Shown here one piece after another: positions 1-64,000 of a stretch of DNA of 64,000 nt. The number at the start of each line of letters is the position of its first letter. Position 1 is the stretch's first letter. The DNA is from Temnopleurus reevesii (lineage: Eukaryota > Echinodermata > Echinoidea > Temnopleuroida > Temnopleuridae), in contig BQKZ01001017.1 of assembly GCA_036244855.1 (NCBI GenBank), forward strand, positions 35,264 through 99,263. The letters run 5' to 3'. The translations under genes and the position numbers were made by a program. The notes beneath the pieces were generated by a model. That model made no database searches, was not told where the DNA came from, and saw only the letters and a list, made by a program, of their open reading frames with translations.

Positions 1-1329
1 GGATGGCTACGCTCCTGTTAGAACGCCATGAACCAACTTGCGTTCATAGTAACATTAATAAGACATACATTGGGATGATGTATGGGATCCCATAAAAAAA
101 AATAATAATAACAATTTCTAAAGCTGTGACATGTAAAATATATCTCTCAATGGAAATATACATGTAGTGCAATGTATCTCTGTCTGGCCAGACGACAGGC
201 AGACAAAACGTAATGTAAAAACAGAATGCAATGAGAAACGTGAACTGGAGGCTATGTAGCATTTGGATACACAGGCTACACAAAAAGAGCCTGATCGGGT
301 TCTATTGCCGATGTAACATGAGTCAATGGGAAATCTTACATTACATTTACGCATTAAAACCTAGAAAACTTCAATAGTGGAAGATAATTAGGAAATGTCA
401 AGAAATTGATTTTGTTCAGTAAAAGGATTAAAATAACCTAGCACATGATTGTAAATAGAACCGAGTGGGATTTTTCCTCCTTCTACATGTATCTTTACTT
501 TTCATTCTTGAAAAAATACAGAAACGTGTATGAGAAAATGGCATTTCAAAATGTTTCATGCTCAAGCTTGCGTATTGTATCAAACCCAAGAGAATGGACT
601 CGCATTAGCTATGCAACTTGTGAATCTTATCAGCAGAAATCTATAGAAATTACAATTATATTTACTTTTTTCTGACATGATATGAAAAAAATTAACAATC
701 CATTTATTATATCATTTTTTATATCATTAATCAATACATTATTTCTCTAAATTCTTCTAACACCTCTTTTTTAATCAACTTACATGTAGCAAGCCAAAAT
801 CAAGAATTATAGGTGGGGTTATTAAAAATCAAGGATACAACGTAATGACTGCCGCCCAAAGGAGATAGATTTGTAACCTTTGCTGAGTGCGACACACCTG
901 CCTAGTTACTAAACACCCACTACACGCACTCGAGAAGATGCTCAATTAGTGTGCACTATAAATAGCTTTGTGTAGAAAGTGTGCCAGAGTATGGCAACCA
1001 AACGGAAAGTAAAAGTGCCTTTGCAACTATTGTCTGTTGAAGAGACTTGAATTATGGATTTAACAATACCAAACTGCATTCTTATAATCAATGTGCAAAT
1101 TTATTTGTAACATAATGTTGTTCGATATTATTTGCAATTAACATTACAAAGATCTACATTTATTAGTCTGTGTATTTTTGTGGTAACATGGTTGATGTGC
1201 ATATTACAGGTGCGCATATTACAGGTTTACATATTCAAGATAAGAAAAAAAATTTGGGACAGTATGTTGACATTACCTTGTTTAATTTGAACAATACCAA
1301 TCAATAAAACATAAAAACAAATTCAAGAG
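1..1329. other. CK1 intron, no gene seen
   Basis: AT-rich sequence expected to be intron 3 of the CK1 gene. Short open frames on both strands show no family resemblance, and no exon of the remaining kinase domain was found here. Confidence 0.5.
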
Positions 1330-2080
1330 CTTCATTACTTTACCAGTTGATAAGCCGATAATAGAACTGTTTTTCAAAAAGTTCTCTCTTGGGCACAAGT
1401 TGACGAGATCCTCGAAACTCGGACCATGAGTTCAATTACCATTTACATGTACTCTCCCCCTGCCCACCCCACCTCCCTTAAAAAGAGAGCAACAATGCTT
1501 GCCAGTTGATCAGCCAATAATAGAACTGTTTCTCTTGAACAGAAGTTGAAGAGATACTCTAGACTTGGACCAATTATTACCATTTTCTCTCCTTCTGCCC
1601 TCTCCTCACTATACTCCCTCCCTCCCCCTCCCAAAAAGGGGGGATCTAGAGCAATAATGGTTATCAGTTGATCAGCCAACAATAGAACTGTCTTTTAAAT
1701 TCAACTTGAATTCTCTTAAATAGAAGTTAAAGAAATCCTCTAGACTCAGACCAGGGTTTTGATTACAGTGNCCTCACTCTACTCCCTCCCTCCCCCTCCC
1801 AAAAAGGGGGGATCTAGAGCAATAATGGTTATCAGTTGATCAGCCAACAATAGAACTGTCTTTTAAGTTCAACTTGAATTCTCTTAAACAGAAGTTAAAG
1901 AAATCCTCTACACTCAGACCAGGGTTTTGATTACAGTTTATTATTATTCTGCCACCCCCCCCCCCAAAAAAAAGGGGGTGATTCAGAACAATAATGCTAA
2001 CTGTTTTTAACGTGAACTCTCTTGAACAGAAGTTGAAGAGATCTTCTAGACTTGGACCCAGGAATTCCATGACCATTACA
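1330..2080 (-). repeat. Tandem partial copies of CK1 exon 3
   Basis: Five diverged copies of the 3' half of CK1 exon 3 (family stretch [20 protein letters not shown]) lie directly downstream of the true exon in transcript order. Using the motif CCAGTTGATCAGCC or its remnant, copies lie near 1342, 1502, 1663, 1831 and 1990, against 2144 in the true exon, giving a period of about 160 bp. Only the edge next to the donor is repeated and all copies carry substitutions or indels. Copies near 1663 and 1831 are nearly identical and flank the single n at 1771, so one of them may be an assembly duplicate. Confidence 0.9.
1612..1940. repeat. Direct duplication about 160 bp long around the N at 1771
   Basis: The stretch starting CCTCACTNTACTCCCTCCC and ending GGGTTTTGATTACAGT occurs on both sides of the n at 1771 with few differences. 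It overlaps the CK1 exon-copy array, so one repeat unit there may be artificial. Confidence 0.8.
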
Positions 2081-2144
2081 TTGTAGTCACCCCCCCCCCC
2101 CCCCGAAAAAAGAAAAAGAGAAAAAAAAGAGAAACAATGCTTAC

Positions 2145-2293
2145 CAGTTGATCAGCCAGTAATAGAACTGTTTTTAACGTGAATTCTCTTGAACAGAAGT
2201 TGAAGAGATCTTCTAGACTTGGACCCAGGAGTTCCATAACCATTACATTGTAGTCCCCTTCTGCTCCACACCATTTCACTGTGGGAATACCAA
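2145..2293 (-). CDS. CSNK1D: CK1 coding exon 3
   Basis: Encodes [17 protein letters not shown] through LLLADQL, including the hinge region. The acceptor is TTTGCAG and the donor CTG|GTAAGC, phase 0. It is the only complete copy; five partial copies of its 3' half follow it in the intron (1330-2080). Confidence 0.95.
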
Positions 2294-5200
2294 CTGCAAA
2301 AACGAAATTGGAAATAGAGGTAAAATTAGAATTAATTCTAATAAAGTTCACCAATGTCTTTAACTTAAATCACTATAAATAATTAATAAATTAGTCTTTG
2401 CAAACATATATGTATAATGGTCATCCAGGACGGTGTTCGCCAAGTTACAAAGAATTTAAAAACTAATTTACGTACTCCAGTCTTTCTTAAAATTGTGTGT
2501 ACCTTTAAGAACGACCTAGTGAAAATCGCCCAAGATTTCAAGATGATTCCAATAAATAGGATTTGTTTAGAAGTTTGCCTGTTTTGGAATCGATCAAGCA
2601 GAAGTATTCCGCAAAAATAAACTCCTGTTACAAACAAAAACCAACAACAAAAACAGAATGTGTGATGAAAAATGAAAGTTTGATCTATTTTAATTACAAT
2701 TTTTTTATAAACTCTCATAGGAAGAGAGTTTCATGAAACAATTTTCAAAATGTAGGAAATATCATCATCATGGGCGGCCCTGCCTTCGCAAGGCATTGGC
2801 AACTACATGTACATGTATAGTCCTCCACATCCCTCTATCGTCCATTGATCTGAATAGATCAATCTTGAAAAAATATAATAATTAAATCCATCATTTATTC
2901 AAGATCTGTACATGTAACCTCATTCTTGCGAGACAATTCATCTCCCAAAACTAAAGTGTCTAATTTTTGTTTGGTCACATGATCCCGGGATCGCATCTCA
3001 GCGAGTCTGGTGGTGTGGCCTGATGTGAACTCTAGCTGAACTTTTGGAGAAAAGGTGGGGTTTCCATTTACAATGAAGGCAGTCTGGAGAAGGAGGAAGG
3101 GTTTTTATTGCCTCAATTTGCTGGTGGTCTGCATTCAACCATAGAGGTCTACATGTATAATCCAACACATTGGACATGAATATAGGCACACAGTCCATGT
3201 TCTTACTGTATAAAGCTAATATTTTGGCGTACAGATATTTATGCGATTTCTGACCAGTTTGCACATTGGCATGTTGCTATTTTCACGTTTTTGAAAGTGT
3301 TTGTACACAGATGCATGTGCATCATATGGAGTGGAAATTTTCGCGAGGCAATAACCGCGAAATTAGGAAAAATAAAACCACCGTGAAAATTTCAGCTTAA
3401 GATACTGTATGTACATTTACCATTAGAAGATGAGATCTATGTCCTGCCTTTGGTCTTACGAAATTAATGTTGAGGTTAAAGAGTCAAGTTCAAATATCAT
3501 AGTAATGTACTCTGTGTAAACCAACATTAATTTTGGACCTGTACATCAAAACATCAAATTACGCCTATAAAAATGGATATGACTTGACACAGAATATTGC
3601 AAAACTACATAAAAACTGCACAAAAGACATTCCAAATCAGTAATGATTCAGCAAAAAATTGTAGAATGCTGCTTTTATCAATAGGCATACATACAGTTTG
3701 CAAATCTCATAAATATATTGTGACTAATTTCAATTTGACTTCTGGTATTTAATAACACCAGTTACGGCCAGAATAAAAATCTCCTTATTAACCTTATCTC
3801 TCGTTCTAAATTATATTCTTTATCTTATTTGCAAATTGCAAATAAGATAATTGCGAATTGCAAATTCATGTCACGTACATCCTTTCACAAGTGATAAAGA
3901 TGACCCACTTCCTTACAATAATATCTAACAAAATTGTGCTTTTGTAAATGTGAGGGTAAATATATTTTCTTTCTCCTAAAACAAATAAAAGAATACCCAC
4001 AAAATAAGTGTGTAATACAAGAAAAATAACAACTTCTGTTTGTATTCATTCTTTTCCACTAGACATCACCCATTATTTTCTTTCCTTTCGTCACATCCTA
4101 CGTCAGCGAGTTATATTTACTTGAGGACACTACTATAAACTCAAGTGCGTGTTCATCCTCATATGACATCAGTGTTTACAATAAAGAAAAGAAATCATAT
4201 AACCCCACAGCAGGGGCTGGATATTTTCATGTCGTCTGGAATAATATGTGTGTGCACTGAGGCTTGCGAGTTTCATTTAGGGCGTATCACCGAGTTTCAG
4301 TTATGATAATGAAATCTAAAATGTTTTCAACTTGAAATAAACTGTTCTTACACTATCTATCATGCAAGAAGAGAGTTATATTTGGCATGCAAACCAAACT
4401 TGAAACAAATTGTGCAGATTAACCAGTACTTTCAATCCTCCATTATTTTCAAGCAAAGATATGAATACTCAATTAGGGGTTTCATTCCTAAGCGAGATTG
4501 CGTTGACAACGACTCTCGCTGCATACGCTATACAGTATATCGCATACACACGGGGCAGACTATGCACCATGGCACGCAAGTTCCTGGCACACACACACTC
4601 CCAAATCGGAGGTGTAGTGGCACGGAGAAATCAAGAAGACTCGTGAAAGTTCGTTTAGACTCGTTTTGTTTCGAGCGAAATTCGGGGGTTTTAGTTTCAT
4701 CATGNCTATAGTCCTCCACATCCCTCTATCGTCCATTGATCTAAATAGATTGATCTTGAAAATATACAAAAATTAAATCCATCATTTATTCAAGATCTAT
4801 ACTTGTAACCCCATTCTTGCAAGACAATTCATCTCCCAAAACTAAAGTCTAGAACTAATTTTTGTTTGGTCACATGATCCCAGGATCGCATCTCAGCAGA
4901 GCCTGGTGGTGTGGCCTGATGTGAACTCTGGCTGAACTTTTGGAGAAAAGGTGGGGTTTCCATTTACAATGAAGGCAGTCTGGAGAAGGAGGAAGGGTTT
5001 TTATTGCCTCAATTTGCTGGTGGTCTGCATCCAACCATAGAGGTCTAACATGTATAATCCAACACATTGGACATGAATATAGGCACACAGTCCATGTACT
5101 TACTGTATAAGCTAATAGTTTGGCGTACAGATATTTTCGCGATTTCTGACCAGTCTGCACATTGGCGTGTTGCTATTTTCACATTTTTGAAAGTGTTTGT

Positions 5201-8200
5201 ACACAAATGAATGTGCATCATATGGAGTAAAAATTTGCGAGAGGCCATAACCGCAAAATTAGCGAAAATAAAACCACCACGAAAATTTCAGCTTATACAG
5301 TATGTACATTTACCATAAGAAGATGAGAGCTATGTCCTGCCTTTGGTCTTACGAAATTAATGTTGAGGTTAAAGAATCAAAGTTCAAATATCATAGTAAT
5401 GTACTCTATACAAACAAAAGTTAATTTGGACCTGTGCATTAATTGTTTTCATTGTTATTTAACATACAGGCCAGAAAAAATGAAGATTGAAAGGTCAAAT
5501 TATGCCTATAAAAATGGATATGACTTGACACAGAATATTGCAAAACTACATAAAAACTGCACAAAAGACATTCCAAATCAGTAATGATTCAGCAAAAAAT
5601 TGTAGAATGCTGCTTTTATCAATAGGCATACATACAGTTTGCAAATATCACAAATATATTGTGACTTACTTCAATTTGACTTGTGGTATTTAATAACACC
5701 ATTTACGGCCAGAATAAAAATCTCCTTATTTACCTTTAATATCTCTCGTTCTAAATGATATTCTTTATCTTATTTGCAAACGCAGAAATTCATGTCACAT
5801 ACACGCTTTCACACAAGGGATAAAGATGACCCACTTCCTTTACAATAATATCTAACAAAATTGTGCTTTTGTAAATGTAAGGATAAATATATTTTTCTTC
5901 TCCTAAAACAAATAAAAGAATACCCACAAAATAAGTGTGTAATACAAGCAAAATAACAACTTCTGTTTGTATTCATTTTTTTCCACTAGACATCACCCAT
6001 TATTTTCTTTCCTTTCGTCACATCCTACGTCAGCGAGTTATATTTACTTGAGGACACTACTATAAACTCAAGTGCGTGTTCATCCTCATATGACATCAGT
6101 GTTTACAATAAAGAAAAGAAATCATATAGCCCCACAGCAGGGGCTGGGTATTTTCATATCGTCTGGAATAATATGCGTGTGCACTGAGGCTTGCGAGTTT
6201 CATTTAGGGCGTATCACCGAGTTTCAGTTATGATAATGAAATCTAAAATGTTTTCAACTTGAAATAAACTGTTCTTACACTGTTTATCATGCAAGAAGAG
6301 AGTTATATTTGGCATGCAAACCAAACTTGAAACAGATTATGCAGATTAGCTTTCACTTCGAATCATCCATAAATTTCAATCTGCTGTTCTTGCCTTAGGA
6401 AAACCTGTAAGGTAAAAACCTATTCCATGCAGATCTTTTTTATGACGCCTACTAGAAGAGTTGTGTCTGGAGGGGAAGACTACTGATAATCTTGCAATAA
6501 AAGAGTCTTCCACTTCAGACACAACTAGGTTAGGCCAAGTTTTATTAACAACAACAAAAACCCAAAGTTGATTTTTATGTCTCTCTGTTACCATGCAGCC
6601 AACTTTCAATAAGTTTAACCAAGTAGTCATTTGCCCCCCCCCCCCCCCCCTCTATGTTACAATCTAAGATAGTCTGTAAGCAAAATCACTGCCTGTGTTC
6701 CTCAATCATGGATGAAGGGAAAAAAATCCACAAAGCAACCCCCCTCCCACCAACTATAATTTCTTGGCCTGACCCTATTGGGCTTCTTCAAATAGTATTT
6801 ACGACAACACATTTAGCTACCTGGACTGAGTCCGTGCTCTCAGAAGAGTTTGATAACACTAAACCAGCAGGAAAACAACATGTTTGTCTTGTGGTGTTCA
6901 TCCTAGGTCATTATACAAGTAATCTCTTCCCAATAATTTCTAGATCTAAGAGGGCTGTGATCAATTAAATTTGCCAGTTGCCAATTTGCAGCCCCAATTA
7001 GTCCGTGAATCATCCCATGCCTTCATGTAATCTCTTATCCCAGAACTCGTGTCTGACCCGAGACAATTAGGGGTCTTCAACACTGCTGATAAATCTTTTC
7101 TTTATTCAAAGCTCAACCAAACAAGTCCCTATCCCATCTCCAATTGAATATTGATCAGTGGGCGATCCCTATATCATCTTGTGGCTGGTCGACTTTGCAT
7201 ATGACAAACAGGAAAATGGCGACAAAAGGGAACAGCCTCAGAGACTTCTAACCTTTCAACTTTCATGGTTGATTTAGAACTGCAATATCAAACATTTGCT
7301 CAGTCCGTAAAGCAAATAGACCCAAGATTGCTACTCTGTATCATATTCAATGATCTGGGTAATTTTCTGACTGATGTTTTTTACTGATGTTTTTACATCC
7401 TGTCTGATTCTGATAAGATGGTCGAAATAAGTGTGCTTTTGTTTGTCATTATAAGTTGTATTTTACAGGATGTAAATCAATGCAACCTTTGCCATTACAA
7501 GCACACTGTTTTCTCTGTATAGAGGAAGAGTTTGATATTTTGACAGGATTCAGGATATGACAATGTTAACCTACATCCCTTGTGTGTCAAGTTAACATGT
7601 CATAGGTAGGGAAAATTGAGTACTTGATTTCAATTTATTCAGTCCAATCAAAAGCACAGTAATTATATTGTGGAATAAATTTTGGTTATAATATGTTAAC
7701 AAGGAAAAGGAAAAAAAACATAAAACCTATCAGGATCTATAGAAAATGAAAATCATCACAAGCATGAAGTCCATGTACACATTCTAAAAATCATCTACTG
7801 AGTTCCCATAAAGTGTGTTTCATTTGAAAAAAGAGATTACTTGATAGAGCTTCTTCAAGCAGCAATACAACAACATAATTCTATTTGAGAATGCACCTAT
7901 TCAGAATGATAATGACGTACATGTATTTGTAGGCCTTCATCCATATGCTTTAGGCTTGGTGCAAGCCTTCTAAGAATGTGATTTTTATTGATGGACCTAA
8001 TTGTCATACAATAGGAACTGTACAGTTTCTTGGAAACATTTACATGCAAGATGATATGTAGGATCTACACATATGTCTGGAGGTTGCAATCAGACTGTCG
8101 TACATAAGGTCACAGGCCGCTGAGAGAGCACAGGCAAAATGATTGGGGCCTTGTTTTTCACCTCTTAGCATCCCTACCACACAATGCTCCACCAGCAAAT

Positions 8201-11200
8201 AATGAATTCAAGGAACCCGACTGCCCGAGAAGCCGAGTAGAGAACGACCGAGACGAGAGGGGGATGAAAGAGGTGGATAGAGCGCTGGAGAACCAGTTTT
8301 TAATTTAGCAAATGAAGGAAACCAGCGTGAGTCATTCAACTATGGTGATTCTTAACATGTACATAAAGTCAACAACAGGATACTTGTGCCATGAAATTTG
8401 CGATTTCGGGGCGTTCAGTCGACGATCTGGTTCGCAAAGTTTGCTTACTGCCAGGGACGTGAACTTCGCATTCTGGGTCAAAATCTTAACGCACTGTGTT
8501 TTGGGATACACTTTGCATCCAAAGGTTGTGTTTCATATAGCTGTTTGTAGTCGTAGATCTAAGAAGGACTTTACAAACAACTAGTGTCCTTTCTCAGGCG
8601 CGATTCAGAGATAGGCGTCATCAACGAGTACAGGAAAGGGTCTAAAATTGAGTCGTCCGTAGACAAACGAACAGCTTAAGGAACACAACCCAGGTCATGA
8701 AATATTTGTTGTTGTTGTTGTTGTGAGGTTTTGGACCCAGAGCATGAAGTTGAAGACTAAGGGCACAAAGTATGCTTACTGCCTAGGATGTGAAATTCGC
8801 ATTCAGGGTCACAACTTTCACATCCTAATCGGGGAGGGCGTTGAGGAGGATGCAAATTTTGCATCCCAGCTCACAAACTTAACATCCAAAATCGCACAAT
8901 TCATGACTTGGTCAAAAACTTAACAGCGCGCTTGACCTGTTGTTGACAGTACTCCAGTGTCACCATAGCACAATACACCCAACAGAGCAGTAAGGCAAGG
9001 CACGGCTGATCAGAGCACGGAGCGCAATCAGTGCGTTAACATACAGGATTTTAGAAGGATGCAAACAGCATGGCGGGAGATACTGGAGGCTTGTGTCGTG
9101 ATGCATTCCTGGATACAGACATGCTCCTGATGATAGAGACTGTCATGGCTATACAAAGGAGTATCCACTCTCACAATGGAATATCCATTTTCACAATATC
9201 AAGTGTAACCCCATTCACACTTCATGTGTTTAGCCGGTGCTTCCCAGTCTGATACGGCACACTGACCGTTATCCTTATTTTGTTTTGAATTGTATTCTAC
9301 TATATTTCCAATCAAGATCAAGTAAAAAGACATTAAACATAGTACAGTCAAACATACTTTAGTACAGAAAGACGACCTGTCCATAAAGACCACCTTTCTT
9401 CACTCCCTAGAATGAAATTCACATGTAAATGGACCTATCTATAGAGACCACCTGCCACTAAAGACCCCTTTTTCTGACTCTCTTGGGTGATCTTTGTTGA
9501 ACAGGTTTGACTGTATAATTAATAAAATCATACGTGTGTAGAGATTGCACAAGAATGACTGGCTGGATCGCCCCATTTTATCTGATACTAGCCAACAAAA
9601 ATGGCCGGTGTTCAACCTGCTGTTCATTACACAAGCATGAATGGGCTATGTTATCTTCCATCTCAAGACAGAATTTCTTTGACTCATCATGTATGTACAT
9701 GTACATGTACATGTATATAAGGCAGCACATTCGAAGCGTCTCATGTAGTGTCTCATGAAGCATCTCATGAAGCACTTCATGAGGCATGATTAATTTTCTA
9801 TAAAACAAAGGACAAAATGAAAAGGGGATTTCCAACAATTGTCCTTTCTTGTACACTACTGTACATCACTATTGTACTGTGGAAATCCATCAAACAGAGA
9901 TCCCTCGCACAATCAAATCGTCTTTCGGTATAATAAAACCGTGCATCAAGTCTCAAAGTAACATAGCTGGGACCAGGAAAATTTTGCTCAATCATGTACC
10001 AAATGCTCACTGCCATCAACAAAATTTTAAATAAACAAACACCAAAATGTTCTTAAAAACTGAAGAGAAAAGTAAGAAATTATGGATGCTAGTGTTGTGT
10101 ACAAGCTGAAATTTTCATGGTGGTTTTATCTTCGCGAAATTTGCGGTCTTGGCCTCATGAAAATTTCCACTTTGTATGACACACATTATGTGTACACTGT
10201 CAAAGAGGTGAAAATAACAAGCAAATGTGTCAAACTGGTCTGAAATCCCGAAAATATTGGCTAATACAATTATAGACAGTACATGTGTGGTATCGACCAA
10301 CTAATTGCTATGGTTTAAAGTTTTTTTGTCAACATTTTTTCGGAAAAATATGTGTGGAATGAATCAAATACTTTTCATTGTAACAATTGCTTTGTCCCTC
10401 TTGGAAAAGAACTAAATTTACAGACCGGCCCGGACATGTGTAGCTCAGTGGTAAAGCGTCTGCCTCATGAACTTCCGGAAGGTCATGGGTTCGATCCCCG
10501 GCGGCCGGGTCATACAAGTTATAAAATTGGGACCATCTGCCTTCTTGCCAGGTGCTCCGCATTAAAGGGGAACCAACCCCTGGGATTATCGTGCTGTCAT
10601 TCAATGAAGAAAAATCAGATGAACAAACTATGAAAATTTGAGCAAAATCGGACAACCCGTTCAAAAGTTATGAATTTTCAAAGTCACTGAGATATGACGA
10701 TCCCTATCGCTCATGGGGATCCGTGCGATCGGCAAATTCGACGTAATTTGTGACGTCATGTCGGACAACTCCTCATTCACTCTGTATACAAAATTTCACA
10801 TTTTCGCCTTTTTTCAGAAAAGTCAACAAAATGCCAATTTTTGGTTGGGGTATAGCATTTCTGTATTGATTCTGCATGTATCTTGAGAAGAATGATGTTG
10901 TAGCTTTACTCTAAATTCTATATCAATCCATTTTTAAAAATTCTATGTACAAAGTGAATGAGGAGTTGTCCGACATGACGTCACATATTCAGTCGGTGTT
11001 GCCGAGCGCACGAACTCCCATGAGCGGCAGTGATCGTCAAATCTCTGTGACTTTAAAAATTCATAACTTTTAAACGAGTTGTTCGATTTTGCTCAAATTT
11101 TCCCAGTTTGTTTATCTGATTTTTCTTTATTCGATGAGAGCACGATAACTCCAGGGGTTGGTTCTCCTTTAAGAATAGAAGGGTAACAATAACTTTATAT

Positions 11201-14200
11201 TATGCAGGGCCCGCTGGAAGATCAGCTTACAGCTGAAAGTGGCTACCCTGGGTAAATAAGAGATATTATTATATTATGTTTTATCTTGGACGAAGTTCCT
11301 GTATGAAACAGTGAACTATCAAGGTGCAAAGACATAATGGAGAACAGCACCTGCCTGACCAGACAGGTCATAAATTGCTAATTCAACTCAGGGGAATGGG
11401 AGACCGTGCCATCAAAGTATCTTCAACTCATCACATTCAGGGCAGAAAAACATTCTGTCCAGCCAAGAAGATCCTACTGTACTAGAGCTACATAACTTGA
11501 GGTTCTCAGCATATCAGCGTAGTAATTAGGGTGGACAATGCGGTCAGCCAGAATGTGTATAAATTTACATGCATAATTTGTTAGAAGTGCTTCGCTCGTC
11601 TAATTATTGTTTTTTTTTCAAAACCATTGGAAAAGCCTGTGATCACTGGAATAAATACATTTAGTGGATTTTTTTTTCCTTCCATGTTATTTTTTTATCC
11701 GGGGCCAGAAGGTTTTGCTTAGGAACAACTTGACCTCCTTTCCATATTATTCAGAGGTCATCCATTTGCCACAGTGTGTTCATTTGCAATGACATAGGTA
11801 TGACACATACATGCTTCGAGTGAATGACAGCCTTGGGTATTGATTACTGTATGTAGTTGTTGAAGTTCACAAATCTATTTGGAGATAAATTGAACAGTAA
11901 GCCTGACATCATCTATACTGAAACCCTGAGTAACCGAATGCAAATATTTTAGCACACTAATGGGGTGTTGTTCAATGGGGTGTTGTTCAAAATCAACTGC
12001 AAATCAACTGCAACTTTGCAAATTGTAACGCGCATTTTCATTCGCGCATGGTGCGCGCATTGAGCAAGACGCACATGTAACAACGGTTTTGATTGGTGTA
12101 TTCCAATCAACTGCAACTTGCAATCAATTGCAACTTTTGAACAACACCCCCATAGTGAATTCCCTAAATCTCACATCTATAATAGCAGGTCAATATTTTT
12201 ATGTTTTGACAGATGATTGTACACAAGTCTAGGGTAAAATAAATCCAGCGAATGCATTATCAAAAAAATTGATGAAAATAAAACAATATCTCCATCACCA
12301 ATGACTTCTACCATCTCTTGTACTTATCCACCTAATTTCAATAACATCTTTGAAACTATACAGGAAGATTGTAATTCAGTGATACTTTTCAAAACAAGCT
12401 TAATGCAATTTCCCTTGTCTTCTCCTTATTATCCCATTGGGACATATTGATCAACACAGTATGAAATAAAACAGCGGAACAAGCAGGACGGACACTTTAT
12501 TTACTTCCCATATCTTCCTGTACGTCACAATTCTGCAATTCCAATCGTACCAGATATTTTATAACCAATTCAGGGATGCAATTTTTTAAAGTCCCATTCA
12601 GAGTCAAATGACCTCAATAAATTACATCCTTGGTTATTTCTGGCTAGATTACTCTTGATCCTTTGTAGGCCTATGTGCATATGGGCCTACAAATGTAATT
12701 CACCCTATAAAATCTATAAATGAGATCTCCTATCTTGGTTTCAACTTCCAGATGTATGAATCTCTAATGGAGTACAATACATGTATACTGTACAAGCCTT
12801 TATTTTAGCGTACAGATATTTTTCGATCATATCAAAATATAATCAAATAATGTAAATTCTTAATTGGATATCCTATACAAGCATTCATGAGTGACTGGAA
12901 AAAATTGTTCAAGATCCTTTCCAAGCATCCACTATGCCAAGAAAAAGATAAATTAAAGAAGGGACTTTCTTGTGACTAATACAAGTTGAAGCACAAATAA
13001 ATCTAGAAAATAATAGGCCAAACATTATCAAAATCAAAACTACAAATGTTAATTGGTCTTTGCAAAAAAAGGAAAAGAAAACGCAAGTGGCTGATTACCC
13101 CAAAATTGATGTAAGAGTGCCGTAGAGAATCGTGAATGTAAAATATCAGTTGTCCAAGATTCTACCCCACCCCAATTCAACCTCCTAAAAAACTGCTAAT
13201 TTTATGCCCAAGCAAACAAACAAAAAACAATTTTGGGTACATGTACTCTTACACAATGTCGGGGTGCTACAAGAATTTTTGACACCAGTTTTTCTGTCAG
13301 GCAACACATTCATAAAATGACTTGCCCGAACAAAAGTTTCTCTAGCCCACATTTGATGGCCGATGCCAATTTGCATGTATAGCAAAAAAACTAGTTTAAA
13401 TCTGTTACTTGCCATAGGGCAAGTGACAATTTTATTTATTTGCTTGACAGCTAAATTTTGTTGCCCCGGGCATGCAGGCAAGAGGGTTTGTAGCACCCTG
13501 AATGTGTATACATGCAATGGTTCAAGTTTGTGTGTACATACTAAAATATGGACGAGCCTCCATCAATATGCATGTTTACATGTAGGCCTACATGTACAGG
13601 GAATAATTTTACTGGTATTGCATTACAATTTACTATGCATTTTTGCAGGACTGCTATACAAAAGGTGCTTTGTTCAGCAACTTATTCACATAGAAATGTA
13701 CGCTTAAGTGTTGAAAATGATTCTCCAATGACTAAAACTGGTACTCACATGTGAAATTATTCCCTGCAACCTACATGTACATGTACAATTAAGGAATACT
13801 ACTCAGAAGTGTTCAGTAGTGTGTACGTGTACATGTATATTGGAAAGCAAGGTACAGTATTGTTTGGTAGAGGACTAAACACAATAATGAAGCCAAAGGA
13901 AATAATGGAGTGTGTCTACTCCTCTTCTAAGAACACAAAAGAAAACCAATAAACAATTGTATACAAATCTACAAGCATGACAGTGCTAAATGTAAAGAAA
14001 TTACAATATGCCTGCGATGTGTGAACACGAACAAGGCATGCATGTATTGCATTCATAATAAGTGGAATTCTCAAACCTTGCCCCTTAGTGTTTATACTCC
14101 TACCTGTTTGTAAATTATTTTCAGTTTGTATTTAGAAATGTAACTTGTCTCAGTAAAATTCTCACAATCTGACAAAACCTAATAATGGGTGTGGCACATC

Positions 14201-17200
14201 TCTACTCTACTATAGGCTACTGTGCATGTATTTGGAAATAGACTTTAGGTGTGACACTTGAATGGCTCAGCAGTTGAAAGAAATATGTGTTAACAGGTTC
14301 AAGACCAATACAAACAACAATGCATGACTTTTCATTGTCCCTCGTGTTTATTTATTCCTTGCATGAAGTTTGACAAATACATGTACATGTAGGCCTACAT
14401 GATTCCATATTATGACAACAACCTGTCTAAAAAAATGTGAACAAAGGGATACTTGCTTACAGAAAACACAGTATAAATAAAACAAACTGTGAAGCCAAAT
14501 CTGAATAGAGTTTACAGAGGAATGTGAGACCTGTAACAATATAACTTGACCTTGCATGACCTTTGAATGACCTTCTAGGCTTGACTGGATTGGGATAGGA
14601 ACCAAACTTTCTTTCACAGGTGTGTCATATTTAAGAGCATATCATTGACGGATGATGGAATAAATTGATTTTGAAAATATAGTATTTCTACATAGTTTGG
14701 CTTTAGACTTTTTTTTAATAAAATGTTTATCCACGTCCAAGTACTATGGGTTAACAAAAATTCCTTCAGAGTTCTATATAGGTCTAGGAGTCAATTTGAC
14801 AAACATTAATATCATCTAGTTGGTAAAATGTTATCTTTCCTTGTTTATTATTTTTGGCACAACTTTTTCTCTACATGTTGTTCAGAAAAGAAAGGGAAAA
14901 AAAGTTTTAATTGACAGTAATTGATTCACTAAATAATTACATTCCAAGAATAAAAAGTCATTCTCTCTTTTTGGGGCCTCCGCCTGTTGCCACAAAACTT
15001 TTTGCCATAGAAAACTCTGGCAAAGAAAAATTTTGCTTATAGACTTTTACACCGTGAAAATATCTGGCAAGGAATATCATAACGCTACTAATCGCATATC
15101 TGATGCATGTATGTCCTAATATGCCACAGATCATAGTATACAAGCAGCATACAATGTAGCAATGCTGATAATTTATGTACTCAATAATCCTGAATCGTAT
15201 CCATGGGAGTGATATAGTGTAAATGTATATCAGGGGTTTCTATCTTTCTTGGAGCTTCTTTATCAATACTCTCGACCAAATGTAAATTCCACAATTACAA
15301 TAGATGTCACAACATTCAAAAGTGAAGGATAACAGAATGAGAAAAGTGTTGGTAACAATTGACAANACGGATGATGGAATAAATTGATTTTGAAAATATA
15401 GTATTTCTACATAGTTTGGCTTTAGACTTTTTTTTAATAAAATGTTTATCCACGTCCAAGTACTATGGGTTAACAAAAATTCCTTCAGAGTTCTATATAG
15501 GTCTAGGAGTCAATTTGACAAACAGTAATTTTATCTGAACAGTCATCATTCTTTGTTAATCATTTATGGCCACAAATTGTCTTTAAATGTGTTTTTTTTT
15601 TCTAATTTTATTCTGTTGAACAGAATATGAAGAAAGCAGTTTCTAACTATTGACAGTAACCTAATAGCTTTATCAGTTTATTTCCTGTTTTATTCAAGGG
15701 ATAAAAAGTTATTGTCTCTTTTCTTGGTTTGTTACATAAAACTTTTGCCATAGAAAACTCTGGCAAAATACGAAAACTCTGGCCAAGAGCCATTTTGCCA
15801 CAGAATTTCACACAGCAAAAATGTTCAGCAAGGAGCATCATGAGGCTACTAATCGCATATCTGTATATATTGTAGAACTAATATTCTTCATACATAGATC
15901 TAAAATAAATACAAGCAGCATATAATGTAGCAATGCTGCAAATTTACGTACTCAATAATCCCAAATCGTATCCATGGGAGTGATATAGTGTACATGTATA
16001 TCAGGGGTTTCTATCTTTCTTGGAGCTTCTTTATCAATACTCTCGACCAAATGTAAATTCCAATTACAAAAGATGTCACAACATTCAAAAGTGAAGGATA
16101 ACAGAATGAGAAAAGTGTTGGTAACAATTGACAAATTTTCTCTGAAGACCACAGATGTGCCTTTGCACCCTCTGAAAGGCTTATTAGCATTCGGTATTTT
16201 CATTGAACATTTTGAGAGCCTTCATTTTGTAATCTGCTCAAGGGTAAACAGTATAAAAGCCCTAATGTAGTCTTGTATTCAGTAACCTTGTTCTATATAT
16301 GCCCGCAAAATATAGAGCGTTTTAACACCTTGTTGCAACCATGGAAAATGGGTCCTTGATAACACAGACTGACAGAGCATATATATAGGCCTATATGTCA
16401 AGTATGTTATCTACAGCAAAATGCATGATAGATAAATGAGTGAAGAAGGAAAAAGGTAAGCGGTTAGAATCTCTAGAAAAAAGCTATCCATTTGTATTAC
16501 ATTGATTAATGGATAAAAGCAACTTTAAAAAAAAATATACTTAGAAAATATGCAATAATGTTTTTCATCTGATTATTTCATGAAAAAGAGATTGTCACCC
16601 TTTTATGGTCTGCGTTTGAAGACTACGCTGCATCAATACTGGTCAGATTTGATGCATTTTGCCCCTTTGCCAAGAGTTAGTCATCGTTGCTCACAAAAAA
16701 AGCTTGCGACTGGCAAAGAAAATTTATACAGAGCATGCCAGAACAGCGCACCTCTATTATATTTCAGAACCAAATTCCTGCATAAACGCATTCAGGTTTA
16801 GGATTAAAACCAGAATAGCTTTGGGGATCAATCCAAACATATTACACTTGGTAGCATTTTGAGCTAGAAACTTTTAAGTTCTATCGCAAAAAAACCCTCC
16901 TCTGTGCTCAGTATTGCACATTTTTTTCTTTGTATACCTACTGCACGAAGAACTCTTTGTGCCTCAACTCAATAGTTGCTATGGAAAAGAATGTGCTACA
17001 GGCAGAAATACGAGAAGTTGGTTCATTTATATTAAGATTGTTCCTTCTTCTGCGATGGTGGTATGGCGTGTTGCAGCCAAGCATACTGAAATAACCACAA
17101 ACCAACAGATACTGTAAATGTAGCACTTCATTTCATAATGCTCTCATGAAGTTCGTGATGAAAAAGGGTAAAACAAAATTCAGCCATGTACATGTAGAAG

Positions 17201-20200
17201 TCTATGTACAGCATTCCCTATTTCAGGCAGGATGCATAATGTATATATACACTACTCAAAGTAAGTTAAGGATCATAAATGCATATGAAATTGTAAATGT
17301 AATCATGTATTTATACATCTGGAAAAAAATGCAATTGTTTCAAATGTCATCCAGCAGGCTGTAATCGCTTTCACGCAAGAGTAGCTTCACTCATGAGTAA
17401 CTTCATTCATTGAATAAAATCTCTCGCTCCAACACCCATCCTGAAAAGTATTTAACCATTCTGAAGTGATACAATAAATCCCAAACTAATTTTCTTGTGA
17501 ACTATTTGTAGACAGGGCAGAAAAAACTAATAAATGAATCACTTAACCTTTAGAATCTAATCTACTTTTTTTTTCATGTAGAGACAAAAAAAAATAATTT
17601 TGAACTTACCTCCTCCTTGCATCATTTTGTAGAATTTGCTCTCTATGTGGAGCTGCGGATGCTTTGTTTTTAAACATTCTAATTTGATGGCGACCTCCTC
17701 CCCGTTTGTAATATTTGTACCTGTAATGATAAAGGAAGATGGAAACAACCTCATTAATAATGACATAAATTAAATAATATTCATGGTGTAAATCAGCCCC
17801 CATAATTTCTAAATGTGCACATCACTACAGGTGTATGATGGTTTGAATCAAAGACGATCAGAGTTGTTCTTTTAGTACAGCACAAAATAAAATTTGAGCC
17901 TTATTGTATGAGTAGTACTGGAAATATGTAGTTAATGTTATGTTGAAACTATGAGAACAGCATAAATGAAATACATGTACATGTACAATAAAAAGCTTAT
18001 TGTTGATAAAAAATGTTGCTATCGTTGGAAAATATTCATTATGAATAAATATGTATTGTGCAGTATATCCTGGACTTAGTCAAAAGTTCTGTCATAAAAG
18101 AAGTTCACTTCTATTCAAAATGGATTCATGCATCAATGGAGACAAGCACATAATACTAGTATTAATGACCCATGCAACCAATAATGTTCAAAATAACTTC
18201 TTAACAATTAATCAAAAGTATATGAAAGCAAGATTCCTCCTCAAACATGTGTGTACATGTTTTTGTATATTTGGAATGGAGTGGCCTGTCATATTTTATT
18301 TTTCAGGTTTTTGTTGAACAGAATTCATGTTTTTGCTTACCATCCATGTGCTACAAAAAATGTTCAATGATAAATTTGGATACAGGGTGGATTTCTATCA
18401 TGTTACATGTACATGTATAAGGGGTCTATGTTTGTATGTGTATGATATAAGGGTAATTTTATACACTGTACATTCTCTAATGAATGTGGTCAAAAGAAAG
18501 ATTAGACAAATGTTGTAAGTGGAAATGAATTGCAAAACCATTTTCTATGGTTCACGCAATACAAAGCAGGCTACGAAATCCGAGGAATCTAAACGTAGAA
18601 TGATATCTGGTAAATACACGCCTTTAACAAGAGAGGAGAACAACTCCCATTGACCGACCACATCGGTCCATCTTTGATGACTGATTTTGTACGGTAGATC
18701 GACAGCCCCATCCCTGCTCCAGCCGGAAAAGTAATCACTTTTTTTTTTCACTTACCCCACTACCAAGATAAAAAAAATTAAGACCAGCCTTGGCTGGCAT
18801 CGCTCCCAAGCTTGAGTGCAATTTGAGGTTGATACAGTACATGTACAACAGTGACAGCGTCGTGTAGCTATTGCAACACAAACTGCTGTTGGTGTACTGT
18901 AAGATTGAGCTAGCACACTGTCCATGCTATCAGAACAGCTGTTAGACTGTCTTGACCACCATCTTATCCTATTGCCATTGAAAATTTATTATTGTTTTTT
19001 TTTATGTCCATGTATGTATAGCAAGCGCAAATGAGGTTTGAGCATGTATTCAAATTGTCCACTATATAATATTTTTAATATTATCATGGCTTGCAATGTC
19101 AACAGAAATTTTAAAAACTAGTACAAAACAAATATTTTTTTGTTTGATGTCCACGTACATGTATGTTGTACATGGAGCAAGCGCAAATCAGGTTTATGCA
19201 TGTATCATATAAATAGTATTCAGTATAATTGTGGCATACCATGTAAAATTAAACAGAAAGAAATCAGAAAGAGGCATAAAAGGAATTGGAGAATTTAACA
19301 TCTCCTTGTTGTTGTAAGAGGTCTGATCTATAACTTGAAATAAATTTTCAAAAATGATTGTTTCATTACCAGAACTTAATTAAATTGTAAGAACAAAAAA
19401 TAGAGCTGGGAACAGCCAAGGCTCGTTCAAGCCAGAACAAGAAAGTCACCATAATATACATGTATTTTACATACTTGAACACCATTCACTGCCTTTTTCT
19501 GCAAAGTCATTAACATGCCAAAGTCATTAACATGCCAAATTCAGATGACAATCATGAAATTTAGCAGGATGTTATGTCTTATTAAAATGGCAGTAAATGA
19601 CAGAAAAACAACCCTTTTAAAGAGATTAAAGAGAACAAAATTAGCAAGAGAATAAACAGAATAAAGAAAAATCAGGTTTCTATACATTTAGGTTTACACC
19701 GCTCAATGTTTATTGTTGTGGTGAATAGTAAAACGTGTAAAAATCAATGCAGAGCTGCCAACCATTCCAAAATATATGCATAAGACCTGTGTATTTCAGT
19801 ACTTATTCAAAGATATCATCACAAGTGAATGGCTGAAAGTATGGTTATTGTTGTCATGTTTACGAGCACTTTTGTCCAGGTGTTGCATTATTCACATTCT
19901 AATTTTGACCTCTAGTCTTGTATTCTCTGAAACAGTTGGGAACTCTGGTGATGGTAGATGAATCAGAGTAAATGCAAACAAAAACAACCAAGGTCAAAAA
20001 CGAAGAAAGGGTAATTCTTTTTAAATGATTGCATGGGTTATTTTCATTCAAATTTGTTTGGGCATACATGTACATATCCGACATTGTAAAAATGGAATAC
20101 AAGAGATCTCAGTATTTCTGCACTTTCTTACAGTGTACATGTACATGATCATGAACATGCCAATCTGTTCCCTACAGTGCATTATAAAGCAAGCAGTCTA

Positions 20201-23200
20201 CTGCGTACTGCTGATCAAAACACAGAACTCGTTGGGCATAAATAAGCCAGTGATGTCATCTTGGCGCATGCATAACTGCACTCATCAGCTTGTACATAGA
20301 GCACTGTGTGTCACGACTGCCTGTATGCAGTGCATACTGTCTGTAAACGCAGGGGCTCTTCTTTGCACGTACAATGTATGTGTGCACTGTACAATGAAGC
20401 AGCGAGTCAGTCGCTGAGCACAATATGGGCGTATGGATAAACATGGGTGTGGGTACCAACATTGGGCAGGTCTTTGTTGGCGAAGCCATACGTGTGTGTT
20501 CTGCATTTTTTTGCAAGAAAACGGTAAAAGCAGAACTATTCAAACACTTGTGAATGAATATGATATCCATCAAACTGTTGTATTACAATTAGCACAATGT
20601 TTGAAAACAAAATATATTCACTGTACAGTATACAATGTATGCATATTCAGAAATAATAATCCCTCCCTGACATTATGTAATTGCAGTATCTTTTGTGTCT
20701 CCTGGTAATGAACTAGGCCTAATGGTGAAAGTGCAGCATACTGGAAATGGTTGCAAGCTGCTCTCCTTTAAGAAATAGTTATTTCAAGCCACTGTAAATC
20801 ATTATGATATAGGTTATTTTTCAATTATGGTCGGCCTGCATGTTTGTTTTCACAGTCATTACAGATCAGATAATCAGTGAAATTTCCTGCTAATAAGCAT
20901 TTTAACTTGATATAAAACATGTAAAAGAAACATCAGTGAGAAGTGGAAGAGTGTTAGCACAATGTGGATTTACAAATTTCTCAGTGAATCACCTTTTTAA
21001 TCCAGGGCTTTTAGCCTTCAAGTAAACATATAAATGATATATTTTATAGACCATAAAAATTGTCAAAAAAGGACTTTGTGATGTTTCATTTTACAGTAGT
21101 GTTCTACTCATGAAACTTAAAAAATCATGATTTATGTTTGCCTAGTCACATAATTCTGGATTTCAAGTTTGGAACAATGTTTCTCATGAGCGTTGAGTAA
21201 TTCAATTGAGGAATTACAAGCACATGATTCAGTTTTAGCATTCATTGACACTGCACAAGTATCAATTTCTTCAAGAACATGAAGGAATTGATATTGTGCT
21301 TGCACTATCCAAGGCAATGGTAAGTTCATAAAGATCATTCCATGCATGTAGACTTGATTATATGTTCATCCACATAGCTTCCAGACAGAATACATTATTT
21401 TTGCAGCAAGGTAACTTTTATGCAACACAAATGGGAAAAAGGGAAAAAGCTGCAAAAAATCTCCAGGCCAGTGTGGTAAACATTGAGGCCAGTAGGTAAA
21501 ATATACTACACCCAAGGCCTGGCCTTCCATTACCTTATTGCCCCGACATACATACACTATAAATAATCACCTCTAACAACTTGTTTTCAACAATATTGAG
21601 CAAAAGTTTGATTTCATTCTTCAAAGGCATGGACGATCTTTCTTTTCATGTATTAAGCTCAGATAAGAGTGACAGGTAAAGGTGTATGAAAGTGCAGGGA
21701 ATAATTTTACTTTTCAAATTTGATTAGCTGTTTTAGACATAGAGGAAACTTTTCGATTTCTTTACTATACAGTTATATGTGAAACAATTGCTATACAAAA
21801 TATAATTTGTATAGCAATCTTGCTCAAATGCATAGCAAATTGCGATGTGATACCAGGAAAAAGATTCCCTGAAGTGAAACAGAACAGTCAAGGTATAAAG
21901 ACTAGTAGTTCCCTAAAGACAAACAGTACACATCAATGACACGTTCGCAGATTCTTGACAGATCCAAGTTATCGAGATCTTGTGACAATGAGCTATAGGA
22001 ACCTGTTCATTACACTGAACCCTACAAATAGATTGCTCATCGTGCTTTTAGAACAAGCCTTGAACAATAATATCTACTACAGACTGGAAAGACTCAATGA
22101 ATGAGCTTTTTCAGAAAACTGACAATAGGTCAACCAAGTAGGCTGCACCTATAAGCAAACTTTGGTCCTCATTTATTTACAGAGCAATTGAAAGTAAATG
22201 GTATCTTTGTGAAAAATTGGTGCATGAATAGGAATAGATTTCTTTCCTTCCAACCAGGATTTTTTTTTTAAATGAGAATAGTCTGCTTTGAAACCTACAA
22301 AAAATCAGAAAATTCAAACAGTTTATTTATAGGCTGGTACATGTATAACAATAGATGCAAATTCTATACATTTTTTGTACACACAGATTGTTATTGACAA
22401 TCCACAAGCTTTACACAGGGCTTGCCAGGCATATCAACAAGTAATGCATCCAAATTGGATTCCAAGTATAGAAGTTCAATTGTTACTAACCAGTTTAAAA
22501 ATACCATGTAACTTCAGGTACAATCATTGGCAAAATCAAGCATAAATTTGAATCTATTTAAGTAAACCTGCATTTTACAGTACATGTAGGACTACTATCA
22601 CAAAAAGGAGAAAAGTTTGTCTTGTCATAGACGTTTTGAGTAGTACATGATTGGATGAACTACATTGAACCACAAAAATCAAAATAAATTGAATCGTTCT
22701 TCTCTTTGAACTGCTTGCTTCTAAAATAGAAGCTCAAGATCAAGTACAATGCCCAGGTATCAAGCTCAACACTGGATTACTGAGCAGTCCTCATACAGTA
22801 CTTGTATCTCATAATGTACACCACATGGATAAGCTGCTTTTCTGTAATTAGGGATTATTTGCCCAAGCCCCTTAATACCTTGGTTAGGAAGCTACACTTA
22901 AATTGTACTGTAAATTAACTACACAATGGGATTAAGTTGAGGGATTAACTCTCTTGACTGCCTGTTGCTGTCACACCCCTTTCTGTAATTTAAGTAAAAT
23001 ATGACGTGCTAGAATTTATAGCCTCACTCATACTGTGCACGGAGGCTTTTAACGACTTGAATATCATATTCCAAGGTGTTGTAACAGGAACTTGAAAATA
23101 TATTTTAAAACATGCCTCCATAAATTTCTATAGATGCAAATTCAACTTCTGAAATGATGAGTCATGTAAATAAACATTATACCCTACATGATTGTTTAGA

Positions 23201-24893
23201 AATTAATGTACATGATGCTTGCACCAACAAATTTTTTAAAAAATTCTTCCTCAAACAAACTTGATTCCTACAGGTATCTGACTATTAAATCCCTACAGGT
23301 ATCTGAATATTAAATCATACAATCACACATGATCGAAAGGGGAATTTCCTGTATGACTGTACAAACACAACAGGACATTCTTACCCAGACCTTATCATCA
23401 CACAATCACAATCAGGGTAAAAAATACTCCTTTTTTTTACCAACTGTAATGACTATCTTGGCGCTCACAGAGGTTACTTGTACCATGGAAGTATCCATGC
23501 TTGTACAGTGTATTTCTAATTTATTTTTTGAGGAATAATCACTTCTTGCTCCGGTAGTTTGCTTGAAAAGGTTCTTTTCTTCAAAGCATTTTTGTACAGG
23601 GGTTTATAGAGCTCCCTCCAAGTAATATGCAAACCATTCCAGAATATAAGTTAAAAATGAAAATGTGCATAATGCGACAGCCAACAGAAATCAGGACACT
23701 ACACGTTTTCTTGACCATTCACTTGGATGATTTCAAATGAGGGAAGGAATGATTTTCGACAAAGTAAACAACTTCATTAAGGCTTTCTCAATAGCTAGAA
23801 ACACACAAAAGAAATTTACATTGCTCTTATTCTTTGGAAAAATGTCAATTAGGCCTCATACAATAAATGGGATGTTACTTTGTGTACCCCATTGGAATTA
23901 AGCCTTGTCGGCTTTTAGGGTTATCCAGTCATGTATGTATGACAAATATATCAAATCAAATCAAATCACACTTTCTATTGTGAGCAATCATGAGCAACTT
24001 GAAGGCTTGAATGGAGCTGTTTACTTTGTCCCAAATCCTTTGTTCCTTCTGCTCACAGTGAAATAGTGGGCCAGAAGCATCATTCACCAGCCCTTCATTT
24101 CAGCTTCCCAGTGTGCTTGTACACAAAGGGTGATTCATATTGAATTCAGAGCCTCTTTGCATAAGCAATAATGATCTTCTACATGAACTACCCAGAGACA
24201 AACCGACCCCATTAGGCAACTATGACTAATCTCCAACTCTGATTACTGTCCTCCAGCAAAGGTTACCACCACTGGGGATACGCAACAGTGAGAGTTTTCG
24301 CACCTGAGCCCCATTTCATAGATCTTGTCATAAAGATAAAGCGACCACAATGATACACATTACTGAACTGTAACCCCCAGATGCAAGTTGCTACATTTTA
24401 TTCTATTCAGTAAGTTCTGGTCAGTAATAAAAGTTCATCATTTCTAATAATTTTTCTAAATGGAAAAGACAGCTAGGAATGGATGCTGTGATAGATGTGA
24501 CAAACTGTTCATGATGTTTTTTTTTTTTAAATATTGATTTGAACAGAATACTGTTCATGTATTGTAGAGGAATTGATTTCAGTACATGTATGCTTTAAAT
24601 ACTGAACCTCTTGTGTCACATTAAAAAAATCTTGGAAAAACATCTCAAATTTGTTGACTCGTCTTGAGATTCAAGTGAGACTTGCTTCATGGCTAAAAGA
24701 TGTTGCCATGGTTTCATTCACATCAAAAAATATCATTAAGAAATACCTAAATCTAAAAAAGATATCAATTTAACATGCATGCCAGTATGATGATTTCATG
24801 CAAAACATCCCACTTACCTAGGTAGATGTCCCCAAAAGAACCGCTGCCAATTTTGCGACCTAGCCGGTACTTATTTCCAACTCTGAGCTCCAT
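2145..24893 (-). CDS. CSNK1D: Casein kinase 1 delta/epsilon, N-terminal exons (partial gene)
   Basis: Serine/threonine kinase of the CK1 delta/epsilon group, acting in circadian, Wnt and cell-division signalling (family knowledge). Three coding exons on the minus strand join in frame: 24893-24818, 17720-17610 and 2293-2145. The start [19 protein letters not shown] is the family N terminus with the glycine-rich loop GSGSFGD. Exon 2 holds the catalytic lysine in VAIKLE. Exon 3 holds the hinge stretch [18 protein letters not shown]. Phases close exactly (76, 111 and 149 nt). About 111 residues are visible of a kinase usually of 400 or more; the HRD and DFG motifs and the tail lie beyond the left edge. 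Introns are 7.1 kb and 15.3 kb. Delta and epsilon cannot be separated from this part, and most invertebrates carry one co-orthologue. Identity is very secure. Confidence 0.96.
3204..3409. mobile_element. MITE, ACTGTA/CGCGAAA family, copy 1
   Basis: Terminal inverted repeats are of the form TACTGTATAAAGCT and AGCTTAAGATACTGTA. Inside are a GATATTTTCGCGAT-like word and its counterpart CGCGAAATTAGCGAAAATAAAACC near the other end. Non-coding. The same element occurs at 5101-5302, 10100-10283 and 31820-32026, with a fragment at 12783-12830. Confidence 0.75.
5101..5302. mobile_element. MITE, ACTGTA/CGCGAAA family, copy 2
   Basis: Near-identical to the copy at 3204-3409, with identical flanks, because it lies in the duplicated segment. 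Ends are TACTGTATAAGCT and AGCTTATACAGTA. Confidence 0.75.
6460..6525. ncRNA. miRNA-precursor-like hairpin (candidate)
   Basis: A 66-nt near-perfect inverted repeat. The arm GTTGTGTCTGGAGGGGAAGA pairs with an arm ending CCACTTCAGACACAAC over about 23 positions with one internal mismatch plus G-U wobbles, around a loop of about 20 nt. Length and loop fit an animal pre-miRNA, but a very short MITE is the main alternative. The strand is unknown since both strands fold. It lies in CK1 intron 2. Confidence 0.35.
8375..8910. repeat. Imperfect tandem module, period about 325 bp
   Basis: The word near 8437 (AGTTTGCTTACTGCC, then CTTCGCATTCTGGGTCA) recurs near 8767 (AGTATGCTTACTGCC, then ATTCGCATTCAGGGTCA). 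The stretch between them, 8580-8690 (CAACTAGTGTCC... onward), also recurs in diverged form at 43995-44105. Origin unknown. Confidence 0.5.
9345..9513. mobile_element. pogo/Tigger-like MITE
   Basis: Begins CAGTCAAAC and ends GTTTGACTG, flanked by TA on both sides, as expected for Tc1/mariner-pogo insertions. Length is 169 bp, non-coding. Confidence 0.75.
10100..10283. mobile_element. MITE, ACTGTA/CGCGAAA family, inverted copy
   Basis: Begins with GTACAAGCTGAAATTTTCATGG and runs opposite to the other copies. It carries the TCTTCGCGAAATTTGCGG word and ends near GACAGTAC. Diverged relative to the 3.2 kb and 5.1 kb copies. Confidence 0.65.
10425..11280 (+). mobile_element. tRNA-derived SINE, split by a foldback element
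   Basis: The head carries pol III boxes: an A box like TAGCTCAGTGGTAAAGC and a B box GGTTCGATCCC. Its tRNA-like ends GGCCCGG and CCGGGTC can pair. The body runs to GCTCCGCATTAA near 10565 and resumes after the inserted element at about 11169 with AAGAATAGAAGGGTAAC, ending GCTACCCTGGGTAAATAA. The tail resembles SINEs I recall from sea urchins; that comparison is from memory. Confidence 0.75.
10566..11168. mobile_element. 603-bp foldback element with TTAA target site
   Basis: Long terminal inverted repeats of about 225 bp. The left end is AGGGGAACCAACCCCTGG and the right end is its inverse CCAGGGGTTGGTTCTCCT, around a loop of about 150 bp. TTAA lies on both sides (10562-10565, 11169-11172). 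TTAA duplication points to piggyBac-type mobilisation. No coding capacity. A diverged fragment of the same family lies at 62640-62900. Confidence 0.85.
11962..12151. mobile_element. MITE with GGGGTGTTGTTC ends
   Basis: Ends are GGGGTGTTGTTC and GAACAACACCCC. The left terminal word is doubled (11962 and 11977). The interior repeats CAACTGCAA-like words. Diverged relatives occur at 25040-25196, from 25255, 45664-45820 and 47170-47335. Confidence 0.75.
14648..16134. repeat. Direct duplication about 0.72 kb long with a single N at the junction
   Basis: The copy at 14648-15365 begins ACGGATGATGG and ends GGTAACAATTGACAA. The copy at 15367-16134 begins and ends with the same words, and n is the single base between them (15366). 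The copies diverge in the middle, like two haplotypes. Confidence 0.88.
17610..17720 (-). CDS. CSNK1D: CK1 coding exon 2
   Basis: Encodes [20 protein letters not shown] and onward to KMMQGG, with the ATP-anchoring lysine in AIKLE. The acceptor is TTACAG|GTAC and the donor GGAG|GTAAGT. A GG of the family QGGVGIPT junction is split with exon 3. Confidence 0.95.
17721..24817. other. CK1 intron 1 (7.1 kb)
   Basis: AT-rich with scattered TACATGTA repeats. One 68-codon minus-strand frame near 18545-18751 has less biased composition than its surroundings but no recognised family. Otherwise I see no gene. Confidence 0.55.
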
Positions 24894-24894
24894 C
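24818..24894 (-). CDS. CSNK1D: CK1 coding exon 1 (start codon exon)
   Basis: The acceptor CAATAG ends at 24895 and the ATG is at 24893-24891, one base into the exon, so a separate upstream 5' UTR exon is required. The exon encodes 25 residues including the P-loop and ends CTAG|GTAAGT in phase 1. Confidence 0.95.
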
Positions 24895-25039
24895 CTATTG
24901 AATAGAAAAAGACATGAAAAAAAAAGGAGTTGAAAAACAAATTTGTATTACTTGAAATATCTGTGATTTTTTTGCAATTTTTTTCTTCACTGAACATAAT
25001 CAAGATCTATACCTCGATTATTCATGTAGAGACTTTACA

Positions 25040-25196
25040 GGGGATGTTTCTACGAAGTTGCAATCAATCGCAAATCAACTGCAAATCAGTTCCAAGTTCC
25101 AACATAAATTTTCTTGCACGGTATGCGCTTGTAACCAGACTTACATGACACAATGATGTTGATTGCAACTTTCGAACAACACCCCCTATAAGATTG
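25040..25196. mobile_element. MITE with GGGGTGTTGTTC ends, diverged copy
   Basis: Starts GGGGATGTTTCTACGAAG, contains CAAATCAACTGCAAATCAG and ends GAACAACACCCCC. A second remnant starts near 25255 with TGTTGTTCAAAATTTGCAG. Confidence 0.6.
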
Positions 25197-25674
25197 AAAC
25201 TGTTTGTGATAATTTGATAAACCAATTAAACAATTTAACAAAATCTTACTGAAATGTGTTGTTCAAAATTTGCAGTCAATCAAATTGCAAGGTGTAGTTT
25301 CATATGTGCATTTTATTATTTCTGATGCAAATCATGCCTAAATGAGAATACATGTTTCAATTTGCAACTGATCTGAAGTTGAACTGCGGGCATCAATACA
25401 TGCCTTCACGGTTGTTGCAAATGCTATTAAGCATGCTGTTACATCTTTCCAGAAGACCAAGTGACTTTGTGTTGTTTACACTTCGCCAAATCACTTCCGT
25501 AAAAGAGAACAACCGTAAAGGTACATATTGAATTGCAACTTTCCATTCTTCTTGCAAAACCCTCTCACTCAACTGACTAGTGTAAATTATTGTTTCATGA
25601 AAAGTTAGACAAATAAGAATTACATTTCATGATTCTTGTGAAATAGTTCACCCCTTGTTCATTTAGTCCTAGGC

Positions 25675-26060
25675 TAGGTACAGTATACTGGCGAATCCAG
25701 TTATGGACACTTAATAATTTCACAATCAATAACTTTGTCAACATGTTAAAGCTGGTTACAATCATGAAAATAAACTGAAATGTTTTTAAGATCTTATCAT
25801 CATTCTAAAAATTCCATACTTGCAGTAATCACTACGCTACATTTTTTTTCTCTCAGTGCGCGTTTTCAATACACGTCAGGTATTACCATACTGTACGGTA
25901 ATTGGATTTTCACTATACAGAATACTGGTGGATCCAGTTACTGAATGCTTTATACATGTAATTTTGCAATCAATAATTTTGTCAACATATTTCAGCTATT
26001 TACAATCATGAAATGAAATGTTTTCAGATCTCATCATCACTCTAAACACTCCATATTTGC
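25675..26060. repeat. Tandem duplication, period about 230 bp
   Basis: The stretch from about 25680 (TACTGGCGAATCCAGTTA) to 25825 recurs from about 25922 (TACTGGTGGATCCAGTTA) to 26060. Shared words include CAATCAATAA.TTTGTCAACAT and TTACAATCATGAAA. Non-coding. Confidence 0.75.
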
Positions 26061-26237
26061 CATAATCGTTGGGCCCAAACATACATGTACATGTACACGC
26101 ATAATAGACCACTTTCATAATGTATTCAAATTTTAAGCACATCTCTTTGTCAAACACACAATGACAAACTATTTGTTGACCTGATACAAAATGATTGTAA
26201 TTATTCAATAAAAGGAATATGGATATCATTCAGTGGT

Positions 26238-26283
26238 TGTTGCTAGGTTGGTAAAGCTACAATGTTTGTCCAACCTAGCAACA
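26238..26283. ncRNA. Short perfect hairpin (candidate)
   Basis: The 14-bp arms TGTTGCTAGGTTGG and CCAACCTAGCAACA are separated by 18 nt, with some further pairing inside the loop. It is shorter than a typical pre-miRNA and may be the end of a small palindromic element. Confidence 0.25.
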
Positions 26284-26837
26284 TTAATGTATGCAAATGG
26301 CATTCTGACTGTTGCGCTTTCATTATTTTTGACAGCTTAATACATAGTTCGTCTTGGGGCAAACGTGAATAAATTTAAACACATTACGAAACCGGTCTAT
26401 TCTGTAGATGCCCGATTTCAATTTGAGTCCGATATTACCATTCTGTCCAGTAATTGGACTTCCACTGTACTGTACCATACCTAATTGATCTCTGTTGTCA
26501 AAAAGATGCACACAGGATTGGGGAGGTGGTTTACATGACGATTTGGCCATAAGAACTAGGTATTACTCATCAACTGAACTAAGATACAGGGTGCATTGGT
26601 TTTCTTTTTTCCAAGACATTAAAAAAAAAAAAAATTCTTTACAAAATGTGTACCTTTACCGTTGTAAATACCAGGAAGCATAATTATGGGTAGTACAGTT
26701 GCGCACATTGATTACAATGCACGAGTTCACTTCCACACTACAAAAATACCCATAATGCTCCCTGATGAACAACAGCACTAAGTTTAGGCACAATTCTATC
26801 CTTGTTGGGATTTTTACTCCACACAAATACCAGGTGC

Positions 26838-26900
26838 AGGGAGGTGTTTCACCAACCCCGCCCAGAAAGACTTGAAGAAAGACTTTACGCACGACGTACT
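26838..26900. mobile_element. MITE fragment, GGGAGGTGTTTCACCAA family
   Basis: Shares GGGAGGTGTTTCACCAA and GAAAGACTTTACGCACGAC with the sequence at 63369-63500. No clear ends here. Confidence 0.5.
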
Positions 26901-27771
26901 ACAGTCCCGGTTCTTGTGCTGAATCATCAAGAATCTTACACATTAAAGTTGTTAACAAATTAACAAATAATGGGCAAAACCATGAAAACCGGAGAATAGA
27001 TCGCGTGCGCACGTCACATTAAAATGGTAAACATTGGCGGCAGAAGTCCAAAATATACACAGGTAACATCAGAACAAAACAGGTCAAAAAGCAAGTTAAA
27101 TAAATTTTATACACATAATAATGGGTTTAATTGTTATTTGCTTTCCCCTGTTTCCATATTTCAAGAAATTCATTGACAACGTAATTTATTTTTACGTTAA
27201 AAAGTGCAAACTTGTACTTGTCTTTGCAAACGTTTCGTAGTCACATCTGGTGCAAAAATCGGCCAAAAATCATCACCGACGCACTGCTGCACGCTTCCAT
27301 AGGATTGTACACCAATTGAATACAGCGCGCAACGCTAGCCCCTAAACTCTCTGACTTTTTTGCCCAATTAATGTAGCCTACTCCAGTCTTTCTTTTTTAA
27401 CTTTAATTCGTGCGTACGGTATATTTTGGAACGACTTAGTTAATTGGTGAAGACAACATCAATAAAATAAACAAATGTTAAAAATCTATTCTACTAGCTA
27501 CTAAATGTAAAGACAACAATTATCAAAGGCAGAAAACCTTCATTTCCTACACTGGTTCGATTAGGCCAAGTCCTACGACAGGCTACGTGATGATAGCAAA
27601 TTCACTGCGCAGTGCCAGCTCCGTGTGTAGTCTGTAGAATAGATCGCCCGGCGTAAACAGCTGGGTTATTTCAGATCAGCCTCTGCTCAGTTGACGATCG
27701 TCGATACACAGGAGAGCCGACACAGCAACATAAACAACAAATGACAATCCCTTGTAAAATCGAAATCTTAC

Positions 27772-27960
27772 CTTATCCTATTCACAAATCACAAAAATAT
27801 ACAGCTATAGACGTTTGCCAAACTTCTACATATGTCATGAATTCGTCACTTCTCGTTTGGCTGATCGATATTGCAGGGGATGGACCCGATTGAAGAAGGA
27901 ATTTCAGCTTCGTCCGGTCGATTTCGCCATCTTTCACAGGAATCGTCCTCGGCTTAAAAC
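27772..27960 (-). promoter_or_regulatory. CSNK1D: Probable 5' UTR exon and promoter region of CK1
   Basis: Coding exon 1 starts only one base after its acceptor, so an upstream leader exon must exist. A strong donor, AAG|GTAAGA, lies at 27772/27771 on the minus strand, preceded by a GC-richer, CpG-containing stretch. ATGGCG motifs in both orientations (minus at 27930-27925, plus at 27981-27986) resemble YY1-type core promoter sites of housekeeping genes. The ATG at 27930 would open an eight-codon upstream ORF ending TGA. The 5' boundary is a guess and no TATA box was seen. Confidence 0.5.
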
Positions 27961-28503
27961 TTTCAATTTTCTAACTGAAGATGGCGCTAGAAATTCGACA
28001 AAATAAGATATAGAGATATAATACCTTTATGAGGTATACTCAGTTTACAACAGAGAGTTACAAAGGAACAGAACTTACAGAAGAGTAGTACATACCAAAA
28101 AAAAAACGATATTTGTTCAACGGAGGCAGAAAATCAAATGAACAGAACAAATGAAAAAATAATGAGATAACCATAAGAAAGAAATGAGTATGATGTAAAC
28201 AAAAAAAATAGCTTGAATTTGTTTATCTAAACAACTTGGACACTGGTGATATCAAAGGTGCTCAATTTACCATTCATTATATTAATTTCAATTTTCTAAA
28301 AATGTTACTTTCAGAAGAATAATCTTGCTTTGACAAAAGTGTAAAAAAAATAGACGGACAGATAAAAAAAGAAGTTTATTTACTAAATCAGACATTAAAT
28401 AAACGATAATTATGAATGTTTGGAATATAATTTTTTATCTAAATATATTCAAACTGTTGACAACTTTGGGTAACGTGACATGACAATGTTTGTTACTTCC
28501 TTA

Positions 28504-28504
<1 letters not shown>

Positions 28505-28539
<35 letters not shown>

Positions 28540-28540
28540 C
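28505..28540. repeat. (TA)n microsatellite
   Basis: About 17 TA units at 28505-28540 in the AT-rich spacer between the CK1 leader exon and MRPS7. Confidence 0.9.
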
Positions 28541-29224
28541 GTTTTATGCTCGTTTAAGCCTCTGGACTAAACAACAATTCCTTTTTCTTGACAAATTCAT
28601 TTAGTAGGATATATATTATCAAATCTAGCTTGTTCATAAAGAAGGGAAAAAAGAGATAAATAAGTAAATAAATAGATATATATTAAATAAGAAATATGTA
28701 ATGTGCTTTTTATCTTAGCAAAATTAAAGTTAATCACATCAATTCCGGTAAAGGGTCATTTATTTCACTAGATAGAAGTCATACAAAAAGACGAAAATAT
28801 TAATGAAAAAATACCAAACACAATATATTGTACAAAAACAATATGATTGAAAACAAAAATAATTAGAATTGAAATCGTTGGAATTTCGTTGGAATTGAAA
28901 TCGTTGGAACTAGATACGTCACTGAAGTAATGTTGTAAATGTTCACATTATCTTAATCAGAGCAATACATTTTTTAATGAATACATCTTGTTATCGATTT
29001 TTGTTTTTACTAAAATCATATATTCATCCGCTAATTTATCATATTGGAGTTGTTTTGTATAAGCTATACTTTCTTGGATCATAATTATCAATGCATTTAT
29101 AACTATACTGATAAATTCATCAAATGATGCCGTATGTCATCACCGTCATCCCAAGTGATCCAAAGTTTAAAATTATTGCTGCACTAATTAAATAATTCTT
29201 GCCTTATCCCAACATGGATAAACA

Positions 29225-29345
29225 CTGATTGACAGTGCTTTTACCGAGAAGCTGAGAAAAAAATCTCAGGCATTCCCGGGTATAGGAATCGAACCCACGA
29301 TCTCCTGATGACTAGACAGGTGTCTTACCACTAGACTACCGAGAG
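29225..29345 (-). mobile_element. tRNA-derived SINE head, minus strand
   Basis: On the minus strand the A box reads TAGTCTAGTGGTAAGAC and the B box GGTTCGATTCC, about 35 nt apart, within a sequence beginning TCGGCTCTCGG. A functional tRNA is less likely because the acceptor stem does not close well. Confidence 0.6.
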
Positions 29346-31202
29346 CCGATGGAAGTGGCGGGCTCGATTTATTTATCCACCCAACACAAAAATTATTCAA
29401 TTGATATTGCTTCACTGTATGATTTTTTTTTCAAATATCTTTCAAACATTGTTAACTTTCTCATCGAACTGTTTGTGTGTTTTTTTTTTTTGTTTTTTTT
29501 TGTGTATTTTCTTCCTATTTGTGGGTTTGATTGAATGTATATGTACGAGTTTCATTTTGTATATACGCCATAACTAATGTTCAAATTTTCCCGTCTTTCC
29601 GGCCCCAGCCACTTGGCGTAATTTTGCAGGTTTGGGGGAAATTGTTTGTTGTTCAGTAATGCGTGCAATCATTCCATTAAACATGGTACAAAATATGGAT
29701 GGATGTTAATCGGCGGGTTTACTTATACATGTATACTCAAATTTATGAGCGTTTAACGTAGTTACGTGGTATTCCATAGACCGGTTGATAAGACTATAAT
29801 AATTGGAATCCAGTTTACATCCATTACTTGTTGCTATGTCGGGCAAGCCTCGGGCAAGCTTTCTGGTTGTCAAGAGCAACTTTTGTGTTAGAGGTATGCA
29901 TAAAATTTGCATCTAGTAGTAAACCCGCCTATTGGTTACTACCAAAACGTAATATTCGATCAATAACACTTCCGTTATTTAAACAATATACATGTATCTC
30001 CAAAATATGCATTGACGTTGAACTTGAACTTAAACTTGTTTTGAACTTGTTTTGTTTTCCCCTGAGGAAGAGGGCAGGTTGCCCCCGAAAATTTGGGACT
30101 TTTAAATAAAATTATTGGCATTAATGCACACTTACAAGGCTTCTCTCGTCTCGTCTTTTATGTATCTCCAAAATGATATATATCTTTTTTTTTACTCGCT
30201 CTGTATATCTATACGCAGGAACAATATATTTCCTCAGCGTTATAACTCTACATCTACATTTATTATGATTCTCGATTCAATTTAATTTAATTCAATTGTT
30301 ATTTTCTGTTGGAAGTGAAAATAAAATCGAATTTAATTTAATTTAATACATGTATCATAGTATAGATGTAGATATATATCACCCTCTCGGGAAGGGGGGG
30401 GGGGGCGGGCGGATATTTATACAACGTCAATGCATATATCGGGTTCAGGAGGAGACTTTGGGGCCTGAGCCAGACTGTAAGATAAAATGAGATACATGTA
30501 CAAGCAATCGTCCGATCAATTACAAATCTTTAGTATACTTGATATAACTTACGATACTTACTGCGATGGACCAGTGCGCTTCAAAAGAAATCACCATTAT
30601 GATTGGAAACATATAACGTGAAGGGGCCCTGGTACACATGCAGGTTGAAAATGTGGGTTACCAGGAAAGGGGGGGGGCAGCTTTTTTGAGACTTTGTATT
30701 GCTCGTCTTTTTGGGGCGGATATTGGGAGATGCTAAATTTCTTGGAGACCCCTCCCTTTCTTTAGTTGTTGTTTTTGTTTTGTATTGTGTTGCATTTGTA
30801 TATAGTTTTTTTTTGTTATTGTGATTTGTGTATTCTTCAGTGTTTTTGCATGTCAGGTTGTCGTGAAGAGGGAGGGGGTCTATGTAAGCAACGTCAAGTC
30901 AAGCACTTAGTTATAATTTAGAACCGGGGCTGGGGAACGGGAGGTGTTGGCCGGGGACTGAGGGGGAGGGGGGGGGCTTAATGTGAGTGCACCCCCTCTA
31001 ATATATCATATAATTGAGACCCGAACATTGAAGTTGGGCTAATGGGAATCAATTAATTAATCCCCACGCCCCTCCCCATATCTACTTCAGCGTATTATCT
31101 ACATCAAGCACTAACTGTAAATTTACCTCAAGTTCAATTTTGTGTGCCTTGTTATGCACGCGTCACGTCGAGTCTGGAGAGTCAAAGACTAAAAAATTCA
31201 AA

Positions 31203-34200
31203 ATGGCGCTGCCCACAAGATTTTTTGGACTGTCCTCAAAACTCGAAATTTGTCTCCCTTGGTGAGTAAATGGGTACTTTTTCATTTTAAATCTAAGTCA
31301 AAGCAAGTATATAATTGTGGCATTGTTACTTTTACTAGATATTAGTATCACACCTCTTTATTCGCGTACTTAAAACCCACCATATAATTTGAATGCCATG
31401 ATAATGTAGTCCCATATGTTGAAATATTTGTAGACATACAACTGCCTAAAAATTAAAACTTTTGATTTTAAAGTTAAGAAAATAAGAGACTTGAGGTTGT
31501 ACGATCTTAACCTGGTGCTCGACATTGTCCACTTATGAATGCAACGCTGGAGAAAGTAACTCATGTGAGCCATATTGTGATACAGTCTAACCTCGTTATA
31601 ACGAGGTCGTTGGGACCAGAGCCTAGAGGAATTACCTCTTTATATTGAAACCTTGTTATATCAGGGTCAAAATACAATAAACTACAAAGACATGAGACCA
31701 GGAAAAGAACCTTGTTATAACGAGAGCTCGGTATATCGACAGTGCTCATTATAACGAGGTTTGACTGTATAAACCATTTGTCTAGTCATGTGTATATCTG
31801 TTTTGTATTCAAATTCCAGGATAAGAATTATAAGCCAATATTTTGGTGTACAGATATTTTCGCGATTTCTGACCAGTTTGACACATTGGCGTGTTGTTAC
31901 TTTCACGTTTTTGAAAGTGTTTGTGCACAAATGAATGTACATCATATAGAGTGGAAATTTTCGTGAGGCCATAACCGCGAAATTTGCGAAAATAAAACCA
32001 CCGCAAAAATTTCAGCCTATACAGTAGGTCCCCAGACCCAGGCCTCTGCACTGATCAGCGCTGACAAAATCAACAAAAGTCTATGGAGGCCTGCCCTTTT
32101 GTGGTGAAAAATGAAGTGGTTGGGGATTATACAAGAACTGATGAAGTGATAATGAATGCTGCTGGTGTACTAGATATTGATTCTTATGAATTAAATTTAA
32201 AATATTTACGGATGATAGTACAGTTAAACATGTATTTGTATATATCTGTATTCTCACTTAGATGGAATAAGTGGCAGATTAGTTGCTTTATTTGCAAAAA
32301 AGTATTTTCTACATGTACCGTACATACCATAATTTTGTCACATTTGATTTTTCTTTCCCAAAGGAAGAATATATGTCGTGGCGTGTACTTCATATAATAC
32401 TTCATATAATGAAGGTACAGACAAAGATTAAGAATATATATATATTTATTTTCTAATTATTACCATCCTTGTGAAGGTTTACTCAAGTGAGGTTCAGCCG
32501 CTACAAACCAACCTATGTCGCTCCTGTCGTAGACAGACAATCTTATGAGGATGGCTCTTACCCAATCGATATCAGCACACCAGTCAAAGCTGCTGTTAAT
32601 GATGTCACGTCAGCCTTCACCCATGACCCCTTGGTCCAGTAAGTAGATTCCATCTGTTACACTTGATATACAGCAGAGATGCCAATTGTTCTGGGTCAAG
32701 ATTATCCCGTTGACTATGGGAACTGGATAGTTTGTAAACAAAGTCTGTTTGAATGACAGAGTTCAGTAGTCAACAGGTTAAAATGTCAATAATGCAACAG
32801 CTTAACAAAAGTGAGAGAAAACATGACAACAATGAATATACTTTAAGCCATTCACCTGAAATGAAAGCCTTGAATTTTACATGGAAATGTACCTCCAGCA
32901 TTACATGGAACGGTTAGCATCTTTCATGCAGGAGTGAATTGAATAGTAAATTGAATTGAATTGAATTTTACATTTATTTTCTTTTTCACAGACATAATCA
33001 ATAAGTAACATGACAAAGTAGTAAAATCAAAGGAGGCGAGTACCCTGAAAGAGTAGCTTGAGTTGGTGTTGCCTTAACAAACAAAATAATATATTCAAGG
33101 AAGAGTAGAGAAAATAAATTAGTATGTCTTATAATTTAGAAGAGGACAAAAACAAATGAAAGAATGAACAAGATTGTGAAAGGAAAAAACTGCTTTATGA
33201 ACTCAAACAATATATGTAAAAGCCTGACTCATTAATAGTTTTTTATGTTTTCTTTCAGCAAATTTGTGAACATGATGAACAAGAAAGGCGAGAAGGAGAT
33301 TGTTACTAAGATTATGGAAAAGGTGAGTTATGAAGTATTATCGTTATTCATTTTAATAGAATCAATTATTTTTTTTGTAGATTTATTTTCGGAGATCAAA
33401 AAAAGTTATCATAAAGGAATTTCTGCCAATCAAGAGGATGACTACCAAGAAAAAAACATTCCCTCTACAGTCACCCTTTGGAACCACAATACTTGAAATT
33501 CTATTATTGTTTCCTTGTTACTTGCTGCTTTGTTTCCCCAAGAATGCTTCATATTATTTTGTCAAGCATAATATAAAATAAAAACTAAGAATACAATCTT
33601 AAGTTGGCAAGCATGATATTGGCAGAATAGGCTGTACCTATCAGAAGAGTATGTTCACAGTTTGTTTGAATAGAATTGAACCAGAAATGACTTATTAATT
33701 TAAAAACAAAAAAAAATGATGTGCATCATCTTTTTAATGCCAGCACACATGCTCATATGCAAAAATCAATACAAATTTGAATTGCTACATGTATGTACAT
33801 AACATACAACAGAAAAAAAATGTTTATGATGTGCCAAATATAGTGGACAACAACAATAATGAGGGTATTAGGAGTGGCCTTCGTTTATGATATTTGAAAA
33901 AAAATATGCCAGAATACGTCAAGAATAATCTCCCAGTTTTCTACAAATTCATTTTGATTTGTGAATATGTTAAACATATTTCATGTCAATATTCTCATCT
34001 TGGCCATTACTGATTTATACCCATCTGCCCATATTTCGATATTGGGATTTTTGTCATTTAGACTGGGGCTATTCAAAAGTTAAACTAAATGTCTGAATGA
34101 CAATGATTTAAACCTAGTTTAAGTTAAATCTAGCTCTCAGAATGTGCACCATAAGGTCTAATCTATATGTTTTTATGTCCACACATTCCTTGCAGACATT

Positions 34201-35784
34201 TGAGCTCATCAAGACGAAACAAGTAGAGAAGTACCACAGGGCTCCGGAAGAAGAGAGGTCCAGCTTAGAGACCAAACCTGAGTTATCTTCAAGAAAGGAG
34301 TTGAAAATTGCAAACCATCTATGGGTCTTGTGACAATTAAGAGAGGAGGAAAGAATTATCAGGTGAGGTGTTCTAAGGAAACCACTTTCAAAACACATTT
34401 CTAAAGACAGCTATGATAGAATTCTTGTAAAATTTATAGATTGCTGAATCTTGAAGAAAGGTGTATTTTGGATTTAATTTCTTTTCAGGTCCTTTAAAGA
34501 ATATGATCCACATTGGATTTCTATCTCTTTCTTAATTCTATCCCCTTTCAAAGATAACAGATAAAAAACAATTTTTGAGTCAATTTGTTTAAAATTTTGT
34601 TCCAGGTGCCATACCCTCTGAAAGAGAACAGACTGCAGTTCCTGGCCATGATATGAATCCTTTAGAATACAATCCACATTAGATTCAGAATTCTTTGTTT
34701 CATATTCCATATCTCTTTCTAAATTCTATCCCATTTCAAAGATAATCTTAGGGCTGTAACTAAAACATATTTTCTAAATTTCGTTCCAGGTCCCATCCCC
34801 TCTGAAAGATAGCAGACGGCGCTTCCTAGCCATGAAATGGATTCTCTTAGAATGTGAGAAGAAACCCCTCAAGATGCACATGCCTGAGAAGCTAGCTCAA
34901 GAGCTTTTAGATGCCTTCCATAATCAGGTAATACACAACAATCCACTAACGTTTAATGGGCTTCAGAGTATTAATGAGATTGGAGAACATGTGAAAGACT
35001 TTCTTTTCAGTTATTTAGTAAGCAATTAATTTGACAAAATATGACTCATCGTATTCCAGTAATCCACAAGGTCAGAAATCTAAGCATTTTTTCTCTCACA
35101 GAAATCCTATGATGAGATGAAGGATTGCATTGATTATTGATTAATATATTCCTGAATGAACCTATCATTGTATAGGCAACTGTAAATAACAAAATATATG
35201 TGATGGCCCAGAGACTAGATGAATGATAATAAATTCACAACTTATCCTTATATTACCTCAGACTTCTAATTATCCTCTCGTTTTCTGGATTCTTCTGTAT
35301 CTCTACAATGGTCTCTGTTATGTGATTTTCTTTGAGCAGTGTTTTTGTAATCACTTGTAGTGTTTTTAATTCCTTTTTATCAGTGTTTTAAATTGATTTT
35401 TTACATTTTTTGTATCAATTGTATTTTTTAATTGTTGTTTTAATTAGGACCGTTAGCTGATATTGTTATTATCCTGTTGAAGTACATTCTATTATTCCCT
35501 ATAAGCTCAAAGTCTTATGTTATGTATTATCTTTATTTTTTTTGCTGATAATCCCGAAAGGTAAAACTTCAAACAAGAAGAAATAATGTCCCCTTCAAAT
35601 TTTGGATAAATGTGTGACCCATCTCTTATGTTTAATGTGAATAGAAGGATAACTCTCTACAGATTTTCACTGAAAATACTCTCTCCTTCTTTGGTTTTCA
35701 CAGGGAAATGTTGTGAAGAGGAAACACGATCTTCATCGGCAATGTGAGGCCAACAGAGCATATGCACATTTCAGATGGTGGTGA
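31203..35784 (+). CDS. MRPS7: Mitochondrial ribosomal protein uS7m (MRPS7), six exons with apparent frameshift
   Basis: Component of the mitochondrial small ribosomal subunit that binds the 3' domain of 12S rRNA (family knowledge). Exons are 31203-31261, 32477-32638, 33259-33322, 34196-34362, 34790-34927 and 35704-35784, all with GT/AG borders. Diagnostic stretches are [69 protein letters not shown] and the C terminus [12 protein letters not shown]. The start ATGGCG opens a mitochondrial-presequence-like end ([10 protein letters not shown]). Exon 4 is 167 nt where the flanking phases need 168, and its 3' half reads correctly only in the next frame. This is either a one-base assembly error or a disabling allele. 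A partial copy of exon 5 lies just upstream of it. Gene identity is secure; intactness is not. Confidence 0.93.
31583..31767. mobile_element. pogo/Tigger-like MITE in MRPS7 intron 1
   Basis: Terminal repeats CAGTCTAACCTCGTTATAAC and its inverse ending ATAACGAGGTTTGACTG, with TA at both flanks. 185 bp, no coding capacity. Confidence 0.85.
31820..32026. mobile_element. MITE, ACTGTA/CGCGAAA family, copy near MRPS7 exon 1
   Basis: Lies in MRPS7 intron 1, just downstream of the pogo-like MITE at 31583-31767. It contains GATATTTTCGCGATTTCTGA and AAATTTGCGAAAATAAAACC and ends CAGCCTATACAGTA. Confidence 0.7.
32477..32638 (+). CDS. MRPS7: MRPS7 exon 2
   Basis: Acceptor TGTGAAG and donor CA|GTAAGT. 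Encodes [20 protein letters not shown] and the following loop to HDPLV, matching the human TQVRWSRYSP region. Confidence 0.9.
32706..32777. mobile_element. 72-bp piggyBac-like mini-element (decayed)
   Basis: Starts CCCGTTGACTATGGGAAC and ends GTTCAGTAGTCAACAGG, an imperfect inverted repeat related to the ends of the 36814-39377 element. It is flanked by TTAT on the left and TTAA on the right. Confidence 0.55.
33259..33322 (+). CDS. MRPS7: MRPS7 exon 3
   Basis: Acceptor TTTCAG and donor AAG|GTGAGT, 64 nt. Encodes [20 protein letters not shown], the first helix of the uS7 domain. Confidence 0.9.
34196..34362 (+). CDS. MRPS7: MRPS7 exon 4 with one-base frameshift
   Basis: Reads [20 protein letters not shown] then SSLETKPE in the incoming frame. 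From 34282 the conserved continuation ([16 protein letters not shown]... to GGKNYQ) is in the frame one base earlier. The break lies between about 34277 and 34282. Both splice sites are intact, so an assembly or sequencing indel is the simplest explanation. Confidence 0.85.
34480..34786 (+). repeat. Tandem partial copies of MRPS7 exon 5 and its acceptor
   Basis: At 34606-34655 a decayed copy reads [15 protein letters not shown] followed by a stop, preceded by TTGTTCCAG, and duplicates the start of exon 5 (34790). The flanking intron is also repeated (GATCCACATTGGATT at 34505, AATCCACATTAGATT at 34671). A third, shorter acceptor remnant TTTTCAGGTCC is at 34482-34492. Period is about 166-184 bp. 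The copy has no usable donor. Confidence 0.85.
34790..34927 (+). CDS. MRPS7: MRPS7 exon 5
   Basis: Acceptor GTTCCAG and donor CAG|GTAATA, 46 codons in phase 0. Encodes [19 protein letters not shown] to AFHNQ. Confidence 0.92.
35704..35784 (+). CDS. MRPS7: MRPS7 exon 6 and stop
   Basis: Encodes [20 protein letters not shown] and AHFRWW then TGA at 35782-35784. A polyadenylation signal AATAAA is at 36069-36074, giving a 3' UTR of roughly 300 nt. Confidence 0.92.
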
Positions 35785-36809
35785 TGACCATCGTCAGAAC
35801 AATGAATAGATAAACTTTAGCAGATCATGCAAGGATGATATGGCACAAGAAAACCAGTCTAAGGAGCAAACCTTTTGGGCTCATCTCAGCAATGCTGACA
35901 TTATCATCCAGTGATAAGCTAGCATAGTCTACAGGTTTAATATGGAGTTGGAGCATTTGTAACTGAGACAAGGTTTTGTGAAACAGTCCCTTTTTTGGGA
36001 TTAATGGAGCCAGAAGGCAATCGAGATGTTGATGGAATCTTTAGTAAATCTGATGGTGTGCTGAATTCAATAAAAACATGGACCTCATACTCTATAGAAG
36101 CTTATGAGGAAAGCAGACAGATGTTACATAACATAGTGTTAGGGAATATGTGATGCTCTTGAGGTTCAATATACAGAAATATTTGACCAGCTTTGCAGGA
36201 AGAATGGACGAGTTGGAGATGAGTCCCATATTTTTGTAAAGCGAATCCAATATTTTCTGTATTGACCCAAAATTCAGTATTCCTATTATTTGATATACAG
36301 AGGATACACTGTGATCAGAAGGGACGAAGTAAGGAATTTGACAATCAAGCCTTTACAATAGCATCATGAATGCAAACCAAAGTAGCTTCCCTGTATATTT
36401 ACTGAACAAGTGTGTCACTTGTTAGACATTTTTCCACAGAAGAGGAGATTACTTTTGTGTGCATCTTGCTGTTGTAAATGCTTGAATGGAAGTTGTTTAC
36501 TTTGTTCAAGTCCTTTGTACCTCACAGTGATTTAAGAAAGATGATTTTTGCTTATCCTCTCTTTTTCCTTCCTTATACTAAAAGTTTAGGTATTTATTTT
36601 TGATCTTCTCACTGTTCTTTTTAGTATTAGAATCCATGGCAACGTCATTTGCCCAATATCTACAAAAACTTTGGATGTGGACGTCAAATTTTATTGGTGG
36701 GTTGAGGTGCTGCAGAAATGATTATCACACATCCTATGTATGGATAATAATTCTCAATCATTGATCTCTTCTCAGTGTCATTTCTCGGCCGCTGAGAAGG
36801 GGTCAATTA
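35785..36809. other. MRPS7 3' UTR and downstream spacer
   Basis: Holds the MRPS7 3' UTR up to about 36.1 kb. The remaining sequence shows no exon or recognised repeat. Confidence 0.5.
36069..36074 (+). terminator. MRPS7: Polyadenylation signal of MRPS7
   Basis: AATAAA lies 285 nt after the MRPS7 stop codon in AT-rich sequence; it is the first canonical hexamer I found downstream. Confidence 0.5.
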
Positions 36810-36813
36810 TTAA

Positions 36814-39377
36814 CCCGTTGACGACGGGAACCGGGTATACCCGGTTCCCACAAACCCCACTCATATACGGGAACCGGGTATACTCGGTTCCCAAAGTAGC
36901 ATCAATATGTTCTCTTTTGATGGGTAATAACACCTTTATAAACACGATCTAGGTATTTGTATTAATGAATGTAGAAAGATCAATTACTAAACTAAGTACT
37001 CCAACAAAGTTTCTATCATTACTTCCCATTAATTTGATTTTTTAAGCATTCATGAAATTAATTTGCTTGTACAAGTTAGCAAGAATTTCGTATTTCATGT
37101 ATTACCCGCCAGCCAGCTGAGACAGTAGATTTTTAGTTTCGCTGATACCCGTAACGAGTATTCAGTGACATATATCTCTGTACTATTCAGCAGGAACCAG
37201 CGGCTGGTGTCACGCATGGGTGACTGAGTTCGGGCGATCCGAAATTCTGCGTGAGGCGATTAGTCTATAATGCCAGTCCGTTTTTCCTCATTCACCCGAT
37301 ATTATTTAGCCACCACACGCATTTTCCAATGTCCCCCCCCTCTCTCTCTCTCTTATTCTAATATTCAAATATGTACTCAATATTTGAGCCATATCTTTAA
37401 CGTTTTCATTCTCGTTTCTCTATTTCTCTTATCATTATGAAACAAACATATTTCTAGAATAAGTGCAGGATTTCAATTTAGATTTAGAACTCGTAAAGAT
37501 CGATATACCCAATTGAAACGTTTATATACATGTGTTTCTGCACTTTTATCTTTGTTCTTTTTCTTTGATTTTTTTTGTAACAGTATTCGATATTTTGACA
37601 TAATATTGCCGATTATATTTGTATCTTCTTTTTGGTCAATTCTTTCCCATCACTTCTTTCTTCATTCTCACTTGTCCGTCACTTCCTATCTATCTATTTA
37701 TTTATTTGTTTCATATACACGGACCTCTCCGTCTTCTCCCATTTTATTTTTTTTTTCTAACGAATATACATTTTTGGGGGGTGTGATTACAAGATTTTGC
37801 CTTTGTGTCATTTCTGTTGCTTTTTATCCTTATTCAATGGTTTTATGAATTTATGTTGCATTTGTTTCTCTCTCGCGATATCTTGTACCTACGGCATCTG
37901 CGTATCTCATGATTTCTTCCTCTTCTCTTCTCTTTCTTTCTTTCCCACGATAAATTGAAATATAAAACGATTAGAAGTGTTTACAATACATTAGCTTGAA
38001 GTAAACAATAGTATAAACGACAAAACAAGCCGGATCTTACACCAGGTGTCCAGGAAGAGGATATTTGAAGTGTATCAACACCTTTTGTACGTTTTTGTAT
38101 AGACAGGAAGTGCGATCGATGTTTTGTTGAATAGACTTTTATTCGTTAGGTATTTTTGAAAGAAGGATTCCATTTAGCCTGTCAAAATCCTAATCTTATA
38201 TCAATCTTCCAGAACGCATCCTGTATTTTTACTCCTGGACTACTAAAATAACGAAAGGCTAACTGTCAATAAATCAAATTTCAAGATGAGCAAATTTCCG
38301 AGAAAATATGGTAACACATCTCATTGTCATTAAATAATTTTGCCTCTGCTTTCTGAAACTTTGTTGCATAAATTTACTTTTCGAATTTTCAAATCGTTTT
38401 CTAATATTTCATTACTTATAAGTTTTATTTTTAATTGCAATTTTTAGGCAAATGTCATATCATATTTCCCCTTCTGTGTATTCTCCGTTCATATAATATA
38501 TCTCTTTAACTCTCTTTTTTATTTTACGATGCTTGCATTCTCTGTTCTTTATCTCTATACTATATCTTTTCAAATAATAATTCCTCACTACCTGTGTATA
38601 TTTCCTCTAAATCTGTCTCTCCTTTGAAATTGCTTCAATAGTGAAAAAAGTTTGACTTTCAATACATTATTTATGATTACTTATTTTGACATTTTCAAAC
38701 AAATCGCTTCAAGTTTGGATTAATCGTACAAACATAGAGACAACCATTTTGCAAAAAAAAATAGACAGGAAAAAAAAACAAATATAAAGGAGGGAGGTGA
38801 TATAAAACATGAAGAAAACAAACAAAAAGAAGAAAAGATGAAGTAATACAAAGTATAGAAAACATGAAATAAACAAATGATGACGAAAGAAAAACTCTTT
38901 CAACAGTAAAGAAAAGATGCATTATTTTAAATTATTCATGTTTAAATCAATCTCCTTACATATGGAATAATGATAACAACATAGAGATAACAATTTTGCG
39001 ATAAACATAGATACGAAGGAAAATAAATATAAAGGAAGGAACTCAGAAAAACGAGATGAAAAGGAGCAAGATGTGTTGAAAGAATAAAATATTATGAATA
39101 TATAGAATAAAAATATAATCTGTAAGCAACAAAAAAAACTGAAGAAATTGGTACATACAACAAAGATAAAGAAACAACCGAGGCAAGGGACGTATTATAG
39201 GTTCAATTTCACCGCATTAGTTCTTCATGTACTGCACTGTGCTTAGAATCAAGACTATTCATGAAGCGAACACTGCGCACGCGCCTTCTCAACGTTGAAT
39301 AGCGAGCTTCTTGATACACAGAAATTAATCTCGTATGAGGGTGCCGCTGGGCCATGAACAATTCCGTCGTCAACGGG
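36814..39377. mobile_element. 2.56 kb piggyBac-like non-autonomous element
   Basis: Terminal repeats CCCGTTGACGACGG and CCGTCGTCAACGGG are exact inverses and are bordered by TTAA at 36810-36813 and 39378-39381. Just inside the left end are two palindromes of the form GGGAACCGGGTATACCCGG..., at about 36827 and 36869. The interior is AT-rich with long pyrimidine tracts, and I found no transposase-like frame. Confidence 0.8.
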
Positions 39378-39935
39378 TTAAGAATCATCACAGATACAGA
39401 GGATTCTTCAAGCCCAAATTTAAGCCTCCATTCATTGCATATCAATTTGAAACATCATTTGATACATCCTACCGGTATTCAACATGTTTTTCTGAAGTTT
39501 TCAAGGAGAGCAAGATATCCCCCTTCTCTTTGCAAGTAAAATTTATAGCAATTCAAAAGTAAGATAATGTATTGTATTTTGAAAGGTTGGCAAATATTCG
39601 AGTGACCGACACATTCTTCCATGATGAAAATTATGAACTTTTAATTGGATTTATTTGTGACGCAACTGTAGAGGACAAAATAAATGAGTTTATACATATA
39701 CTATGTAATGCTGTTGTCCAATGTGTTTTCTTATGGCCTTTTTCATGTGATCTTAATTCATTTTGTTCAATGCCTTTTATGAATCAGATCAAAACATTCA
39801 TTTCTCAAATCAAGTTAGGGATCACTTTTTGTTTTACTTCACAACAAGCCCAATTTTCAGGATATTTTTTATACACATTTATATCAATCTCTAACTTTTT
39901 TTGTGTAGTGTATATGCCACCTTATAACATTTATA

Positions 39936-40195
39936 TATTGGATGGCAATGAATGGAATACCAGGGAATATTGCACGAGTTAGGGCAATATTGGCCCTAAC
40001 GAGTGCAATATTCCCGGTATTTCATGAAAAAAAGCCATCCAATATAATCATTATTATCTTTACATTAGCCTTTGACTTACTGGTATTATTGTAGAAGTAC
40101 CAGAAGGCTGATCACTGCTTTGCGCATGTGTGAAATTGAAGCCGTGCAACATGGCTTAATGTTGCACGACTTAAAACTCTCATATAGATAGTAAT
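39936..40195. mobile_element. Palindromic MITE, ATTGGATGGCAATGAATGG family
   Basis: At 39936-40045, ATTGGATGGCAATGAATGG... and ...AAAGCCATCCAATAT form a near-complete hairpin around GAGTTAGGGCAATATTGGCC. It is followed by a segment ending AACTCTCATATAGATA. The same two blocks occur in the opposite order at 46505-46750. Confidence 0.7.
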
Positions 40196-41404
40196 TATTT
40201 TTATCTATTAATTTTCTTAGTCTTTCTCAAGGTCCCATCTTCATAATCTTGCTCTCTCTTGCTTCTCCCCTCGCTTTCCTTTCCTCATTCTATCTCTTTT
40301 CCTCTCTTGCTCTATTGCAAATTTCTTTATCTCTTCACTCTCTCTTGTCTATTCCTCTCTTTCATCCATATCTCCTCTCCATTACTGTCATTTTATTATT
40401 ATTGCCCCCCATCTCGATTTCTTTATTTAATCCCCTAATGCTGTCTCTTTTTCTTCCTTCTTTCTTATTCTCTATTACACTCTTTCGTCCATTCTACCTA
40501 TAATATTCCTCTCTTCTCTCAAATACATTCAATGAAGCGTAACTGAGTAATGATTAAGGAATGCCAGTTTCCAGGCAAAAGCATGGATTAGGGTTCTGGC
40601 AAAATATTTTCAGACCAATGGTTTAGAATTTTTGTTTCATATTGCATTCAAGGTGAATTTCAAGATGAATTTCAGGCTCTCTGCTCAACTCCATCTGACA
40701 TTCCTCAAGATATAAAAAAACAGGAGATTTGTTCAGATGTAAAGCTTAACATAATAATACACAAACACAGGAAATTCACATTTTCTGTTTTAATTTCTGC
40801 GTACATTACTGAATTTTCCATGCTGACATCACACACTGGATACAAACAAGGCATTGCATTCTAAATAATGTTCAATAATACATTACACTAGAAACTTGGG
40901 ATCATAGGTCAGAGAAAATACTCTTTTAAGATCAGGATAACAAAAAATACAATGTGCTTAGACCAGCTAATCAGATTTACATATCTTTCAAAATTCAGAC
41001 TTGCTTTGAAAAATTTCCTCTGTTGGTCAATGACTTGGGACCACATAAGTTATAAAACATCTGAATTATTAAACATCATATGCAAAGCAGTAATTTACTG
41101 CTTCATAAATGCGTTTCTGCTGTTCGGATATCTCTCTGAAACAAAGTGCAAACAGACTTTGACCTATATTCAAATTTCACATGTAAAAAACACATGATAT
41201 GTTGCACACATGTTCACTGGTTCTATGAATGGATAGATTACCAGGGAATTACTGCATGGACGCACAGAAATCCAAACACAGATGAGATGTTCAGGGATTC
41301 TTGAGGAATAACTTGGAGAAAATGCCTTGTTTTCATCCTTACTCCCATGAGGGCATGTTACGTTCAGCTGGTTAGCTATTTACGTTATAATTTCTAAGGT
41401 TAAA

Positions 41405-41582
41405 CAGTTGAACCTCCTTATAATAAGATTCTTGGAACCAGCAATATTCCCTCTTTTTATTGAAGCATTGTCACATCAGGGATAAAATATAATAGAATAC
41501 ATGCAAGGTGCTGGGGAACTAAAAGTTGCTTCTTTAAACAAGAGCTCACTATATCAGTGCTCTTTATAATGAGGTTGGACTG
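41405..41582. mobile_element. pogo/Tigger-like MITE
   Basis: Starts CAGTTGAACCTCCTTATAAT and ends TTATAATGAGGTTGGACTG followed by TA. Same family as the 31.6 kb element. A short echo of its right end follows at 41585-41600. Confidence 0.75.
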
Positions 41583-41651
41583 TAATGAGGTTGGACTTGT
41601 CTGCCAAAAATATACCAATATATAGTACTAGTGAAACATATACTGGTGATA

Positions 41652-41829
41652 CAGTGGAAACTCGGTATAATGTGGTACTTGGGACCATAAAATATACCTT
41701 ACCTTACAATAAGATTGTTATAGCAGTGTTAAAAAACAATGAGTTATGAAGTGCTGGGACTAAACTATTACCTCTTTATATAAGGAATATTGTGACATCA
41801 GATTTCTTGATACCAAATTTCCAGTGCTG
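41652..41829. mobile_element. pogo/Tigger-like MITE
   Basis: Begins CAGTGGAAACTCGGTATAAT with an upstream TA and ends in a degenerate right repeat before TA. It lies only about 70 bp from the previous element. Confidence 0.65.
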
Positions 41830-43122
41830 TACTTGTTTGAATGTGATTGTTGCTGTGCAATTTTTCATGCATTAGTCCAGTGTCTGTATGCTGATTCATA
41901 ATAAAACTGGCAATATTTTAAAACATTTAAAATTATCATTTTCTATGAAAACAAAATTTCAAACTCATTATTACATTTTCGAACATGTGTTAAACAAACA
42001 AAAAATATGACATTTTAACCATAACAAACAAAAATAAAACTTTTGGGTGTCTACTATGTTATAAAGCAGCAATAAATAGATAATCTCTTATTTACAATCA
42101 AAACATATAGCATAGAAACAATTCTCAACACAATTTTTGTGACCACAAAAACTTCTGAAGAATACACAAACTTTGAGGGGATGTCAGGTCTTCTTGCATT
42201 GTCTATGTAAAACATGAAGCCAACAAGGGTGATTCAGACACCTCCTCTCTGCCTTATTAGGGTTAAATCTCAAGTTCAGGATTAAAACTTCGAAAACTTG
42301 TATATCCCTACTTTGGCATGAATAAAAACCTAAATTTGAAACCACATCAATGATATTCTATTAATGTCATGGTCAAATTAAATGCATTGAGTTGTACTAA
42401 ATAATTAGACAGTTCACAAAAAATATCTTAAAATAATTGTCAAAGGTCTAAAAATATGTGTTGAAGAAAACATGACATAAAAGAAGAAAATTGCTTGTGA
42501 TTTTCATACTTTGACCTTAAAGTTTGCTTCTTCTTGGGCCTGTAACATAGAAGATGCAATTAAACTTAAAATAAATATTTATCGTAAGTCTATGGCAAAA
42601 CATGTACCATAGAGATACGATTAATTGCAAAACTTATTGTATCTATTTTATGTTACAGGCCCCTTGAATGCTAACTTCAGCAGCACTGAGTTTTTTTACA
42701 TATAAATCATAGATGTTGATGGAAAATTTAATAAATTAATTAAATAATTGAAGCACATCAACATTACAATATTCGTGACAAGGAGGTGACATTTGCACAA
42801 TAAATTGGTGTATTTTCTAGCCATTGCGTGCATCAAATTTTATGAAACAACTTCTAAACATTACAAATCTTATAAAACATATAAAATACTAAGGGAAGGC
42901 ACATATCACATTCTGCATCTATTTCTATACAGTGACTACATAATCGTATTGCACATTTTTTTTGTTCCAACAACTAAATGCATACATTTATTTCAAGAAA
43001 GTATAAATTACCATCGAACTTTCTGAAACGAGTTGCGTAGAAAAGGAAGAAATTAATGAAATGGGAATATATGAAGAAATAGAAAAAGGAATTAATAAAA
43101 GAGTCAATAGTTGTTTAATATA

Positions 43123-43286
43123 CAGTCAACCTTGCCCAAGTCAAATACGGTCCTGAAGAAATTGCTTCGAAAAAAGGAGATCAAGTAAGGGATAAAAACA
43201 GTATATGAAGACAGAGGAACTTGGAAAGACTGTTTACTTGGGTGATCATTCAACTTTTGCAAGGTCACTATAGGCATGGTTGACTG
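43123..43286. mobile_element. pogo/Tigger-like MITE
   Basis: TA-flanked; begins CAGTCAACCTTGCC and ends GGCATGGTTGACTG. The interior differs from the CTCGTTATAAC subfamily. Confidence 0.75.
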
Positions 43287-43806
43287 TATGATACATTCTA
43301 CAAGCATTTACACATTATAATCTTTTAATATTTCTCCATTGAATAATTCAAATGACTTAAAAACATCCCTGTGTTACAATAGCGCAGCTGAGGTAAGTTT
43401 TACATTTGAATAAGTTACTTACATTATGTTCAGACAAGACTTATAATATCTAAGTAGGTAACCAGTTAACTCAATAATTGTAACTGAAACTCTTTAATTC
43501 CTCTCTCATTTTTATGTGTTTGCTTATTTCCCATGTTTTAGACTTTAAACATGATGTGAAAGGGGCTAAAGGAAGTGTGATGAATTATTGACATAAGAAA
43601 GAAACTACAAGAACATTATTGACATAGGAAAGAAACTACAAGAAAAGTATTGAATATCATTCTGCTGATTTTTAAACAAACCCTTTGGATGCAAATTTTT
43701 GGCGCAGATTACAAAGGTGTCGTAAATGAGGTCAGCTGTTTTGGGTGTAAAATAATGGGTCCTATTTAGCAATTCTGAAAACGAACTGTCCTATTCAGAA
43801 AGATAA

Positions 43807-43907
43807 AGGCCCGTATTCCGATAGCAATAGCAACTTTTGGCTACCCATACTTAAACCACAGATTTAGACCAGGGTTAACTTAAACCTCGCTACCGGAATA
43901 CGGGCCT
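43807..43907. mobile_element. 101-bp MITE with AGGCCCGTATTCCGATAGC ends
   Basis: The left end AGGCCCGTATTCCGATAGC is mirrored by the right end GCTACCGGAATACGGGCCT. Too short to code. Confidence 0.7.
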
Positions 43908-44109
43908 AAGACTATACCTCCTTTGAAATATTCACTGAAACATAAAATAACCATCAGGCTGATCATGGATCAACACATATTATACATGACTTTATGAACA
44001 ACTGGTGACAATTTCTCAGGTGTGATCCAGCAACAGGCGTTATCAATGAGTGCTGGAAAGGATCACCGGTCATTAGTAAATCAACAAACAGCTTTATGAA
44101 ACACAATTA

Positions 44110-44412
44110 TAATAATAATAATAGTAGGTCCATTTATATAGCGCAATCATTTTTTATATGCATAATACTCTACTGCGCTTGATACGAGGTACCATATTAT
44201 TACCCTGGCTATAACTGCTGAGCAAGCCAGTTAGGCGCTCAAGCATTCCAAGGAATAAATTCCTGTCAGGTACCCATTTTTCACCTGGGTTGAGTGCAGC
44301 ACAGTGTGGATGAATTTATTGCCGAAGGAAATTAACGCCATGGGTAGGACTCGAACCGCGGACTTCTGCCTGGAAGGCGAGAGTCAGAACCACTACATCA
44401 CGTCGCTTCCAC
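44110..44412 (-). mobile_element. tRNA-derived SINE, minus strand
   Basis: On the minus strand a tRNA-like head (A box near TGATGTAGTGGTTCTGAC, B box GGTTCGAGTCC) starts near 44410. The body runs to the left and ends in an ATTATTATTATT-type tail at about 44110. It lies just downstream of the TMEM94 stop codon. Confidence 0.75.
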
Positions 44413-44666
44413 ACAACCTACACAACCCTGATAAGATGTAACTAGCCCCACAGTGTTGGCCCACACTTAAAGAGTTGACCATCAATGTACAAGAATACAA
44501 AACCTTCACTAAGGATCATTCCATGAATACCAAGGGAATTACAAAATGAGGATGTCAACATATTTATTTGGACTGCAGTATGTTACTAATGATATCATTT
44601 CATATATCACTTCTACAGTTTGATGCACCATCATCCGGCAAGAAAGAGATTTGGATATTTGAATGT

Positions 44667-44739
44667 CTAGAAGGGAGAATTCATCCCAAGTTTGGTCCCA
44701 AACTGGAGTTTGGTTCTCTTCTGCCATCTCACAAACACC
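44667..44739 (-). CDS. TMEM94: TMEM94 last coding exon and stop
   Basis: Encodes VFVRWQKRTKLQFGTKLGMN SPF then TAG at 44669-44667. The C-terminal KLQF.TKLGMNSPF matches the human protein as I recall it. A minus-strand AATAAA at 44568-44563 could be the polyadenylation signal. Confidence 0.94.
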
Positions 44740-47700
44740 CTAATATGGAGGAGAGAGAAAGAGGAGAGAAAAAATAAAAATTATATTAAGATGCAATTCA
44801 GGACAGGCATGCAAATAACCAATTTCAATAACATCAATTAAATTACAGTGGAAACTCAGTATAACGAGGTGCTTGGGACCATCAAAATTACCTTGTTATA
44901 GCTGTAATCTCTTTATAGCAGAGTTAAAAAACAATAAGTTAATAAGAGCTGAGACCAGATTTGTTACCTCTTTACATCAGATATTTCATTATATCAGATC
45001 TCTTTATAACGAGTTTCCCCTGTATGAACTCGCATTACAATTAATGTAATCAGTAGCAATGAATTACTTAAAATAACTTTCATTTAATTCCTAAGATAAG
45101 AATCAGTGCACTTTACTAAGAACAAAAGAATTTTGTATAAAATAAACAATGCCTGTTTAGAACCTCCAAGGACTTGATGCTTTTATCAATGAACAATTAT
45201 TGAGAGGCTTATCACTGAATCTTTTACCACCCAACAGCTTCGAAAAGAAAGAGTATAATTGAATTCCATGATTTAATCAAACACAAATAAGATCTTGAGG
45301 TTTAACTTACTGTATCTCATATTGCTTAACAGCCTCACACAAGAAAAGTATAACAAATGGCCAAAGGAACCCTATAAGCCACACCTCCAGGGGGATATCA
45401 GCAAGGCTCGAAGACACCCCTTCTACATCCGCTCTACCCCATATACCCATGTCTATTGCAAAGAAGATGATCTCCAGTATAAATCTGTAGATTTAATATA
45501 AGAACATGTTATGTAATTGGTGTCTACAGAAAAAGTCAACATAGCCCCGCAACATTAAGTTTTACGATTGATCGCTAATTTGAAGGAGTTTGATTGGCCA
45601 TTTTCATTAGCAATTAATTATAAATCTTTATGTCACAGGGCCCTGATCATGAAGAGTAAAGAGGCCTGTTACCAGAATCATGAAGTCACTTGCAAATCAA
45701 TTGCAAATTGAAAAGAATATTCTGATTTGCACATTATCTGCACTTTCAGTGGACACACTTATATCAATGACTTTGATTGGCCAGTGCAACCTAAATGCAA
45801 CTTGCATATGATTGCCTTATGCCCCTAGAGAATGTATACATTAATAATTGCATTCAGTTTGAACACTTCTGAATCTATGGAGTGTAAACATTTTTTTTTT
45901 GTCAAATGGAATAAATGCAGACTCTTCAACATTTAAAGCATTATCAAAATTATTATTTCCAAATCTAGAAGTCATAGAAATATTATTACTATAATATATC
46001 TTACAAAATTCCGTAGTAGTCATTTCATGTAAATATTATGAATGCTACATCCATGAAATTTCATACCTTAAAAAGTATTAACAAAAGAATAATTCATTGT
46101 TTTCATTTCCAGATCAACATATTATAAAAAAAAATCTGAAATAACTTGCACAGCATGAAAGCAATACAATTTGTAACTCTGAATATTGGTAAGAATACAC
46201 ATTCTACTTACAAAACACATACAACAGCACACCATAGATGATTCTTGAATGGCGGTTTCCTCCAAAGGGGTTTTAAACAGTGAACAAAACTTGCTGATGA
46301 TGTAACTATAACCATGCAAGAAAAAAATAAGAGAAGTGAGACGAAATATATCAAGGAAGGGACTTCGAGAGAAATTAGGGTTTCCAAAAGTCATATTGAA
46401 AATATAATTGTCATAAAATAGTATTGTGGGAAGTAGTCTCACCAGTATCGTTGAAGTTTAAAAGGTTTTTTCTGTAATTTTTTGTCATGAAATTTTTTTT
46501 ATCATTATCTATATGAGAGTTTTTAGCCGTGCAGTATTATGCCATATTTTTTAGCATGCGCAAAGCAGTGATTATATGTTGAACTCTCATATAGATAATA
46601 ATAATTATATTGAATGGTTTACATTCATGAAATACCAGGGAATATTGAACTTGTTATGGCCAATATTGCACTCATCTTCGATTCGTGCAATATTACCCTA
46701 ATTCGTGCAATATTCCCTGGTATTCCATTCATTGCCATCCAATATTATATAAATATACAATTTTGCAACATTGGAGATTCAGAAAATCAAATTATCAAAA
46801 TGTTCAAAATTTGAAGCTTATTTTCATTTACCCGTTTTCTCAGACTTCCAATCAGCTACTTTTTGTCTGATTTTGACTTGAGAAGTCGCATATGATCTCA
46901 AGGAAATATAGGGCTATGACTAGATTTATATACTTACTGAAATATAAAGTAAGAAGGAATGCTTGAATGTTCTGCGCTAGAACATAATGTGATGAAAGTT
47001 CCCCTCGCCATCCATTCCAATGGGTGGTCAGATTCCTGATGGAGAAAATTCAAGACTGATGAGCTTAATTTGAAGTTAATTGTACTAGATTACTATTAAG
47101 TTGTTGCACAAAATGATAAACAATAAAGATAAAATACAACACAACATAGAAAAGAATCCAAGAACCAAGGTGTTTTTTGGAGAAAGCTGCAATTAATTGC
47201 AAATCAGCTGCAAACTAGTTGTGAATTTAAACGCACATTTTCATTCATGTATGGTCTGCACTTGGAGCAAGGAATTTGATTGGACCGATCAACTGCGACT
47301 TGCTATTGATCTGTAGTAACATCCCATTAGTCCTGTAAAAAACAAAAGAATCAAATAAATTAATAGTCAGTGGGTTAACATGTGATCTTACCTGTTATGT
47401 AGGATAAAGTGGCATCCCTCAGGGTTTTCCGCTGTCTCCTTACAGAAAGCAAAGAGAGTGAGGAGTGACATACTGTACTGCAAATGTCAACACAACAACA
47501 ATGGGGAATACAAAATTAAGATGGAAGTCAGCAGGGAAACATGAGATCAACCTGTTTGTAGAATAAAGTGGCATCCCTCATGGTTATCAACTGTCTCCAT
47601 ACAGAAAGAAAAGAGAGTGAGAGAGTGACATATTGTACTGCACACATCACCACAATTCCAATAGGAATTGCAAAAAGATAAAAGTAGACTAGGGAACACA

Positions 47701-50700
47701 AGATATGGTGGCATACCTCAGGGTTCTCTGTTGTCTCCTTATAGCAACGCTGTCTTACAAAAAGCAAAGAGAGTAAGGAGTGACATACTGTACTGTAAAT
47801 GTTACCACTAAGCTAATGGGGATTAAACAAAGATAGAAGTCGACTTGGGAACACATGATTTTACCTGTTATGTAGAATGAAGTGGCATCCACCAGGGTTC
47901 TCCGCTGTCTCCTTACAAAAAGCAAAGAGAGTAAGGGAATGGCATACAGCACACATCACCACAGAACCAAGGAACTTTGTCAGGAAGAAGAAACAGAACA
48001 ATACCATATGCTGGAAGGATAGAAAAAAAGAAAAAAAAGGAAGAGTTAAGGAGGGGGCCATCAACTGAGAATGTGAGCTAGAGCTTTCAGGACCTTTTGC
48101 CTATCAAAGACTTTGAAAGATAATTATCCCATGAAAAGATTATCCTTCGTTTACTTTCAATTCAACTTTGTATAATTCTAAGTGAAGTAAAAATGCACAA
48201 GGCAAAAATATAAACATTTAGTGAATGAAAACACTAACAAGGGCAGTATACATTATCTTAAATTGATGGCCGTCATTATACACGTCAAGATTTTGTTTCA
48301 TTTATTTTCATTTTAGAACAGGCTTCCATCAATTGTGAAACACGAAGGTACAACACCTTCCTGAATTTATCAAAAAAATCATAGAATCCAAAGAATTATG
48401 GAATACCTCAAGCCTAAACATGACCATAATCTTTTAAAAACATTAAACCTACAACTTAACTGCATCCCTAACCCTATTTCTTCTATAAAATAAAGAACTG
48501 AGCATTTATCATTGAAACAACTCTCAGGATGTGACTACAACATTATAGTGAAAATGAAGATGTTATGTTACCTGTTATCACTATAAAAATCAGGACAATG
48601 GGACCATGATGGAATCGCAGAACCATATCTGTTATTCTGCTCTTTTAAAGTAATAACGTGTACCAATACAATGGAAACATGGTAAAAATAGATCTGATAT
48701 CCAAATTCCTTATGAAGAGGTAAAAGTCTGGTTCCAGCTTTTGATAACTTATTGTTTTATAACAAGATTACTGTTATTACAACATATTTTTTATGGTCCC
48801 AAGCACCTCGTTATACAGAGTTTCCACTGTATATTCCGACTTAAAGTGTAGCTGAAAAGAAAAAGCATGATTACTCACATCACTATTCTTCTCCCTCAGA
48901 TTCTTGCCCGTAGCCTGGGTCATGACCTTTGACTGGGAGTTTGACCCCATCAGGGCCACAGCCAGCAGCGGGACGATGACCACGGCCAGCCAGAGGACGT
49001 GTCGGCCGCTGAGAGGGGGCGGCAGGAAGAGCAAGGTGCAGAGGAGCTGGATGGAACTCAGGGTGAGGAGGCCGAAGATGAAGAAAGTGAAGCAGTTGAT
49101 CATGCCAGAGCAGACTCCCCTCGCCTAAAAAAAAGAATAATCAAACTTTTTATTTGTTTAAATCAGTTTGACATGCTGTTTAACCCTAACTCCGAAGCCC
49201 CTCTCTTTGAGAGGAGGTGGAAGGAAGAGCAAGGTGCAGAGGAGCTGGATGGAACTCAGGGTGAGGAGGCCAAAGATGAAGAAGGTGAAGCAGTTGATCA
49301 TACCGGAGCATAAGTACAAAATAACTTTCTCTGACATGATACAGATTACTAGTTAGGGAGTTAGAAACAAATAAATAGCTCATTCATGATCGGTCCACTC
49401 CGCCTAAATTGGAGTTAGGCTCATTGTTTAGCTTCTTGAAGGAGTGTTATTAGGAGTCTTGCACTACAAGTTTGTAATAAACATAAACCAAATGACTTAC
49501 TTCTCTGATGAGTGATAAAAGACTGATGTGATCCAATCGATGGAAGGATAAAGAACATGGGAGACTTGTGAGGAGTGTGGTGACGTCTAGCTGTGACATA
49601 CATGTACCACCATCCGATGTCACCCAGTGGGTGGGGTCTCAGGGTAGGAGGGTTACAATAAATATAAACAATGTGACTAACCTCTCTATTGAGTGATATA
49701 TGACTAATATGGTCCAATCGATAGAAGGATAAAGAACATGATATACTGTAAAGAGGAGTGGTGATGTCCGGCCATGTGAAATCCCCCAGTTGGGTGGGCT
49801 CTTAGGGTAGAACTGTGTAATAAACACAAACCATGTCACTTACCTCTCCGATGAGTGGTACAAGACTAATGTGATCCAAACAATGAAAGGAACGCGAACA
49901 TGGCAGACTTGTGAGGAGAGTGGTGACGTCTAACGGTGACGTCCGACCATGTGAGGTTGTCCGGTTAGGTGAATTATTGGGGTAGGAGATTTTAATAAAT
50001 AAAAAGCATTTCACTTACCTCTCTAATGAGTGATATGAGACTGATGTGGTCCAATCGATGGAACGATAGAGAACATGGTAGACTGGTGAGAAGAGTGGTG
50101 ACGTCTAACGGTGAAGTACGGCCGTGAGAGGTCGTCCAGTTGGGTGGGGTCTTGGGGTAGGAGTGCTCTTTGCTCATACAGATGTGAGGTAGTAGTGGCT
50201 CCATGCCGATACTAGTAGATCAAGCAAGATAAAAATGCACAATTTAGAATATCAACGTGCCAATCTCATACTTAATGAACGACATTGATAATTTGGCAAA
50301 TGTTATACTCATAAATTTAACCCTTGAGCCAAGATATTCTATTTGTTCATAAAAACTTGTCTTCATATTCAAATCAAAACTTCCTACAAAAATTTAACTT
50401 GGCTTTAAAGATCCATTATCAAAGATATATTTGAATTGTGTTAATCTTAGGACAAAAATAGCATTGTTGTAGGCTCTCAGCAAGATCTTTAACAATGAAT
50501 TTATATGGTATAACAAGTTAGATATTTACTTTACATCTATAATGTCTAAACTCAATTTGTATTTTTTTATCATCACTTTATTCACAGAAGATGCGTGAAA
50601 ATGAGCTATGGGATTTAGAAACAATACTGTATCTTGAAACCTTTTTAACAAAAAATATAAGTAAAATTGCTGGCAGATGACAATGGAGCACAGTGGTAGA

Positions 50701-53700
50701 AGGAGCGTGAGGGATATGCTTTGCGGGACTGAAGCTATCGTGGAAGAGAAGATGACTAAAGACAGGTTGCAGAGTATACCGGTAGATAAAAAATGAAGAC
50801 GAAAAAGTGGACACCCAAATCAAAATAAATGTTAGGGTGGTGTAAGAGCAATTATTGCAAGAGAAAGATGGATTTGGAAACACAAGCCTTCACTAAAATT
50901 TGATCTTTGATAAAGAAATTGAAGATATATTTACCTGATATCAGCTTGAGCAAAGATGGGTGCATTTGCGATGTTGAGGCTGCTTCCCATACAACACACC
51001 ACCTCTCCATAGTCTTGCATGATCTCTACCATCTCACGAGTTGCTAGGGTTAACAAAATTAATGAATTGGTTATTCCATGAATTGGTCAACTGTTTCATA
51101 TTTCACTTTTTGATCTATTTGAGCCATACATATTTTATAGCATTAAATGCAGTTTACAATTCGCACATAGAGAACAAAATGTAAAAAATACAAAATACAA
51201 CTATCCTACTTATAAAGCTCTTTATGCAATGTTTCAAAGTGATATACTATATTTCATCAACCTACAAACCTATAGCTTTCAAAGAAATATTTCGAAGTCT
51301 ATTCCTTCAATTAACTTTTTTATTCATTCACTCATATTTTAAGTAAGAATTATAGGTGCATATTGTGCATATACATATACATGTGTTACGCAATGGAGAC
51401 GGACGTGTGATTTAATACCCGGTCTTGCTGCACCGCCTTATTTTTTTGCTTTCCTTGGATTAATACGTTTTTTCATCATTTTACAGCCCACCACTATCTA
51501 CTATCTTCATTTTGGAATATTCAAGCATAAATTGGTACTATTTTGGTTGTATTACTCATTTGAACTTCTTGGATTTTAACTACTTTTAACAGCACTGCAC
51601 TTGTAAAATGACCCATTACGAATTACGTTCTCAATCTACTACAAAAGCAACCATGTCCGATAGCAACCCCGCGGCTGATGCCGGGACAATGGATATTGAT
51701 GCACTTGGTTCGTTAAATAGAAACATGCAGGCCTCATTCTCTAAAGTTTTCGAGAAGCTGGATCACCTTTCTTCTGAGACAACAGCTATTAAATTGAAAG
51801 TCAATGAAATAGAAGGGGCTGTCGCCTTTAACTCAGAAAAGGTCAAGGAAATCGAAAAGGATATCATTCCTAAAGTGAAGGAAGGCCTTGAGGCAAAAAT
51901 TACAGATCTACAAAATCAGCTTACGACCTTGGAAATATACAATCGCCGAGCAAATCTCCTCTTTTACGGAATTCCTGAGGTCAACAAAGAAGATGTATGC
52001 AAAGTCGTCCGTAAGTTCATCGTCAACCTCGGAATCAACGAAGATGAGGCCAACAATATGGCTTTTGTTAACGCTCACCGTCTTCCGCGCCGCACACGGG
52101 TTAACGATAGAAGTCAACCACAAGCACCTAATGCGATAATTGTGAAGTTTGTTTATATGGATGACAGAAACAAAGTATTAGCGGCGTATGAAAATGGTGA
52201 TCGTCGACAACCGAGAGATCGCAACGCTTCTGCAACACAATCTCCGGGCTCTGATCTACAACGCATCTCCGTGCGCACAGATCTTCCGCCGGCCATGAAG
52301 GCCAGGCGAGGTCAACTAGCCAACATCGCCTACAAAATGAGAAAGAAAGATGGAGTTTCAACCAAGATCATCATACAAAATGCCACTGTTTGCCTGAAGT
52401 GGAAGCAGAAAGGTACAACCAAATGGAATGACTACAGTGAGTGACTAGAAGCATAAGGATTCTTATAGTCGGTGGATGATTCTGCTCTAATCCTGTTGTA
52501 TCTGTCATATACAAAAATGTAAAGAAATTCTTGTATGCAACTCGTTAGCAAATTTGTTTTAGTTTACTCAGAGATAATTAATTAGCCTGGTCTGACCTTA
52601 AGATATAAAATAGAAGTGAGCATGAAATGTTTATATTATTGGCTGACAACTCCAGCAATTTCTTTCAGTTCTATTGATATATTATCACTGTTTCCTGACA
52701 TCTAGATTATGAAATATGCATACCATGCAAGAAGAAACCTGTTTGTTTACATATAAGCAGTATTTTCCTACGTATATTACATCTACTGCTTGTCTCGAAG
52801 TTGTGTTCTACCCAACAGGTAACACTTTTGTATTACATTTGTTGAAAAAAACTACAACTTCAAACCAAGAAAATTAGATTACAATTCAGTATTTTTTACA
52901 ACAATGTAACTTCAGCTGTGTTCCTTTAATTATGAGTCCAGAAGGTTTTCATTGAGGTGATTTTCCTGTGTCAGAACAGAATTATGTTCCTAGACAGAAG
53001 AATGATTTATTTCTGTTACGTTTAGTGATTTTTTTTTCTATAAACTATAAGAAAGGAAAATACACAAACTCAACAAAAAAAAGAAGATATATTGTATGTC
53101 GGTTCCTTTTCCTCCTGTCTATGCCATTGAAAATATATTAATTTTATGCTTATGCAGTATTTCTTTAATGTACATTAGAAAAGTATAATATTGTCAACTA
53201 GGAAACTTTATTTAATTCAACTTGTATCTTGCGGTGCAAGCATGCTACCGTGGTATTCTGTCTCTAATTGTGTTATTGTATAGAGCCATATAAATGGCGC
53301 GTGTCTTGCAATTTGTTTTCACGTCTTTAATGATCCACGCACTTACATTCCAACCAGTTACGTTCTATAATAATACTTTGACATTCGCAGAGAAAAGAAT
53401 CGTTTTTTCAATTGTTATGCAGACAAACTCTTTTGCATGTTACATAACTCCTGTTGCCATAATCACATTGGCTGTTTGGTCACATTCTATCTACTTATTC
53501 ACTGTATGTGTAGTCACTCGGGCGACGCAGTTCCTATTCTGTTTGTCACAATATGAGATTTCTCTACATGATTTGCATTTTCTAAGATCACCGGCATATG
53601 TTTGTTGCTATTTGCCTTTAATAGGCGATTTCTTTCTTTATGTGACATCACTTCTCTTTAATGGCTGAGAATCTTAATGTGCTAAATGTTTTACCCCATC

Positions 53701-56700
53701 CTAGTAATGTACATGATGTAAGTCCTGAAATCAACAAACAAATTCCTAATACGACTGTTACAGATATTTATAATGAAAAAATGCCTGATCTTAATCTTAC
53801 TCATGATATGAATGATTTATCTGCACAAAACACTTGTTCTTATTACGTATTACCTCAGGACCTAAAATGTAAAAGCCCTGAGTCTGCTAGTAATTTTTCA
53901 ATTCTGCACTATAATATTAGAAGCTTGTGTAAAAATGTTGACCCTTTTCAACAGTTTCTCAACTCGTTAAATGTTGAAATTCCTGTCATAGGATTATGTG
54001 AAACATGGTTATCTGATCCCCTCACTTCACTTGTTCAATTGGACGGTTATTCACTCGTAGTTAATAATAGAGAAGATAAACATGGTGGCGGCGTAGCCTT
54101 TTATATTAGCAATACTCTCCAATTCAAAGTAATAAACGATTTGACATATATGACGGAAGCTTTTGAAAGCATTTTCATTGAAATTGAAATTTCATCTGGA
54201 AGAAATATACTTGTTGGTGAAATTTATAGACCACCCAACGGTAATGTAACAGATTTTTTAAACGTTTTGTATTCCTTTTATGAATCACCTTATTTTAAGA
54301 ACAAACATTGTTTTATAATGGGTGATTTTAACATCGACCTGCTTCACTACCATGATAAGCCACATTGTCAAGATTTCTTAGATACAATGATCTCCAGTTC
54401 TTTTATTCCTTGTATAACAAAGCCGACTCGCATTTTCGGCGATTCTGCGACGCTCATTGATAATGTTTTTACAAACGTTCTTAGTCATTTAGACATGGGT
54501 ATAATTGTTTCTGATTTAACAGACCACTTTCCTATTATTGTTTCTTCCCCCCACATACTCAATGGCAAACCAAACAATAACAAATGTCAAGGTTCAAGAA
54601 TAATGTCTGAACAAAACACTGAACGTTTTAAAGAATGCTTATCTGATGTTGACTGGTCAACGGTCCTGAATGGAACAAATGTAAACCAAGCTTATAACGA
54701 TTTTCTTAACATCTTTCTTCCATTATATGATCAACATTTTCCAGTGAGAAAATCGCTCAAATCAAATTATAAAACAGTACCTCGCTCTCCGTGGATAACT
54801 AGGTCTTTACTTAGATCAATAAATAAGAAAAATAAACTTTACTATAAATATAAATCAACAGGCGCAGATCAGGCTAAATGCAAATATTCAACTTATAGAA
54901 ATACTCTAACTTCTGTGCTAAGACAAGCAAAAAGAAATTATTTTTGCTCCTCGTTTCAAACTCACAGAAAAGACACAAGGTCAACTTGGAAAGTAATAAA
55001 TCAAGTTTTTAAAAAAGAAGGATCGAAAAAGAGTGTTAATAGGATTGTCTACGAGAATAAGGAGATTACAGATACCGCAGATATTGCTGAGGCATTTAAT
55101 TCGTTTTTTGTAAATATTGGCCCTAATTTGGCTGATAATATTCCTACGAGTAACAAACCCTTTCATTCTTTTTTGTCTAATCGAAATCCTCAAACTATCT
55201 TTTTTTCACCAGTCACTGAACAAGAAATTATAGATATAGTCAGAAATCTACCAGCAAAAAAAAGCTCGGGCTATGATGGTATATCTTATGATCTTCTTAA
55301 AAAAGTTATTCGTGAAACTGTTGTACCCTTGACGCATATATTTAACCTGTCCCTTCAATACAGTGTTGTCCCTGATAAGATGAAGGTTGTTAAAGTTATT
55401 CCTATCTATAAAAAAGGTTCAGAGGACGAATTGGGTAACTATCGTCCAATATCCCTGTTGACTACTTTCTCCAAAATTCTTGAAAAAACAGTACACACTC
55501 GCATCATAAAGTTTTTCACCACTTGTAATATTTTTATTAATTCACAGTTCGGATTTCGTAAAAAACATTCAACAGTGCATGCAATACTTTTGTTGATTGA
55601 TAGAGTTACTAAGGCGATTGATAGAAAATCTCATGTTGCTGGTATCTTTCTGGACTTCTCCAAGGCCTTTGACACGATCAATCATGAAATACTTTTATAC
55701 AAACTCTCTCATTATGGAATTCGTGGAAGGGCCTTGGAGTGGTTCAGAAGTTATCTTATAAACAGAAATCAATTTGTAACCATTGATAACTCCAATTCTG
55801 AAATACAACCCATTACCTGTGGCGTTCCTCAAGGTTCCCTTCTGGGCCCATTGTTATTTATTTTGTATATCAACGATTTTCAAAACTCATCCTCTTTACT
55901 TTCATTTCTTCTTTTTGCAGATGATACAAGCTTATTTTTTACACACAACAATCCACAAATCCTTCTTGATAGACTAAATGCTGAATTATGCTCTGTGTGT
56001 GACTGGGTGCAAGCAAATAAATTATCTCTTAACTTAAAGAAAACAAATTATATGATTTTTAGCAATTCGTTAAATACTTTGCCGGGTCATGTTTTAATGA
56101 ATAATAATGTTTTAGAACAAATAGAATCTACGAAATTCCTTGGTATCTTTATCGATTGTAAATTATCTTGGAAAGTACATATTGACTACTTATGTAAACT
56201 GCTGTCAAGAAATCTTGGAATCATGAACAAACTTAAACTTTATTTCCCTCATCATATTTTAAAACTATTGTATTCTACTCTGTTGTTACCATACTTGAAT
56301 AATGGAATTTTAGCCTGGGGAAATGCTTCCAAGACAAAACTTGAATCCATACTTAAAATTCAAAAGAGAGCTGTTAGGACAATTTCTTCCTCTGACTTTT
56401 TGGCACATACAAATCCTCTATTTTCTTCAAACAAACTGCTGAAAGTATCAGACTTATATTATTACTTTGTTGGTATTTTTATGTATCAGCTTAATACAAA
56501 TGAATTACCAAGTGTATTTTCAAACATGTTTGTTAGAAATCAAGAAATACATTCCTACCCAACCAGACAATTGCATAATTTTCACCTTTCCCCAGTGCGT
56601 ACTGTTCTTGCCCTCAAAACAATTACCTACACAGGACCCTCCTTTTGGAATGACTTAGACACTGATATAATTCAATCGCCCTCATTGTATTCCTTTAAGC

Positions 56701-59700
56701 GTAGGCTTAAAGAGTTTCTTTTACAGCCGTATGCTTGTACATAAATGTAGGTTTACGCTTTGCTCGAGTGACCACAATGTAGATTCGTTATTACAATTGT
56801 TTCTCACTTGATTCATGTCTCTTCATTGCGTTAGGAGTTTAAATCGATAACTATTTTCCTGGGAACCTATGTTGTACAAGCTATGCTTCTAAATAGGTTC
56901 CTCATATTTCACGTGATTGCATTTCTTTGTCAAACACTAATTGTTATTTTTGTCATTATGTTTAATTTGATGAGTTCAAGATCAATATTGTTTATTTGTG
57001 GAATGTGAAACAATAAAAACAATAAAACAAAAACATATAGCGTATCAATATATTAAATGGAAAAACATAGGATATAGCTGAAAAAATATAATAACATAAT
57101 CTCCATTTGTCAAAAAATCACAATTGATAAGCTACATAAATTCACTCATTAAAAAAACCCAGAAAGCAACCTGAAATAAATGATTGGCATGTCATACATT
57201 ATCCTTGTGGTTTTGATTGAAGGCAAAATAACTGTTAACAGTACCTGTATCATACAAATTTTACACATAAAATGTAAAAAAAAAAGTCACAGTGTTGCAT
57301 CTGATATGAACAACTTACTTTCTGGTGTAACATCAGTGAAGAGGGGCACAAGAAGTGGAACATTGTCTATCCTCTCTATATGGGGTCTGATGTTGGCTAT
57401 GCCTCTTGGTAGCTTGGCCTGGAGTGAAACAAAATTTGCATTAGAATTATGTACTGTAACAGCTAATATTTTAACGGACATACATTTTAGCACTGAATTT
57501 TAGACCTTGTCAGACATTTGCGACTAGCTGTTATTATGTTTTGAAAGACTATTAAACACAACTGTATGGGCATTCCAATGAATGAAAACTTGAGCGAATT
57601 CATGGTCGCAAAAATTGCAAAAATGTAAACCTAGCATTAATTCTAGCTTTCATAGTAATATTTAGGGCTTGTGCTATCTTTTTATACAATTGGTATATTT
57701 GTGAAGACTGACTAAATTCAACAAAGCAGATCATTCCCTTACTTGTAACATCAGCATGAAAGCAAATTATTTTTCTACTTCCAACATCCGAAAATTTACA
57801 AAAAGGAAACACCACATCTTGTTAAGATATAGTACATTAAACCTATAAGGCCTTCACACAGGGCAACTGCTCAATTTGTTATATCGCAAATGTATCGGAG
57901 AAAAAACACATTTCATGTAGATGAAAAAAATACAGGCAAATGTAATTTTATGCTATCAATGATGTAAACAAAAGAGGAAAGAAAAGAATCAGTGAAAACT
58001 TTGAAAAATGTACTTTTCAAAATGAAATAAAGTCACTATGATTTTCATAATTGTGTTAAAACTTACAAAACATATGCCTATAATACACACATGTGTGTTC
58101 AGTTGAATAAAAATTAATTATGCAAGATTTCTCACAATGGCATATGTTTGAGAAAAGAATCTTCTACTTTGAAATAAAACAATTTAACAAGAAATAGTTA
58201 CCCTATTTGAGATGTCAAAGCCTCCAGCTGTCTCACTCTCAGTCTGATGACTCAATGTGTCTGTTTCCGCCACTGAAACATCGCTATTAAACGTCTGAGT
58301 CTCTGATATCTGACGCTGTCTGCTGGCAAGATCAAATGACTTAGCCGACGGCTGACTCAAGAGGGCATCGGTCTCTTTGGCATCTTCGGAATTATTGGCA
58401 TTTGAGGAATCAGTGTGTGGAGATGTTGGAATGGATTGTGAGTTGGCTGATGATGGAGACGAGAGGTTGGATGTTGGGGAGGAAGGGTCCGACGATGATG
58501 TGACTGTTTGGCTGTGGTTGCCTAACAACGCATCCTCCTCTTTTGGTTCTCCTGGTTCTTCCTTAGAACTTCTTCTAGTGAAAGTCGCTGATTTCAGCTG
58601 CTCTTGTGAGGATTTCGTCCTTTTGTCAACGCTACGATCTGCTGTCGATGATGATGATGATGACTTCGCAAGTCCCTTTTCTCCATCTTTTTCCTTTCCA
58701 TCGTCATCATCTTCATTTGCATCTTCCGTATCTGCATCCCGGCTGCATGGTCGTCCCAATTGAGCAATGGACCCTCCTCTCCTGGCCACTGCCGCACTCC
58801 CATCAAATTCACAAGATGCATCAACATTATTGACATCTGTCTGTTGCTTAGCAACCGCATCACCTTTATCTCCCTCTTCTTCTGCTCCTACTACACTCTC
58901 CATGTCGACCACTACAACAGCCTCCACAGGATCAAAGCGGACTTTCTGTGCCTCTACCTCGATTTCAACCTAGAGAGGAAATGTGGATGCAAAGAAATTA
59001 GGACATCTTTAATGCAAAAGTGTGTCGTATATGAGGTGTTCTTATAAAAGAAAGGCAAAAGAAGGCAAGACTTCCCTAAAATAGCTCAAGAATCACACAA
59101 ATAATTTAAAAGTTGGAATTGCTTCATAAATAGCATCTCTGTGAGAATTACCATTAGAAAGTGAAATTTTACCATTAAGAAATTGTACATATCTCTTCGA
59201 AAATTTATTTTATCCACTGACACAGGGGTGGATGCGGGACACAGGGGACACAGAAGAAAAGAAAAAAAGCCAGAAATTTGTACATTATATTTCAGCTGCC
59301 GAGCTGACGTACAAGGCCCCCCCTCAAAAAAAAAAACCTTAATGAACAAAAAACAATTGGCGGTCTCCCTCCCCCTGGATCCGTCTATGTGACAAAACCT
59401 CTTCATAGATTAGAGCATTTTTCTGTGTCCCCCCCCCAAAAAAAAAACATTCTGATAACTATATCATTCTATTGACCTACCCCATTGGTATATGGATATA
59501 TGAAAAACTTAAATCAGATTACAATATGGTCACCAGAATGTGAAATTATATATATTTTGTCATACGGAACATTTTAAATATGGAATCCACAACTATATGA
59601 ATTTTGTATTCTGAATGATCATCAATATCAATATAATTTGGCGTCTTTTCAACAAAGAAAAAGATTCTACGTTAGTATTTCTGTACCTGTGCTTCATCAG

Positions 59701-61020
59701 CTGACTGAGGTGAAGTCTCCCCTCCTTCAGACTTGACTGCTTCGCCCGTATCGCTCTGCCGATTGCTCATCTCCCCATCTGTGATAGTGTTGTCATGTCC
59801 GCTGCTACTGTGGCTGGAGCAGTGCTGGAACGTGTCTGCGGAGTGAGGGAGGTGCGAAGAGCTGGAGGTGGAGGTCTCCTGATGGAGAAGGGATATATGG
59901 CAGTTCCAGCCGGCTTCAAGCCCAAGCTTCTCAGAAAATACCTGTTAGATAAAAGTTAAAATATGTAAAAGGGCTGTGGCTGGAGTACTGATGGAACATG
60001 TTTCCAGTATGAGGGAGGTAGAGGTCTCCTGGTGGAGGAGGGATATATGACAGTTCCAGCCATGCTTCTCTGAAAATACCTACAGAAAGACGATTGAAAT
60101 TCAATTTCAATAAACAAGAAAAATATCATTATAGGACAAAAAGAAGTGACAAAGATTGGCCCTGTGATACAATCATGATTGAGCTTGAGATATATGGTAA
60201 ATAAATATGAAGATGAGAAGGTTGCTGACGTTTAGCCTAAAGACCCAGCTTCTATGAAAATACCTATGGGATGAAATGTTCAAATACATCTTTAATAAAA
60301 TGTGAGTTGGCCTAACATTTATTGAAATAGTGATCCTAACATTTAAAATATTTTGATGAGTGTAAAGTTCTATGAATAATAATTATGTATTTACTTTCTA
60401 ACAGACCATATTTAAATTCAATCTAATTCAACCTTATTGTGTCATAAAAGAGAATTTATTTCAAATAAAACTGGTAAATTGCACCTCAATTGCTCAAATG
60501 TAAGTCATTTAGAAATGGACCAATAATTTAAAAAAAAAAAGAAAAAAGAAAGAAAAAAAAAAGATGGTATACCGAAGAAAAAGAGACAAGAAATAGATAA
60601 AGAGATGAAAGGATGGTAAAAATATATCAAGATCACTCAATAGACTCCTAAATCGGTAAATCGGCCCCAATTTGTGTGCTGAGTTCAGAACACCCCCCCC
60701 CCCCCCCCTACAAAAAGAGGATGTGAAAAGGTGGAAAGGTATAAACAATGATACATCAACCTACCCCAACTTTATATCATAGCAAAGAATCATAAAATTT
60801 TCGGAAGAGTTATATAAAGTCATGTGAATATTTACCCTGCTTCTCAATTCCTGGTCCCGTGAAAAGTGAACAAATCGTATACAGGCGTTGTCCAGCTGCT
60901 CCAAGAGGGCTACGATGTCTGATTTGGCTTGATAGTTACTGGTTACCATGCCGATGAAGATCTGCCCACATTGAGACCTGGGTAGGAGATAGAGAGCGAT
61001 GCAACAGGTTGTATCATCAA

Positions 61021-61058
<38 letters not shown>

Positions 61059-61419
61059 CCACCACCATTACAATCATAATCGTCATCATCATCATCACCA
61101 TCATTATTATCATCATCATCATCACCACCACCACAATCATCATCATTATCATAATCACCACCACCACCAAAATCATCACAAACACCACCACCATCACAAA
61201 TACCATCACCATCATCATCATCACCATCATCATCATCATAATCACCACCACAATCATCATCGTTATCATCATCACCACCACCACCAAAATCATCACAAAC
61301 ACCACCACCATCACAAATACCATCACCATCATCATCATCATCATCATCATCACCACCACCACAACCACCCTCATCATCCTTACCACCACAATCCCAATCA
61401 TCATCATCATCATCATCTT

Positions 61420-61460
<41 letters not shown>

Positions 61461-61486
61461 CCATCATCTTCATCATAATCATCATC

Positions 61487-61520
<34 letters not shown>

Positions 61521-64000
61521 CCATAATCATCATCATCACACCACCGCAATCATCATTATCACTACCACCATTACAACCACCCTCATCATCACCACTACCA
61601 CCACCACCACCACCACATTCATCATCATCACCACCACCATCATCACCATTACCACCACCACCACAATCATCATCATTATGATTCTCAATCTAAACTATTT
61701 ACCTGTAACATTCATCTGCACTCCTGATGGCTCCATTTTTATTCATAGTAGAATCAAGACTATGGTACTTCCTAGTCCGATGAACATCTGTATGCCGCTC
61801 TCTACTCGTATCCATATCCCAAGATGATCTATGGATGATAAATAAGTACGATATAATACACCCTTCTTCTCATATATTCCTAAACGCATGTCTGAGAACA
61901 ATAGACAGACATCTCCTTATACTCTAGATTTTCTATAAGACTGCAGTCAATATTTCAGTAGGGCCAAAAAATCAAAATTTTAAGGAAAATTGACAGGATT
62001 GGAGCAGGGGTAAAATGATGGCTTTTAAAATGTCAAAAACTAATTTAAAGGTAATTCCATCCACATGACCCAGTCATAAACTTTCTGATGAGGGGTTCAA
62101 AAAAAATCATAGTTAATATTAAATTTCAACCAAACTACATGCATATCAATTGTGAAAAAAATAAGGTAGAAATAATTTTTTTTTAAACCCCTCATGATTC
62201 TGATGATCCCACTCATCTTTAAATTCAGTTGATTCAATTATCATATATATACAAATTTGCTTAATAATAATTGCTCAACATTGTTTTTTATATCATATTT
62301 TTTCTGGATAAAAAATGTAATTTCTAGATAGTACCTGGCCAAGCCTGGGATTTCATTCATATACTGGTCATTAGGACGCTTATGATTTCCAGGTAACTCA
62401 ATGTAGAACTCTCCAAGCCGACTATCGATAGGCTCTGCCATAGGCTGGTATGCAAATGCTGTGCAGTAGGAGGAAAGGGTAGCTCGCTGGTAGAAATCTA
62501 GAATCTTCTTGCTGTAAATACCAAGAAAAAAATATGATATGAACTGGAAAGTGTGTTACGAATTTGAGAAAGCAATTTAAATGAGATACTTAACTCAGAC
62601 AATGATGTGAATGGAGGAAAAATACAATGATTAAACTGTGAAAACTTCAGCAAAATCTAACAGATCCATTCAAAAGTTATGAATTTTCAAAATTTCTACT
62701 TCCATCCCTCATGGGATCCTTATCGGCTCCCTTCAGGTACGAAATGGGTGTCAACATGGAGAACTCTCTATCCACTTTGTGCACAGAATTGCACATTTTC
62801 TTCTTTTCCTAGAAAAGTAGACAAAATTGTACTTTTCTCTTCAAATATAATAAGGAGATATTGATTCTGCATGTACTTTTGGGTGAATCTTGTTGATTCC
62901 TTGTCTACCTTTCTTTTAAAGGAACAAAATGTGAAATAACACTGAAAAAAATTGAGAGAAAAATTTCATTACAAATTTTTAGAATAAAAAGTAATGCTGA
63001 ACTATGAAGAAACTGTAATAACATAAAGTTTCATTTTCCTTACCATTCATTCTCTGTCAGTGAATAGAGGTCAGAGCCATCCCAGAATTCCGAGCAAAGG
63101 TCAAGAAGGAGGCTAGCACTTCCTTGGGTCAAGAGCTGTTGACAGCCTACCAAATAGAAATAGAATATCGATTTTGAAAATAGGTAATAGGAACACAAAG
63201 ATGAGTCAGGGAAAAACTTGAAAAGTTGTGTATTTTTTTTTAATTTTGAAGAACAATTGTAAAACACAATCCAAAAGTAGGATTAGAACAGAGAACCATC
63301 TCATAAGATATTTCAAATATCTCATATTTGTCCACATTCACCTCATATTGAGTACCATTTTTAAATACAGGGAGGTGTTTCACCAAGATAAGAAAGACTT
63401 TACGCACGACTTTACGTTCGACTGGTACCCCTTCTTGTGCGTAATTGTTCACATTATTACGCGCATTCAGCGCAAGAATTGATACCAGTCAAACATAAAG
63501 TTGTCGTCCAACTCTAAGTAAAGCATAAATCCATTCCATCAAATGAAAGGCATTTTGTATGTGTCAATATTCCTAAATTCTCTAGTAAAATGCAGAAGTA
63601 CACAAAATTAACAATTTGGTACTGGCTTAAATAAAACTTCTATCGAGCTACTTAATGATTTATTTTCATATCACTTTTATATTGAATGAAATTGACATCA
63701 GGAGTAATTCCTGTATTTTGTTTATCAAAATATGTTTCATGAAAACGTTAAAGGTTAAAAGTAAGAATAAAGCTGAACAAGAGGGACAAGTTCAAACTAT
63801 GACTCACCTGTACCGTCTTGTTTGACCAACACTGACAGTGTATGAGGAGCTGGGATACGCTTCTTGATGAAGGGTAAGGTAATATTATTTTAAAACTAAG
63901 AATAGAGCTGAACGAGAGGTTCGCTCTACAACTCACCTGTATTGTCTTGTTTGACCAACACTGACAGTGTATGAGGAGCTGGGATACGCTTCTTGATGAA
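44667..64000 (-). CDS. TMEM94: TMEM94 (ER magnesium transporter, P-type-ATPase-like), C-terminal part
   Basis: Multipass ER membrane protein related to P-type ATPases and proposed as a magnesium pump (family knowledge). Sixteen exons are visible: 64000(open)-63937, 63146-63044, 62511-62335, 61828-61703, 60977-60836, 59941-59687, 58969-58202, 57418-57319, 51043-50935, 50211-50019, 49124-48879, 48010-47865, 47035-46938, 46305-46212, 45484-45311 and 44739-44667. Every border has AG/GT, and exon lengths keep one frame throughout. Landmarks agree with my recollection of human TMEM94: CSEFWDGSDLY, KKILDFYQRATLSSYC, DNVPLLVPLFTDVTPE, VEIMQDYGEVVCCMGSS, ATGKNLREK, KPLWRKPPFKN and the C terminus KLQFGTKLGMNSPF. 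Exons 11-15 supply the last hydrophobic segments. The N-terminal half, including the phosphorylation motif, lies off the right edge. Confidence 0.95.
44846..45022. mobile_element. pogo/Tigger-like MITE in the last TMEM94 intron
   Basis: TA-flanked; starts CAGTGGAAACTCAGTATAAC and ends CTTTATAACGAGTTTCCCCTG. It sits between TMEM94 coding exons 15 and 16 as numbered here. A half-copy in the opposite orientation occurs at 48786-48833 in the intron between exons 11 and 12. Confidence 0.8.
45311..45484 (-). CDS. TMEM94: TMEM94 exon 15
   Basis: Encodes FILEIIFFAIDMGIWGRADV and, after the lumenal loop, LIGFLWPFVILFLCEAVKQY EI; these are the last two membrane segments. Acceptor CTACAG, donor CA|GTAAGT. 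Confidence 0.92.
45664..45820. mobile_element. Decayed GGGGTGTTGTTC-family MITE
   Basis: Carries the interior words CACTTGCAAATCAATTGCAA and CAACTTGCATATGATTGC with the family order, but the terminal words are lost. It lies in the TMEM94 intron between exons 14 and 15. Confidence 0.45.
46212..46305 (-). CDS. TMEM94: TMEM94 exon 14
   Basis: Encodes TSSASFVHCLKPLWRKPPFK then NHLWCAVVCVL (human HVHRTKPLWRKSPLTNLWWAV). Acceptor TTATAG, donor TTT|GTAAGT. Confidence 0.92.
46505..46750. mobile_element. Palindromic MITE, ATTGGATGGCAATGAATGG family, second copy
   Basis: TATCTATATGAGAGTT (46507) and AACTCTCATATAGATA (46581) bound one block. ATACCAGGGAATATTGAAC and its inverse ending ATTGCCATCCAATAT bound the other. 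It lies in the TMEM94 intron between exons 13 and 14. Confidence 0.7.
46938..47035 (-). CDS. TMEM94: TMEM94 exon 13
   Basis: Encodes NLTTHWNGWRGELSSHYVLA and QNIQAFLLTLYF. Acceptor ATCAG, donor TCA|GTAAGT. Matches the human WFEDFANGLLSAQKLTAAL region. Confidence 0.88.
47170..47335. mobile_element. Decayed GGGGTGTTGTTC-family MITE
   Basis: GCAATTAATTGCAAATCAGC and GATCAACTGCGACTTGC, with a degenerate left end GGTGTTTTTTGG and right end AACATCCC. It lies in the TMEM94 intron between exons 12 and 13. Confidence 0.5.
47392..47835 (-). repeat. Tandem partial copies of TMEM94 exon 12
   Basis: Three diverged copies of the second half of exon 12 (CHSLTLFAFCKETAENP region) end near 47707, 47551 and 47392, against 47865 in the exon, a period of 156-159 bp. 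The most distal copy keeps an acceptor-like TTTGCAG and the donor ACAG|GTAAGA, so it could be spliced as an alternative or cryptic exon. The middle two have damaged donors. Confidence 0.9.
47865..48010 (-). CDS. TMEM94: TMEM94 exon 12
   Basis: Encodes HMVLFCFFFLTKFLGSVVMC to CHFILHNR, a membrane segment. Acceptor TTCCAG, donor ACAG|GTAAAA. Three partial copies follow, one with a better donor (GTAAGA at 47391). Confidence 0.9.
48786..48833. mobile_element. pogo/Tigger-like MITE, half copy
   Basis: GGTCCCAAGCACCTCGTTAT followed by the terminal sequence GAGTTTCCACTG and TA matches the left end of the 44846 element in reverse. The other half is absent. Confidence 0.6.
48879..49124 (-). CDS. TMEM94: TMEM94 exon 11
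   Basis: Encodes ARGVCSGMINCFTFFIFGLL, two hydrophobic membrane segments and VMTQATGKNLREKNSD. Acceptor T8-AG, donor GAT|GTGAGT. Notably GC-richer than its surroundings. Confidence 0.94.
49198..49312 (-). repeat. Upstream partial copy of TMEM94 exon 11
   Basis: Repeats GMINCFTFFIFGLLTLSSIQ and the following LLCTLLFLPPPL at about 95% nucleotide identity, offset 198 bp, with neither acceptor nor donor preserved. It is the youngest-looking exon copy in the window. Confidence 0.88.
49490..50000 (-). repeat. Tandem partial copies of TMEM94 exon 10
   Basis: Three diverged copies of the 3' two-thirds of exon 10 follow its donor. Copy words include TSHGRTSPLDVTTLLTSLPC (49.9 kb), SHGRTSPL (49.75 kb) and a frameshifted remnant at 49.55 kb. 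Donor-like sites lie at 49838, about 49675 and 49495 against 50013 in the real exon, so the period is 163-180 bp. The first copy keeps both frame and GTAAGT. Confidence 0.9.
50019..50211 (-). CDS. TMEM94: TMEM94 exon 10
   Basis: Encodes IGMEPLLPHICMSKEHSYPK and onward through LTSLPCSLSFHRLDHISLIS to LIRE. The human counterpart is IALDPLYP...LNSLPCSLTF. Acceptor CTACTAG, donor GAG|GTAAGT. Three partial copies follow it. Confidence 0.93.
50935..51043 (-). CDS. TMEM94: TMEM94 exon 9
   Basis: Encodes TREMVEIMQDYGEVVCCMGS then SLNIANAPIFAQADI. Matches human MIKIMQEYGEVTCCLGSS and the SDI that follows. Confidence 0.95.
51608..52444 (+). CDS. LINE ORF1, coiled-coil/RRM-type nucleic-acid-binding protein
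   Basis: 278 residues. Residues about 30-110 are heptad-like (coiled coil). Then comes NRRANLLFYGIPE and a block with AHRLPRR and AIIVKFVYMDDRNKVL, which resembles the RRM-like core of LINE ORF1 proteins. The C-terminal part is basic (MKARRGQLANIAYKMRKKDG). In LINEs such proteins coat the RNA and chaperone target-primed reverse transcription. An alternative start (MSDSN) lies 15 codons in. Confidence 0.8.
   Translation: MTHYELRSQSTTKATMSDSNPAADAGTMDIDALGSLNRNMQASFSKVFEKLDHLSSETTAIKLKVNEIEGAVAFNSEKVKEIEKDIIPKVKEGLEAKITDLQNQLTTLEIYNRRANLLFYGIPEVNKEDVCKVVRKFIVNLGINEDEANNMAFVNAHRLPRRTRVNDRSQPQAPNAIIVKFVYMDDRNKVLAAYENGDRRQPRDRNASATQSPGSDLQRISVRTDLPPAMKARRGQLANIAYKMRKKDGVSTKIIIQNATVCLKWKQKGTTKWNDYSE
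53294..53668 (+). CDS. Hydrophobic open frame between LINE ORF1 and ORF2
   Basis: 124 residues, very hydrophobic, with several possible membrane segments (for example MIHALTFQPVTF and SFACYITPVAIITLAV). It ends eight bases into ORF2: the ORF2 start and this stop share ATGGCTGA. The overlap could permit termination-reinitiation. Equally, T-rich sequence yields hydrophobic frames by chance. No family recognised. Confidence 0.3.
   Translation: MARVLQFVFTSLMIHALTFQPVTFYNNTLTFAEKRIVFSIVMQTNSFACYITPVAIITLAVWSHSIYLFTVCVVTRATQFLFCLSQYEISLHDLHFLRSPAYVCCYLPLIGDFFLYVTSLLFNG
53661..56744 (+). CDS. LINE ORF2, endonuclease and reverse transcriptase
   Basis: 1027 residues. The N-terminal apurinic-like endonuclease (about residues 80-300) shows NIRSL, GLCETWL, GGGVAFYI, EIYRPPN, GDFNID, LIDNVF and TDHFPI. 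The reverse transcriptase (about 500-800) shows YDGISYDLLKK, NYRPISLLTTFSKILEK, GIFLDFSKAFDTINHEIL, GVPQGSLLGPLLFILYINDF and the catalytic FADDTSLF near residue 752. A C-terminal region follows with LPYLNNGILAWGNA. No stop or frameshift. The family nicks target DNA and reverse-transcribes its own RNA there. Confidence 0.95.
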   Translation: MAENLNVLNVLPHPSNVHDVSPEINKQIPNTTVTDIYNEKMPDLNLTHDMNDLSAQNTCSYYVLPQDLKCKSPESASNFSILHYNIRSLCKNVDPFQQFLNSLNVEIPVIGLCETWLSDPLTSLVQLDGYSLVVNNREDKHGGGVAFYISNTLQFKVINDLTYMTEAFESIFIEIEISSGRNILVGEIYRPPNGNVTDFLNVLYSFYESPYFKNKHCFIMGDFNIDLLHYHDKPHCQDFLDTMISSSFIPCITKPTRIFGDSATLIDNVFTNVLSHLDMGIIVSDLTDHFPIIVSSPHILNGKPNNNKCQGSRIMSEQNTERFKECLSDVDWSTVLNGTNVNQAYNDFLNIFLPLYDQHFPVRKSLKSNYKTVPRSPWITRSLLRSINKKNKLYYKYKSTGADQAKCKYSTYRNTLTSVLRQAKRNYFCSSFQTHRKDTRSTWKVINQVFKKEGSKKSVNRIVYENKEITDTADIAEAFNSFFVNIGPNLADNIPTSNKPFHSFLSNRNPQTIFFSPVTEQEIIDIVRNLPAKKSSGYDGISYDLLKKVIRETVVPLTHIFNLSLQYSVVPDKMKVVKVIPIYKKGSEDELGNYRPISLLTTFSKILEKTVHTRIIKFFTTCNIFINSQFGFRKKHSTVHAILLLIDRVTKAIDRKSHVAGIFLDFSKAFDTINHEILLYKLSHYGIRGRALEWFRSYLINRNQFVTIDNSNSEIQPITCGVPQGSLLGPLLFILYINDFQNSSSLLSFLLFADDTSLFFTHNNPQILLDRLNAELCSVCDWVQANKLSLNLKKTNYMIFSNSLNTLPGHVLMNNNVLEQIESTKFLGIFIDCKLSWKVHIDYLCKLLSRNLGIMNKLKLYFPHHILKLLYSTLLLPYLNNGILAWGNASKTKLESILKIQKRAVRTISSSDFLAHTNPLFSSNKLLKVSDLYYYFVGIFMYQLNTNELPSVFSNMFVRNQEIHSYPTRQLHNFHLSPVRTVLALKTITYTGPSFWNDLDTDIIQSPSLYSFKRRLKEFLLQPYACT
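57319..57418 (-). CDS. TMEM94: TMEM94 exon 8
   Basis: Encodes AKLPRGIANIRPHIERIDNV and PLLVPLFTDVTPE, near-identical to human. The LINE lies in the intron that follows. Confidence 0.95.
58202..58969 (-). CDS. TMEM94: TMEM94 exon 7, long acidic and serine-rich insert
   Basis: 256 codons open in phase 0 between acceptor CTCTAG and donor AGG|GTAACT. It begins VEIEVEAQKVRFDP and ends GGFDISNR, joining AKLPRGI in the next exon. Composition is strongly Ser, Asp, Glu and Thr with runs such as SSSSSS and DDDD. It looks disordered and cytosolic, and is much longer than the corresponding human segment as I recall it. Confidence 0.9.
59687..59941 (-). CDS. TMEM94: TMEM94 exon 6
   Basis: Encodes VFSEKLGLEAGWNCHISLLH (human VFAEKMGLETGWNCHISL) followed by about 60 Ser/His/Glu-rich residues ending SPQSADEAQ. 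85 codons, phase 0 at both ends. Its 5' edge is duplicated upstream at 59965-60085. Confidence 0.93.
59965..60275 (-). repeat. Upstream partial copies of TMEM94 exon 6
   Basis: At 59965-60085 the first part of exon 6 (GGATATATG.CAGTTCCAGCC and the acceptor-side TCTGAAAATACCT) is repeated, offset about 150 bp. A weaker third remnant (CCCAGCTTCTATGAAAATACC) lies at 60250-60268. The copies retain the acceptor edge but not a full frame. Confidence 0.75.
60836..60977 (-). CDS. TMEM94: TMEM94 exon 5
   Basis: Encodes SQCGQIFIGMVTSNYQAKSD, IVALLEQLDNACIRFVHFSR and DQELRSR, a well-conserved block (human GQIFMGMVSSQYQA...NACIRFVYFS). The (CAT)n array lies immediately upstream in the intron. Confidence 0.94.
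61012..61682. repeat. (CAT)n / (ATG)n array about 0.66 kb long
   Basis: Plus strand is almost pure CAT/CAC with occasional AAT interruptions, in the TMEM94 intron between exons 4 and 5, ending about 20 bp from exon 4. It creates long spurious frames of His (plus) or Met/Val (minus). Confidence 0.95.
61703..61828 (-). CDS. TMEM94: TMEM94 exon 4
   Basis: Encodes SSWDMDTSRERHTDVHRTRK and onward to SADECYR. The RSSW start matches human RRSSW. Charged, probably cytosolic loop. Confidence 0.88.
62335..62511 (-). CDS. TMEM94: TMEM94 exon 3
   Basis: Encodes KKILDFYQRATLSSYCTAFA, YQPM and a stretch to EIPGLAR. Acceptor TTTACAG, donor CCAG|GTACTA (non-consensus at +4/+5). Confidence 0.92.
62640..62900. 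mobile_element. Diverged fragment of the foldback family
   Basis: Shares the interior word TTCAAAAGTTATGAATTTTC and CTCATGGGATCC-like sequence with the element at 10566-11168, in the same order, followed by the TTGATTCTGCATGTA segment. Ends are lost. It lies in the TMEM94 intron between exons 2 and 3. Confidence 0.6.
63044..63146 (-). CDS. TMEM94: TMEM94 exon 2
   Basis: Encodes CQQLLTQGSASLLLDLCSEF then WDGSDLYSLTENE. Acceptor GGTAG, donor ATG|GTAAGG. Confidence 0.92.
63369..63505. mobile_element. MITE, GGGAGGTGTTTCACCAA family
   Basis: Contains internal inverted words such as TTCGACTGGTACC and GGTATCAATT/GATACCAGTC, and shares its left half with 26838-26900. It lies in the TMEM94 intron between exons 1 and 2. 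Confidence 0.5.
63808..63873 (-). repeat. Downstream partial copy of the TMEM94 edge exon
   Basis: Repeats FIKKRIPAPHTLSVLVKQD with the donor ACAG|GTGAGT, offset 129 bp from 63937-64000. There is no acceptor AG directly before it, so it is probably a partial copy rather than a separate exon. Which copy is spliced cannot be decided here. Confidence 0.75.
63937..64000 (-). CDS. TMEM94: TMEM94 exon 1 of those visible (cut by the window edge)
   Basis: Encodes FIKKRIPAPHTLSVLVKQDN then a split codon at ACAG|GTGAGT. It continues past the right edge. A second copy of the same 3' end lies at 63873-63808 with its own donor. Confidence 0.8.

Follow-up and report, generated by a model that had tools for sequence, protein, structure and literature searches.

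It has been reported that about 10% of animal genes contain tandemly duplicated exons, with more than 2,000 unannotated candidates, according to passages of PMC9013439, which also refer to the account by Letunic, Copley and Bork (2002) of tandem exon duplication, unannotated copies in the adjoining DNA included. The copies described here resemble the cases in those passages in that exon-similar segments lie beside an exon and are found by searching the neighbouring DNA (PMC9013439), but they are mostly partial, one-edged and broken, which does not make them candidates for mutually exclusive exons. Internal gene duplication, cited in passages of PMC4974935 and PMC3443670, is similar in that short within-gene duplications carry splice sites along; here, unlike there, no new intron was seen and existing introns gained splice-site-like sequence. 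In the AGGT model, doubling of an exonic AGGT supplies a new intron with its two sites. That model and the present locus have in common a tandem duplication that spans a splice junction, whereas the copies here lie within an existing intron, and the intron gain through AGGT duplication brought up in the first-pass annotation was not found in the window. No description of this pattern in echinoderms was found in targeted searches of open-licence papers. The kind of duplication is thus known, and what is newly measured is a form that is partial, carries an exon edge and decays, present at about 7% of exons; the interest lies in its frequency and clustering, not in a new mechanism.

The window, that is, the whole stretch of 64,000 nucleotides analysed (C1016:35264-99263), reaches the right end of its contig in an assembly of 558 Mb in 10,433 contigs. 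The exon models of TMEM94, one of its three genes, have GT-AG ends and in-frame joins and give 914 codons including the stop, and their peptides match human TMEM94 (PDB) and urchin TMEM94. The TMEM94 fragment shares 80% of aligned residues with Lytechinus pictus, 79% with Strongylocentrotus purpuratus and 65% with Diadema; judged from sequence, the host is an echinoid. Self-BLAST recovered all seven exons for which diverged partial copies had been claimed (CK1 exon 3, MRPS7 exon 5 and five TMEM94 exons), with one to five copies each. The genes, exons and copies, the last read per array by eye and by codon alignment, are as follows:

Exons 24818-24894, 17610-17720 and 2145-2293, minus strand: CK1 gene (tblastn to CK1, and splice sites for 2145-2293)
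About 31.2-35.8 kb, plus strand: MRPS7 gene
44667-64000, minus strand: TMEM94 gene
61703-61828, minus strand: further TMEM94 exon, absent from the 914-codon model and recognised later by alignment to relatives
2145-2293, minus strand: CK1 exon 3, source of the array (tblastn, splice sites)
1999-2091, minus strand: CK1 copy 1, 96% identical over 93 bp, frame open there, donor lost
1833-1958, minus strand: CK1 copy 2, in-frame stops, donor GT changed to AT, one flank of an N join
1665-1766, minus strand: CK1 copy 3, opposite flank of the N join at 1771
1503-1598, minus strand: CK1 copy 4, gapped, donor GT changed to GC
1344-1448, minus strand: CK1 copy 5, gapped, 81% identical, GT retained
34790-34927, plus strand: MRPS7 exon 5
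34606-34668, plus strand: copy of MRPS7 exon 5 before the acceptor, AG retained, in-frame stop, shift 188
63937-64000, minus strand: TMEM94 exon at the contig end, 3' part only
63808-63871, minus strand: copy of the 63937 exon past the donor, GTGAGT retained, shift 135
59687-59941, minus strand: TMEM94 exon VFSEKLG...
59974-60079, minus strand: copy of the 59687 exon before the acceptor, AG retained, two deletions
50019-50211, minus strand: TMEM94 exon IGMEPLL...
49844-49988, minus strand: copy 1 of the 50019 exon past the donor, 145 bp ungapped, open, GTAAGT
49682-49815, minus strand: copy 2 of the 50019 exon, 13-bp deletion, GTTAGT
49502-49650, minus strand: copy 3 of the 50019 exon, indels, GTAAGT, differences mainly synonymous
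48879-49124, minus strand: TMEM94 exon ARGVCSG...
49208-49310, minus strand: exon-only copy of the 48879 exon before the acceptor, without splice site, 7 synonymous and 0 nonsynonymous differences
47865-48010, minus strand: TMEM94 exon HMVLFCF...
47708-47793, minus strand: copy 1 of the 47865 exon past the donor, disrupted
47552-47678, minus strand: copy 2 of the 47865 exon, gapped, GTTGAT
47392-47496, minus strand: copy 3 of the 47865 exon, gapped, GTAAGA

The side of the copies was as claimed in all seven exons: in four of them (CK1 exon 3 and the TMEM94 exons at 63937, 50019 and 47865) the copies follow the donor, and in the other three (MRPS7 exon 5 and the TMEM94 exons at 59687 and 48879) they precede the acceptor. 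In the long arrays, for which spacings of about 160, 170 and 158 bp had been given, the measured shifts were 159 bp in CK1, 162-181 bp at 49465-50163 and 159-161 bp at 47365-47963, and these three arrays were also detected by Tandem Repeats Finder; in the other four cases the shifts were 135-198 bp. Continuous alignments at constant shift extended over 825 bp at 159 in CK1 and, in TMEM94, over 461 bp at 161 and 528 bp at 181. Head-to-tail units spanning exon and intron were observed in CK1, in MRPS7, in the arrays at 49465 and 47365 and in the gene-family loci fetched from elsewhere, so that the proposal of a local duplication process was supported, most units being continuous tandem arrays that include some intron. 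The description of each copy as exon edge plus splice site plus intron failed for 49208-49310, which is exon sequence only; alignable intron was short in two others (11 bp at 63808 and 1 bp at 59974). The copies diverge by 7-32% (BLAST). Eleven of the 15 window copies are gapped or carry an in-frame stop in local alignment to their exon and four are ungapped and open; the copies are partial, that of the 63937 exon being judged from C6474 because the contig end cuts the exon in the window, and do not combine a whole exon with both splice sites, phase and open frame, as a mutually exclusive exon would.

A second version of TMEM94 was found on contig C6474. Genome searches with two TMEM94 exons returned C6474 exons 92% and 96% identical to those of the window, with 16 synonymous and 0 nonsynonymous differences in one and 9 and 1 in the other, so that the proteins differ at one residue; from these sequences both versions look to be under constraint. 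The identity of C6474:25501-36300 (L040, L042, L043) to the window is patchy (72-97%), with up to 35% synonymous difference in one exon, and C6474 is either a diverged haplotype or a paralogue. The 63937 exon, truncated in the window by the contig end, is complete in C6474 and has, by direct reading, two copies past its donor where the window has one; these copies are partial, and the case is valid in spite of its position at the contig end because the whole exon is present there. The 59687 exon has one copy in both versions (in C6474 an upstream repeat of 135 bp at shift 171), and the 50019 exon has one decayed copy in C6474 against three in the window. Beside its 48879 exon, C6474 has no match to the 49208 copy and carries its own 79-bp duplication at a 106-bp shift at the same acceptor. 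Copies were thus inherited, gained and lost over the time separating the two versions, and because the versions share some copies and differ in others, most arrays are not artefacts and are turning over. MRPS7 exon 5 was matched only in C1016, the corresponding 5 kb fetched from C6474 being all N. A source elsewhere in the genome was rejected: in searches that scored few candidates at first look, four TMEM94 pieces returned their local copies, plus C6474 for three of the four, while the fourth returned the window array only among the few candidates scored, the fetched C6474 stretch there being N.

As claimed, no N lies in the window arrays other than that of CK1. There, copies 2 and 3 abut exactly at the N at 1771, with 97.6% identity over 166 bp, and are the only near-identical copies abutting a single N among the seven arrays. 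Copies of at least 60 bp on both sides were found at two of eight single Ns (window 1771 and 15366) and at 0 of 188 random control positions. Among the other six, L025:4588 has an exact 34-bp copy, window 4705 has a copy on its right side only, and four have none. The repeat at 4705 is 90% alike, abuts the N on the right and stops 252 bp short of it on the left; that at 15366 is 79% alike. Two additional Ns gave an abutting pair 94% alike (L028:5843) and nothing (L028:8215), and no tandem copies were found at the single Ns in L003, L011, L017, L020 and at L028:8215. Because the two CK1 copies are so alike and abut at an N, and no random control position had such copies on both sides, one CK1 copy is probably an unmerged overlap, with a single copy represented twice as copies 2 and 3. 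It seems that overlaps were left unmerged by the assembler and linked through one N, and single-N joins in such assemblies can produce false tandem copies.

To cover the genome, the assembly was searched with the Pfam profiles Myosin_head, Kinesin and AAA_6, which match exon by exon (candidates scored: 65 of 201 for myosin, 122 of 217 for kinesin and 117 of 117 for dynein). A local copy was defined as a same-strand match less than 1.5 kb away that overlaps the other by at least 25 profile positions. Such copies were present at 4 of 64 myosin, 7 of 114 kinesin and 7 of 77 dynein AAA_6 exon loci, the DNA-level check covering the myosin and kinesin places and the dynein count resting on profile matches. 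Pooled, this gives 18 of 255 loci (7.1%, interval 4.2-10.9%), or 17 of 255 without the dynein case C704:9937/10354, which may be two adjacent exons. At all 11 myosin and kinesin places the fetched DNA contained tandem repeats, 74-96% alike, with smallest shifts of 154-226 bp; nine hold no N, while L035 and L038 hold one each, and the wide-spaced pair in L035 may be partly owed to its N. When the best-scoring match at each place was taken as the exon, the 31 extra copies comprised seven about whole and 24 partial ones. In 23 of these 24 an upstream copy kept the 5' part of the exon or a downstream copy the 3' part, the sole exception being a C5847 copy in an array whose coding exon is uncertain. 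A tandem duplication across one exon edge yields this geometry provided that the coding exon is preserved, whereas inserted random pieces of exons would not. On these screens the pattern is genome-wide in this echinoid assembly. One kinesin exon (C142:72001-73400, L029) is flanked by copies on both sides, four of them upstream with shifts of 159-162 bp and a single one downstream with a shift of 181 bp, and a continuous alignment there covers 598 bp at shift 159. A myosin exon (C3849:36701-38500, L036) carries a long acceptor-side array with shifts of about 190-210 bp. On C5847, profile matches place two arrays of dynein exons, with spacings of about 160-180 bp, at a distance of 4 kb from each other.

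The copies are unevenly distributed among genes. In L020 (C19:100001-110000) there is an LRRK2-like gene, two of whose exons are 98% and 100% identical to an L. pictus LRRK2-like protein and a third of which differs from it at few residues. Four of its five exons have clear copies (one upstream array, one whole duplication, one upstream partial and one downstream partial copy) and the fifth a weak downstream match (E 0.14); the exon pair at 2801-2977 and 3005-3170 looks whole. No copies were found in two C3 genes over 20 kb (L004/L027; 17 predicted exons) or in aquarius (L017; five). We take the two C3 genes to be eIF4A3 and a radial-spoke protein, the profile match being named Helicase_C only. 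Copies thus occur at 5 of 16 exons in TMEM94 and at 4 of 5, plus the weak one, in the LRRK2-like gene, against 0 of 22 predicted exons in three other genes or gene pieces.

These observations are probably explained by tandem duplication followed by a selective filter and decay. Small tandem duplications, mostly of about 130-400 bp, would arise throughout the echinoid genome, and a unit crossing one exon edge would be tolerated only when the coding exon remains whole. Surplus pieces would then land on the intron side, each with an exon edge and usually a splice site, and some would amplify into arrays. While the surplus pieces, presumably without function, decay, the coding exon would stay constant, so that such pairs may be recognisable for longer than intron-only pairs. 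The process looks like ordinary small-scale DNA duplication, unusually frequent, and not a new machine. Speaking against this explanation are an excess of exon loci with copies (18 against 7.5-10.6 expected), the lack of intron homology at 49208, the synonymous skew in 5 of 14 pairs and the C5847 exception, and the strong clustering of copies in two genes does not follow from it.

The bias to exon borders claimed in the first-pass annotation was not established, since a partly overlapping unit must cross an edge and its copy survives only on the intron side, so that edge anchoring follows from geometry and selection. Duplication targeted to exon borders, through splice-site R-loops, exon-positioned nucleosomes or GC steps and with a preferred unit near 160 bp, is considered rather unlikely, though several counts lean towards it. 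Of the 25 exons in the window, 7 have a copy, and 7 of 9 duplication groups overlap an exon where random placement expects 1.94 (P 0.0008, a post hoc value because the window was picked for the pattern; the pair at N 15366 was excluded as a join). Among the 17 groups in 10-kb pieces sampled by position on other contigs, 4 did so against 1.27 expected (P 0.03; one satellite group in L028 excluded), but all four belong to one gene: copies were seen at 4 of 32 predicted exons, all LRRK2-like, and at 0 of 27 in other gene loci. For gene-bearing loci alone the figures were 4 of 8 groups against 2.15 (P 0.13). Since at a strict threshold the ab initio exon finder detected 8 of the 25 known exons, the sampled exon counts are lower bounds, and some apparently exon-free groups may touch an exon. 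The non-exon DNA covered, about 261 kb, contained 15 groups without a known exon, a density of 0.0575 per kb. If each exon has a footprint of 0.32-0.45 kb, this background predicts 4.7-6.6 of the 255 loci, or 7.5-10.6 after correction for 1.6-fold longer visibility (both rough estimates), where 18 were observed; the comparison of rates is only partial, the screens using protein profiles and the background DNA. Exon-touching duplications thus exceed the non-exon background 2.7-3.8-fold, and 1.7-2.4-fold after the rough decay correction (P 0.0008-0.023 with 18 loci, 0.002-0.041 with 17). Part of the excess is due to the slower decay of pairs in which one copy is constrained; the rest may be real or under-corrected, since 1.6 would be an underestimate should indels make intronic parts decay faster, and the similarity of the 48879 pair, confined to the exon, suggests that they do. 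The excess is modest and unproven. Of the periods, 14 of 23 with an exon fall within 150-200 bp against 3 of 15 without a known exon (P 0.02, range chosen after seeing the data), but the medians are alike (184 and 174, P 0.81), so that the proposed nucleosome-like spacing was rejected, the higher share in this post hoc range being a weak hint of it. The window units also consist of long exonic stretches with little alignable intron, as expected if exonic homology keeps pairs visible.

Unmerged haplotypes placed in tandem by the assembly likely account for one CK1 copy and the large repeats at the Ns at 4705 and 15366; as an account of the pattern they are scarcely credible, given that the other window arrays hold no N, that their copies are 7-32% divergent and contain partial exons, that copies are common to C6474 and that nine of the 11 myosin and kinesin places are free of N. 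A whole-array artefact was rejected accordingly, only the N-flanked copies fitting it. Two further readings concern the coding signal of the TMEM94 copies. Fewer nonsynonymous differences than in a simulated neutral copy were found in 5 of 14 exon-copy pairs: 49208 (P 0.004-0.011), copies 1 and 3 of the 50019 exon (P 0-0.006) and copies 2 and 3 of the 47865 exon (P 0.01-0.04), these values being uncorrected for multiple tests and pairs within an array not independent. The other nine were at P>0.05, and a fifteenth pair, with two differences only, both nonsynonymous, was excluded. CpG hypermutation was rejected as the cause of the skew, four skewed pairs being unchanged when 1-, 5- and 10-fold rates were simulated on five pairs. 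That some copies are, or recently were, alternative exon parts translated under selection would agree with the 7 to 0 count at 49208-49310, with the skew at 49502-49988 and 47392-47678 and with the strong splice sites retained in some copies. It is nonetheless very unlikely, as nine of 14 pairs fit neutrality, the tests are uncorrected, the 49208 copy lacks usable splice sites and gaps or stops occur in 11 of 15 copies. Measured against the C6474 exon, copy 1 at 49844 is moreover less skewed (12.3 synonymous, 10.7 nonsynonymous), because part of the change lies on the window exon itself. The skew was rejected as proof of function on the grounds of the neutral pairs, the uncorrected tests and the change on the exon branch, and the preferred reading cannot fully explain the synonymous-biased differences of some TMEM94 copies.

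The 49208-49310 piece is odd in combining synonymous-only differences with the lack of a splice site and of intron homology. It begins 12 bp inside the exon and also ends inside it, and no alignable intron was found on either side, so that it does not appear as a tandem unit; intron homology is also lacking at the 59974 copy, but the gap there is just 32 bp. Exon-only pieces of this kind could come from templated insertion or from exchange with another diverged TMEM94 version, which the missing intron homology, the 187-bp stretch around the piece (49131-49317) without match in C6474 and the synonymous-only differences, suiting a donor that was a functional exon, would favour. This origin is quite unlikely, since the genome search with the piece yielded, among the few candidates scored, the exon, its C6474 counterpart and the piece itself, but no donor with those differences; the piece is also unlike both exons at four sites, and at one more the three sequences each differ.

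If about one exon in 14 has an adjoining partial copy, there is a large stock of ready splice sites and exon fragments which, if true, could feed alternative splicing and the growth of introns and could lead gene prediction to call false exons. A clean test is possible, with tandem duplication being either uniform along genes or favouring exon edges. On a bolder reading, which is improbable, echinoid introns grow by edge-preferring duplication that leaves splice-site arrays and scraps of exon beside about 7% of exons, mainly in certain genes, and a few scraps remain under coding selection until they are adopted as alternative exon parts.

Three minor observations concern the genes of the window. 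In MRPS7 exon 3 (34197-34362) the frame appears to shift midway relative to human MRPS7; this may be an assembly error, a polymorphism or a sign of a broken gene. A TMEM94 intron contains a LINE-like retroelement on the plus strand (51590-56741), with a 1032-codon open frame encoding reverse transcriptase and endonuclease domains and preceded by a 284-codon frame; the spacing of matches in C6474 suggests that it is absent there. An impure long ATC repeat also lies in a TMEM94 intron, at 61013-61676.
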